A DNA stretch of 64,000 bases from Escallonia rubra (taxonomy: Eukaryota; Streptophyta; Magnoliopsida; Escalloniales; Escalloniaceae): NCBI GenBank assembly GCA_033065855.1, contig JAVXUO010001660.1, positions 124,001-188,000 of the forward strand, in the 5' to 3' direction. A program made the translations under genes and the position numbers. This document shows positions 1 to 64,000 of this stretch, in pieces. Positions within the stretch are counted from its first letter, which is position 1, and each line of letters starts with the position of its first letter. The notes beneath the pieces are model-generated. The model was not told where the DNA came from. It made no database searches and worked only from the letters and a program-made list of their open reading frames with translations.

Positions 1-3000
1 GCCATACAAAGATTTGATAAGCTTACAAACCTTTGTTTCTAGGCCCTTTAGTACAAAACCTTCCAGTTGTTCCATGTACACCTCCTCATCTAAAATACCA
101 TTTAGAAAAGCAGTCTTGACGTCCATTTGGTGTATAACTAGTTTGTTAATGGACGATAACGCAAACAATAATCTTATAGTGCTAAGTCTAGCTACCGGAG
201 CGTAAGTGTCGAAATAGTCAATTCCTTCCTTTTGTTTAAAACCCTTGGCTACAAGTCTAACTTTATACTTATCTACGGATCCGTCTGGCTTAAGCTTTCG
301 CTTAAAGATCCATTTGCAGCCTATTGGTTTAAACCCTAGTGGTAAATCAGTCAATACCCAAGTTTGATTTGACATTATTGACTCTATTTCATCATTTATA
401 GCTTCTTGCCACAAGTCAGAATCTCGAGAAGTTATGGCTTCTCGATATGAAAGAGGGTCATGTTCTACATTATACATATGAGAGTAATCACCTTCATTTC
501 TACTTCCCTCAACTAAAAATTGGTAGAAATCTGGACCATAGGTTTTCTCAATTCTTGCTCTCTTACTTCTCCTTAGTTCACCTCCTTCCCCCATTTTCGG
601 AGTAGGGTGAACTTGATCCTCATTGACGATGTCTTCACTTTTTCGATTCTAGAGAAAGAATCTCAAAGAATTCAGCATCTCTAGATTCCAAAATAATATT
701 TTGGCTAACGGATTCCGTTGATTCCATGGTTAAGAATCTATACGCTTTGCTATGTTGAGCATAGCCTATGAAGACACATTCGATTGCCTTTTCCCCCAAT
801 TTGGGTCTTTTTGGATCGGTTAGCCTTACTAACGCCCTACACCCCCACACTTTAAGGTGTCCAAAAGAAGGTTTTCTCTTCTTCCGTAGCTCATAGGGTG
901 TGACATTAGATACCTTGTGGGGTATACGATTAAGTATATATGTGGAAGTCATGAGAGCTTCCCCCCACAAATTCTTAGGCAAATTAGAAGTAAGTAATAA
1001 GGTATTAACCATTTCTTGCAAGTACATATTTTTCCTCTCGACTACACCATTTTGCTGTGGACTATAAGGAGCTGTAACTTGGTGTATGATACCCCAAGTT
1101 TCAAATAGATCATCAAAGGAAATATATTCACCTCCCCTATCCGACCGTAAAATTTTAATCTTACGATCTAGTTGATTCTCTACTTCCGTTTTGTAAATTT
1201 TAAATTTATCCAAAGCTTCATCCTTAGTCCTAAGAAGATACGTGTATGTATAACGTGAACAATCATCTATAAATGTAATGAAATATCTTTTACCACCCCT
1301 TGTTAGATTACCTTCCATTTCACACAAGTTCGAATGTACTAATTCTAATAGTTGTGTTTTCCTCTCAACCCCTTTAAAGGGTTTTCTAGCAATTTTAGAC
1401 TTTATGCAAACTGAACATTTCTCTAAACTAGGTGAAGTAATTTGAGGTATTAAACTCAATTTTACCATACTTCTCATGTGTTTATAATTAACATGACCTA
1501 GTCTAGAGTGCCATAAATTAAATGGAACATCAATATCAGCCAACTTAGTATCTTTATTAGCCATAGTAAGCTTGTACAATCCATTGGTTACATAGCCCTT
1601 GCCAACATAGTACCCTCCCTTAGTCAGAATTACACTATCTGACTCAAATAAAATCTTAAATCCAAACTGATTAAGCATACTAACGGATATAAGATTTTTC
1701 CTAACATCGGGAACAAAAAGCACATCCTTTAAGGTCAGCGTCTTTCCGGAAGAGAGATAGAGCACCACAGTTCCTTTGCCCATGACCTTAGCCGTAGATG
1801 AATTTCCCATGCAGAGTTGATATCCCTCCGCAACTGGCTCGAGGTCCTTGAGCAGATTTCTGTTTTTAACAATATGCTTGGTTGCACCGGAGTCAACCCA
1901 CCACTCTTCATCTTCCCCCATCATGTTGGCTTCGGAAACCACTGCAACGAAGTCCTCGTTGTCAACCACATTGGCATGGTCCTTTTTCTGCCTCTTAGCC
2001 ACTCGGCAATTCTTCTTGAAGTGGCCAATTTTCCCACACTTCCAACAGGCCTTTTTAGGCTTGTCTTGCCGGTTGGTAGAAACAGAAGCTTGACCATCAA
2101 GCTTTCGCTTAGTGCCACTAGAGGAGCCATGATCTATCACAAGAGCCTTGGAGGACTTGTTGTCTTCCAACTCAAGCCTATCCAAGTTTCGAGAGTTCTC
2201 TTCAACTTGGATATACTTGACCAACTCTTGCATGGTCATGGCATCCTTCTTTTGTTTTAACTCCTTACGACATTCTTTCCAAGCCAACGGCAATTTAGAA
2301 ATTATCGTTGACACTTGGAAAGACTCGTCAAGAGAGTGGCCCTCCGAAATAATTAAATTCATAATCATTTGCAGTTCATGAATCTGAGTAATAACTGACT
2401 TGCTACCTACCATGCGGAAGTCAACCAACTTACTGATTAGGAATTTTTTATTCCCGGCGCCCTCCGTCTTTTACTTATTGTCGACATTATTCCAAAGTTC
2501 ATTTGCGGGTCTGTTTGCATACTTGATCTCGTATACGTCGTATAAAGTGTCGGACAGCCCTCCCAAAATGTATCCCTTGCAGAAAGTGTCATCCTCCTCC
2601 CACATTTGCTTGTGCTTCATGGCAGTCTGCTTTGTTGCTTCGTCTGCAGCTTCATCGACGATAGGCTTTGGAATAGTGAGCACATAGGCAATCTTCAATG
2701 CAGCAAGAAAGAAGTACATCTTGCTCTTCCATCGCCTAAAGAAAGAGCCATCGAACTTAGCCAGCTTTGAGATGTCGTTGGTGACAGGCATCCTTGAAGT
2801 ATTCTCCATCGTAGCCAAAATACTGTCTTAAGATTGTTGGAAATAAAGGCAGTATGGAGAAACTGGACTGAAGATGCCTGAGTCGAATGCGTTGCACTCT
2901 TTCCTTAAGACAGTATTTGCTCCCTTATAATCTGCTTAGGGTAGCAGCAAATCTGCCTCCCAAGATAAAACAGGCGAGACACTGTTGATCACAGCAGAAT

Positions 3001-3688
3001 GCAATCAACAGACAGAAATTTGAGAGAGAGCAAGAGAGAATTCGAAGTATATTTTATGATCTGACCATCAGCCTATTTATAGACACCAAAGGGTGCCAAG
3101 AACATGTGCAAACAGTTGTGACAGTTAAGTGACTCTGCAGATGCCACTTAACAGTCACAATCTGTAAACACAATATAGAGGTGCAACATTTGAACTAAAA
3201 GGCACCAATTGCAGTTGCCATTTCAAAATTAACTGTTTCAGTTCAAGTTGCAGCTCACAGCTGAATTTGTCGCAAAAGTTAAGGCTGGGCTCGGGGCGAG
3301 GGCTCCTAGCGACAATGCACACATGCAAAGTGCGCCTAAAAGCGCCAATAGCGCCTTTATGCCGCCGCCGCCGTCGCCGTCGCCGGCGCGCGCGCGAGCG
3401 CGTGTGCGGTGCGGTGCACCGCACATGTGCAAGTGCATGGCCATGCATACCATGTGTTTCTAGAACAATATGGTATGTCACATGGCCATTTAAATACCCT
3501 TAACTTTTCCATTTCCCAAGTCATGTGGGAACCCACTTCATGATTAGTTTCAACCTTATTAAATGCCAATGTTTGAGAGTTAATATCTCTCAAACCAATC
3601 AATCAATTTGATTGATTCTTTTTGCAACTTATTCCTTGTAATACAAACTTTAATAAGGTAATAATCTATTATTGGAAAATTTCCAACA
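1..3688 (-). mobile_element. Copia-1, broken Ty1/copia retrotransposon, cut by the window edge
   Basis: This is an old retroelement copy read on the minus strand. Its 5' LTR is at 2835-3688 and its body runs left past base 1. In element order the body shows a Gag domain (about 2820 to 2000), a CCHC knuckle (CWKCGKIGHFKKNC), a protease motif (WVDSGAT), the integrase HHCC region (LWHSRLGHVNY), an integrase core with RSDRGGEY, and the start of reverse transcriptase ([13 protein letters not shown]) in the last 600 bases. That domain order, integrase before reverse transcriptase, defines Ty1/copia. The coding region is broken at about two places. The second LTR lies outside the window, so its age cannot be estimated here. 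It resembles Copia-2 at 45693-52390 but has a different LTR. Confidence 0.93.
2835..3688 (-). repeat. 5' LTR of Copia-1
   Basis: The 854-base LTR is bounded by the inverted ends TGTTGGAAAT and ATTTCCAACA. A TATA-like sequence, read on the minus strand, lies near 3070-3081. A GC-rich tract at 3361-3415 with alternating CG stands out from the AT-rich surroundings. Directly inside the element the sequence reads ATCTTAAGAC on the minus strand. That is not the usual initiator-methionine primer site TGGTATCAGAGC. Confidence 0.85.
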
Positions 3689-3872
3689 TGATGAACACTC
3701 CTGCACAACCTGAGCAACAGCTGCTTATAAAAGCGCCATCGGCACCGGTCATCGAGGAGCTCGATTACACAAATGCCCTAACATGATAAGGCGTTAAAAC
3801 AATTAGACTGTGGCTAATACATTGAAACTAACAGTTCGGGATTTGGCATACCTGATGCAAGGGCATCCAACG

Positions 3873-4113
3873 TCAATCGCGGAAGATAGAGTTCTCTATA
3901 TGTTCTTCCTGGAAAGGTGATATTGTTAACTACATTTGAGCAATAACTTAATTAGACATGCATACAAAAACTCCCCACTTCATGGACACAGAAGGCAAGT
4001 ACATAGACTGTACATTGATCTCGGAAGACATAGCCAAGGTTGATGGTCCATGTATCTTAATCTCAAGTGCTTTCCGCAGCTGTGATCTAGGATTTCTAAG
4101 CTGGTTGCTAACG
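3873..4113 (-). other. Exon-like blocks, possible gene remnant
   Basis: On the minus strand, about 4113 to 4026 can be read as a codon run containing LRKALEIKIHGPSTLAMSSE, ending before a GT. A second short block (3908 to 3873) follows a CTTTCCAG acceptor-like site and closes with a stop. This could be the last two exons of a lost gene. I do not recognise the protein, and runs this short can arise by chance. Confidence 0.2.
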
Positions 4114-5892
4114 TAGGTTTTTCAGTATCTTTTAATGTTGAGAATCTTTTTTCTTCGTGCCCTAACTTCTCTATATTGTTGAAATCTGATTGATGAAAGG
4201 AACCGTGCCATTGCATACGAAGGGTGACCTAACAAAGGTTCGTTAACTGTAAGATATGGAAAGGTTAAAATTATACTTGGAAATAGTGTAATATCTAATA
4301 GCACATTGCAGAAGTTAATAAACAACCTTAGCTATTGTTTGGAATCCATTTTTGTGGTGAACAAAGTAAATGCTTCAGGTTTTTTAAACATTTGATATGG
4401 ACATATAATTCACTGTTTTAATTTAAAAATCTATTTCAACTTTACTTATTTCAACTTTAACAAAAGAAATTCGTTTTTAGAGCAAGGCATCATATCAAAT
4501 TGCATTGTTACTGTATTATATAGTACAACCACACTCAAAAAAGGAAAAGGGTGTGAGTAAATTCAACACCTAGGGAATAAGGGAATTTCCTATAATCTTG
4601 ACATTGCTTTATGCTGAAAGAGGTACTGGAAATCCCACCTGATATAGTTAACATGTTGAAAATTACTGTTAGGAATCACAACATATATTCGGCCACTGAT
4701 AGAAATTAACAACAGCTGAAAAAATGAAGATGCTGGTAGAATAAAAGTGTCATGGACAAATGTCTGGGAGCAGTGATAACTAAGTTAGTTTCACCTGACT
4801 TCCTCAATGAGTTGGTGTTCATGCTGTTTGGCTGGCTCTTTCCCACTTCTATATTCCAAAGTCTGACCTCCCTATATTGGTTTGCAATTGGGCAATGGGA
4901 TAATAATATTTTTTCAGTACTACATTATGCTAGCTATAGGAACATTCAATTTTAACCATGCAGAGAAAAGAGGATTCCAGTTAAGACACTTTTAATACAT
5001 CACATGTGCTTACACAACTTGGAAAGGGAAGGAGTTGAAATAAGAAAAAACAAACAAATGTTCAAGTAAAAGTTGTGTGGCTGAAAAATGTATCATAGTT
5101 CAAGCGCTATATAACAAATATCTGTTGTGTGGGTTAAGTTCTGGAATAATGTAGAACAGTTCTAGCAGCATTCTAAGCAGTATTGTATCTGTACAGTTTA
5201 TGTACAGGACATGAATATCATTTTGTGCATTTAAGCTTTCTGGGAAATCTTTTATATGGTACTGGACATGAGTATCATTTTGTACATTTAATCTTCAATG
5301 CAAAATCTTGTTTTTAACTTAGTAAGGGATCATGTCCTTGAAGAAGCAAACAACACATTAGGGCCCAATGACTTGATTATTCTTAGCAGAAGAACTATCA
5401 TACACGACTCCACGAAGTTGGGGTGCAACTTTAACTGGAAGGTGGAAAACAAAGAAATTATTGCAGCCCTTTTTCCAAATCGCAAAGCAATCAGATCCAC
5501 CAGAGATGCTGATGCACTAAAACATAACATAAGTCTCTTCTTTCCCCTGCTATGAGTCGTGGAACAATTTAGTCCATCTAGATACACAGTAGAGCTACCA
5601 TCAATTTACAAAGAATAGAGTTAGAAATTCACAAATTCGAGGAAAATTGCTTCAAATCAAAATCTGGTATAGATTGCTTTGAGCAATCCATTCAATAAAG
5701 CATGCACTTCCAATTTTCCTGTACAAAGTATAACATTAACTCATGCATGAAAACATGTTTAATGCCCATGGTCGTACATACTGGTAATGTAGTATAGTAC
5801 ATGGCATACAGATGAATCAATCGTGGAGATCCTAGAACTAATAAGCGAATAAAGAACTGAAACACTTTATTGAATTCATGCATGCAATTGTA

Positions 5893-5944
5893 TTTTTTGC
5901 ATAAGGGAGAGGGGTTGCATTTTTTGCATAAGGGAGAGGGGTTA
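5893..5944. repeat. Two-copy tandem repeat, about 26 bp
   Basis: Two adjacent near-identical units begin TTTTTTGCATAAGGGAGAGG (5893-5919 and 5920-5944). They form a simple local duplication in non-coding DNA. Confidence 0.9.
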
Positions 5945-6534
5945 CTTGATATAGAGACTAACAAAGGTGCGTGGAGGAAGAGAGGATTTGAAGGAGCCTT
6001 CTCTATTAAATAGGAGCCTTCTCTGCTTGATTACAACGGCTTCAAACCAAAATTTGGGAGAATCTAGGCTGCACGGGAAATCAATTTGATTTGATAAAAA
6101 TTGCTTCAAACCAAAATCTAGTATGTTGATGGAGTGCTGTTTTTTGCGGGTTCATTAAAGAAGCGGTTACCTGTTTTGTGGGTTTGATTAAAGAGACGGC
6201 AGAGGAAAGGTGGCATTGGGGTGGAATTAGAGCTCAAGGGCCGCAAGACTTAAGCCTATACCGTGGAGGAAGAGCAGATTGACGGATTAAAGGAGGATCC
6301 TCTACTGGATAAAACTCTACGCAGGGAGCTCAAGAGTTTCCATTTTTTGGTTTCACAGAGTATTCTAGTGTGAAAGAGTTTTGTTTGAGAATGAGACTCT
6401 AGGAGTGGAAGTTCAATCCTACATGGCGAGCAACAATGAGTTCTAAAAATCTGATGTAGCGTAATTAGAGAGCTTTAAAAATTCAATGTGTCGCAATTCT
6501 AAGTTAAGGTTTCAACTTTATATATACTAGCTAA

Positions 6535-6556
6535 TGGACCCGTACATTGCACGGGA
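6535..6556. repeat. Palindromic motif CCGTACATTGCACGGG region
   Basis: A short imperfect hairpin, GGACCCGTACATTGCACGGG, follows an alternating TA run. Motifs of this form recur in plant repeats and near some Helitron ends. No second end or Helitron coding region is visible, so the class is uncertain. Confidence 0.25.
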
Positions 6557-7899
6557 TAGTACACAATTTGATTTACCTATCAGTTGAATACTTTAGCATA
6601 GTGTAATAGATTATAGTTTCAAGAAGAAAAAAAATTAGCCTATGTACAACTTAAGACAATAAAAATTATTTGATGATAATTGATTAAGACATAAAATAAT
6701 CTTTTGGTTTAAATTTTGGTGTTACCAATCTATCGTCTAAAACTCATATCAGAAAAAAGGTGCTATAACTTTTACCAACATGCATTTAATATACCAAGCT
6801 AACAATGCTCTAGGAAATTTCTTAAATGTCAATAGGGTCACCTGTACTTTTCTTCTGAGAAATGCTTAGCATATTAATGTATTGCTATATACAGTATCTT
6901 TGAAGTTATACATGCAGGAGAAAGAAAACCTCGAATAAGGTCTCTTGATCAAAGTAAACTAATTCATTATTATACAAAGTCATTCTAGTGAATAAACCAT
7001 CCGTCAAAACCTAAACCTAAAATTGTTGTTTAATCAGGCTCAACATTTGTTCAATTTAGATTGTGAACAAAATGTGTCCACCCTTTACTACTCCAACACC
7101 TTAGTACTATCATTTCCCTGTAATAATAATCAATACTGTGACCAACTGTTATCGCTAGCACCATATCTGCAGTTGCCACCACGAACATTATATTACTGTT
7201 AGCACTGCCACCAAAAACTATACCGCCGCATCGGGTAGGTAGAAAGGATATTAAAATCACCGCACAGAATCCAAAAGAATATTTTTATGTGATTCTGAAG
7301 GTCTTCGCCGCCATCTCTGCCACTCCCAGATGTTTCAACATTTTATGCATATATTAATCGCACTTCAACCACTACCATTACCTACATGACCCTCACCATT
7401 GCCACTATAATAATTATCGTTAACACTTGCACCATTGCTCCCACCTCTAATTTCTCGATCACCTCACCCGCCGCCTGGCATCTAACTTTACCATCTTGCT
7501 TGCGCTATTACCATAACTATAACCATCAACCACCCAAGCTACTATCAACACAAAGGTACCACATATCGTATGTGTACTTGTAATTTAGATAAAAGTTATC
7601 TTAAACCTCATTACTCTTCCATTTGTTAAACATAAACCTATGAATTATTATATTTATTGTCATAATAACTTACCAAGAGTAATTCAAATTGAAGCAATTA
7701 TATATTTGTTATTTATTCTTTTGAGTTTCAAGGACCAAAGGCTGCTTAACACGGTAGCCCCTATCTTGTTAGATATTATACTAAAGCCATCAGTCTACCA
7801 TTTTAGTCTTTTCCATGCAAAAGGAAGAAAAACATGAACTTTAAATTAAGCAATTAGCAACTTTATTTCAGAACTTAGAGAAAATACTTGTTTGTCTAA

Positions 7900-9480
7900 G
7901 AAGAAGTGTACGGGTAAATACATGGTCTTAAAGATGCTAGTAAGGCGTAAGAAGTATGAAAATGGCAATATGTTTCGATGTTACAGGACAAAAAGTGGCT
8001 GGTCAAGAAAAGACATTCATAAAAAAAAAAATCAATTACAGATCCATGAATTGTTCGCTACAGTTACGTGACTTTATCATGAATTGAAAGGTAGTGTAAA
8101 CTTATCATCTAAAGTCAAAAAACCATAATAAGGCTTAAGTTAGTTTGTTTAACAGAAACAATGACTTTAGTTAAGAAAAAAATACTTAGTTAGGCTATGA
8201 AATTAACACCCCTCTGTTATTATTCATAATAACACACTAATAGCAAGAAAATTTTAGATTTAGCTACAAAAATCTCCTAAAGTGTGTGTAGGTAGGAAGA
8301 AGATATCTTTGCAAACAGGGATCTCAATCTTCCGCTTGTTTTAAAGCCTAATGAGCATTTCACCCCTAATAGTACATGTATGACTTTCATTTCTCTTCGA
8401 CTCCATAAAGACTTAAGATGCTGCGAAGACAAAATTGTGAAAAAAGGCACAAAAGGAAAGTCTGTCTTTAACTGTACCTACTAAATAATGACATTTGATA
8501 TATAATTGTAGTTTCGACTTGAAGACAAACTAAAAGGTAATTCGTATACTATTCATGATATTAAACCTCTATGGCGAAAAATTCAGATGTTATGAGAAAA
8601 GACTTTTTCAAAGAATTGGATAAAAAGTGGCTGGTCAAAAACAGATTTGATCAAAACTGTATTATCCAATAATTTTATCCTACAATTGAGAGAAATTATT
8701 GTGAATTGAAAGGCTTCTTATCAGCTAAATTGAGAACTCCAAAGTAACTCACATATGCTTGTCATGACATGAACTATGACTTCGGACAAAAAAACTTGTG
8801 ATGCTATCTAATACTCAACTGTTGTTTCTTCCACTATAGCTTGTTCTCAAGCCTCGTGAGCATTGAACACCTAACGGCATTTGCATTTCAACTTCTTGTC
8901 AAACCAATAAAAACTTAAAGTGCGGTAAATAAACAAAACAGTAATGAAAATACCAAAGAAAGGTTCATCGTCAAAATGCACCTAATAAACATCGAATTGG
9001 AAAGATAATTTTGATGATGAGATTTATACAGAAAAAAACGATAAGGTAATACCACTCATGAATTCCAGATGTAGTGAAAAAAAGAAAAAACCTTTTGTAA
9101 GCATAGGAATAAAAGTGGTTGATCAAAAAATATGTTTTCCATCACTTTATCATGAATCAAAAAAGGGGTTTTTCATCACCTTATGATGAATTAAAAGCCG
9201 TTCTTATCTTAAACAAAAAGTTAATAAGAAATTCTAGATTAGAGATAGGCAATTGGTTCAAAAAAGTTAATAAGATTCTAGATTTAGAGATAGATAATTG
9301 GACAAAGAGTGTCTTGCGCAACCAGGAATCTCAAGCTTTGGCTTGTTGCATCTATCGAGTATCAAAATTGATTACACAACCAGAAATAGGATTATAAACA
9401 AATAAATTGGGACGCTCATTGCTCTTGATATTTGTCGTTGAAAATCTCTTTAAATACAATAAGAGTCCTGAAAGACCTGA
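7900..9480. repeat. Diverged tandem repeat, unit about 0.5-0.6 kb
   Basis: The phrase AAAAGTGGCTGGTCAA recurs at about 7990, 8620 and (as AAAAGTGGTTGATCAA) 9110. Other phrases recur in the same order after the first two: a GAGCATT..CACC segment near 8350 and 8860, and text around a 'delayed TTGAATTGAAAGG' string near 8080 and 8700. This suggests about three old tandem units of non-coding DNA. Confidence 0.5.
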
Positions 9481-9741
9481 AATTGGTTAAGAGAGACGAT
9501 ATATGCACCCACCGTGGCTTCTGCATTTGGTTCATAGGAAGAAAGGGGGTTGATACTTAAAGCGAGTTCAACCCCACACGGCGCCATCCCATTTCTTGGT
9601 AGGAAGCAGCATCATGGCTTGTGGCACTTACCCTGCATGTTGAGTGGAGCTAGGGGAACTATCTAATCATATTGTTGTAGACCAAAATTAACATGAGGAA
9701 GCAGTGTGGTGTACGGAGTGACTCAAGATTGAGAAGTTAAT

Positions 9742-11517
9742 TGTTATATCCCGAAAATTTTCTTTTTCTGTGTGAAATTAGAATTTTTTAATAAATAAGT
9801 TTGTGGTCTTTTGTTGAAATTAAGAAATTAGTTTGGGATTGTTTCTGAAATTTTCGGTCGAATTAAAGTGGTTTAATTCGAATCAAAACTATTTGATGTT
9901 AAAGTTTTGGAGTCTAAAAGATTCGGTCGAAGGAAATGGTTTTTGCTTCGAATAAAAATATTTTACTTCAACGAAAAGTATTTAAATTGTGTAGAATGAG
10001 CTATTAAAGTTTTCATTCGAATTAAAAGTTTTAATTCGAATGAAAACCAGTGTTCGGTCGAATGAAAATACTTTTGCTTCGAATGAAAATAGTTTTGCTT
10101 CGTATAAAAAGATTTTTTGGTGTAGAATATGCTACTAAAGTTTTCATTCGAATTAAAAGTTTTAATTCGAATGAAAACTCATTTTCGGTCGAATGAAAAA
10201 AAAAAGTTTTCATTTGAATTAAAAGTTTTAATTCGAATAAAAACACATTTTCGGTCGAATTAAAAAAGAAAAAATTTTGAAGCATTTTCACCTCTGTTGG
10301 ATTCGGTCTAATTAAAACTATTTTTCGGTAGAATGAAAACTTAAAAGTTTTGTCCCACATAAATAGTGTCTTATTTCCTCTCTAACCATTTTTTTTTTGG
10401 GTTCTCTGTTTCTTCCTCCTTTGCCCGTGCGCGCGAGAGAGAAAGAGAGAGAGAAGAAGGCTTGGGAGGTTCGTGAGTTCTAAGGAGGAGCTTAAGAATT
10501 GTATTTCTCAAAAGCTTGGCTAAGGTAAGGGTTTATTTTCGAAATTCAAATCAGCGATGGACCAATCGCTCATGTAAGTCTTTAGTTTCTTTTTGAAATC
10601 CGAACTTCTTCGAAGTGATTCTTCTTCTCCTTTTTGCTTTGAGCTTTGATATGAATAACTTGGTCTCAATGCTATGACTTGTGAAATTCAATTTCCGTCA
10701 AATCCGTTTGACCTTAGAATTTGCCATATTGATATCGTTCATTTAAGTAATTAATGATTTTCATTATTTCGTGAACTTTGTATATTGTTTGACATGTCCG
10801 ATATTTGATAACGGTTAGCTTGAGATTTTTGTTTTGGTAACTTTATGAGCCATGTCACAGTGTATGTGACTTATTTTCGATTTACCCACGTAGATTGAAA
10901 CGCGGGCTAGTTCAGCGAGAATTGAGCTAGAGATCGTGATTTTACTTTCTGAACCGGCCTCATATGTCAGTGATGACGTATGTGACCGCTTTTGAAATGG
11001 CACTCTAGTGTCTGTCTTTATATTCAGATATGTTTTGACATTCGAAATCTGGTTTGATTATCTGTTTTGTTGAGACCCTTTGTGCTTCCGAAATTTTTGT
11101 TTCTCAGATGTTTTTGTTTTCGTTTGATTGGTCCTTTGAGCGACCTTACTGGGCATTTGGCTCATTCCCTTATTGTTTCTCCTTTCAGGTGATCAGTAGG
11201 TGGGACTTTGGGATCGAAGGGCTAGCTGAGTGATCAAGAGTTAGCTACCTTTGTTTCAGAGTTAGTACTGATATTTTGAGTGTAATGTTTGAGACAAATT
11301 GTTATTATTTAGGTTTTATTTTGGGAAACTCCGTGTCGGAGAACTTGAATTGTACAAAGGCTTGGGGCCACTATGCTAGATATTGATGTACTTTTTTTGG
11401 GGAATTATTAGTGTGCGCTCTGATTTTCCATTTTGGAGTCTTTTGAAAATTATAGGAATCTATATGATATCTGTGTATTCGAAATTAACACTCCGTAAAT
11501 AAATTCGAGGCGTTACA
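9742..11517 (+). repeat. LTR of Gypsy-1
   Basis: The first 600 bases (about 9838-10330) are an array of TTCG/AATTAAAA words containing two perfect 39-base inverted repeats (10009-10047 and 10140-10178; 19-base arms around one base). A third, imperfect one lies near 10207. From about 10575 to the end the sequence matches 59600-60536 closely. Confidence 0.85.
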
Positions 11518-11519
11518 GT

Positions 11520-11531
11520 TGGTATCAGAGC
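11520..11531 (+). promoter_or_regulatory. Primer binding site of Gypsy-1
   Basis: TGGTATCAGAGC lies two bases after the LTR end. It is complementary to the 3' end of plant initiator methionine tRNA, the standard primer for many plant LTR elements. Confidence 0.85.
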
Positions 11532-12135
11532 TTAGGTATGAGATTCTGTAGACTCATGCTTAGGATCAGATAAGTTGTGAGATGGGTAGGATGTGTAGAT
11601 TTAAGTGTAATATTTCAGTTAGTATCTGACCTTAGTTTTCTTTTGTAGTAATCACAAGCGGTCGTAGTAATAGACAAACTCGCAATCGAAATGTGGAGCA
11701 GCCAAACGTCATCGAGAACGAGAATTCGCCAGATCTTCTGACCCTTCTGGCAGCTCAGCAAGCTCAGTTGACTCAATTATTGGCTAATCAGCAAGCTCAA
11801 TTAAATCAACAGAATCAACCTACCCCACCTCAAAGTCCGAATCACGGTCAGACTCTGACCCGTAGCTTGTTAGAGCAGTTTGATAAGAAAAATGTAAAAC
11901 CTTTTGGAGGAACCGACGATCCGATTGTGGCGGAGAAGTGGATTTCTCGGCTTGAAAAGTGTTTAGGCCTATGGGTTGTACCGATCAGGAAAAGATAGAA
12001 TTCACAGTGTATAAGTTAGATGGGGAGGGATCAGGATCCCTTGCTGTAACCATGATTGTTACAGCAGGGGTGCTGTCCCATGTTGCTGTGAGAGGAGGAA
12101 GGACAGCACAGACAGAAGGAGCTCGAAGTATGCGC

Positions 12136-12535
12136 GCGCAGATATTCTGACTTGTGTTCGCAAAATTCCGATTATAGGAGCTCGAAGTATTGCCCTTCTA
12201 AATTCAGTGATATACTGTATGTATCCGTTTCTTTTACTAAAAATTATTCTGTAATTTTGTTGTATTGCAGCGTCTATCCTTTTCCATTTGTTTCACGTCT
12301 CTTTAAATTAGTTAAAATCTATCTAAAAATTGATTGTACCATGTTATTCAAACACAATTATTTCATCACGTGACTTTGTATAATCTTGTTGGCGTGTGGC
12401 ATATTTTTTTTGGTGGATTATCGTTGTGTAATTTTATGAGCCATGTCACAGTATGCGACTTTTCAGCTTCTGATTTACCTACGTGAATTGGAATGTGGGC
12501 TAGCTCAGTGGGGATGAGCTATGTATCGCGATCTT
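12136..12535 (+). repeat. Fragment of a related Gypsy LTR (Gypsy-2 type)
   Basis: This piece is nearly the same as the reverse complement of 40430-40790, including a run of more than 150 bases around the phrase CACGTGACTTTGTATAATC. It shares scattered words with the Gypsy-1 LTR (GAGCCATGTCACAGT). It joins the R block at about 12536. Confidence 0.7.
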
Positions 12536-12539
12536 ATAC

Positions 12540-12860
12540 AACGGTCCTAAATTGTCATAGAACAAAGAACTAAGGGAGACAACATATACAACGGTCCTAA
12601 ATTGTTGAAACCACTAATTTTATATCCTACAATTTTTCATTATCGGAAATACCTGTAGATCGAAACCAATGGTCCAACACCATACAATTATTACCCATTT
12701 GAATGCATGATTTTGGTAATAAAAGTTTTAACTGATTTGGTGAAATTGTAGGTAGGACTTAGCGACGGTTGGTCATATTTGTTCAAAGTTGCATGAGGGA
12801 TAACTATTGTATAACTAAATGGTGGGTCTCATCAGGGGCAGACCACCCCCATGACCTTGC

Positions 12861-12909
<49 letters not shown>

Positions 12910-14100
12910 CCCAAATTTTGAGAATTTTTTTTCCAATTTGGAACAATGAGTAATTATATTAAAAATATTTATGAAAATACTACTATATTGTAAAGTTAAT
13001 GTATTAACATTTCATTTTATTGCTTCTTTGAGTGTTTGTGCCACCAACTGTCATAGTAAGAGATAAGTTTTTTCCATATAAAATTAGTAATTTGTTCTTG
13101 GCTAATTTTATTATATAAAATAAATCATTATAAACATTAAAATTATATAATAAATAAAAAAATCTTCACGACAGGAACTAATCACCACCCTCCAAGTCTG
13201 AGAGTTAATATTTGCTGGACATTGACTCTATGATCATAGGTCTAATATGAGGCCTTACAAGTCTAGGCGTTGGCCCATCATGTCGCTTACACCGACGATT
13301 GAAAACCAATAGCATTTTGCCACTCTACCGCAAAGGTGGGTCCCTCCCTAAATGTTTGCACCAAACCTCTTTTTGCACTTTTGTGGTTTTATATGTTCAA
13401 ACTTTTAACCACCATCCAATGCTAGAAGGTTATCAACGCTTGGAACCAGCCTCTCAGCAAAGGAGTAAATACATCAAATACTGTAAGACTCCTCTTCCCT
13501 GCTATTTGTCTTCTGCTGAAATACGGATTGTTACTAGAGTACGAGTAAATACATCAAATATAACATCTCTGAAGCAGGATTAAGGCTTGAAATGTTATGA
13601 GATTATTCTTTCAAAATTATTTTTTGATTTTTACCATAGAGCTAGACGTGCCAATGGAAGAAAATAGGTTTTGTTGAAACACGTTTTCTCCTAATTTAAC
13701 TCATTCAAACTTTTTAAGAGACTAAGTTGTTGTCAAGGTTGACGGAGTGACAATTAATGTCTTAGTTTCGATGAGGGCGCTCCATTTTTTTTTTCGACGT
13801 TTCGATATGTTTACATTAACGTCACATAACTATTATTTTTGCTTCTTGTAACAAAACATTACTAGATGGTTCAGAACTATTAGTCTCGTGTAACCAGGAC
13901 CATAGCCGTATCGTTCAATATTCAGTCTTGACTTCTTTTGCTCATATTTTTGTCACATCAAGCCCTTCAATCTCGACGATCTTAAATAATTAGGAATTAT
14001 ATAACATTTTCCTTTGGTGACACGTTGGCAGATAAGTATATATGTGCAGCTAAAATGTCGATATTACGAGGAACACACGTGATACATGAGTTTCTCTCAC
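12540..14100 (+). repeat. R block copy 1 (local low-copy repeat)
   Basis: The segment 12540-12840 matches 17045-17290, 19000-19160 and the reverse complement of 38838-39000. The segment 13560-14095 matches 17463-18005, 28180-28400 and the reverse complement of about 44330-44740. The middle (about 12841-13290) is private to this copy. No coding potential is seen. It looks like a degraded repeat copied several times within this locus. Confidence 0.7.
12860..12906. repeat. Poly(C) followed by (CA)n microsatellite
   Basis: A run of about 17 C residues passes straight into about 15 CA units. This is a plain simple repeat. Confidence 0.97.
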
Positions 14101-14419
14101 TCCCAAATCCTAGTCTCTTTTTTCTCTCAGATCAAGCATTGTTTCTATTGATCATATCCTTCTCTTCTTGATAACATTTTTGTTGGGTTTGTGCAAATGA
14201 GATATTGGTGATGATTTTTGTTTCCGTTCACTTAGGATCTTTTATATAATATAATAACTATCTATCTCCTTTCTCTTATCACATCAACCTCTTAATTTAG
14301 TGATACTAAATCACGGGGCTAGTACCCCAAAAACATGTGATGTCTAGTGGAGCATAAGTATTTCTATTGAAAATTGTCATTCAATGTCCAATAAATTCAA
14401 ATTCCACACTTCTAGACAA

Positions 14420-15572
14420 TGTTAAAGATAAGGACGACAGTCTCACATCGATAAGGACGACAGTCCCACATCCGTACGATGGATTTACTCCCTTTATACA
14501 ATAGACACAAACCCCACCTCAAATAATACTTTGCACCTCATGTGAGCAAGCAAATCTTTTCAAGGTGAGCAGAAAACAAACTCATAAGAGATTTTTCTCT
14601 TAGTCATACCGTATGAACTTTTAAGATACTGAAAACAAAAAATCTCCGTCACTTTTGTACGATATTGCATATATTACTACACCATAGATAGTAATGACAC
14701 TTCCATTGCTAGCAGGGTCGCTCCAATGCGTTAACTTCATGCATAAGGTGCAGCCAAATAAAGATGTCCACAGAATGCAAATAGCCAAAAGGATAGTTCC
14801 AATCCGAGGACCACATAGAACTGTTCACTAAAAAGGCACAGAATCACTGATAATTGTGTATCATTTACTTTTCAACTTGTGTAAATAAAACAAGGTTTAT
14901 CCAAAAACTTTAGTAACTCATGTACAAGCAAAGAAAAGTTTAGCCAAAAAAAAAAAAACGAAGAAAAGTGAGTGAGTACATCAATCAATTATCTTGCCAT
15001 TCATTATCTTCACCTCGTTTTCATTTTTACCACCGTTTCATGGTAAATTTAGCTATAATTTAAAGAGCAGAGGTGTAGGTACTAGTCAATTCTCTATCGT
15101 CATGTCCATCCTAGTTGAATTAAAAGTCGATGTTTGTCTGCATTCATGTGTGGGATGGAGTTCTGGCGAATTCCCTTGATCTTCCATGCACCGTATACTT
15201 GCGGGTGTAACATTTTTGCTAATTTTTTTGTCGATAGGCACATTACATTTATCAGTTCAGTCTTAAGTATTATTTGAGAGATTAGCCCGCCTAGCATTTA
15301 TGGACATTTTCAAACTTAAGTCTCAAGCAAAGACAGCGAACACGATAATCACTGAACCAAACGATTGCCGCGTGATGTCATGCTCGTGGCAATAATTACG
15401 TTGAATACGCTTTGAAAGAAAGAAAAGGCTTTCATTTTCGGTCTCTTAATTTTTTTCCTTTGTGAGGAGACACCACACCTCTCGAAGTTTGTGAAAAGTA
15501 TCAGAAGATAATTTAGATTAAGGAAATAACGTGTAATTGTTTATACTAATTATCGAACATGGTATCAAGAGC
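14420..15572 (+). mobile_element. Possible solo-type LTR with primer site
   Basis: TGTTAAAGATAAGG at 14420 and TATCGAACA ending at 15559 could bound a 1.14 kb LTR. TGGTATCAAGAGC, a primer-site-like sequence, follows at 15560-15572. A short direct repeat (GATAAGGACGACAGT twice) lies near the start. No internal coding region follows. The call rests on end motifs alone. Confidence 0.33.
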
Positions 15573-17039
15573 TACTATTTTATTGTCTCACATTCAGACA
15601 ACAATCATATATTACCATCGCAAAATCAAATTATGGGATTTATTACCGCTAATCTACTGCAGTGACACCACCGCAATCATCGGTGCCCATCCACCACCAC
15701 CATCACCGTAAGTTATGATGATGGTGATGATTTATAAGCACCATAACCAAATCCGACACCACCACCACGTATGACGGCCAACCACCACTCCAAAGTCTTC
15801 CTGATTTCCTTTCATGTGGAATTGATTCATTTGTATTAGCTATATGCGGCCCCATCCATTAACTGCTAACCTTCACCAACGTAAGCTTCAAAAAAGGATG
15901 TGGAAATCATTGGATTCTTCCTTAAGCGTTCATATCTGCTCAGCACATTTATTGACAGAAACTTACTTTGTACATTCCAAGTATATTTTTACCACAGTTT
16001 AGTCTACCAGACCGTGTACCTTTCAGGCTTTAAGCATAAACAATGTTAAGGCTTCTTCGGTTCGCAAGGAGACATGTTCGTTAGACTACCAGGCCCATGA
16101 AAAAGGTACATGTGAAAAGGTTTTATTGCGTTGACCTTCCTTAAAGTAATTAGAAAGTACAAAGCTCTCCGCTGCTTTTTTTGTTAATAAGATAATAGCA
16201 TTGAAAATTAAAAAGGTTACAGATGTCAACGGCGAGTAAAGGTTACGACATTTCCGCTGCTTCTTCTAAAATACAACTTTCTTTCCTTCCTTCAATGTCG
16301 GTTTACTTTGAGATTGTTGACTAATGGGCTACTTGATAAAATAAGCATTAAGTGCTAAAAATTTCAGTGCTAATTAGTGAAATTGAAAACCAATAAACGA
16401 CTGAACTTTTATTGCTGAAAATTACTTAGCCTGTATGGTTGTGTTTGAAAATTGTTCAATTTTACAAATTTCTCCATTTACCAAATTATTCATCTATGAG
16501 AACATTTTAAAAAATTATTGCCAAAACTGTTTTGGTTTGGTTCGTGATGGTGGTGGTAACAATCAGCAGAATGGTAGTCATTGTGACGGTTGTAGCGTGG
16601 TGGATAGAGTGCGGTGGATATAGAGATTATTTTGGAAGCGTGGAGGTGGTGGTGGCGGTGATTGTGTGGTGTACGTGACAGTGTCCTTACGGTGGTAATG
16701 ATATTGGTGGTGGTAGTAGCGACAATTAAGGGAGAGAGAATTGTGGTAGTGGTGCAAAATAGATATAGTGGTTCTGGTTATAAATCTAATGTAATGTAGT
16801 GGTTGCCTTGACGGCAATGAAATCATAACTTTAATCATTCTTTTTATTCAAGTCGATTATATAGGGACCTCCCTTGTACTTGTATTCCCAACTTGCCTCA
16901 CCGAAGATCGTTGTAATAAACCTAAAAGAAATATTGAAAGATATTTCTCGCATGACAAAGATAATCAAGAAAGTACTTCCTTAGACCAAAATAAAACCAA
17001 GGGCCTAGGAAGTAGGAGAAAATACGTTTTGGGTGAATA
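15573..17039. other. Intergenic DNA with trinucleotide-rich patches
   Basis: No gene is seen. ACC/ATG-rich patches at 15680-15800 and GGT-rich patches at 16540-16770 look like decayed microsatellites on opposite strands and produce spurious open frames. Confidence 0.6.
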
Positions 17040-19170
17040 TGAACGGTTCTAAATAGCCGAGCCCCTAATTTCAGATAATAAAAATTTTCATTATCAAATA
17101 TACCTGCAAGTTAAAACCAGTTATCCAAAACTATATAATATTTACCCATTTGAACGCATAATTTTGGTAATAAACTTGTGAATTGGTTTGGTGAAATTAC
17201 AGGTGGGACTCAATGATGGTGGAGCACATTTTGTTCAAAGTTGTATATGTGGTCTATATATACACACAATTAAATGGCGGGTCCCACCAAAGACATGTTG
17301 CTCCAAGTCTGAACCATCGGCAAAGCACATTTAATCTCTACCAACAAAATTTATTGCTACTAAAGTACGATAAAATACAGCAATCAAGAGTTCCAAAGCA
17401 GGAATTGTGCTTTAGAACTGTTTGGCAAAAGTCATTCCTACTTGCAATAAGGCTAGTCTTTTTTTGTTCTTTACATTGATTAAGGCTTGAAATTTTATGA
17501 GATTATTTCTGAAAAATGTTTTTCTTTTTACCATAGACGGCCGATGGAAGGAAATAGGATTTGTAGAAACACTTTTTGTCTTAATTTTAGGTCATTTGAA
17601 CATTTAAGGGACAAATTTGTTGTCAAGGCTCACATAATCACGGTTAATGTCTTGATTTCGGTGAGGGCACTCTATTATTTATTTTTCTAACGTCTCGATA
17701 GGCTTGCATTGACGCTGCATAACCATGATTTTTGCCTCTCTTGTAGCAAAAAAAAGATTGAGGGGTGCGGATCTATTTGTCTCAAGCATTGAGGACCGTT
17801 GGTCATATCGTCCAGAATTCAGCTGACTTATTTTGCTCATGTTGCCATCATATCAACATTTTCTAATCCGACAATCCTAAATAATCCATAATTTCAAACT
17901 ATACAAATTTTTTTTTATTTTTTTTTGGGTGACACGTTGGTAGATTATATTTAGGTACGCTAAAATATCAGTATTATTGAGGAACACGGGATACACGAGT
18001 TAGATGATGACTTCACTGACCACCTTGGCCAGTTGATGTGCTTTAGTAGTGAAAATGCAAGGTTGGTATGATTTTTCCAAGCAAAAACGTAAGGGATAAT
18101 TTGAGCCTAATACCCATATCTAATATCTAGAGGATGCAGACATTGTTAAAACCTTTTTTCTTTCTCTTCCTTATTTTAGTTTGTTAAGCAACCGTAAACT
18201 TTTGATATATGTTCCTCTACATGATTACAAAATCAGGATTAGTTATATGTCCAACAACATTGCTCATTGTTATTTCACTACAACAGTTGAATTAGTCTAT
18301 TAAAAGGAAGTTCACCCATTTAAAAATAAACGTGATTGTCTTTGATGAAACAACAATGGACATATAGATTGTGTAGTATGTTTTTATTTTACGGTTCAAA
18401 CCTTTTAATAAGTTGATAGCTAAGAACGTCTAATGCATGGCACGAGTTCCTGTCCAAGTTATACTATAATAAAGGAGGGCCAAACACAGAGGGAGATAAT
18501 AGAGCAAGACTTTGTTAAGTTCCCAATTTGTAAAGTTCCTCAAAAAATGATATTGCTTAACCTTAAGCAGTATTTCAATCCAACTCAAACAAGTCTATTA
18601 TTGGTATCAGTGGGTACACATGCTCCCACTCACTCTAATTGTAGAATTGTACACATTAATATTAATCATATTTATTATTGTCACCCCGTTTTTGCTCTTG
18701 AAATGGTACCTGTTTAACGTAGAAATATTTATGGAAGAAATATTTTAATTAACAACGTGGGAACATTTAGGGTGGCCTACACGAGTATGCTTATATTTGT
18801 ATTAAATTTGTATGCTTATATTTGTATTAAATTTCAAAGATTTTGTATTGAGTGACTTAAATTTGTACCCAAAAACAACTATAAAACTTTATCAAATTTT
18901 GGAATGTGTGAAGTATTGTATTGCAGTAATGTATAGAGCACACTTAAGTTAGAATTTTTATCGAAATTAAGAGTTAAGGGAGACAACGTATGCAGCGGTC
19001 ATCGTACAGTTTTTTATTATTGAAAATACCTGTAAACCGAAACCAATGATGCAACACCATACGACATTTAGACGTTTGAATGCATGATTTGAAAAATAAA
19101 CATGTTAACTGATTTGGTGAAATTGTAGGTGAGACTTAATGGCAGTGGGTCATATTTGTTAAAATGTGCT
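17040..19170 (+). repeat. R block copy 2, most complete copy
   Basis: The segment 17040-18195 matches R copy 1 and the left arm at 28000-28600. The segment 18270-18440 matches the reverse complement of 39720-39845. The segment 18480-19160 matches 27380-27900 in part and the reverse complement of 38838-39720. Together these show one contiguous repeat unit of about 2.1 kb, of which the other copies are partial. Confidence 0.65.
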
Positions 19171-19261
19171 CGCAGGAATCTCCTGCAAAAGCACGAGATT
19201 TCATCGGCGTATTTATTATGAAGAGTGGTGCAAAGCTGATGCTGGTCAACCCTTCTTCTAC

Positions 19262-19345
19262 GAGATTTCATCTCCTGCAATTTTAAGGGACAGATTTCAT
19301 CGTTCATCTTCCCGGACTATTGCCTTGTTCCGGTTGCGGGCATGC
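19262..19345 (-). pseudogene. Short DUF247 5' fragment (tentative)
   Basis: Bases 19308-19345, read on the minus strand, match the N-terminal coding region of both DUF247 genes (the segment ending VREDE in the protein) at about 31 of 38 positions against the 37.9 kb copy. The match is short, and its orientation relative to the R block differs from the other copies, so it is tentative. Confidence 0.4.
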
Positions 19346-19439
19346 TCCAATGAAGTATCCGTCTAATTCCAAAGATGGGTTGGAAATTCCATAATGAACA
19401 TTTGTAAGGTTCCTCAAAAACAATACTTGCTTAACTTTA

Positions 19440-19965
19440 AGAAGTATTTTTCAGGTAATTTTTCCAAAGGCATTGCAAATGTATCTGTCGGTTCACCAAT
19501 CATTGACGGTTCTAGAAATCGCTAAACCTACGTTACAAGCAATAATACCTAGAATTACTTCTTCAAAATATATATAAAAGATCATTAGGCTATGAGCTAT
19601 GCCTTTAGCCAATTTAGCTCTTAATACAGGATCATTCAAGTCAGGTTTTTTTGTTATTGGGATAGGTGAATTCCTATAGATCCATCCCCCGAAGGAACCG
19701 GACATGATAATTTTTTATCATCCGGCTCGAGCAAGAATCAAAAGAACCAAACGAATCCATATAAAATAAATATGTTATCCAGATCCACACATATTATATA
19801 TGATCTCTGAATGGTTTATTAGATTCTTTTTTCCTGGAGTTGCAACTATCCACATACAATACAAAGAATTAAGTTCTTACAAGTAAAAACTTAATAGCCA
19901 AGTAGGCTCAAAGTTGATTGTGATATGATTAAGGACTTTTTAGGTCGTCTTATCTCTTGTGATTG
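19440..19965 (-). pseudogene. petD: Nuclear plastid insert: petD intron 3' part and exon 2
   Basis: The minus strand reads through [18 protein letters not shown], then IIACNVGLA, then a GEP..FA.PLE..PE.YF segment. These are in the order of cytochrome b6-f subunit IV, encoded by plastid petD. Before the exon is a hairpin typical of group II intron domain V (GAGCCGGATGA to TCATGTCCGGTTC), as expected since petD has a group II intron with a tiny first exon. Further upstream, to about 19965, the sequence is consistent with more of that intron. The copy lacks about a dozen codons in the exon and has shifted frames, so it is a dead insert. The left junction falls at about 19440-19450 within an R-block scrap. 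Confidence 0.88.
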
Positions 19966-21548
19966 ATTTTTAGCACCAAAATATTTAGAGATTTTTCACA
20001 CACACACACTGAATTTCCTTGTTACCAATATACCCTAGCTTTTGGTCTGCTTTAGATCCACTGTTACCAAAAAATTCACGATGAATCCATAAATCAAACA
20101 TCGATGGTAGATAGGTAGACACTCAATAAATTAATTTCAAGATTTTAATTCACAAATTTCAGGAAAGAAAAACATTGATAAGATGTAACTTTTTAATTGT
20201 CGTGAGTAGGTCAAAAATCGGAAGTTAGGTCATTAAATTACTGACACATATAAATTACTGGCGCACATATTTAATAAGTTAGGTCAGACACCGACATGTC
20301 AACAACACGATGAAAGTCATGCAAAGTCATGGAACAAAACCCAGCGGATACTTACAAACACTGACGTCGCTTTGATGAGGTAGTACAAAGCCACGTGAAA
20401 AGACTTTCAACTGGCACGCATGACGAAGTCAACACAAAGTGGTGTGTATATATATATATAGATATAAAAGTATGAGAAGCGTCGTCACACTGATGTGGCT
20501 TTGGTGACGTAGTACAAAGCCACATGAAAAGAATTTGAATTGGCACGCATAGCGAAGTCAACACAAAGTGGGATATATGTAGCTAATTTGGCACGAAACA
20601 CAAATAAAATAATGTAAAAAAGAGATTCTTACTCTATGCATGAATCGACTGAAAATTCAAAAAAGATTCATGATGAACTCAATAATAAAATGCCAATTGG
20701 TCAATTTAGACACTCAATTAATCGATTTCAGTTAATTTTAACCTTTAATTGCATAATCAAATATAAAGTTCTATTTTTTTATTCAACGTATATCACAAGT
20801 TCTAAAAATGAATAATACTAGAAAGTGGAGATAAGTTCATGAGCAAAATTCAAAGAGATCTCTTCCAAGAGGTGTTATGCTTTTAGGGCAAAACAATACA
20901 TTGTGCGGCAGGTATAAAAAACAACCTAAAAAATATATTCATATTTTTAAAACTATTAGAATTGTAAAATATCCATCATTGCCAAAAAAAATTAAAATTT
21001 TAAACCCAATTGGTCATCTAATCTCAAAAGTGCAACTCACTCTTTAGAAAGAAAATGTTACTTGTTTCTCAGCCCGAGCAGTAAGAGAATAAAATTATAA
21101 AAAGTATCCTTAACAACCACAGTCAATTTCTTTTTATCGACTTTAATGCATTTAAATATTCAGAGTCTAACAATAATTATTTTTGAAATAATACTTTGTA
21201 ATAAAATAGAAATGTAGCGTGCACTGTGTTTTTATTTTGGTACAGTAAATAAATATGGAGATTAGGGGTGTGTACCAAACCATTCGAACCGATTCAATCC
21301 AAACCGCCTGACAATCCTAACGGTTCGATTTTACATTTCTCAAACCGACCTTGTTCGGTTCGATTCACGTTTCACATTTTTTAACTGAATGCAAATCAAA
21401 CTGAATAGACCTATGATTGTTAGTGACGTTCATTGATAATTTTCACATACATGGTGTTGACATCGAAATTTTGACAAAAAATATTGGGCCGACAAACATG
21501 CCTAATATTTTTGTTGCGAGCTTTCGCCAAAAGAAGCCCAAAATATTC
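19966..21548. other. Intergenic DNA
   Basis: No gene is seen apart from the 85-base direct repeats listed separately. Near 21257 a TAGGGGTGTGTACCAAACC sequence resembles one end of a non-autonomous hAT element, but no matching second end was found. Confidence 0.5.
20358..20571. repeat. Two 85-bp direct repeats with a 44-bp spacer
   Basis: The units are 20358-20442 and 20487-20571. Both contain GTAGTACAAAGCCAC and GAAGTCAACACAAAGTGG, with a TA-rich spacer between them. No coding content. Confidence 0.9.
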
Positions 21549-21693
21549 AGGCTTTTAAATGGGCTTATGTACTTAGAAGCCCATTAATATTGTAATTGGG
21601 TTAGAATATTTAGGCTCCAATGAAAGACTTTAGAGATATGTTAAAAAATTGAAAGGCTTTTAAATGGGCTTATGTACTTAGAAGCCCATTAAT
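21549..21693. repeat. Two identical 40-bp direct repeats
   Basis: Identical 40-base units at 21549-21588 and 21654-21693 carry GGGCTTATGTACTTAGAAGC. Each holds the inverted words ATGGGCTT and AAGCCCAT. Spacing is 105 bases. Confidence 0.92.
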
Positions 21694-22673
21694 TATCACG
21701 TGTGTTAACATGTGATAATTATCATGGAGTATTGCATAAGCCTTAGAAGTCTAGAACTTCATCGTCATCATCGTTACAAAAGGAAGAGTCATTTGGAGAG
21801 GAGGAGGGGGTTCTCTCGGCAGAAACAAAAGGGAGCAAGTCAGCAAAAGGAAAAAAAGAAAAGGCAATCAAAGAAAAATGACAAAGGTAGAAGTCAGCTG
21901 AAGACTCAACAAAGGAACAAAAAGGAGAAGGAAAGCCACTGTTGCGGCAGAAAGGAAAGGAAAGAAAAAAAAGAAGAGATGGGTTCAAGGTGAATCCTAC
22001 CTTTTTTATATTCATCTCTTATTGTTACGTAAATTTTGAATTTATGATGTATTAAATTTTCATGTATAAATGAAAAGTTTTATTCATATTCGTATGTTAT
22101 TTTATTTGCATTTCTTTATTCGGAGGTTGTGAAGGTTTTCGTTGACGTAATTAACGGTTGATTTTTTAGCCATCCGGGAATATGAATCCGTTATATAAAA
22201 TAGTAAATGTCGTTATATACGTACGACGAGATTTTGTGACGCAAGATTCGACGCTAATCAATAACGACGAAAAGTGTGTCATCAAATTTTGGCAGGCATG
22301 CCCAATGGGACATGTTCCTCCTCCCATCTTTAGAAATGCATTTTTTATATTATATGTATACATATATAGATGCATATTTTCGAAAAAAAAAAATGTTTCT
22401 GCTTCTTTATTTGCTGTTCATATTTTCTGTGTCAATTTGGTCAAGTTACTGTTCAAGCAGAAATAAAATGGCTACAGCAGAAAAGGATGGAGGGCAGTAG
22501 TTCTGCCGTCAAGAGGTATTGACCACTAGACCTCATGGTGGTGAATGGAGGACCTTACCGGCGGGCCTCGTCGCATCTTCTATTTAAATATAGCAAAACA
22601 GAAATATAAACTACTGCGGAGCTATGGCCCAAATCAACTATACTCAAAAAAATGGTTTACTTGGTTGGCCCAT
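21694..22673. other. Intergenic DNA, no gene supported
   Basis: The open frame at 21712-21993 is lysine/glutamine-rich low complexity, and the opposite strand is open as well. Nothing recognisable was found. Confidence 0.5.
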
Positions 22674-24050
22674 GGGAATACTATTCTCTCAATAGTATTC
22701 CCTCACGTTAAGTCCTCTGTTTTCCGGTCTATATCTCCCTCCGTTTCCTCTGTTTTTCCGTCTCTATCTCCCTCCCTTTCTTCTGCTCAAGAACCACTCG
22801 GCATCTCAATAGTATTCCCTCACGTTAAGTCCTCTGTTTTCCAGTCTATATCTCCTCCCTTTCCTCTGTTTTTCTGTTTTCCTCTGTTTTTCTGTCCCTA
22901 TCTTCCTCCCTTTCTTCCTCCCTTTCTTCTGCTCAAGAACCACTCTGCAAGTACTCCCTTTCTTCTGCTCCAGACCTACTCCCTGTTTTTCTGTTTCTAA
23001 CACTCTCTTTTTCTGTCTCTACCAATTCCTAATACTTTGTTTTGCTGTATCTCCCTATATTCCTTCCACTAATACTCGGTTTGCTCCCTCTATCTCCCTC
23101 TCTTTCTTTTGCTCCAGGTCGACTATCTTTCCTTCCTTCCACTTTCTAACACTCCGTTTTGCTTCATCTATGTCTCTCCCTCTGTTTTTCTCCAGAATGA
23201 CTATCGTTCCTCAATGTTGTTGACTCATCAGACAGTGGCTATCAGGTGCACTTCGTCTTCAGGTTCTTTTTGCAGCTTCATTTTTTGCTTGGTTTAGTTA
23301 TCATAATTTGTGCCAGTTTCCTATGACTACAACATTGATGTAGATTCAGTTTTTGCTTGGTTTAATTATCATAATTTGTTTTTTATGTGGTAAGATATTC
23401 ATGAACATTAAATGTTTGTGAATATGTGCCAGTTTCCAATGACTACTACACCTATAAACACATTTTTGGGGAGTAAAGGGTTAAAAATATTGGGGATCAG
23501 TGGGTGCGTGAGAGGTGTGTGTGTGTGTGTGGCCGTATGTGTGTTTATTTGAGGGCAGTGCTGCAACGGCAGCCGTGGAACTGGGTGTGAGAAGACTGTG
23601 TGGTGTGTGAGTGAATGCGTGTGTAGAGTGGGTAAATGTAAGTATAAACCACTGAATATGTAGATAAGGTGAATGGAGATTGTCCTAGGTGCGTGAGTTT
23701 ATGTGTGCTATGTGTGTGTAAATTGTGTGCTTGTGTGTGAACTGCCATGGGGGTGAATGTGGGAGTTTCCCCATTTTCTTCGAGTTCCAGATTATAGCAC
23801 TTTGCTCTGCTCTGTTTAGCATATGGAGTACTCTGTTAACCTCCTCTCTATGTTGTCTTTCAAGTTTCAACTGAATGAATTTATTCTTATAGATATAAAA
23901 ACAAGAAAACAATGTTTATCTTAGATGTTTTGGGTTTAGGTGTTGGAAGTTACAGCAGTAGGAAAACCGAAAAACAGAGGAAAGGGAGGGAGATGGAGAC
24001 TGAAAAACAAACAGAGGACTTAACATGAGGGAATAGTATTGAGAGCCCAT
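22674..24050. mobile_element. Possible DNA element bounded by diverged inverted repeats
   Basis: The segment 22674-22770 (GGGAATACTATT, then AATAGTATTCCC, then a CT-rich stretch) is repeated about 117 bases later from 22805. It appears again in reverse complement at about 23960-24045. The left end itself is a perfect 12-base hairpin (22674-22702). The interior holds CT-rich and GT-rich low complexity and no coding region. It could be a non-autonomous transposon with compound ends. Confidence 0.4.
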
Positions 24051-24099
24051 TTGAACATTACCACTTAACATGAGGGATGACGTGTCGTTTTGTGATTTG

Positions 24100-24432
24100 T
24101 GGTTAAAAAAGGCTGAAAAATATTTTCAATATCTTTGTTCTTTTTGTTATTAAGACTGGCATTTTGACAAAACAAAAATAAATATATACGCAAAAAGGTT
24201 TCTTTCAATATTTTTCATTATCTTTGTTCTTTTTGCCATATATTCTTATGTTAAGACTTGGCATTTTGACAAAACAAAAATAAATATATATGCATATATA
24301 AGCAAAAAGGTTTCTTTCAATATTTTTCATTATCTTTGTTCTTTTTGCCATATATTCTTATGTTAAGACTTGGCATTTTGACAAAACAAAAATAAATATA
24401 TATGCATATATACGCAAAAAGGTTTCTTTCAA
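24100..24432. repeat. 112-bp tandem repeat, about three units
   Basis: CAAAAAGGTTTCTTTCAA marks units at 24191, 24303 and 24415, exactly 112 bases apart. Each has an AT-rich core with TTGACAAAACAAAAATAAAT. The first unit is shorter. The array ends about 75 bases before the splice-acceptor-like site of the next gene. Confidence 0.92.
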
Positions 24433-24507
24433 AAAAAGGGCAATATATATTTATTGATCTAATTATTCATTTTTCAAGCACTAACTTATATTTTGAGTGT
24501 TTGGCAG

Positions 24508-25822
24508 GAACGAAATCACTATCATAAGATTAAAATTCACGCTCATGGTTCGAAAGAAAGAAGTGATGACATATAAAGATGCATTGCTATCATGTAGCAC
24601 TGTAACCACTAGCCCAAAGATCACCAAGCCTACGGGCTCATACCCCTTGGGACAAAGGTCAAGGCCACAAGTTCCCAAAGGGTCAGCCCCTGTGGAACAA
24701 AGGTTAAGGCCACAAGTTCCTAGGGGTCTCCTATCTTTGGAACTAGGGTCATCATGGCCACGAGTTCCTAGGGGTATCCCATCTTTGGAACTAGGGTCAA
24801 GGCCACGAGTTCCTAGGGGTATCCCATCTATGGAACAAGGTTCAAGGCCACAAGTTCCTGGGAGCATCCCATCTATGGAAGAAAGGTAAAGACCACAAGT
24901 CCCTGAGCGGTCAGCCCCTATGGAACAAAATTTAAGGTCACAGGTTCCTAGGGGTCTCCCATCTTTGGAACTAGGGTCAAGGCCACAAGTTCCTAGGGGT
25001 ATCCCATCTATGGAACAAGGTTCAAGGCCACAAGTTTAGAGGGGCATGCCATACACGACACAAAAGTTGAGGCCACGAGTTCTTAGAGGCCACCCGCCTG
25101 CAGAACATAGGCCACCTATGAACTTATACCCATGGGGACACAGGCTACGGCCACAAATCCCTAAGGGGTCAGTCCTCAGGGAACAAAGGCCAAGGCCACA
25201 GGTTTCTAGGGGCTCCTCACTTATGGAACATGGGCTGCGGCCACAGTTTACCCAGGGGGCACCCTTTTTCAGGGGCCCACCGCTTGTGGAAAATAGGCCA
25301 CGACCTCAATTTCCCAAGGGGCATTATCCTGTGAAGCATAGGCTTCAGGGTCCACATCCCATGGCCTATGATGCAAAGGCGCCCGACGCAGCAAAACCAT
25401 TAGAGCATAAGCTAAGGCCACATCCAGTCAGAACCACTGGACCTCGCCAGAATAACCCACGAGGATGTTTCTCATCCGCTCAGGTATGCCGCCAAGTGAT
25501 GACTGGGTTACCAATGGGTGTCCTATCCAGAAAGTACATTGGGTCCGAAAAGAGTCCATTGGAAAATAATCAACATGGACGGGAATCGGTTAAAATTCAA
25601 GTAAATCAACCAAGAAATGTTGGTGAAATTAAAGTCCTCTATAGGGCCAAGACTCTGGAAGCCAATGACGAACCTAACATGCATGTGCCATCAAGAAACT
25701 CTAGGCGATACATCTCACCTGGAAATGATGAGTTTGTTTCTACAATGGTGGTAGGGTCAAAACCAGTGGGGCATAAGGACGGATCCACTGTTGTTACTGC
25801 AATTTCTGAATGCATTGGATGA
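24508..25822 (+). pseudogene. Unrecognised gene remnant encoding 15-residue proline/arginine repeats
   Basis: A single frame carries about fourteen tandem copies of a 15-residue unit of the form RPQVPRGIPSMEQGS (45 bp at the DNA level), from about 24650 to 25350. A non-repeat C-terminal part follows and ends ...VVTAISECIG at 25822. TTTGGCAG just before 24508 is a good intron acceptor, so this may be the last exon of a spliced gene. The first ATG in frame is 24545. Two in-frame stops (24887-24889 and about 25035-25037) fall inside repeat units where sister units have sense codons, so it is probably dead unless splicing removes them. No family is recognised. The last 40 or so bases of coding sequence also survive, inverted, at about 52500-52540 beside the intact DUF247 gene. 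Confidence 0.5.
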
Positions 25823-26026
25823 CGTATATCATGGTTTACTATTCCTTCTTTAAATTCCTTACATGTAAGTACCATTTTGTTCTTGGAAAGACAAATTAAC
25901 CTCCTCACTTGTAAGCTTTTGTTATATGTGGAGAAACAAATTAAATTAAGTTACATCATCAATAAGTACATAAATAAACAGAGTACTAATTACACGATAA
26001 TAAATGGAGATAAGATATGCAATGAG

Positions 26027-26456
26027 TAGGGCTGTAAATGAACCGAGCCGTTCACGAACGGCTCGTGGTTCGTTCTCCATAAAACTCGTTCATGTTCATT
26101 CTTATAATATATGAATCGAACATGAACAAGTTTTTAGAACTCGTTTATTAAACGAGCCGAACATGAACACTCTAAAATGTTCACAAACGTGTTCGCGAAC
26201 AGCTCGTCTAAATAATAAATTAATTATAATATTTTTACAAAATTAATATTTACATAAAATCATAAATCACATAAAATAAAAATTAAAGTTGGATGCCAGG
26301 CCTTTTAAGTCAGTCGAAACTTAGCCCACTTATAACAGCCCAATCCTAGATAAAAGCCCAACACTTGAAAAAACCCTAACTATATAAACTAACCTAAACC
26401 TAAACATAACAAATCAATTAACTCACACAGCCGCATTCTCTCTGTCCCCTGCCTCG

Positions 26457-26492
<36 letters not shown>

Positions 26493-27155
26493 GCAGATCG
26501 TACATAGCCCCCACCCCCCATCTCTCTCTCTCTCTTCACAAACGGACATCGCGTCGCCTGTCTTCGCCGAAATCAACTTGCGTCGCCGGAGTGCAAGATT
26601 CAACCTGCATCAACTTGCGTCGTCGGAGCGCAAGATGCAACCTGCAAAGTTGCAGATCCTTAACTCCAAGTTTCCGATCTGCAAAGCCATAGCCTACAAA
26701 CGTCGCCTGAGCACAAGATTGAACCTGCAAAGTTGCAGATCCGCAACTCCAAGTTTTTTATCTGCAAAGCCATAGCCTGCAAAGCCAAGGGCCCAACCTC
26801 GAATGCATCAACTCGCTGTCTCTGTCTTGATCGCCAATCGATCGAATTTATTTTTCAGTGTTTTGATTCTGCGTAGCTCCTTCTATCTTCTATGTATCGT
26901 TTTTAATAAATTATACCTTGATTGCTTGAATGATTTGAGAAGTTTGAGTAAATTTAGGGATTTGTTGGAAGTTGATCTTGAACACGAGCCGAGTTTCCGA
27001 ACTCGAGTTCGACTCGTATTGTTAAGCGAGTTGTACGAGTCGAGCTCGAGTTTTACAGTCACGAACTCGAGCGGAGTTCGAACATACCAAAAATTAAACG
27101 AACCGAGTTCGAACACACCCATGTTCGGCTCGAACTCGGTTCGTATACAGCCCTA
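26027..27155. mobile_element. Non-autonomous hAT transposon, 1129 bp
   Basis: The inverted ends are TAGGGCTGTA and TACAGCCCTA, extending with GAACCGAG and CTCGGTTC. They are flanked by a perfect 8-base target duplication GCAATGAG (26019-26026 and 27156-27163). Eight-base duplications and ends of this type are hAT hallmarks. The interior has no transposase. It has subterminal TTCGAACTCGAG-like words, a (CA)n run at 26459-26490 and a 90-base internal duplication around 26630-26790. The other arm has a single GCAATGAC at the equivalent site. Confidence 0.93.
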
Positions 27156-28819
27156 GCAATGAGGAATAATCGAGCTCCAAAACCTTATTAAATCAGAACT
27201 CCAAAGTTACCAATTACTCTAAAATCAAAACCGTTAAAAATGGGTCCAATGTATAATATGATAAAGTTTTAAAGCGGTTCAATAATTTCAAAGGTGGGTG
27301 GAAATTTCATGATTACGTTAATAAGAAAGGATGGACCTACGCTGGTATCGGTGGGTTCACGTTTCCGCTGAACATTTGTGAACTTCTTCAAATAATAAAA
27401 CTCCGTACTTGCTTAACCTTAAGTATTATTTGTATCTAACTCAAAGAATTCTATTATCGGAGGAATCACTGGGTACACATGCCGCCACTCATTCTAATAG
27501 TAATATATAGAGTTGTACACATTAATTAGTACTGACTTTATTCATTATTTATACTCCGTCTTACACGTCACATAATACTTATTTAACGTAGAAATGGTTG
27601 ATAGCAGAAAGTATTAATGCCTACCCTTTCGTTATTATTGATGATAACTTTTAATCTGTAATGGCCATAAAGTCATAAAACGATCCAAAACTATGGTATC
27701 TCTTTACTTTTCAATGCAATTCTCTTATTATCAACAAAAAAAACATAAAAATAGTTGTCATGGAAGAAAGATTTTAACAATGTGAGAACATTTAGATTGG
27801 CTTGCACTAGCATGTTTATCTTTGTATCTAACTTCTACGATTTCGTATTGAGTGGCTTAAATTGGTATCCTAAGAAAAGTTAAAAGCTAAGATGTTTTAA
27901 ATTCTTATATCTGACGTTCACATGTTGCTCCAAGTCAATTTCACATCTCTTGACACAGTTTGTAAAAACTCTTGGCCACTCGAAGGTGATCAATACCAAC
28001 CACGTCCGAACTAACGCCAAAGCGCATTTAATTTCTACCAACATAATTTATTGCTACTAAGGTACGATAAAATACAGCAATACAAGAGTTCCAAAGCAGG
28101 TATTGTGCTTTCGAACTGTTTGGTAAAAGTCATTCTTACATGACAATAATGCTAGTTTTATTTCATTCTTTACTTTGATTAAGGCTTGAAATTTTATGAG
28201 ATTATTTTTGGTTCAGTATTCAGTATTCAGCTGACTTCTTTTGCCCATGCTACTGTCACATTAACCTCTTCTAAACCGACAATCCTAAATAATTGGGACT
28301 AACAATTTCAAATGATAAAATATTTTTTCTTTGGTGACACGTTGGTAGATTGGCTATTTAGGTACGGCTAAAATAACGGTATTATTGAGGAACACGTGAT
28401 ACATCAGTTTGATGATGACTTGATCACCCACCTTGGCCGTTGGCCTGCTTTATTAAAGAAAAAAATACAAGGTCAGTAGGATTTTTTACCGAGCCTAATA
28501 CTCATTTTTAATATTTAGGGGATATAGACACTGTTAAATTCTTTCTTTTTATATTTTTCTCTTCCTTATGTTAATTTGTTAAGAAACCATAGACCAACAG
28601 TTCATCTCTAGAATTCTTGAGAGAAAGGATAACAAACACAAAAACGGATGAAGATGATCTTACATAAGTATAAAATATTGGGTTGTCCGTGATTAATGCT
28701 ATCGATCACTCAGAATTGTTGCATCTTTTGTACAATAACACCTTATACAAGTGTCGACAAGCATATGAGTTCAAAAATAGGCGCTCAAATAAATCTAATG
28801 TAAGTAAAATATTTACTCC

Positions 28820-29602
28820 CAACACTCAAGCCATTCCTAATGATCAGATCCAAGATAAACTTATATGGAATATGTAGGCAGATGGAAGATTCACCATCCA
28901 ATCTGCTTGGGAAATTTTCAGAACCAAGGTAGATACTGTCAAGTGGTGGAAATTGGTGTGGTTTAAAGGCCATATTCCTAAATGCTCTATACTACTATGG
29001 ATGATATGCAAAGGGGGCATCAGAACAAAAGCAAAGCTCAGATAATGGAATCTTATTCAGGATGATTGTTGTATCATATGCCAGAGAAAGAAAGAAACAA
29101 TTGATCATTTGTTTGTCCAATGTGAATATACACAGAAGCTATGGAACCTAGTGGTTACTAAAATCAACTGGAGGTTACCTCTTATTTCATGGGATCATTT
29201 TTTGATCTATCTCATCAATAACCTAAGGGGGAAAAGCTTTCAAATTAGAGTATGCAAATTAGCAATAACTGTGACTGTGTATGGACTATGGATGGAGAGA
29301 AATGCCAGAACGTTTGAAGGTAATTATGCTCATCCTGAAGGTTGTATGAAAATGATTGATCAGTGGATGAAGTATAGACTAAGCAGCTGGAATAGAATCA
29401 AGCCAACAATGAAAAACAAGGAGCTATGCAAGACTTGGGGGGTGCCTAATGGAGTATTCAGTGACTGAGCTCATGTGGCAGTTAACTGTTTTTATTTTTT
29501 GTAAAGGATGTATAGATAGTTAAAAAATGTATTACAAACTCTTGTAATTGTTTTGAGCTTTAATGAAATACAGGACATTTGACAACAAAAAAAAAAAACA
29601 AT
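28820..29602 (+). mobile_element. 5'-truncated L1-type LINE
   Basis: It is flanked by the target duplication TTTACTCC (28812-28819 and 29603-29610) and ends in an A-rich tail. The coding remnant at 28880-29466 matches the reverse-transcriptase zinc-binding domain found at the C-terminus of plant LINE ORF2 (FTIQSAWEIF, WFKGHIPKCSILLWM, C..C..ETIDHLFVQC). One in-frame stop lies near 29044. No RNase H domain follows. The inverted partner at about 43916 is uninterrupted, giving an empty-site comparison. Confidence 0.9.
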
Positions 29603-29610
29603 TTTACTCC

Positions 29611-31260
29611 ATCTATGATATGGTGGATAAAAAAGGAGTCAAGTTCAACTATTTTTGTGTTGAAAATTTTTCAACAAATCTTTTTTCACGATGTTCTTAT
29701 GTTGTGAGTGTTTAAACACTTAAGCAGTCTAAATTCTACCCTAGTAATTACCAAATATTAGGTTTTATTCTAACTTTTATGCTCCTAAAGTCACTCTCTT
29801 AGTTAGCAATGTTAGTTAAAGTGACTCTCTATTAGTTATATGAAAAGCAAAGTTAGCTATCTTCAAAACATAATTACATATAAAATCTTGGAAGATATTA
29901 GGTATATTATGATTAAGTTAGTATTCAACTTAGATCCAAGATTGTACCATATTGAAAATAAATCTAATTTAATAAGCATTTAAAAAAATTTGTTCAATGT
30001 TGTTCTACAATTTGCTTACTACGAGGCTTAGAGATATCATATTTAGTCATATTGGTTAAACTGTTTAAAGCTTATAAAATTGTCTATCGTAATAATGTAT
30101 TGATCTTACTATTTTCTCTGTATTTTTTATTGGTGGATTCAATATACTTCTAAAACCGTTACGCATCATTGTTTAATTAATTTTGTTGATTAATTTTTAT
30201 AAACCACATGAGATAAAGAAAAATATTGACCCAAAATTTTCTCTATCAAAATTAAACTAGCATGTAATTAACATTACGCGAATGCCAATAAAATGTACAA
30301 ACATCTTTTAAAAGATCCTTACACAAGCACAATAAAATTATCTCGTGCAATGATAAATTGTTCTCAATTTTGTCTATGTAATGTACTAAATAAATTTATA
30401 ATATTTGTTCGTGTTTATGGTTACCAAATCAAGATTAACTAAATGCACAACGATATTGCATATTGCTATTTCACCACAAGTGTTAAACCCCGCATATTTA
30501 AGTACCTACATAAAAATAAAATAAAATTAGAGAGTTTTGGGGACGTAATGATTATTTTGAAATTCTGATTTTTATAGGAATATAATATATTTTTAGGTAT
30601 ATTCTTAAAAAGACAAGAAATTCAATAGAGCCTTTAAAGCAGACATTTTGAGATTTTGATCGTCACTTTAAGTTAAGAGCATATTTTTTATTTTGGGATT
30701 TAAGTTCATTGTAAGAATCACATGAATTATTGCCATTGATAGAATCCAATTGAAATTTTGGATATTATGATATTAAGTATTCTGGTATAATTTGATTTGA
30801 GAGGATATGATCAAGACTTTGTATTAAATCGCGAAATCAAAGGTAAGAATTTACTGTTATTGAAATCTGAATCAGCGTTGGACCGATCAATCGTAGTTAT
30901 GCCCCTTTTGATAAATTCTAAATGGATTCATTTTTGTTGTTAACACCAAGCGGCAGTGGAGTATCTTACCCTATGTTTTCATGTCCAGATCGATGAAGCA
31001 GGATCTTATTTTTGTTGAATTTGCTATCACTATTTTTAGTTGATCAGTGGTCCACGGCTTCTACCTTGAATTGTCGCCCGTTGTTTGTCGTGTTAATTAG
31101 TTTGACTTATTTTTTGTCCTGTTAATTGGTTTGACTGCACTGGCATTCTTTGTCCTGTTAATTGGTTTGATGAATGCAGTCTCATTATCTCGAATTTATT
31201 TCGTTGTCCTTCTTCAAAAACTATGACATCGTGTCTTTGACATCATCGTACCGTTGTTCA
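29611..31260. other. Left-arm intergenic DNA
   Basis: AT-rich DNA paired with 41115-43916 in inverted orientation. No gene is seen. GTCCTGTTAATTGGTTTGA recurs two to three times near 31090-31170. Confidence 0.6.
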
Positions 31261-31261
31261 T

Positions 31262-31690
31262 TGACAACGGGTTCGTTTGAAAAATTTTTTTTTTTGGTTT
31301 TCAGTTTTTAAAGAGTAGTTTAAATTTTTTTTTTACAAAAACAAGTGGGTGTTTGATAACCCTTTTTTTTTTAGTTTTTTATTTTTGTGTTTAGTAACCT
31401 TTTTTATTTTGACTTTTTTTTGGGTGGTTTGTAGTGGCGGTGGTGGGGCATAGCGGTGGTCGCCGACGGTTGTCGCCGGCAGTGGCTGCCGGGTGGGTGG
31501 GTGCGTTGTGGTGGAGGTCTCAAAAAATAAATTTAAGTGAAAAAAAAGAGCTTTTTCCTTTTTTTTTTTTTATTTTACAATTTAAAAAGTGGTTTTTTAA
31601 ATTGAAAAAAAAAATTGTTACCAAACGACTTTTTTTTTTCAATTTTCAAAACTGAAAAAAAATAGCGTCAAACATGGCCTTAGAGTCTTT
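31262..31690. mobile_element. T-rich insertion, possible MITE
   Basis: The inverted partner near 41115 runs straight through this point, so about 430 bases were gained here or lost there. The insert begins GGGTTCGTTTG and ends CAAACATGGCC, a loose inverted pair. Near the ends lie GTTTGATAACC and GGTTACCAAAC-like words. The middle has a short GC-rich patch. The class is not clear. Confidence 0.45.
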
Positions 31691-31804
31691 TCTTTCTCAA
31701 AAAAACAAAACTTAAAAGTCTTTCGGCCATTCAAATGCCAAGAACATGCGTGGCACATCCTTGGGGGTCCGCCAATTGATTATTATTGGTATTATTATTA
31801 TTTA

Positions 31805-32105
31805 CGGATATTCTGACTTGTGTTTGCAAAATTCCGATTACAGGAACTCGAAGTTTTGCCCTTTTAAATTCAGTGATATATTGTATGTATCTGTTTCTTT
31901 CACTAAAAATTAGTCCGTAATTTTGTTGTATTGCAACGTCTGCTCTTTTCCATTTGTTTCATGTCTCTTTAAATTAGTCAAAATCTCACTAAAAATGAAT
32001 TATAAATCGCGATCTTATTTTATGAACCTTGTCTCGTTTGTCAATGATGACATGTGTAACTTTATTTTGAATGACTTTCTAGTGTCTGTCTATGTATGAA
32101 AATAT
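31805..32105 (+). repeat. Gypsy-2 type LTR fragment, left arm
   Basis: Matches the reverse complement of 40340-40790 and the plus strand of 12140-12300. It stops abruptly at about 32105, where the Lhcb4-like sequence begins. Confidence 0.7.
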
Positions 32106-32106
32106 A

Positions 32107-32470
32107 CTTGAAGCGGGCTTGGACCCGGCCGGAGGTGGAATACACCTCCGGGAGGCGGGTTCCGATGAATGAGGACATTGCCGCGGTGGCTGCCATGGCA
32201 GGGGTGGCTAGTTTGGGCTGAGGTGTGTGGAGGATATGGGAGTGGAAGTTTGTGAAGTGTGTTGTGATTTTCTGGGTTGGGGGGTTATATTTTTGGTGGA
32301 ATGGATGGATGACTAGGTTGCTGGAGGTGGCAAGGATTATCTGAGGTGGGGGATTGTGGCCGTTGGATGGAGGGAGTGAATCCATCTGAGGGATGTGGGA
32401 GTCTAGGCCTTATCTTTTGCCTTATCTGGTTCAGGTTATGTGACATTGGATGATGATTTGTGGTTGACAT
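32107..32470 (-). pseudogene. Lhcb4: Captured 5' end of an Lhcb4 (CP29)-like gene with its promoter region
   Basis: From an ATG at 32196, the minus strand encodes MAATAAMSSFIGTRLPEV followed by STSGRVQARF, then departs into unrelated sequence at 32107. This matches, from memory, the transit-peptide start of CP29, the minor light-harvesting antenna protein of photosystem II, where ARF is followed by GFGKK. Upstream on the minus strand is a C/A-rich leader and two GATAAG words (32409-32414 and 32421-32426), the I-box core common in photosynthesis gene promoters. Only about 30 codons are present, so it makes no antenna protein. The other arm has LTR sequence here instead, so the piece arrived after the duplication or replaced LTR sequence. 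Confidence 0.58.
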
Positions 32471-33840
32471 GAAATGAAGAACATAGATACTTATACCTCT
32501 GTAGGACCATCTTTATCCCATTGTTTTTAAGCACTGGACCAACATCTATGTCCACTAGAATTCTCAATTTACAATTTTAGGATTCAGGTTGTTTAAACAA
32601 ATTGTACCGTATGAGTAAGTAAGGGTTTTGACACAAACTGCGGGGAGCGACGTAATTGGTTACGGTAATCGGTAGTTACAGTTTTTGAAAGGTTTATTTC
32701 TCGAGTTTGTTTCTATAAGTCTGAAATTAGAAACGTTTCGACACATTATTCACTGTTTCAATCTTGTTTTAGTTCATTTCGAAGATTCTGCATAAGAATT
32801 TAAAAGGAAAATTGTTCCTAAAGTTTTGTTTCTGTAGCGCTGAATACATCCGCTTTCAGCCGATGGATGTGCCCAAACTGATACACAGTAACCTAAGGAC
32901 GAGAAAAACTGGAGGAGTGACATAATATCATACACCATCTCTTTTCATCTCTGTCTTTTTTTTTATTTAATAAAAGACTCTAGAAATCACAATGGGACCT
33001 TAGCAGGAGACAGGGAGGGAGCTTTATTGACCTAATTCCAAGTTTTTAATTTTTGGTCTGCCTAATGCGGATTACACTCTGTACACCTTAGGTGAGGATT
33101 TTCCAGTTGGGGATGGCTGGCAAAAGTGTATTGGCTGTCAATACTTGATAATCCTTCTCACCTAAAAATCTCTCCGACATATGAAAATTAAAAGCTTCAT
33201 TTACATAACCAGGTCACTTTTCTTGTAAAGAGAGACCATCATTACCAATAAACTTATTCAAGCCTTTATGCAATCTGATATCAAGTTTACTCCATATATG
33301 TCACTGCAATGTGATACTTCATCCATTCTCAAATTTAAATCCTTTTAAAGAATTAGCTTAATTTAAAACAAAGTTTGTAATACACAAAAATTGAATTAGA
33401 TTCGTAGTAACAACAAAGGTCAAAATGGGAGTTGAATTAATGGGGATTAGGAGAAAAAGTTTAGCCTGCATGTCTCTTATGTACAGTAGGCTCTTCTCAA
33501 CAGTCAGCACTGATCAATTTGTCTCGTAAGGAAATGCTATTGAGTACTGTTACCATGGATCATTGTTCTGTTCACATCTTCATTTTTGCTTAGATAGGGG
33601 ATGTATGCAGCGTAAGAATATAGAGCAAAGAGGAGAAACTGGTGGAAATGCTCAATTGGCTTATGCCATTCGAAATTGTAGAGGCAACTCAGTCCTGTTC
33701 GCATAGAAAGACTCCGAACGTTGTGGCTAACATCTCACATGGCTCAAGATCTTTAGACAATACTTTCAGGTGTTTGTGCAGTAGAACAACTGCTTTACAT
33801 TTTCCACTGCGAAAAGTGATCCTATAAAAGGAAACGTCTC
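32471..33840. other. Intergenic DNA
   Basis: No gene was recognised. An inverted pair (TTAGGTGAGGATT near 33089 and AATCCTTCTCACCTAA near 33150) could form a hairpin. Part of 32471-32600 may be further promoter sequence of the captured gene, but I cannot show it. Confidence 0.4.
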
Positions 33841-34851
33841 GGCCATTTCGATAGTTTTCTGTCACACATTATGTATGGTTTTAGCCTATACAAGACAACA
33901 TTTGAGGAAGTGGAAATGAATTATTATTCTATACTTTTTTGTGTTTTTATATTTTTAAGTCTGGAACCTTGGCCCCTGCTGGGCACCCTGCAACCGACTG
34001 GTATAATCAACAATACAACCATGAGTAAAACATCAGTCACTGGGCTGCAGAAGTTTAGATTCTCTAAACAGTCCTATAAATGTGGGACTTAGAGCTTTAT
34101 AGCAGATCAAAATGTGGATTCGCACTTTTGATTTAATAGCTGAGGGCTTGAGGCTGATCAAGAAAGACAAGAACTACTTATGGGTGCAAACCAGTTATGA
34201 AGACTTCAACAGTAGTTTATTACTTATTCAAATTTGGTCAAAGCACATTTATTCAAATCGATCTTACAAAAGCTACAGACTGGTAGGGAACCAAGCACAG
34301 TCATCGTCCACATTACTTCATACACTTGAACCAAGCACAGCATAGCTGAGGATCTATGACTACGTGGAAGAACGGACGCCGTAGAAGGTTTGTACCACTG
34401 TAAGAGCAAAAAGGGTCAAGGCAGCAACGACCGATATGGCTGACCATGGATTACCAAAATAATTACGCCTTAGCAATGCTAATCTTCTAGGCCAGCGGCG
34501 CTTGCAGTAGTAATCTACCTGCTTCCATTGGCTGAAGAAGAAGAAATTTCCCAGAGCAACTTCTTTGCAAAGATTGTTGAAGAGATCGGCAGCATCTTCA
34601 CTGGAACCCAGATTGTTCTCTATAACTCTGGCATTTTCAAGCAAATGAACGTCATCGGAAGAGACAATGAGAATATCCATGAGGTGGGCATAAGACGTGA
34701 TATGCCGCTGCTCAATATCAGGACCACATTGCTCGAAAGCAATGAGGTTCTTTAAGAAGGACTCCGTGGTGTAAAAAATTCCCAATTTCGGGATCTCGAA
34801 GCGACTTCTACCAAATAGTTGACAAAACCAAGAGAAGCAACAGCATAGACG

Positions 34852-36682
34852 CACTACTAGAAAAAAAGTTTTTAGCGACGGATTTTTAGTAAAGGATCAA
34901 TTTCCGTTGCTAAAAAGTACTTTAGCGACTGATATTTCCGTCGGTAAAAGTCTGTCGCTAAAGATAGTTACCGACGAAATTTTTTGTCGGTAAATATTTT
35001 CAGCGACGGACGTTTACCGTCGGACTTTTACGACGGTAAATCAGTCGCTAATTTGAATTTGAAAAATTCTTCCTTCTTTGAAAAGCTTTTTTTTAAAAAA
35101 ATAATATTTAAATAACTTTTACCGACGGTAAAAATCTGTCGCTAAAAGTTATATAAATAGCCACAAACCCTAGTTCCATTCTTTTCTTCCAGCCGCAGCT
35201 TCTCATCCTGTTTTCTCTATGCATCTCTCTTCTCTCTACAACCCCCCACCTCACCCCTGTGCCACACCTGCCACCGCATCCTCACCGGCGCCAGCAGCTA
35301 GGCACGCGGCGCACGCCCCTCAGGTGAAACAGCCACGCATGCCCGGTGCTACAGTCCCGCACGCATCTTGCCCGCTGAACTCCATTGTTGTCGGCCACTG
35401 CATGGTGGCTATTTTGACGGTGAAAACAAGGTAAATTTTCCAGATCCAATGTTTGATTCTTAGTTTTTTGAACCCTTTCTTTTTAATTTTTTTGCAATTT
35501 TAGATGTAGGGTGTGGTATACAATTTGCCTGCTGCAATCATTTAGAACAAAGACCATGCATGGGATGACGATTTAAGTTCCGATTTGAATCCATAAATGA
35601 GCTCTAACTTTTGTTTTTCATCCTACCTTTCAGTGGATCTTCTGGGTTGGTCCGTTCATCGAGGCCGCTCTTGCTGCTTTGTACCATCAGATAGTTATCA
35701 GAGGCATTCCTTTCAAGAGCAGGGCTTTATTTTTTCTCTCTCTCTCCATCGTCCCCCAAGCGTTGTCTTTTTTCCTTTTCCTGTATTGTGGGATCAAGTG
35801 TTAAGTGGTTAATTATGGTGTGTATATTATCAGATCGTGCAGTATTATGATTATGGATGAGGAATTCAGGTGTCATTGATGCTCTTGTCATTCTTTGATA
35901 TTATTCTGTGGTTACCATTGTCCTTGTTTTCTAAGAAGGGGGATACAGGAAGGTGAATAGTGAAAGCCAAAACAAAACTAACTACAGGAGGGTGTGAAGT
36001 CATTCCTATAGCCATTATTTTGCAATGTGTTGTTTTTTAGTTTCATATTGAGATTTTGACGTATTGACATCTAGCTTAAATCTTTTGTTTTGCTTGAAAT
36101 TTGGTAAAGATGAATGCTAGTTTAAATAATTAAATTATTGTTGGATTAGTTGATTAGAAGTAACTGTCTAAAACAGCTTTGGCATTTTAAAAATTAATAA
36201 AAATAAAAAACAGCCTTTTGGGTTTTAGCGACGGAATTCTGTCGTTAAAAGTCCTTCTGCAAAATGGTAAATATTTTTAGATATAGACTTTAAGCAACGA
36301 AATTGTCGTTAAAAATCTGTTGGTAAATGATTTAAAGACTTTTAGCGACGAAATTAATGTTACTAAATACTTTTACAACAGACTTTTAGCGATGGAATTT
36401 TAGTTACTAAAAGATTTTTTTATTAAGAAATTAAAAAATTAGGAAAATATAGAAAATACTTTTAGCGACGGAATTTTCCGTCACTAAAAGTAATTATTTC
36501 CGTCGGTAAAAGAAAACCTTGTGCCGACAGATCACCAAAAGCCGTCGCTAATCTTTTAGCAACGGTGTTTTTAACCACGGACTTTTAGCGACGGACAGTC
36601 CGTCGCTAAAAGTCTTTACCAACGGATTACCCACTATTAGCGACGGAATTGTCCGTCGCTAAAAGTGGATTTTCTTGCATTG
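34852..36682. mobile_element. CACTA-1, non-autonomous CACTA transposon with captured gene piece
   Basis: It starts CACTACTAGAAAAAAAG and ends TTTTCTTGCATTG, flanked by the 3-base target duplication ACG (34849-34851 and 36683-36685). Both ends are packed with direct and inverted copies of TTTAGCGACGG / CCGTCGCTAAA, the subterminal repeats expected for CACTA elements. No transposase is present. The centre (about 35160-35950) holds host-derived sequence: a proline/alanine-rich open frame from 35219, a GT..AG intron (35432-35633) and a PIP aquaporin exon. The same cargo occurs in CACTA-2. Confidence 0.92.
35634..35728 (+). pseudogene. Captured PIP1 aquaporin last exon in CACTA-1
   Basis: After the acceptor CCTTTCAG the sequence encodes [20 protein letters not shown] then [11 protein letters not shown]. 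This is the C-terminal exon of plasma-membrane intrinsic proteins. The ending IPFKSR points to the PIP1 group, and PIP genes have an intron just before this tryptophan. The downstream T/C-rich stretch is probably captured 3' untranslated sequence. The native stop is not in place. A join from the upstream open frame through the GT..AG intron would enter this exon in a different frame, so no aquaporin-like product is predicted. Confidence 0.85.
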
Positions 36683-38039
36683 ACGTGATCTACTGGGGTC
36701 GTATACGCAATATGTTGGGATTTCAGAATTTGCTCTAGTACCACACAGCCAATCAAACCAACAAGAAGTATTGAATTTCAAGTCTAGGTAGTCGTCTCCC
36801 ATGCCGGTGACGGAGTTTTTTTCCGGCGATAGGGCACGAAGTTGACTCCGGCTCTGTCAAGTTCGGTTGCAGAGTGTTTGATGATAAGCTGGTATTCATT
36901 ATTGTTCTCTTGCGGAGGAGAAGGGCGGTAGCAGCTGCGCAAAAGACCCAGGATATGACAGTCACTCATAGTTGTGTGTTTGTTTTTCATTATTATGGGT
37001 TCGAAGATGTTCAGAGCTTCTTCAAAGAAATGAAGGACCAAATCTCTCAAGGAGCGATCATTACCTTCGATTCGTTTCAGCGTGCACTCGAACAACACCT
37101 CTAGAACAAACAAAGGGATTTGGTTCTCGAGCAGCACCAAGTCATGTATGATGTCAAGGTGAAAAAGAAGGTTGCTGAATATGGGGTCACCGCCGAACTC
37201 CTCCTCCTTGCACTTGTACAAAAGTTCGAGCACAAAGCAGCCATCAAGAAGTAACATCTCAGCAAACTTGACTTCATCATCATCACACAATCTGTGACTT
37301 GCTGCGTAGCTAGCCCTCGCCCTGTCCACGATCCCCAACATAGCATCAACGCATTCATTCGCTGCTTTCACTACATCAGGTTCTACTGTTTCATCTGACC
37401 TCCTGGTTCTTCGAAACAGGCTGTGCATATAACTCTTCTTGTGCTCCTCAATGACTTTGAGCAGGTGCTCGTCATCCTTGTGAAGAGGGCCAATCGACAC
37501 GGCACGAGGGGTGTAAGCACTTTCCTTCAGCTTACGGAGCTTGTTGGGGACTTTGAAAATACTCGGGGCTGGTAGCTGGACAGACCCTCTAGCTGCGGCA
37601 TGTATCTTCGCAGCATCTTCGTTGATCATTTGCCCGACGGAGAGTAACAGCTCGTCCCTTTTGGGTGCAGGATCTTCAGTTTTCTTTCCATTTTCTTCAC
37701 TCGGGGCAGAACTTGGCATCCTGTCTAGCGCCATCACCAGTCCTTTGTACACGCAAAACGGCTTGGTGTAAATACGAGGGATGTTTTGGTCTTGACCTTG
37801 AAATTGAGAATCGGCATTGATGATTTCGCCCACGGATATGATGAGCTCTTCCCCTTCGGAAAGTAGGCCTTCGTCTTCCCGGACCATCGCTTGGTTCCAG
37901 TTGTGGGCATGTTTCGTCTCTGCCGCCATCGCCAAGCCCTTCGCCAAATATGAAGTACTACTACCAGAAGTGTGGAGACCGAAGAGATTGATATTCTCGG
38001 TGTCTTTACCAAAAATTATGGAAAATTTTTCGCTGACGT

Positions 38040-38197
38040 ATTCTTTGTTGTTTTAACGATGTATATCATGCTTTGACGCTAATCATGTAAGCTCATCACG
38101 TGTAAGTGTTCTAATACTCGTGGAAAAACAAATTAAATTAAGTTGCACCACCATCAAGCGCACAAACTCTCGTGTAAGCTCCTCACGTGTAAGCCTT
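38040..38197. repeat. Upstream flank of DUF247-A shared with the 25.8 kb region
   Basis: GTATATCATG and GAAAAACAAATTAAATTAAGTT-type words occur here in the same order as at 25826-25960. This ties the sequence upstream of copy A to the sequence after the repeat-protein gene. Confidence 0.6.
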
Positions 38198-38815
38198 ATG
38201 TTTTTTTTTTTTTGGTTCTACAAAAAAAAATAGACATAATCGCGTTCAGCCCCTAGTATGGGCAACTTGTGCTACATCATTTGCTAACAGAGGGAGAACC
38301 ACATCAGGTGGTTGCACGAGATACACAAAAGACTCTCTCTGTTGCTCTCTACATTTTGACAGTTGATCTGCGCATATGTTGCCTTCCCTAAAAATATACA
38401 CAATAGTAGACTTAGTAACTTTAAGCAGGAATTTGGAGTCCTAGATTAGGTTGCTCAGAGGATGTACTATGTTGTCCTGACAGTTGATCAGTTCCACGGC
38501 AACCTTCGAGTCTGTCTAGACCCTTGTTTCTGATTGGTTGTAAACCTTTGATAATTCCATGAAGTTCAGCCTCCAGAGCAGATGATGTGCGCATAAATCC
38601 ATAGTAGCCTTCAATCCAATCTCCGTGACAGTCCCTTATCAGTCCACCAAAGCCGCCTAGCAGGTTGCTTTTGGCGCATCCATCTGTATTCAATTTGAAT
38701 GTACCTGCAATAGGAAAAGCCCAGGTTATGTGTTGAGAATTTGCTGTAGAATTCCTAGGTCTTCTCTCATAGGCCATTTCAAGATCTTCAGCAAAGTGTA
38801 TACTTACACTTTCAC
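38198..38815 (-). mobile_element. 5'-truncated LINE with RNase H domain
   Basis: A poly(T) run at about 38199-38214 is the tail on the minus strand. The coding remnant 38777-38421 shows the RNase H fold start (FKLNTDGCAKSN, GGFGGLIRDCHGDWI, SALEAELHGIIKGL), the C-terminal domain of many plant LINE ORF2 proteins. Frames shift near the end. It sits between the DUF247-A upstream flank and an R block. A clear target duplication was not found. Confidence 0.75.
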
Positions 38816-38837
38816 CAAACCAGTCAACACTTTTACT

Positions 38838-39845
38838 ACCGAAATCATGCGTTCAAATGGGTAATTATCGTATGGTGTAGGATCATTGGTTCCGATCTGC
38901 AGGTATTTCCGATAATGAAAAATTGTAGGATATAAAATTAGTAGTTTCGACCATTTAGGACCGCTGTATGTGTTGTCTCCCTTAGTTCTTTGTTCTATGA
39001 CATTAATTCAATGGGAATTCTAACTCAAGTGTGCTCCATACATTACTGCCAAGCAATACTTATCCATGCCAAAATTTGAGAGGGCCTTATCTTTTTAGCT
39101 GTTTAATACAAATCTAAGCCACCGAATTCAAAATCATAGAAATTCACTACAAATATTAGCATACTCGTGCAGGCCACTCTAAACATTCTCACATTGTAAA
39201 AATCTTTCTTTCACAAGCATTTCTACGTTAAACAAGTATCGCTTGACGAGTAAGACGGGATATAAATGTTAAATAATGTCAATACTAACGTGTACAGATT
39301 TATCTATTATTAGAATAAATGGTAGCATGTGTACCCACGGATTCCAATAATAGAATTGTTTGAGTGAGATTCAAATACTACTTAAGGTTAAGGAGGTATT
39401 TACTTTTTGCAGAAGTTTATAAGTGTTCAGTGGGAAAGTGATACCCGCTCGTACCGACATAGGTCCATGCCTTCTTATAGATGTAATTATGAAATTTTCA
39501 CCCAAATGTGCTCTAATTTTTTTGATGGCGTTATACATTGTTAAAATATGATATACATTATTGGACTCATTTTTTAAAGATTCAAATTTTTAGGGCAATT
39601 GATAACCTAACACGGTATCATAGCTTTGTTTAACAGAGCCTGGAGCTCGATTATCTCCCCTTGCATTTGGCCCACTTTTTTATAGTATAACTTGACCACG
39701 AACTCTTGCCAAACACGGGACATTCATCCACTTAAGAGCTTTGAACCGTAAAATTAAAACATATTGCACGATCAATATGTTCATTGTTATTTTATCAAAG
39801 ATAGTCAACGTTTATTTTTAAAATGGCTGAACTAACTTAACTTTT
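38838..39845 (-). repeat. R block copy, inverted
   Basis: The reverse complement matches 18270-19160 and, for 39290-39690, also 27160-27560. It shares plus-strand similarity with 45270-45650. It abuts a Gypsy LTR end at 39848. Confidence 0.7.
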
Positions 39846-39847
39846 GT

Positions 39848-40790
39848 TGTAACGCTTCGAATTTTTGGAGCGTTACTTTCAATTAAATAAAGTAAAAAAA
39901 CCTCATATTTTTAAAAAGTCTCTCGAACTGGTTAAAGTCAGACCATCCAAATAATTATGTCTCCAAGTTCATAATTAAATGCCAAATAGGTCTAAAACGG
40001 TAATTTAGTCCACAATTTACTCCTAAACGAAGTTTCAAATTAAACATCTAAATCCAACTAAGTCCTCATACTATAATTTAAAAAAAAAATACAAACTAAC
40101 TCTGAAATTATAACTGCTAGCTCTCAGTCATACAGCTAGCCCCGTTATCCAGTCCCAATCCCCTTTATTGGTCACCTGAAAGGGAAAACAATAAGGGAAT
40201 TAACCGAATACCCAGTAAGGTCGCTCAACTAATTAGTCAAAAGGAATACAAAAATGTCTGAGAAAATCGAAATTACGAATATACAAAACTTTAGCGGGAC
40301 ATATACGAGATAAAATTTCAAATGCCGAAATATATTTTTATATAGAGACACTAGAGAGCCATTCAAAATAAGATCCACATGCCATTACTGACACACGAGA
40401 CAAGATTCAAAAAATAAGATCGCGATCTATAACTCATCCCCACTGAGCTAGCCCACATTCCAATTCACGTAGGTAAATCAGAAGCTGAAAAGTCGCATAC
40501 TGTGACATGGCTCATAAAATTACACAACGATAATCCACCAAAAAAAATATGCCACACGCCAACAAGATTATACAAAGTCACGTGATGAAATAATTGTGTT
40601 TGAATAACATGGTACAATCAATTTTTAGATAGATTTTAACTAATTTAGAGAGACATGAAACAAATGAAAAAGGACAGTCATTGCAATACAACAAAATTAC
40701 GGAATAGTTTTTAGTAAAAGAAAAGGATAAATACAGTATATCACTGAAGGGCAAAACTTCAAGCTCCTGTAATCGGAATTTTGCAAACAC
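39848..40790 (-). repeat. Gypsy-2 LTR, partial
   Basis: The minus-strand end is AAGCGTTACA at 39848. The segment near 40150-40230 shares words with the Gypsy-1 LTR (GAGCGACCTTACTGGG, TTCCCTTATTGTTT, CTTTCAGGTGA), showing a related family. The outer part, 40340-40790, is the partner of 12136-12535 and 31805-32105. No coding region is attached. Confidence 0.7.
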
Positions 40791-43700
40791 AAGTCATATC
40801 ATATCATATACCAATAATAATCAGCCAGAGGGCCCCCAAGGGTATGCCACGCCTATTCTTGACAATTGTATGATGCTGTCAAAGACATGATGCCATAGTT
40901 TTTAAGGAAAGAAACTTAGTCAAAAACATCCCTATTCACCCTTAATCTTTTATGAAAAAATTAATAAAAAAAGGATAATTTAAGGGAAAAAAGATTAGTC
41001 ATTTAAGACCATACGTATTATATATATATATAATAATCAGTTGGCGGGCCCCAAGGGTGTGCCACGGCTGTTCTTGGCACTAGAATGGCTGAAAGACTCT
41101 TAAGTCAATGAACAACTGTACGATGTCAATGAACAATTGTATGATGATGTCAAAGACATGATGTCATAGTTTTTTTAAGAAAGACAACCAAATAAATTCC
41201 AGATAATGAGATATGACTGCATTCATCGAACCAATTAACATGAGAAACAAAGCCAATGTAGTCAAACCAATTCACACGACAAACAATGGCAACTATTTTT
41301 ATTTCGCCTAATTAAACCTATATCCTTGAGATTAAAGTATAATTACAGTCAAGAACTTTAAATTTTAAAATATAACATATTGTGACTAATAATGTTAATT
41401 ATGTAACATTTATGTCCACTTGTTAGGGTTCTGTCCAAAAAGTATATTTTTTTATGATGTCATCATTACGTATTTTTAAAATGACAATAATGCCTTTATA
41501 CTGTATATATCGAATAATTTAAATATTTTAAATTAATATTTCAACAATTAGGGTTTATTAGAGTCCTAATTTTCAAATTAGGGTTTCAAAACCCTAATTT
41601 CAAATTATGGTTTCAAAAATTAGGGTTCCAAAACCCTAATTTCAAATTAGGTTCCAAAACCCTAATTTTCGAACAAAAAAAAGTACTTCAACTGTCCCAA
41701 ATATCTTCAAAGGCGGCTGCATAAAAAAGGCAACTGTTATGTTTTTTATTCTGGACCACGAGGGTAGGGTTTTAGCTTTTCTTCAAGACATTCCATCGAG
41801 GCCGTGTTCCATAAGTCAGTCACAGCAAGCAAGATTGTGAAGGTGTTCCGGGAATAGGAAGCTGAGGGAAGAAAGGCCAAGGAAGATTAAAACTATTTGA
41901 CAGTGGAAGGGGGAGGAAGACGGGTTACGGCGTAGGGGAAAGGGGAGGCAGACTGAGAAGGGGAAACCAAATGGGGTGCGGTGCCGGGGAAGAGGGAAGT
42001 AGATGGGTGCCGGCGCAGAGAAAGATGGAGGCAGACGGGGTGGGTGGGTGACAAGGAGGGGGGATGGTAGGGGGCGATGAAGGGGTGTGACAGTTGGGGG
42101 GGGGGGGAGAGTTTGAGAGACATAAATGGGGTTGGGGTATTTTCTTAAAACTGTTAGGTTTTTTAAGATTCCGTCTGGTTAATAGACATAAGTGTAATTT
42201 GTCCAAACTATTGTCCTTATCTGTAATTATACCATAACCTCACGGACATAAGTGTAATAAGTCCTTTGTATTTTATTCCTCCGACCAGAACATGGCCATA
42301 TGAGTGTGTACCACCATTATCTGTAGAAAGATCTCGGGTGTGAATCTACTGGTTGATCTATCTATCCGTATATAAAGATAGAGGTATGATCCAGCATGCC
42401 CCTTTAAAAAAAAAAAAAAAACAAAATTTCATTCTTCCCTGACTTCATGTATGAATAAAGTAATCAAAAGGGTAGTAATAAGTCATATAGAATCAATGGA
42501 TTAAGAAGCCGTGGAACACTGATCAAATAAATATAGTAACAACAAGTTCAAAATTTTTTTTTTGATCATGCTGGATCGTATCCGGAAATGAAAACATAAG
42601 GTAAGATGAGCCACTGCCGCTTGGTGTTAACAACCAAAATGAATATATTAGGATTTATCAAAAGGGCATAACTACGATTGATCGGTTCAACGCTGATTCA
42701 GATTTCAATAACAGTAAATTATTACCTTTGATTTCGCGATTTAATACAAAGTCTTGATCATATCCTCTCAAATCCAATTATACCAGAACCCTTAATATCA
42801 AAATATCCAAAAACTCAATTGAATTCTATCAATGGCAATAATTCATGTGGTTCTTACAATGAACTTAAATCCCAAAATAAAAAATATGCTTTTACCTTAA
42901 AATAACGATCAAAATCTCTAAAGGTCTAAAAATATATTAAATTCCTAAAAAAATAAGAATATCAAAATATCCATTACGTCCCCAAAACTCTCTATTTTTT
43001 TTTTATTTTTTATGTAGGCATTTAAATATGTGGAGTCTAACACTTGTGGTGAAATAGCAATAGGCAATATCGTTGTGCATTTAGCTAATCTTGATTTGGT
43101 AACCATATACACGAACAAATATTATAGATTTATTTAGTACATTACAGAGACAATATTGAGAACAATTTATCATTGCACGAGATATCTTTATTGTGCTTGT
43201 GTAAGGATCTTTTAAAAAATGTCCGTACATTCTAATGGCATGCCCGTAACGTTAACTAAATGTTAGTTTAATTTTGATAGAGAAAAGTTTGGTCTATATT
43301 TTTCTTTATATCGTGTGGTTTATAAATATTAATCAACAAAATTAATTAAACAATGATGCGTAACGGTTTTAGAAGTATATCATAAAAAATACAGAGAAAA
43401 TAGTACGATCAATACGTTATTGCGATTGATAGTTTTATAAGTTTTAAAAAGTTTAACCAACATGACTAAATATGATATCTCTAAGCCTGAAAGTAAGCAA
43501 AATGTAGAACAATATTGAACAATTTTTTTTGTTGATAATAATGCTTATTAAAATTAGATTTATCTTCAATACGGTACAATCTTCGATCTAAGTTGAGTAC
43601 CAACTTAATCATAATATACCTAATATCTTCCTAGATTTTATATGTAATTATGTTTTGAAGATAGCTAACTTTGCTTTTAATATAACTAATAGAGAGTGAC

Positions 43701-45692
43701 TTTAGCTAACTTTGCTAACTAAGAGAATGACTTTAGGAGCATAAACGTTAGAGTAAAATTTAAAATTTGGTAATTACTAGGGTAGAATTTAGACTGCTTA
43801 AGTGTTTAAACACTCACAACATAAGAACATCGTGAAAAAAGATTTGTTTAAAAAATTTCAACACAAAAATAGTTGAACTTGACTCCTTTTTTATCCACCA
43901 TATCATAGATGGAGTACATATTTTTACTTATATTAGACTTATTTAAGCACCTATTTTTGCATGTCATATGCTTGTCGACACTTGTATAAGGTGTTATTGT
44001 ACAAAAGATGCAACAATTCTGAGTGATCGATAGCATTAATCACGGACAACCCAATATTTTATACTTATGTAAGATCATCTTCATCCGTTTTTGTGTTTGC
44101 TATCCTTTCTCTCAAGAATTCTAGAGATGAATTGTTGGTCTATGGTTTCTTAACAAATTAACATAAGGAAGAGAAAAATATAAAAAGAAAGATTTTAACA
44201 GTGTCGATCTATATCCCCTAAATATTAAAAATGTGTATTAGGCTCGGTAAAAAATCCTACTGACCTTGTATTTTTTTTTTTTTTAAAGCAGGCCAACGGC
44301 CAAGGTGGGTGGTCAAGTCATCATCAAACTGATGTATCACGTGTTCCTCAATAATACAGTTATTTTAGCCGTACCTAAATAGCCAATCTACCAACGTGTC
44401 ACCAAAGAAAAAATATTTTATCGTTTGAAATTGTTAGTCCCAGTTATTTAGGATTGTCGGTTTATAAGAGGTTAATGTGACAGTAGAAGTCAGCTAAATA
44501 CTGAACGACATGACCAATGATTGTAGATGTTTGAAACTAATAGTGTCGGGCCACTCAAACTTTTTTTTCTACATGAGAGGAAAAAATAACAAAATAAAAG
44601 ACATTAACTGTTATTATGTGAACCATGATAACAACAGCTATGTCTTTTAAAATTTTTGAATGAGCTAAATTAGCACAAAAAGTGTTTCCGCAAAACCTAT
44701 TTCCATCCATAAACAGAAAAACATTTTCCAAAAATAATCTCATAAAATTTCAAGCCTTAATCAAAGTAAAGAATGAAATAAGACTAGCATTATTGTCATG
44801 TAAGAATGACTTTTACCAAACAGTTCCAAAACACAAAACCCGGGTATTGTGCTTTGGAACTCGTATTGCTGTATTTTATCGTACCTTAGTAGCAATAAAT
44901 TATGTTGGTAGAAATTAAATGCGCTTTGGCGTTGGTTCGGACATGGTGGGTATTGATCACCTTCGAGTGGCAAAGATTTTTTTAAACTGTGTCAAGAGAT
45001 GTGAAATTGACTTGGAGCAACATGTCAACGTCAGATGTAAGAATTTAAAATATCTTAGCTTTAGTTGTTCTTAGGATACAAATTTAATTCACTCAATACA
45101 AAGGTAAACATGCTAGTGCAAGCCAACCTAAATGTTCTCAAATTGTTAAAATCTTTCTTTCATAACAACTATTTCTACGTTAAACAAGTATTATGTGACG
45201 TGTAAGACGTAGTATAAATTATAAATAAAGTCAACACTAATTAATGTGTACATCTCTATATGTTACTATTAGAATGAGTGGCAGCATGTGTACCCACTGA
45301 TTCCTCCGATAATAGAATTCTTTGAGTTAGATACAAATACTGCTTAAGGTCAAGCAAGTACGGAGTATTATTATTTGAGGAAGTTAACAAATGTTCAGCG
45401 AAAACGTGAACCCACCGATACCAGCGTAGGTCCATCCTTTCTTATTGACGTAATCATGGAATTTTCACCCGTCTTTGAAATTATTGACCCGCTTTAAAAC
45501 TTTATCATGTTATACATTATTGGATCTATTTGTAACAATTTTGATTTTAGAGTAATTGATAACTTTGGAGTTCTAGTTTAATAAGGTTTTGGAGCTCGAT
45601 TATTCGTCATTGCATATTTGGTCTCCATTTATTATCGTGTAATTAGTACTCTGTTTATTGGTGTGCTTACCGGTGGTGTAGCAAATGCTTAC
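40340..45692 (-). repeat. Right arm of the inverted duplication (continues at 52391-52540)
   Basis: Reverse-complement partner of the left arm, in the same order. It is interrupted by Copia-2, beyond which 52391-52540 continues the match. It has its own gains: a tandem copy of about 240 bases around 40800-41180 and a 1.2 kb segment at about 41300-42490. Confidence 0.85.
41300..42490. other. 1.2 kb segment private to the right arm
   Basis: The left arm passes from about 31065 to 31080 with no equivalent. The segment includes a cluster of AATTAGGGTTT and AAACCCTAATT words at 41545-41670 (a perfect hairpin at 41575-41600) and a G-rich stretch at 41910-42110. No coding region and no clear element ends were found. 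Confidence 0.5.
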
Positions 45693-46641
45693 TGTTGTTC
45701 GAAATATATACTTTGTGTATACTTGTGCAGAAAACAATTAAGTACGAAATACTGAAATTTAGTTTACTAAACAGAACATATAGTCTTTGCAAGAACAATT
45801 AAAATGAACTCACAACAGGATTGCAGAAAAGCAGAACAGCAAAGGAAAAAGGGGCCGAGGCGTGAATTTGATTCACTGTCCTTAAGACTTATTCGTCCCG
45901 CAACGGTGCTGACGGCTCTCGACGATAGTCTCCCAGGATACAACGGCTACGTCTGAAAATAGTAGCACACCAAATTTCCAGACCCGGCGAACCAAACAAT
46001 GGTAGAACTCTTTCTTCTTTTCGAAACACTAAAAACTGGACAGACTCTTGTACAGAAGAACTTCGGGATTAATTTTAATGCATAACTTCTGTAAACTGAC
46101 TCATTTTTATACACAGAGTATTCACTGGGGGGTGCAACTCTTCACAGCTGGTTGGTTGGAAAGGAAAGGTCACAACTTTTCGGAAAGGAAATTAAATAAA
46201 TAAAATTTATTTGTCCCAAAAAGAATAAAGCCTGATTGGGCCTAGCCCAAGCCACGGCCACGGACCGGACCGGGACGGGGCGGGGCGGGCGGCGCGCGCG
46301 TGTGGTGGACCTTGGGTCAACCTAGGTCCTCCCTCCTTACAAAACATGGGTACCCCCAAGGGGCCCATCCCTTAGCTCAAGGCTAAGCTTTATAAGGAGA
46401 CAACATTGGCTTTATCTCTTCAATGTGGGATATTCTTTTCCTTTCAAGGTGAACCACTAACTTTAGCTTCAATTTTCTCATTCACTTCTCATTCGTTTTA
46501 AACATGTGAATATACCACGATCATCTATTCCAATAGATGAACGTGAATTAATTTGTTCCTAACCAAGCTATGGTTTGGAACCCATTTGAAAATTGAGTCA
46601 AAGTTGCTTCTCCACAATGGGTTTAAAACCCAATTCCAACA
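45693..46641 (-). repeat. 3' LTR of Copia-2
   Basis: 949 bases, near-identical to 51458-52390. It carries a GC-rich tract at 46255-46302 with alternating GC. Confidence 0.95.
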
Positions 46642-47240
46642 ATCCCCCACATGAATAGAAAATTGACTGGACTCTATACGCACAAAAACACTGACATAAG
46701 AAAGAGTTCTTTAGAACGACACTGCATCGGGATAGGTAGCCGATGGCCTTGAACCTTCCCTAGTGAGAACTATCGGATTTACTGGTTAACCAGTGAACAT
46801 GATGTCTTGAACTGTTCAACCCTTAGTGTAAACCGAGACAATAGAACTTCACACAGTATCGCTCAAACATTGTTTTGAGGTTCTCATTGTTGTGTTCATT
46901 TTGGCCCTGAACAACTCCTGGTTTTCATGAGTACTCTTTGAGAATTCAGCCTTACAATTCTCATAGAAGCGGCCCCACTTCTTACTCACATAGGTGACTT
47001 CTTATTAAGAGGTTCCTACCGCACCCCCACTTAGATTTCCAAGATATAAGAGTCATTAAAAGCATAGCTTAACCTAACCTTTTGTAGGTGCCACTGTCTT
47101 CTCATCATAGGAATGGATATGAGGGTTTTAACCCCCCACAGTGCTCTGTCTGAGTCGCATTTACATAATTCGGTTTTTCCTTTGAACCTAGATCTTGGGA
47201 TCTCCAGTCAGCTAGGTAGGGTTTCCATTATGGCAACTCT

Positions 47241-50200
47241 TTAGTTCATAGGCTTAAGACCCATTCCCCTTGATGACACATTTACTTTCTCTCTAGTCAA
47301 AGCTTTCGTTAACGGATCCGCAATATTATCCTTTGACTTCACATAGTCAATAGAGATAATTCCACTAGAAAGTAATTGTCTAACGGTATTGTGTCTGCGA
47401 CGTATGTGTCTAGACTTGCCGTTATACATACTGCTTTGTGCTCTTCCAATTGCAGATTGACTATCACAATGTATGCAAATTGGTGGCACAGGCTTAGGCC
47501 AATTTGGAATATCCTCCAAGAAATTACGAAGCCACTCCGCTTCTTCTCCTGCTTTATCTAAAGCAATGAATTCAGATTCCATAGTGGATCTGGCAATACA
47601 TGTCTGTTTAGAGGATTTCCAAGAAATAGCTGCTCCTCCTAATGTAAACACATATCCACTTGTGGATTTTGTTTCATTAGAATCTGATATCCAGTTGGCA
47701 TCACTGTATCCTTCTAATACAGCTGGATATCTTGTATAATGCAGACCAAAGTTTAAGGTATATTTTAAGTACCTTAAAACTCTTACAATAGCTAGCCAGT
47801 GATTCTTCCCCGGATTGCTAGTATATCTGCTCAGTTTACTGACAGCATATGCTATATCGGGTCTCGTGCAATTCATGATATACATTAGGCTACCAATTAT
47901 ACGCGAATACTCTAATTGAGATATTCCTTCACCAGTATTCTTTGTTAGATGTAAATTTACATCTAGTGGTGTCTTAACTGGACTATTATCATAACTTTTA
48001 AATTTGTCTAGCACTTTCTCAATATAATGAGATTGTGACAAGACTAGTCCATTTGATGTTTTGGTAATTTTCATACCAAGTATAACATCAGCCACACCCA
48101 TATCTTTCATATCAAATTTACTGGCCAACATTTTCTTTGTAGCCTTAATGAATTCATCATTGCTCCCGATAATGAGCATATCATCCACATAAAGGCAAAC
48201 AATGACATATCCTTTTTCCGTGCCTTTAACATAGACACATTTATCACATTCGTTGATTCTAAAGCCATTTTCGATCATGACTTTATCAAACTTTTCATGC
48301 CATTGTTTCGGAGCCTGTTTTAGTCCATAAAGTGACTTAACAAGCTTGCACACCTTCCTCTTATGATCAGGAGCTACAAACCCCTCGGGTTGCTCTATAT
48401 AGATCTCTTCATTTAGATCTCCATTTAGGAAAGCTGTTTTCACATCCATTTGGTGTATCTCAAGATTATTAATAGCTGCAATAGCTATCAATATTCGAAT
48501 GGATGTTATTCTTGTAACTGGTGAATATGTATCGAAATAATCAAGGCCTTCCTTTTGTCTATATCCCTTGACAACTAGTCGGGCCTTATATTTCTCGATC
48601 GTTCCATCAGCTTTCATCTTTCTCTTGAAAAGCCATTTACACCCTAATGGTTTATTTCCAGGAGGAAGATCCACCAGTTCCCATGTATGATTTTGCATGA
48701 TGGATTCTATTTCACTATTAATAGCCTCTTTCCAATGAGGAGCTTCGGGACTCGACATTGCTTCACTATAAGTACGAGGCTCATTTTCTAACAAATATGT
48801 TAGAAAATCAGGACCAAAAGATGTAGACGTTCTAGCTCTCTTGCTACGTCTTGGCTCATCTTCCTCTTGTGAGGGTTCTTGGTCCTTATTAGTTCTTTCT
48901 AAAGAACTTCGTTCTTGTGCAACTTTATAAGGAAATACATTTTCAAAGAAATGTGCATTCCTTGTCTCCATTATGATGTTGACATGTATATCGTCAACTT
49001 CAGATTTATGCACTAAGAACCGATATGCCGAGCTATGGCTTGCATATCCAATAAAAATCCCATCGACCGTTTTAGGTCCTATTTTGACCATTTTAGGTGG
49101 TGGGATAGCTACCTTTGCTAGACACCCCCACACTTTAAGATATTTGAAGGAAGGAGGACGACCTTTCCATAGCTCATAAGGTGTCTTTTGCAACTTCTTG
49201 TGAGGTACTTTATTAAGTATATGATTTGCGGTTAAGACCCCCCACGAGTTATCCGGTAGTTCAGAATTTATCAACAAAGCATTCATCATTTCCTTTAAAG
49301 TACGATTTTTTCGTTCAGCAATTCCATTTGACTGAGGCACATATGGTGCCGTGGTCTCATGAATGATTCCGTGATCGGCACAAAATTTTTCAAAAGGGAA
49401 AACATATTCTCCGCCTCTATCACTTCTTAGTACTTTGATTTTCTTGCTAAGTTGATTTTCAACCTCAATTTTGTATTGCATAAATGCTTCCAAGGCTTCA
49501 TCCTTGCTTCTAAGCAAATATACATAACAAAATCTCGTACAATCATCAATAAAAGTAATAAAATACTTTTTTCCTCCTCTAGATTGTACCACCTTTAAGT
49601 CACATATATCACTATGAATTAGACTTAAAGGTTCCGTACTTCTTTCAATTGACTTGAAAGACGTTTTAGCCATTTTAGCTTCAACACAAATTTCACATGC
49701 TTTATGTGAGTCAAAGTCCATTTTAGGCAACAAACCATTTTTCACGAGCTTTTGTAACGAACCATAATTCACATGACCTAATCTATGATGCCATAAATTA
49801 GGAGATTCCAACAAGTAAGCAGAAGAGACATTATTATTATTATCGGAATTTGGTACAACTTTAGGTACGATGGTCATTACATTTAGCTTAAACAGACCAT
49901 CACAAAGGTACCCTTTTCCTACAAACATTCCACTCTTAGTTAGTACAAACTTGTCGGACTCAAAAACTAGCTTAAAACCATTTTTGCTCAACAATGAGCC
50001 CGAAACTAAATTCTTTCGAATGTCCGGCACATAAAGCACATTGTTGAGACTCAACTCCTTGCCGGATGTCATCTTTAAGACCACCTTGCCCATCCCTTGC
50101 ACCTTTGAAGAAGAAGAGTTTCCCATGAACAGATTCTCGTTGTTGGCGCTCTCATACGTAGTAAACATACTTCGCTCGGAGCACACATGTCGAGTAGCGC

Positions 50201-51227
50201 CTGTGTCTACCCACCACTGTTTGGGATTTCCAACCAAGTTGACTTCGGATACCACCGCAGATAGATTCAAATCTGTCACGTCCTCGGTAATCTTGGTAAC
50301 TTCCGTCACATTGGCTTGAGAATGCTTTCCTTTCTTAAAGTTTCCTTTGGTTGTGCGACAGTCCTTAGCACGATGGCCAGCTTTGCCGCACACATAGCAA
50401 TTCCCTTTGAACTTCTTCTTCTCACCGCCTTTGGAATTTGAGCCGCTAGCTCCACTTGGACCGTCTGAATCGGAAATTTTCCTCCTCTTTGACGGACCTT
50501 GCTCGACCACATTTGCCTTGGCCTCATGATGATAATTACCGGCCTTCTTCTCGGACTGGCGATTATCCTCCTCAATCCTCAATCTGACGATCAAATCCTC
50601 GAGCTTCATCTCCTTGCGCTTATGCTTCAAATAGTTCTTGAAATCTCTCCAAGTAGGTGGCAATTTTTCAATTAGCGCAGCCACTTGAAAAGATTCTCCA
50701 AGTACCATCCCTTCCGCATGAATATCATGGAGGATTAGCTGAAACTCTTGGACTTGACTAATCACAGTCTTGGAATCCACCATCTTGAAATCAAGGAATT
50801 TGTCGACTACAAATTTCTTTGAGCCGGCATCTTCCGTTTTGTATTTCCTTTCCAAGGATTCCCACAATGCTTTCGCATTGGCCATTGGACTGTATACGTT
50901 ATACAACGCATTGTCCAATCCATTGAGGATGTAGTTCTTGCACAAAAAATCCGAATGCTTCCAAGCATCCACGGCAGCCACTGTTTGCCGGTCAGGATTG
51001 TCACCAAGATCTGGTGCATCCTCGTGCAAGAACCTTGCCAAGTTCAAGGTGGTAAGATAGAACAACATTTTCTGTTGCCATCTCTTAAAATCCTTTCCGT
51101 TGAACGTTCCTGGTCTTGTACCAAGTCCAACGGAACCATGAGCAGGTGCAACGTAAGGTGTCGCATACACAGTCCCACCGCTGGGATGAACCGGTCCACT
51201 TTCCGAATTGGTTTCGCTAGTAGCCAT
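47241..51227 (-). CDS. Gag-pol polyprotein of Copia-2
   Basis: 1328 residues from the ATG at 51227. I chose this start (MATSETN) over an upstream in-frame ATG because it opens the usual Gag sequence. Domains in order: Gag (about 40-230), CCHC knuckle [14 protein letters not shown] (about 280), aspartic protease [10 protein letters not shown] (about 345), integrase HHCC ([11 protein letters not shown]), integrase core ([18 protein letters not shown]), reverse transcriptase ([22 protein letters not shown]) and RNase H with the terminal [14 protein letters not shown]. It is part of a retroelement and not a host gene. The order is that of Ty1/copia. Confidence 0.95.
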
Positions 51228-51457
51228 TGTTATATCTATCAACAGAATATAACAACTATTAATAAGCAAAAATAATCCAGTCTATCACAAAGGTATAACG
51301 AAAACAGATTCTAGTATCACTAAAATTAAATTCAGAAACTGAAAATAATTTTAGTATAGATTGATATAATCAAATAAGAAAACGAAATTTGAAAAACACT
51401 GTTTAGAAAATACTGTTTCTACACATGTACACAAAGTACGGGATAAAGTCTTAAGAT

Positions 51458-52390
51458 TGTTGTTCGAAATATATACTTTGTGTATACTTGTGCAGAAAAC
51501 AATTAAGTACGAAATACTGAAATTTAGTTTACTAAACAGAACATATAGTCTTTGCAAGAACAATTAAAATGAACTCACAACAGGATTGCAGAAAAGCAGA
51601 ACAGCAAAGGAAAAAGGGGCCGAGGCGTGAATTTGATTCACTGTCCTTAAGACTTATTCGTCCCGCAACGGTGCTGACGGCTCTCGACGATAGTCTCCCA
51701 GGATACAACGGCTACGTCTGAAAATAGTAGCACACCAAATTTCCAGACCCGGCGAACCAAACAATGGTAGAACTCTTTCTTCTTTTCGAAACACTAAAAA
51801 CTGGACATACTCTTGTACAGAAGAACTTCGGGATTAATTTTAATGCATAACTTCTGTAAACTGACTCATTTTTATACACAGAGTATTCACTGGGGGGTGC
51901 AACTCTTCACAGCTGGTTGGTTGGAAAGGAAAGGTCACAACTTTTCGGAAAGGAAATTAAATAAATAAAATTTATTTGTCCCAAAAAGAATAAAGCCTGA
52001 TTGGGCCTAGCCCAAGGACCGGGGCGGGGCGGGGCGGGCGGCGCGCGCGCGTGGTGGACCTTGGGTCAACCTAGGTCCTCCCTCCTTACAAAATATGGGT
52101 ACTCCCACGGGGCCCATCCCTTAGCTCAAGGCTAAGCCTTATAAGGAGTCAACATTGGCTTTATCTCTTCAATGTGGGATATTCTTTTCCTTTCAAGGTG
52201 AACCACTAACTTTAGCTTCAATTTTCTCATTCACTTCTCATTCGTTTTAAACATGTGAATATACCACGATCATCTATTCCAATAGATGAACGTGAATTAA
52301 TTTGTTCCTAACCAAGCTATGGTTTGAAACCTATTTAAAAAGTGAGTCAAAGTTGCTTCTCCACAATGGATTTAAAACCCAATTCCAACA
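51458..52390 (-). repeat. 5' LTR of Copia-2
   Basis: 933 bases. Directly inside it the minus strand reads ATCTTAAGAC, the same as in Copia-1, in place of the usual TGGTATCAGAGC primer site. Confidence 0.95.
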
Positions 52391-52540
52391 CTTAAAAGTG
52401 AATAGTTTAATTTGTCTTTCCAAGAACAACTGTACTTACTAGTGAGGAGTTTAAAGAAGGAATAGTAAACCATGATATACGTAGTCCAATCCATTCAGGA
52501 ATTGCAAGTAACAACAGAAATTACTTTTGGTGGATGGAAA
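52391..52540 (-). repeat. Outer end of the right arm, with remnant of the repeat-protein gene
   Basis: The reverse complement matches 25790-25918, covering the last codons and 3' flank of the 15-residue-repeat gene (GTATATCATGGTTTACTATT is identical in both). It shows that a copy of that gene once lay head to head with DUF247-B. Confidence 0.8.
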
Positions 52541-52595
52541 CAATGGATTAAACGTGCTTCATTTCCATGAACAATTTAAACAAAAAAAAAAGTTT

Positions 52596-52601
52596 TATAT
52601 A
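52596..52601 (+). promoter_or_regulatory. Candidate TATA box of DUF247-B
   Basis: TATATA within GTTTTATATACTAGG lies about 125 bases before the ATG. A CT-rich leader (CTCTCTCTCTCACTCTCC) follows, typical of plant 5' untranslated regions. No experimental support. Confidence 0.35.
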
Positions 52602-52721
52602 CTAGGAGTGAACACATGCTTAGAATCACGCTTGAAATCCAAAGACACCGAGAATCTCTCTCTCTCACTCTCCGTTCTCCACACTTCTGGTAGTACTTCA
52701 TAATCGGCAAAGGGCTTGGCG

Positions 52722-54284
52722 ATGGCGGCAGAGACGACGCATGCCCCCAACTCTAACCAGGCGATGGTCCGGGAAGACGAAGGCTTAGTGATTAACGTCG
52801 ATGCTCCAGCAGAAAAGTTATTAAAGTCCATCGGGAAAATGATCAACGACGATGTTGAGAAGATGAAAGAAGCAGCTAGTAGGTCCGTCCAGCCACCAGC
52901 CCCTTGTATTTTCGAAGTCCCTGACAAGCTCCGTGAGCTGAAGGCAAGTGCTTACACCCCTCGTGCCGTGTCGATTGGCCCTCTTCACAAGGATGACAAG
53001 CACCTGCGTAAAGACATGGAAGGGCACAAGAAGAGTTACATGCACCGCCTGTTTCGAAGAACCAGGAGGTCAGACAATGCAATAGCAGATGATGTTGTGA
53101 AAGCTACAAAGGAATGCGTCGATGCTATGTTAGGGATGGTGGACAAGGCGCGGGCTTGCTACGAGGCAAGTCCCGAATTGCGTGGTTATGATGACGTCAA
53201 GTTTGCTGAGATGTTGATTCTTGATGGCTGCTTTCTGCTCGAACTTTTCTACAAGTTCAAGATGAAGGAGTTCGACGGCGGTGACCCCACCATATTCAGC
53301 AACGTTCTTCTTCACCTTGACATCGTACATGACTTGGTGCTGCTCGAGAACCAAATCCCTTTGTTTGTTCTTGAGGAGTTGTTCGACTGCACGCTGAAAC
53401 GAATCAAAGGTAATCCTTCATCAGGTGATGATTATCCTTCCTTGACCACTTTCATCCTCGATTACTTTGCGAACCTGAACATCTTTGAAGCCATACAGAT
53501 GAAAAAGAAAGGCACCTCTACGAGTGACCGTCACATCCTAGGTCTTTTGCACAGCTGCTACCGCCCTTCTCCTCCCCAAGCTCTTCCTGCTCCCCAAGCG
53601 AACAGTAAGGAAGACGAGGATAATATCAAACACTCTGCAGTCGAACTTGACAGAGCCGGAGTCAACTTCATGCCCTATGGCAGGAAAAAAACCTCCGTGA
53701 CCGGTGTGGTAGGGGACTACCTAGACTTGGAATTTAATATTTCTTGTTGGTTTGATAGGCTCTGTGGTAAGAGAGCACCTTCTGAAATCCCAATGTGCTG
53801 TTGCTTCTCTTGGCTTTGTCAGCTATTTGGTAGAACTCGCTTTGAAATCCCGAAATTGTTGATCTTTGACACCACGGAGACCTTCTTGAGGAACCTCATT
53901 GCTTTCGAGCAATGTTGTCCTGGTATTGAGCAGCTGTATATCACGTCTTATGCCCACCTCATGGATACTCTCATTGACTCTAAAGAAGACGTTCATTTGC
54001 TTGAAAAGGCGCGAGTCATAGAGAACTATCTGGGTTCCGGTGAAGATGTTTCCGATCTCTTCAACAATCTTTGCAAAGAAGTTGAACTGGAAAAAAACTT
54101 CTTCTTCTTCAGCCAATGGAAGCAGGTAGATGACTACTACAACCGCCCCTGGCCTAGAAGATTAGCATCGCTGAGACGCAATTATTTTAGTAATCCGTGG
54201 ACAGGCATATCGGTCATTGCTGCCTTGATCCTTTTTGCTCTTACTGTGGTACAAACCGTCTACAGCGTCCGTTCTTCCAAGTAG
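52722..54284 (+). CDS. DUF247 (UPF0481) family protein, copy B, intact
   Basis: Single exon, 520 residues, the usual size and structure for this plant-specific family. The start is ATG 52722 (MAAETTHAP); no in-frame ATG precedes it in the leader. DUF247 landmarks: VPDKLRELKASAYTPRAVSI (about 65-85), MEGHKKSYMHRLF (about 97-110), FAEMLILDGCFLLELFY (about 163-180), HDLVLLENQIPLFVLEELF (about 208-226) and FEIPKLLIFDTTETFLRNLI near 370. A hydrophobic C-terminal segment (ISVIAALILFALTVVQTVY, about 492-510) is a likely single membrane anchor. The biochemical function of the family is unknown. In grasses, DUF247 genes are linked to the S and Z self-incompatibility loci; most eudicot members are uncharacterised. 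Copy A and fragment C are its broken relatives. Copia-2 sits about 330 bases upstream of the ATG and may affect its promoter. Confidence 0.93.
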   Translation: MAAETTHAPNSNQAMVREDEGLVINVDAPAEKLLKSIGKMINDDVEKMKEAASRSVQPPAPCIFEVPDKLRELKASAYTPRAVSIGPLHKDDKHLRKDMEGHKKSYMHRLFRRTRRSDNAIADDVVKATKECVDAMLGMVDKARACYEASPELRGYDDVKFAEMLILDGCFLLELFYKFKMKEFDGGDPTIFSNVLLHLDIVHDLVLLENQIPLFVLEELFDCTLKRIKGNPSSGDDYPSLTTFILDYFANLNIFEAIQMKKKGTSTSDRHILGLLHSCYRPSPPQALPAPQANSKEDEDNIKHSAVELDRAGVNFMPYGRKKTSVTGVVGDYLDLEFNISCWFDRLCGKRAPSEIPMCCCFSWLCQLFGRTRFEIPKLLIFDTTETFLRNLIAFEQCCPGIEQLYITSYAHLMDTLIDSKEDVHLLEKARVIENYLGSGEDVSDLFNNLCKEVELEKNFFFFSQWKQVDDYYNRPWPRRLASLRRNYFSNPWTGISVIAALILFALTVVQTVYSVRSSK

Positions 54285-54581
54285 TCATAGATCCTCAGCT
54301 ATGCTATGCTTGGTTCAAGCGTATGAAGTAATGTGGACGATGACTGTAGCTTCTGTAAGGTCAGTATGAATAAGTGTGGACGATGACTATGCTTGGTTCC
54401 TTACCGGTCTGTAGCTTTTGTAAGATCAGTTTGAATAAATGTGCTTTGACCAAGTCTGAATAAGTAATAAACTACTGTTGAAGACTTCATAGCTGAATGC
54501 ACAATAAATAGTTCTTGTCTTTCTTCATCAGCCGCAAGCCCTCAGCTATTAAATCAAAAGTGCAATCGCACATTTTGATCT

Positions 54582-54817
54582 GCTATAAAGCTCTAAGTCC
54601 CACATTTATAGGACTGATGAGAGATCTAACCTTTTGCAACCCAGTGACTGATGTTTTACTCATGATTGCGTTCTTGATTATGCCATTTATCACGTCCCAG
54701 TGGCTATAAAGCTCTAAGTCCCACATTTATAGGATTGATGAGAGATCTAACCTTTTGCAACCCAGTGACTGATGTTTTACTCATGATTGCGTTTTTTATT
54801 ATGCCATTTATCACGTC
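54582..54817. repeat. 121-bp tandem duplication, two units
   Basis: GCTATAAAGCTCTAAGTCCC starts units at 54582 and 54703 with only a few differences. It lies in the 3' flank of DUF247-B. A single copy is present, inverted, in the 3' flank of DUF247-A near 34020-34110. Confidence 0.95.
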
Positions 54818-54979
54818 AGTTAGCTTCTTAATCTTGGCTTCATAATGCTTCATTTGCCAACAATCTGAACCCGATCGATGCTGTTCAGCTGCAGATCTGT
54901 TGAAGACATATTGAGTTTTATGGAATGGTACGGTGTCATCTTCAGCAATTGGATTCCTTGGCCTCTTTCCACAAGTTGT

Positions 54980-55175
54980 TCTGGGAAAGTTCGTCTTCTT
55001 CAGCGAATGGAAGCTGGTTGATGACTACTACAACCGCCCCTGGCCTAGAAGTATAGCATTGCTAAGGCGTAATTATTTTGGTAATCCATGGTCAGCCATA
55101 TCGGTCGTTGCTGCCTTGACCCTTTTTGCTCTTACAGTGGTACAAACCTTCTACGGCGTCCGTTCTTCCACGTAG
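54980..55175 (+). pseudogene. DUF247 3' fragment, copy C
   Basis: Encodes FFSEWKLVDDYYNRPWPRSI and the membrane segment ending TVVQTFYGVRSST, with the stop at 55175. The last 30 residues are identical to copy A and differ from copy B at several places, so C derives from an A-like gene. The shared 3' flank continues to about 55240. Everything upstream of the fragment is missing. Confidence 0.9.
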
Positions 55176-55311
55176 TCATAGATCCTCAGCTATGCTGTGC
55201 TTGGTTCAAGTGTATGAAGTAATGTGGACGATGACTGTGCGGTCACGCAGCACTACTATATTTTGCTCCCTGGCGGCTACCTGCATTTTGATGCAGTATT
55301 TAGGAAAAAAA

Positions 55312-55536
55312 ATTGGCTACCCTGATTGGAGGAATCTTCCTCCTACCCATTATATAGCGACAATCAATCGTCTCTAAATGTTTCTAGTGACTTTCATTTA
55401 GTGACACTAAAAAAGTGCCGCTAATAATTGTCGCTGAAAGTATTAGAAGAATAGTCACTGAAAATATTTAGCGACTATTAATTGTCACTATATACAGGGT
55501 TAGAGGAAGATTTATACAACCCGGGTAGGAGCCAAA
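55312..55536. mobile_element. Small MITE, about 225 bp
   Basis: The diverged inverted ends are about 50 bases each: TTGGCTACC..GGAATCTTCCTCCTACCC on the left, with its counterpart GGTTAGAGGAAGATT..GGTAGGAGCCAA on the right. The centre has GTCGCT/AGTGAC words. No coding capacity; superfamily uncertain. Confidence 0.65.
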
Positions 55537-55762
55537 GTTTGTTCCAGTATTTATGTGAATATTTGTGTATGTTTGTTTTGTTTGTACTAAACTTAGTTCA
55601 ATTGGATTGTAATCTTTAAATATTTCTTCTTTATTACCTCCAAACTTTGTTTTTTGATGGATACTAGTCTGACTACTCGTGTAACCAGGAAAAAATATCA
55701 TGTTTCATACATGAAAATTTTCAAATTTTAAAAAAAAAAATAAAAATATCAGTTTGAATAAA

Positions 55763-57194
55763 CACTGCAAGAAAAAGTGTTTTTAGCGAAGGATCAATTT
55801 CCGCCGCTAAAAAGCACTTTAGCGACGGATATTTCCGTCGGTAAAAGTCTGTCACCAAAGATAGTTACCGACGGAATTTTTCGTCGATAAATATTTTCAG
55901 CGACGGACTTTTACCGACGGACTTTTACCGACAGTAAATCCGTCGCTAATTTGAATTTGAAAAATTCTACATTCTTTAAAAAGCTTTTTTTTTTTAAATA
56001 ATATTTAAATAACTTTAACCCACAGTGAAAATCAGTCGATAAAAGTTATATACATAGACACAAACCCTAGTTGCCTTCTTTTCTCCCAGCCGCCGCTCCC
56101 CTTCTGCTTTCTCTATGCATCTCTCTTCTCTCTAGAGCCCCCCCACCTCACCCCCGTGCCACACCTGCCACCGCATCCCCGCTGGCGCCAGCAACTAGGC
56201 ACGCGGCGCACACCCCGCGGGTGAAACAACCACGCACGCCCGGTGCTACAATCCCGCACGCATCTTCCCCGTTGAACTCCATTGTCACCGGCCACCGTAT
56301 GGTGGCTATTTTGACGGTGAAAACAAGGTAAATTTTCTGATCCAATGTTTGATTCTTAGTTTTTTGAACCCTTTCTTTTTATTGTTTTGCAATTTTAGAA
56401 GTAGGGGTTGGTATACAATTGGGAATTGCGAATTAGCTGCTGCTGTAATCATTTAGAACAAAGACCATGCATGGGATGACGATTTAAGTTCCAATTTGAA
56501 TCCATAAATGAGCTCTAACTTTTGTTTTTCATCCTGCCTTTCAGTGGATCTTCTGGGTTGGTGTTGGTCCATTCATCGGGGCCACTCTTGCTGCTTTGTA
56601 CCATTAGATAATTATCAGAGGCATTCCTTTCAAGAGAAGGGCTTTATTTTTTCTCTCTCTCTCCCTCCATCCTCTCCAACTGTTGTCTTTTTTCATTTTC
56701 CTGTATCGTGGGATCAAGTGTTAATTAGTGGTTAATTATGGTGTGTATATTAGCAGATCGTGCAGTATTATGATTATGGATGAGGAATTCATGTGTCATT
56801 GATGCTCTTGTCATTCTTTGAGAATATTCTGTGGTTACCATTGTCCTTGTTTTCTAAGAAGGGGGATACAGGAAGGTGAATAGTGAAAGCCAAAACAAAA
56901 CTAACTACGGAATGTTAGCCACTAAAAGATTTTTTATTCAGAAATTAAAAAATTAGAAAAATATAGAAAATATCTTTAGCGACGAAATTTTCCGTCGCTA
57001 AAAGTAATTATTTCCGTCGGTAAAAGTAAACATTTGTCGACGGATCACCAAATCCGTCGCTAATCTTTTAGCAGCGGGGTTTTTAACCACGGACTTTTAG
57101 CGACGGACAGTCCGTTGCTAAAAGTCTTTACCAACGGATTACCCACTATTAGCGACGGAATTGTCCGTCGCTAAAAGTGGATTTTCTTGCAGTG
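55763..57194. mobile_element. CACTA-2, sister of CACTA-1 with the same captured gene piece
   Basis: The ends are CACTGCAAGAAAAAG and ATTTTCTTGCAGTG, flanked by AAA on both sides. It has the same TTTAGCGACGG subterminal repeats and the same cargo in the same order as CACTA-1 but is about 400 bases shorter, mainly from a smaller right subterminal region. It lies in DUF247 3'-flank sequence: GTTTGAATAAATGTG at 54428-54446 shows the uninterrupted form, and 57195-57330 continues the flank. Confidence 0.92.
56545..56644 (+). pseudogene. Captured PIP1 aquaporin last exon in CACTA-2
   Basis: After TTTCAG the sequence encodes WIFWVG, two inserted codons, then PFIGATLAALYH, an in-frame stop, and IIIRGIPFKRRA. 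It is the same exon as in CACTA-1 with separate mutations. PFIG here keeps the glycine found in real PIPs, where CACTA-1 has PFIE, so each copy has drifted independently. Confidence 0.82.
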
Positions 57195-57339
57195 AAATAA
57201 ATGTGTTTTGACAAAATTTGAATAAGTAATAAATTACTCTTGAAGTCTTCGTGACTGGTTTGCACCATAAGTAGTTCCTGTCTTTCTTGATCAGCCTCAG
57301 CCCCTCAGCAATCTATATCATATCATATCATATATATAT

Positions 57340-58650
57340 ATAATAGACGAAGAGTTGTGCGCTGGGATGGCGACACATAAGCTTTTTAGAGTGTTATTTT
57401 TTCGTTTTACCCCTTTTAACTTTGCGACACGTCATCGCCTTTTACTTGTGCGACACGTCATCATGTTTGTTTCCATATCAGATTCCTTTTTCACTTCTAC
57501 TTATTAGAGAGACACATACACCATAACTCTTTGTTTTGATATCACGTTCTCTTTTCACTTCTACTTATTAGAAACACACATGCACCATAACTCTTTACTA
57601 TAATTTATTATTAAATAACTCTTTTACTTATGCACCATAACTCTTTATTATAAACACACATGCACCATAACTCTTTTACTTATGCGACAGTCATTATGTT
57701 TATTTCATATCAGATTTTTTTTTTACTTCTACTTATAAGAGACACACATGCACCATGACTTTTTATTTTGATATCACGTTATCTTTTCACTTCTACTTAT
57801 TATAAACGCACATGCACCATAACTCTTTATTACAATTTATTATTAAAAAATTCGCAAGTATTATTGACATAATTTTACAGAACTTTATGAGAGTAGAAAA
57901 ATAATTATGTACCTTCTAAAACTCTACTTACATATAAGATCTTAATTTTCAATACTAACACCTCAAATATACTTTAATTAAAAACCTCTACTTATTAAAG
58001 TCACACACACATGCATCATGAATCTTTACTATAACTTATTAATTATTAAAAAATTTACAGGTATTATTGGCATAATTTTATTAAACCTTATAAGAGTAGA
58101 AAATCAATTATGCACTTTTTAATTGTTTTCATATCACATTTCTTTTTCTTTTCTACTTATTAGAGACACACATGCACATGGTTCTTTGTTTTCATGTTTC
58201 ACTTCTACTTATTAGAGACACACATGCACCATAACTCTTTGCTATATTTTATTATTGAAAAATTTGCAGGTATTATTCACATAATTTTACTAAACTTTAT
58301 AAGAGTAAAAAACTAATTATGCACCTTCTAAAACTCTACCTATTCAATATACTTACATATGAGGTCTTAATTTTCAATGTTAACACCTCAAAAATACTTT
58401 AAAAATCTCTACTTATTAAAGTCACACATGCATCATTACTCTTTACTATAACTTATTATTAAAAAATTCGCAAGTATTATTGGCATTTTTGTTACTAAAC
58501 TTTATAACAGTAAAAAATTGATTTTGCATCTTTTAAAACTCTGCCTATTCAATATACTAACATATAAGGTCTTAATTTCCACTACTACACCCCGAAAGTA
58601 CTTTAAATATCTCTACTTATTAAAGTCATAATTGCATCATGACCCTTACT
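57340..58650. repeat. AT-rich array of short interspersed repeats
   Basis: ACACATGCACCATAACTCTTT and CACTTCTACTTATTAGAG variants recur about ten times at irregular spacing, with a second motif (GGTATTATT..CATAATTTTA..AAACTTTATAAGAG) recurring about four times. No coding content. It begins just after a TATATAATAGACGAAGAGTT sequence that could be the end of a non-autonomous element. Confidence 0.6.
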
Positions 58651-58699
58651 GTAATGTGGTTAGGGAAAGCACTCTAAATGAGTTCCCTACTTGTTGAAA

Positions 58700-59599
58700 G
58701 TGTCTCTTCTATTTACTTAAGACTGAGATGAACATCCTGTAAAATGGGACATCAATACGAGGAGGATTGCCTATGAATTATGATCACTGACCAAAGAGGA
58801 TGAATGTTGCTCGAGCAAAGTCTGTCGTGTTTGGTCGAGTCATGTCCGTCATGTCCATGTGCATTGCATTTGATTTTCTTTCGATGTTAATGATTTTAAT
58901 GATTGGTATTTCAATGATTTATATCTTTACAACCTTGGATTTTAAGTTCACTTGCATGGTCAGTCAGTCAGTCCAGTCCACGAGGAGATGGCGGTAATGA
59001 TGTTCTATTCGGCCTTAAAGCCGCTCAGTCTAACGAAAGCAAAATTCTCGTTTGACAATTATGTTGATGCCTAAAATTTATTGTAATTCTTGATTCATTG
59101 TAATTGTTGAGATGATTATTATTCCTTCGAATCTCTTGAATCATTCGGAGACGATACTCCTCGTGTTGTCTTTACTGGGCGATTTGCGCTCATTTCTTAT
59201 GTTGTGTTGTGCAGGTTATAAGGTTGATCAAGGAGAACTTTCTAGAAAGGAAAAAGAAACAAGCTAGAAAAGTTGAGCAAGGGGATCAGTTGTGTGAGGT
59301 AAGACCAGCTACGAATGGTGTAATAAAGATTGAGTTGCGAGATAGGTTGGTAAGAGTCACACGACTACAGTCGTGTATTAGGTTGTAACCATTCATGTTG
59401 TTTAGAGACTTAAAAGTCTTCCGCTGCAATATGATGTAAGTTTGTAAGAAATGTTTTTGTAAGGGGACATTTCAGAGCGTCTAGTAATGATGTATGAGTA
59501 TGAGGATGTAGTTGCTATGTATTCAGCACATGGTGTTGAATGTGATTATGGACGATAACTCAGCCCGGTGATGTCACCTGGGTTAAGGGTGTCGCACTT
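58700..59599 (+). repeat. Probable LTR fragment of another Gypsy element
   Basis: Phrases such as TTACTGGGCGATTTGCGCTCATTTC, in the style of Gypsy LTRs, and an end-like ATGTCACCTGGGTTAAGGGT precede the Gypsy-1 type fragment. No coding region or primer site is attached. The call is tentative. Confidence 0.35.
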
Positions 59600-60536
59600 A
59601 GTTTCTTTTTGAAATTCGAATTTCTTCAAATAGAGTTCAGTGATTCTTCTTCTCCTTTTTGTTTTGAGCTTTGTCATGAATAACTTGTTCTCAATGCTAT
59701 GACTAGTGAAATTCAATTTCGTCGAATTCGTTTGACCTTAGAAATTGTCATATTGACATCGTTCATTTAAGTGATTAATGACTTTCATTAATTTGTGAAC
59801 TTTGTATATTGTTTGACATGTCCGATTTTTTATAACGGTTATCTTAGGATTTTTGTTTTGATAACTTTATGAGTCATGTCACAGTGTATGTGACTTATTT
59901 TAGACTTACCCACGTGGATTGGAACATGGGCTAATTCAGGAGAATTGAGATAGAGATCGCGATCTTACTTTCTGAACCGGCCTCATATGTCAGTGATAAC
60001 GTATGTGACCACTTTCTGAATGGCTACCTAGTGTTTGTCTCTATATTCAGATATGTTTTGACATTCGAAATCTGGTTTGATGATTCGTTCTGTTGAGACC
60101 CTTTGTGCTTTTGAAATTTTGTTTCTCAAATATTTTTGTTTTCATTTGATTGGTCCTTTGAGCGACCTTACTGAGCATTTAGCTCATTCCCTTATTGTTT
60201 CTCCTTTCAGATGATTAGTAGGTGGGATTTTGGGATTGAAGGGCTAGCTGAATGATCAAGTGTTAACTACCTTTGTTTCAGAGTTAGTACTGATATTTTG
60301 AGTGTAATGTTGAGACAGATTGTTATTATTTAGGTTTCATTTTGGAGAAACTCCGTGTCGGAGAATTTTAATTGTACAAAGGCTTGGGGCCACTGTGCTA
60401 GATATTGATGTATTTTTCGGGAATTATTAGTGCATGCTCTGATTTACCATTTTGGAGTCTTCTGACAATTATAGGATTTTGTTTGATCTCTGGGTATTTG
60501 GCATTAACACTCCGTAAATAAATTCGAGGCGTTACA
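59600..60536 (+). repeat. Partial Gypsy-1 LTR
   Basis: Co-linear with 10575-11517 over its whole length with scattered differences, ending in the same AATTCGAGGCGTTACA. It lacks the palindromic 5' part, and no primer site follows. Confidence 0.88.
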
Positions 60537-60815
60537 TGCTCGGGCAGAGTGTTACGCCAGAATTCTGCTCCGGCAGAATTCTGTTCGGCCTATAGATGGG
60601 CACTTTGCTCGGATAGAATTTTACTCGGGCAAAATTCTTTTCGGCCAAGGACGGGCACCCTACTCGGGCAGAGTGCTCGGCTAGAATTCTGCTCGGGCAG
60701 AATTCTGTTCCCCCACGGACGGGCACCCTGCTCGGGCAAAGTGATCGGACAGAATTATGTTTGGCCAAGGATGGGCACCTTGTTTGGGCTGAGTGCTCGG
60801 ACAAAACCCTTCTAG
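60537..60815. repeat. Minisatellite of GCTCGGGCAGAATTCTG units
   Basis: About four to five imperfect units (roughly 55-70 bases) contain GCTCGGGCAGAATTCTG and GGACGGGCACCCTGCTCGGG. It is markedly more GC-rich than the surroundings. It lies between the LTR fragment and the Gypsy-3 RNase H region. Confidence 0.85.
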
Positions 60816-63800
60816 GCTGATGAGAATGATTCCTGCTTCACTGCTACCAACGGCTGAAGAATCGTCCACATAAAGATTCCAAGGATCTTGAACTTCAAAA
60901 ATCGCCAACTGAGGGGGGTCTTCAGGTAAGGTACATTCAACGATAAAATCTGCTAAGGCTTGAGCCTTGATCGCAGCGCGAGGTTTGTAATGGATATCAA
61001 ACTCCCCCAACTCTACGAACTAATTTACTAGTCTTCCTAATGCCTCGGTAGAACTTTTCTAAGTGGTTGGTTCGTCAAAACTACAGTGATATAAGACTGA
61101 AAATACGGTCGTAGACGCCTAGTCGATGCGATAAGGGCTACTGCTATCTTGTCAATCTTCAAGTATCTCGTCTATATATCTTGTAAGACTTTTCTTACAT
61201 AATAGATCGGCTTTTGAACTGTATCCTCCTCTCTGACCAGAATAGCGTTGACTGCAACTTCGGTGACCGAGAGGTACATAAACAAGTCTTTTTCCGGCAG
61301 TAGTTTTGAGAGTGAAGGACGAGAGCTCAAGTATGCCTTGAGTTCTTCGAATGATTTCTGACAATCGTCTGTAAGCAAAGTCTTTTGCTTTCCTGATGGC
61401 TTTGAAGAATGGTAGACAATATTCAGCTAATCGAGCCATGAATCTTCCAAAAGCTGTAACCCTTCATGTCAACTCTTGCACTTGTTTAATTATTTTTGGG
61501 GACGTCATGGCCTGAATGGCCTTGATCTTCTCTGGGTTTGCCTCAATTCCTTGTTGAGAGACCATGAAGCCCAAAAACTTCCCCAAAGCGACTTGAAAGC
61601 GCACTTGAGTGGGTTTAGCTTCATCTTATACTTCCAGAGTATGTTGAAAGTTTCCTTCAAGTCCTTGACATGAAATTCAGACTTGATACTCTTGACGAGC
61701 ATATCGTCTCTTCCCGATCAAGTCTTGAAAGATCATGTTCACCAAGCATTGATAAGTTGCCCCAGCGTTCTTGAGTCCGAAGGGCATTATCTTGTAACAG
61801 TATAGCCCTCTCCCCGTGATGAACAATGTTTTGGAGACATCATCCTCGTCAATCACAATCTGGTTATAACCAGAATATGCATCCATAAAACCGAGCAGTT
61901 CGTGGCCGAAATAGCATTGATAAGAAGATCGATCCTTGGGAGTGGGTAGCTATCCTTCCGGCACGCCTTGTTGAGATCTGTGTAATCAATACATATTCAC
62001 CATATGCCGTCTGGTTTAGGAACCATGACAACATTGGCGTCCAATCGGGGTAATAGATATCTTCAATGAAGTTGGCGGTTAAGAGTTTATCCACATCTTC
62101 TTCAATCTTCTCATGCCTTTCTGGCGCAAAGGTTCACTTCTTCTGCTTGATAGGTTTCTTGGATGGATCGACATTCAACCTGTGGGTGATGACTTACGGA
62201 TCAATCCCAGGCATGTCTGTGGCTGTCCAAGCAAAGATATCCGCATAATTTCTTAATAAGTTCACTAGCTCAAGCTTAGTGTCTTCTTTAAGATTCGAAC
62301 TTATCCGAACTATACTTATCTTTCTCTCTAGGATATACTTCAATACTTATAAGATCTTCGACTGGTTCGCCCCTTTGCATCTTTGTATCTTCCTGGAGGT
62401 CTTCAATGATAAGTGCTTCTTTTTTCTTCGATCGACATGAAGTCATGTAGCACCGACGAGCTGCAGTCTGGTCTCCTTTCACTTCACCAATCTCGTGTTC
62501 CGTTGGGAACTTCATCTTGAGGCGGTAAGTCGATACCACAGCTTGTAACCGATTAAGTGTTGGTCGTCTAAGTATGGCATTGTATGCAAAGGGCACCTTC
62601 ACCACCACAAAATCAAGCATCAAGTTTACTTGTGTAAGGGGTGTTCCAATCGCAATTGGGAGGGCGATAACACCTTCGACTGCAACTGGATGATTGGAGA
62701 ATCCATACAACGGTGTATCCATCTTTCGAAGACGGTCCGTCAGAATGTTCCTCCTTTTGAATGCATCATAGAACAAGACTTCAGCAGAACTCCCATTATC
62801 GATCAGGACACGTTTAACATCAAAATTTCTGGCTTCGATGGTGATGACTAATGGGTCGTCATGAGGATTATTCACTTCATTTAGGTCATCGTCAAAAAAA
62901 GAGATGTGGGTAAGGGCATTATCTTCTGTTTTTTACTTAGGGGTTGGCTCGTTGTGCTTACTTCCCTGGCATATGCTTTCAGAGTTTATCCTGACAAGCC
63001 TCCCATGGGTAATCTCCCAAAGATAGCGTTGATTATACTCGTATTCTCTTCCCGTTCTTCTCTCTCTTCTATAGCCGGGGTGTCAGTTTTCATCCTTCCT
63101 TGTGTGCCACAAACTTTCTCAACTAGCCACGCTTGATAAGGACTTCGATCGCTTATTTGAGTGACCCACAATCGTCAGTTGTATGGCCATAATCATTGCG
63201 AAAGTGGCACCACAAGTCTCTATTCCTTTTGTTCACCCGAGATCTCATCTTTTTGGCCACTTGAGAGCTTTATTGTCTTTAATCTCGTGAAGTATCTGTG
63301 ACGGTCTGGCATTGAGGGGCGTCAGATTCTCCAGGGCAAACGGGTCTTTGGGACACCGTTCGTCACGTTTGGAGGGTTTTGTTGTCTTTCCTCCTTAGGG
63401 AGTCAACTCCAGAGACCATTTTTTTGTTCTTCTTTGGCTTTTCCCCGTCGTCCTCTATGTGTTTCCAGGTATTCTTCAGCTTGTATGTACTTGTTAGCCT
63501 TCTTGAGAACAACTTTCATATTCCCTGGAGGACTCTTGTCGATGGAGAATGCAAACTTGGAGGTTGGTCGGAGTCTTCAGAGGAATGCAGTATATTTTAC
63601 GGATTCATCCAGATTATTAACTTCCAAGGTTGCCACATTGAATCGTCCGAGATAGCAGGCCAATGACTCATTTTTCTCTTGCACTATGTTAAGAAGGCTC
63701 GCAGAGTTCTTCCTTCATGAGCGACTGCTTACAAAGTTCTTTTGAAAAAGATCCGATAATTGGGCAAAAGAGTGTATGGATCTTGGTTATAAAGACTTGA

Positions 63801-64000
63801 ACCATGCATGTGCAGCTTTTCGTAAGGTGGTAGGAAAGGCTCTATACATGGCAGCGTCTGATACTTGAAAGAGCAACATGCATGTTTGTTTCGAACTGAT
63901 AAACATGTTCTCCTGGATCTCTAGTTTCGCCATAGAGGTCGTATTGAGGCATTCAAAAATTAGGAGGTAATTTTGCTTTTTCGATGACCTCTGATAATGG
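60816..64000 (-). mobile_element. Gypsy-3, heavily broken Ty3/gypsy element, cut by the window edge
   Basis: An old copy read on the minus strand, broken at roughly ten or more places. From right to left: Gag (about 64000-63450, with ESLA.YLGRFNVATLEVNNLD), protease (about 62875-62300, VLIDNGSSAEVLFYDAF), reverse transcriptase (about 62100-61500, MDAYSGYNQI and MPFGLKNAGATYQ), RNase H (about 61440-61150) and a second RNase H-like domain (about 61010-60830, ALADFIVECT and WNLYVDDSS). Reverse transcriptase before integrase and a second RNase H suggest the Tat-like lineage. No LTR of its own is in the window. Confidence 0.9.

Follow-up and report, generated by a model that had tools for sequence, protein, structure and literature searches.

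Inversions are known inside clustered gene families, where a block of an array is reversed and repeats lie at the joints, and LINE insertions without a target duplication occur at rearrangement joints. Tandem blocks of DUF247 genes (PF03140) are known in trees, for example in valley oak, Quercus lobata; the available text of that report describes tandem-like blocks that are often locally rearranged and proposes a link to reproductive recognition (PMC9018854). The self-incompatibility genes of the grass S- and Z-loci are DUF247 genes, according to the accessible parts of two further reports (PMC9623065, PMC9825253). The number and function of DUF247 clusters in trees still lack an explanation.

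Here a 64 kb stretch of the Escallonia rubra genome (the window) was analysed, comprising positions 124001-188000 of contig JAVXUO010001660.1 (C2035) in an assembly of 566 Mb and 3222 contigs. As in the Q. lobata blocks described in the available text, many complete and partial DUF247 copies lie in one block; unlike there, individual units can be resolved here, together with their spacer arms, an orientation flip and a private LHCB4 fusion. With the grass loci, as far as those sources describe them, the window shares the protein family; nothing here points to alleles, a partner gene or a role in mating. No description of a structure like this was found in the available text of the literature on DUF247, on DUF247 inversions and on LINE-bearing inversion breakpoints in plant tandem arrays. 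Because the array offers six alignable copies, private insertions, a shared LHCB4 fusion and one legible inversion joint, the growth of a DUF247 cluster becomes testable copy by copy.

Mirrored arms and the repeat unit

In self-BLASTN, a left arm (L, 25788-32109, plus strand) matches 45680-40328 and then 52517-52391 on the other strand, with its order kept; the arms are mirrored, as an earlier note on this DNA had described. The paired pieces share 81-94% identity and score up to 1829 bits, far above chance. Of the 3601 sites aligned in seven blocks, 296 differ between the arms (8.2%). The right arm (R, minus strand) consists of a first part at 40328-45692 and an outer end that runs into the upstream stretch of DUF247-B (52391-52715), L homology stopping at 52517.

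Both arms belong to a repeat unit comprising an arm, a DUF247 gene and a downstream segment, D, followed in one copy by LHCB4. There are at least six copies of this unit: two in the window (L/A and R/B), two more on C2035 (C1, arm at C2035:57014-61728, and C4, arm at C2035:206428-211562) and those on contigs C2127 and C1076. C1 and C4 have a DUF247 gene beside the arm and lie in the orientation of R, to which L is opposite. The ends of the arm vary by copy, L stopping at 25788 and the C2127 copy at about 28549, and part of arm block b5 is an old dispersed repeat with copies of about 70% identity across many contigs.

DUF247-B (52704-54284, plus strand) is an open frame of 526 amino acids that matches PF03140 with E 2.3e-106 and 357 bits. 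DUF247-A (33999-38052, minus strand) is in two pieces, 36784-38052 and 34360-34896, and these score 189.9 and 144.3 bits against a curated cut-off of 24.8. DUF247-A, which the earlier note placed in the centre between the arms, is not unique: it pairs in reverse with DUF247-B, which lies just outside R (33999-38007 with 54685-52641 by self-BLASTN). Among the six pairs formed by four open DUF247 copies dN/dS is 0.50-0.89; these copies are under no strong constraint, and the ratio nowhere exceeds 1.

Segment D downstream of DUF247-A (32110-33946, minus strand) is homologous to the D segments of C4 and C1076. Its part next to L holds the first 29 codons of LHCB4 (CP29; 32110-32196, minus strand), fused to the inner end of L. 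The same fusion is found in C2127, with an internal deletion, and is absent from R. The complete LHCB4 exon begins at C2035:216443, and the first exon is complete only once among 13 scored candidates in the genome. In C1076, D also adjoins an arm; the break falls 22 bases into LHCB4 and the inner arm is incomplete. This joint may be the same LHCB4 fusion, later shortened by a deletion, or may have arisen separately.

Orientation of the array and junctions of the reversed block

Orientation was assessed in C2035:40-230 kb, with C2035:1-40 and 230-270 kb lying outside, from 401 repeat matches whose members are separated by 7 kb or more. A flip of C2035 from 66.5 kb (with ties to 69.5 kb) to 162.5 kb fits 372 of the 401 matches and misfits 29. 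Scored on the same matches, a single common orientation fits 163, one switch at its best position fits 272, and 200 sign shuffles, made on a coarser grid, reach no more than 245. Keeping a single match for each pair of 2 kb bins left 293, of which 266 agreed with the flip. A continuous block of about 96 kb (C2035:~66-162.5 kb) is reversed relative to both flanks, forming a three-block pattern (I, II, III) in which L lies in the flipped block II. Five arm matches at C2035:22-25 kb all have the orientation of block I.

One array position is split between the left end of block II (C2035:70092) and the start of block III (C2035:162801), and the two halves adjoin to within about 3 bp. Seven other copies chosen for alignment continue across this position, in one case with a 12 bp gap next to it. 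Reciprocity of the breakpoints is legible on the array side only, as repeats fill the left junction (C2035:66152-70092) and the other ancestral joint has thereby been lost.

At the right junction (window 38193-38806, minus strand), homology to the A unit ends at 38193 and the array of the next block begins at about 38801. This junction carries a 5'-truncated LINE-like fragment (38201-38806) with an RVT_3 match (E 1.7e-8) and an A-run, which appears as a T-run on the plus strand. Like LINEs at other rearrangement joints, the fragment is 5'-truncated, has a short overlap at its 5' end and shows no target duplication by eye; in contrast to them, cause and consequence are indistinguishable at this junction. 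The fragment would have been captured during repair. No repeat common to both block ends was found by BLASTN. Compared with other inversions in clustered families, the repeats at the joints are mismatched here, with a LINE-like fragment on one side and other repeats opposite, and one side is legible as a cut array copy.

Relationships among the copies

L/A groups with C2127 in all eight block trees, with support values of 100, 97, 99, 100, 71, 100, 100 and 36 (b6), two of these groupings being weak. For trees with L and R as sisters, the best AU p value is 9.2e-5 for b4+b5 and lies below 1e-5 for b4-b7. Such trees are not rejected by the SH test (p 0.15 and 0.16, respectively) or, for b6+b7 alone, by the AU test (p 0.10). 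Within b6, L stands at K 0.12-0.14 from C1, C4 and R and farther, at 0.18 (94 sites), from C2127; the 3' DUF247 piece places C2127 equally near A and B (0.095 each). Across b3-b7, 138 of 142 two-against-two sites unite L and R against C1 and C4. Because C1 and C4 are nearly identical over much of these blocks, this pattern may reflect an exchange of their own, yet it also fits kinship of L and R. From the block trees and AU tests, L and R are probably not sister copies.

C2127 may be an allele or a paralogous segment. Within C2127:1708-9998, three pieces run collinear with C2035:100646-106708 at 93-95% identity, yet only one of the 13 scored candidates for the LHCB4 first exon is complete, and among the matches listed C2127 has one close DUF247 gene and two exons of 42 and 59% identity. 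Beyond its sister of the A unit (C2127:108204-119803), all five block II matches keep the orientation of block II, indicating no switch there, although C2127 may be a paralogous segment in this comparison. A match of C2127 to C2035:44919-48283 first suggested a shared flank, which would have made C2127 an allele; it was dropped as evidence because all 40 scored candidates match this stretch, a high-copy repeat. C2127:101684-104529 matches block III (C2035:200924-203794) in an orientation against the flip; this block III stretch likewise proves to be high-copy, with 40 of 40 scored candidates matching. Two short matches in C2127:104514-105120 come next in the same non-fitting orientation.

Origin of the mirror image

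We attribute the mirror image, with a probability of about 0.8, to an inversion inside a direct DUF247 array, L and R being two members of an older multi-copy unit. The ancestral units would all have lain in one orientation, as a direct array. The block of about 96 kb that contains L and DUF247-A would then have flipped inside the array, and L would thereby have come to face R across the junction at window 38193-38806. The number of copies, the orientation pattern, the complementary halves at the block ends, the kinship of L with C2127 and their common LHCB4 fusion support this reading, in which the event would have been a two-break inversion of the genome and not an assembly flip or an inverted duplication.

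The earlier note had proposed a single large inverted duplication of about 27 kb with an 8 kb centre. Seen over 64 kb alone, such a repeat may be mistaken for a single duplication; here both the event and its order look different once the other copies on the contig are considered. The proposal conflicts with the presence of at least six copies, of which L and R are probably not sisters, with an LHCB4 fusion in L and none in R, and with the shared orientation of the ~96 kb block. The arms do pair in reverse and in order, as in a single palindrome, but they do not appear as closest relatives and the whole unit lacks mirror symmetry. A true large inverted duplication, in which an array segment was copied in reverse beside itself by fold-back or template switching to give L/A and R/B at once, is unlikely. 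It would accommodate the reversed, ordered pairing of L and R over 6 kb, the 138 sites that unite them and the survival of their sister relationship in the SH test. It also fits the position of the A-B match on one antidiagonal with the match between C2035:136.8-143.2 and 192.8-205.0 kb (centre 168-171 kb). Yet L groups with C2127 and not with R in every block tree (two weakly), the AU test rejects L and R as sisters for b4+b5 and b4-b7, and the LHCB4 fusion marks the inner edge of L and is absent from R. In addition, DUF247-A lies inside L and DUF247-B outside R, giving a shifted rather than a mirrored order of the unit; the centres of the L-R and A-B matches differ (160 and 169 kb); and the complementary halves at C2035:70092 and 162801 are left unexplained.

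A misjoined or flipped stretch of contig would also produce opposite orientations, and the region is rich in repeats and lies on one of 3222 contigs. Such an artefact is nevertheless very unlikely: the window and the C2035 stretches examined contain no N, BLASTN finds no common repeat at the two junctions, and the right junction, with its LINE-like fragment, is a specific joint. L and R cannot be one sequence read twice, because they are 8.2% divergent and carry private insertions. Hardly any weight can be given to the view that a single very large transposable element has the arms as its ends, despite the inverted arrangement of the arms and the old dispersed repeat in b5. Copies of the arm end differently, and C1 and C4 contain single arms in direct orientation with a DUF247 gene beside each, which contradicts this view, and it was rejected. 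Starting from the inversion inside the array, one could speculate, by analogy with plant self-recognition loci, that the flip is more than neutral debris and that a LINE-associated inversion of ~96 kb limits exchange between DUF247 haplotypes at a fast-evolving recognition locus, C2127 being a diverged haplotype of that locus and not a paralogous segment, but we consider this highly improbable.

Insertions that distinguish the copies

A hAT element (26027-27155), a LINE (28820-29602) and Copia-2 (45693-52390) are each missing from the partner arm at the point given in the earlier note. The non-autonomous hAT is 1129 bp long, with ends TAGGGCTGTA...TACAGCCCTA, and is absent from R, C1 and C4. 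It has the marks of its class, short terminal inverted repeats and a target duplication of 8 bp; the duplication, GCAATGAG, is exact on both sides (26019-26026 and 27156-27163), and the empty site reads GCAATGAC in R, GCAATGAG in C4 and ACAATAAG in C1. The LINE (plus strand) shows all the marks tested: a poly-A tail, a target duplication (TTTACTCC at 28812-28819 and 29603-29610), 5' truncation and a LINE domain (zf-RVT, E 3.3e-7). It is absent from R, C1, C4, C2127 and C1076, and its empty site reads TGTACTCC in R and TTTACTCC in C2127. Copia-2 (minus strand) is an LTR retrotransposon with RVT_2 and a TG...CA LTR pair, absent from L, C1 and C4; 1.4% of sites (13 of 933) differ between its LTRs (45693-46641 and 51458-52390). 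The target duplications proposed earlier hold exactly for the hAT and, with the variant TGTACTCC in R, for the LINE, while that of Copia-2 is imperfect, with CTTAC before and CTTAA after the element (4 of 5 bases). About 28 bp beside Copia-2 are also missing from R.

Besides the partner arm, empty sites are provided by two copies for the hAT, four for the LINE and two for Copia-2. The arms do therefore serve as empty-site controls, and the insertions postdate the separation of the arms. Comparison of arm with LTR divergence (8.2% and 1.4%) preserves this order, but its use for dating is weakened because patchwork exchange among the copies blurs the clock.

The three insertions are not the only differences between the arms: L carries two further private repeats and R a private insert. 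In L, a dispersed repeat of ~139 bp (27604-27741), flanked by AAATGGTTG and AAATAGTTG, is absent from R and C4, and C1 lacks a wider stretch around this site; a second dispersed repeat, of ~440 bp (31270-31709), has no clear target duplication. The insert in R is ~1.2 kb long (41288-42503) and absent from L, C1 and C4.

DUF247-A is split by a CACTA element of 1831 bp (34852-36682) with the target duplication ACG at 34849-34851 and 36683-36685. Its ends are CACTACTAG...CATTG, the right end being degenerate; the site is empty in C2127, C1 and C4, and relatives occur on 38 other contigs. The hAT, the LINE, Copia-2 and this CACTA each inserted after the copies that they now distinguish had separated. 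A second CACTA of the same family (55763-57194, target duplication AAA) sits between displaced DUF247 fragments at 54973-55240 and 57196-57320.

Mirrored arms within a multi-copy unit

Self-BLASTN of the window confirmed that the two arms pair in order and in reverse, with positions 25788-32109 (left arm, L) matching 45680-40328 and 52517-52391 (right arm, R; 40328-45692 plus 52391-52715). When the insertion sites were aligned between the arms and against additional copies, the partner arm likewise proved to lack each element at its target: the hAT (26027-27155) and the LINE (28820-29602) of L, and Copia-2 (45693-52390) of R. The target duplications proposed for these empty sites held in part: that of the hAT, GCAATGAG, is exact around the element, and its empty site reads GCAATGAC in R, GCAATGAG in copy C4 and ACAATAAG in copy C1, whereas that of Copia-2 is imperfect, with CTTAC before and CTTAA after the element and about 28 bp missing from the right arm there. 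For the LINE, the target TTTACTCC occurs unchanged in the copy on contig C2127 and as TGTACTCC in R. Further private insertions were found at 27604-27741 and 31270-31709 in L and at 41288-42503 in R.

The earlier note had described one inverted duplication around a centre holding the split gene DUF247-A, but the arms have further copies and DUF247-A has a partner gene. The window corresponds to C2035:124001-188000 in a plant assembly of 566 Mb, and a search of this assembly placed further arm copies at two more sites of the same contig, C2035 (C1, 57014-61728; C4, 206428-211562), and on contigs C2127 (108204 to about 110700) and C1076 (157353-159584). C1 and C4, both in the orientation of R, recur with their flanks and with a DUF247 gene coming after each, and self-BLASTN paired DUF247-A with DUF247-B, an open-frame gene just outside R. 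The unit runs arm, DUF247, segment D in C1, R and C4, and DUF247, D, arm in L (reverse reading), C2127 and C1076. Long stretches of C1 and C4 (C2035:57014-60956 and 206428-210567) share 97-98.5% identity while their DUF247 genes are about 9-10% apart, which points to recent exchange or to recent duplication with patches. A CACTA element (34852-36682, target ACG) splits DUF247-A; C2127, C1 and C4 lack it, and related elements occur on 38 other contigs.

Beside C4, segment D leads into an LHCB4/CP29 antenna-protein gene with two open exons, chlorophyll a/b-binding domains and CP29 as its best solved relatives; among the genome candidates scored (13 of 13), its full first exon was found at this site alone. 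The LHCB4 sequence in L stops after 29 codons (32196-32110) and the arm follows directly, a joint that C2127 has too, plus an internal deletion. The joint is absent from R, whose inner side carries on like C1 and C4. The inner edge of L is therefore an older rearrangement, common to C2127, and not a fold-back point.

Relationships among the copies

Distances (K) were taken over seven aligned arm blocks (b1-b7), of which b1-b3 are missing in C2127. L and R differed by K 0.038 (b4) to 0.163 (b7), with 296 differences over 3601 sites in total. L and C2127 showed 0/271 differences in b4, K 0.046 in b5 and 0.12 in b7; their K of 0.18 in b6 (94 sites) exceeded the 0.14 between L and R. All eight block trees (two DUF247 pieces, four arm blocks and two D blocks, with 4 to 6 copies each) grouped L or DUF247-A with C2127, at support values of 100, 97, 99, 100, 71, 100, 100 and, for b6, 36. 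When 105 topologies were compared for b4 and b5, the top three all united L with C2127, and the best of the 15 joining L and R gave p = 9.2e-5 by the AU test and 0.15 by the SH test. With b4-b7 and five copies, the tree joining L and R gave AU p <1e-5 and SH p 0.16, and b6 and b7 alone brought no decision (AU p 0.10 for L+R).

The arm copies are patchworks. C4 is nearest to L in b2 (K 0.038), where 36 variable sites in succession agree; between C1 and C4 the agreement extends over 134 consecutive variable sites (0/5000 shuffles in each case). Two-against-two sites in b3-b7 set L+R against C1+C4 in 138 of 142 cases. This may arise because C1 and C4 are nearly identical through much of these blocks, or it may reflect kinship of L and R. 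At C2127:108469-108735, about 96 bp of arm sequence matches twice in succession and identity to L drops from 98-100% to about 90%, making this a possible exchange point.

Exchange between copies can reset divergence, so the arms yield no more than a minimum age for the duplications. The two LTRs of Copia-2 have 13 differences in 933 sites (K 0.014). On one side of the LINE site L equals C2127 over 271 bp, and the LINE is younger than the split of L from C2127 at that site.

Orientation and junctions of a probably flipped block

Matches on C2035:40-230 kb were counted by orientation in block I (below 66.2 kb), block II (66.2-162.2 kb, carrying L and DUF247-A) and block III (above). Same and opposite matches numbered 13/2, 89/6 and 75/2 within I, II and III, 46/5 between I and III, 4/63 between I and II, and 14/164 between II and III. 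Since these cut points were picked after inspection and the count included local tandem repeats and the Copia-2 LTR pair, cuts were also searched freely on a 1 kb grid, leaving out matches less than 7 kb apart. The best two-cut model (66.5 kb, with ties to 69.5, and 162.5 kb) agreed with 372 of the 401 remaining matches, compared with 163 for no flip, 272 for one switch and a maximum of 245 in sign shuffles (n = 200, 4 kb grid). Beyond this stretch, arm matches at C2035:22-25 kb had the orientation of block I (5/5), and C2127, which carries the sister of the DUF247-A unit, matched block II beyond that unit in the orientation of block II (5/5). A 7.2 kb stretch occurs twice in opposite orientation at 95% identity (C2035:79823-87035 and 182649-189851, the latter at window 58649-64000 and beyond).

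At one junction, the match of the DUF247-A unit with C2127 extends to window 38193 and opposite-orientation array sequence begins at 38801. The interval holds a LINE-like 3' fragment (38201-38806, minus strand; at least 39 other genome matches among 40 scored) with a reverse-transcriptase-like (RVT_3) domain at 38421-38852. About 5 bases at its 5' end overlap the array start, and inspection revealed no target duplication around the fragment. Block II's opposite end lies where array sequence breaks off at C2035:70092, to resume at 162801. Placed on a single array copy, these two points adjoin, with about 3 bp between them. All 7 other array copies chosen by the author for alignment continue across this position, one of them with a gap of 12 bp alongside. 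The interval C2035:66152-70092 is taken up by a dispersed repeat of 2.1 kb and by a MITE-like element.

The simplest account, to which we assign a probability of roughly 0.8, is that a directly repeated array was broken at two points and the block between them, about 96 kb long, was inverted; L and R, now facing, would previously have lain in the same orientation, tens of kilobases apart. The main rival, that the facing arms are one large inverted duplication, is improbable but is retained because the pair DUF247-A and DUF247-B and a second stretch lie on one antidiagonal and because kinship of L and R survives some of the tests. An assembly flip, judged from the sequence, is unlikely, as there is no N, the joints lack any common repeat found and the arms are 8% apart.

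DUF247 context and further features

In oak, DUF247 genes are described as forming a large block of whole and partial copies, and a link to self-recognition is suggested (PMC9018854). Among the four open DUF247 copies found here, dN/dS was 0.50-0.89 (6 pairs). A second CACTA element lies amid displaced DUF247 fragments at window 54973-57320, and the fragment at 54973-55240 shares more identity with DUF247-A (95.5%) than with DUF247-B (90.9%).

The stretch 24119-25822, which reaches the outer edge of L, carries tandem repeats at the DNA level as well as open frames containing short repeated peptides; the frames at 24497-24889 and 25040-25822 had no Pfam match. A match to domains of the plastid petD group II intron at 19656-19737, minus strand (Rfam RF04336, RF00029), is likely a plastid DNA insertion. 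An additional Copia fragment with gag and integrase domains lies at 635-2470.
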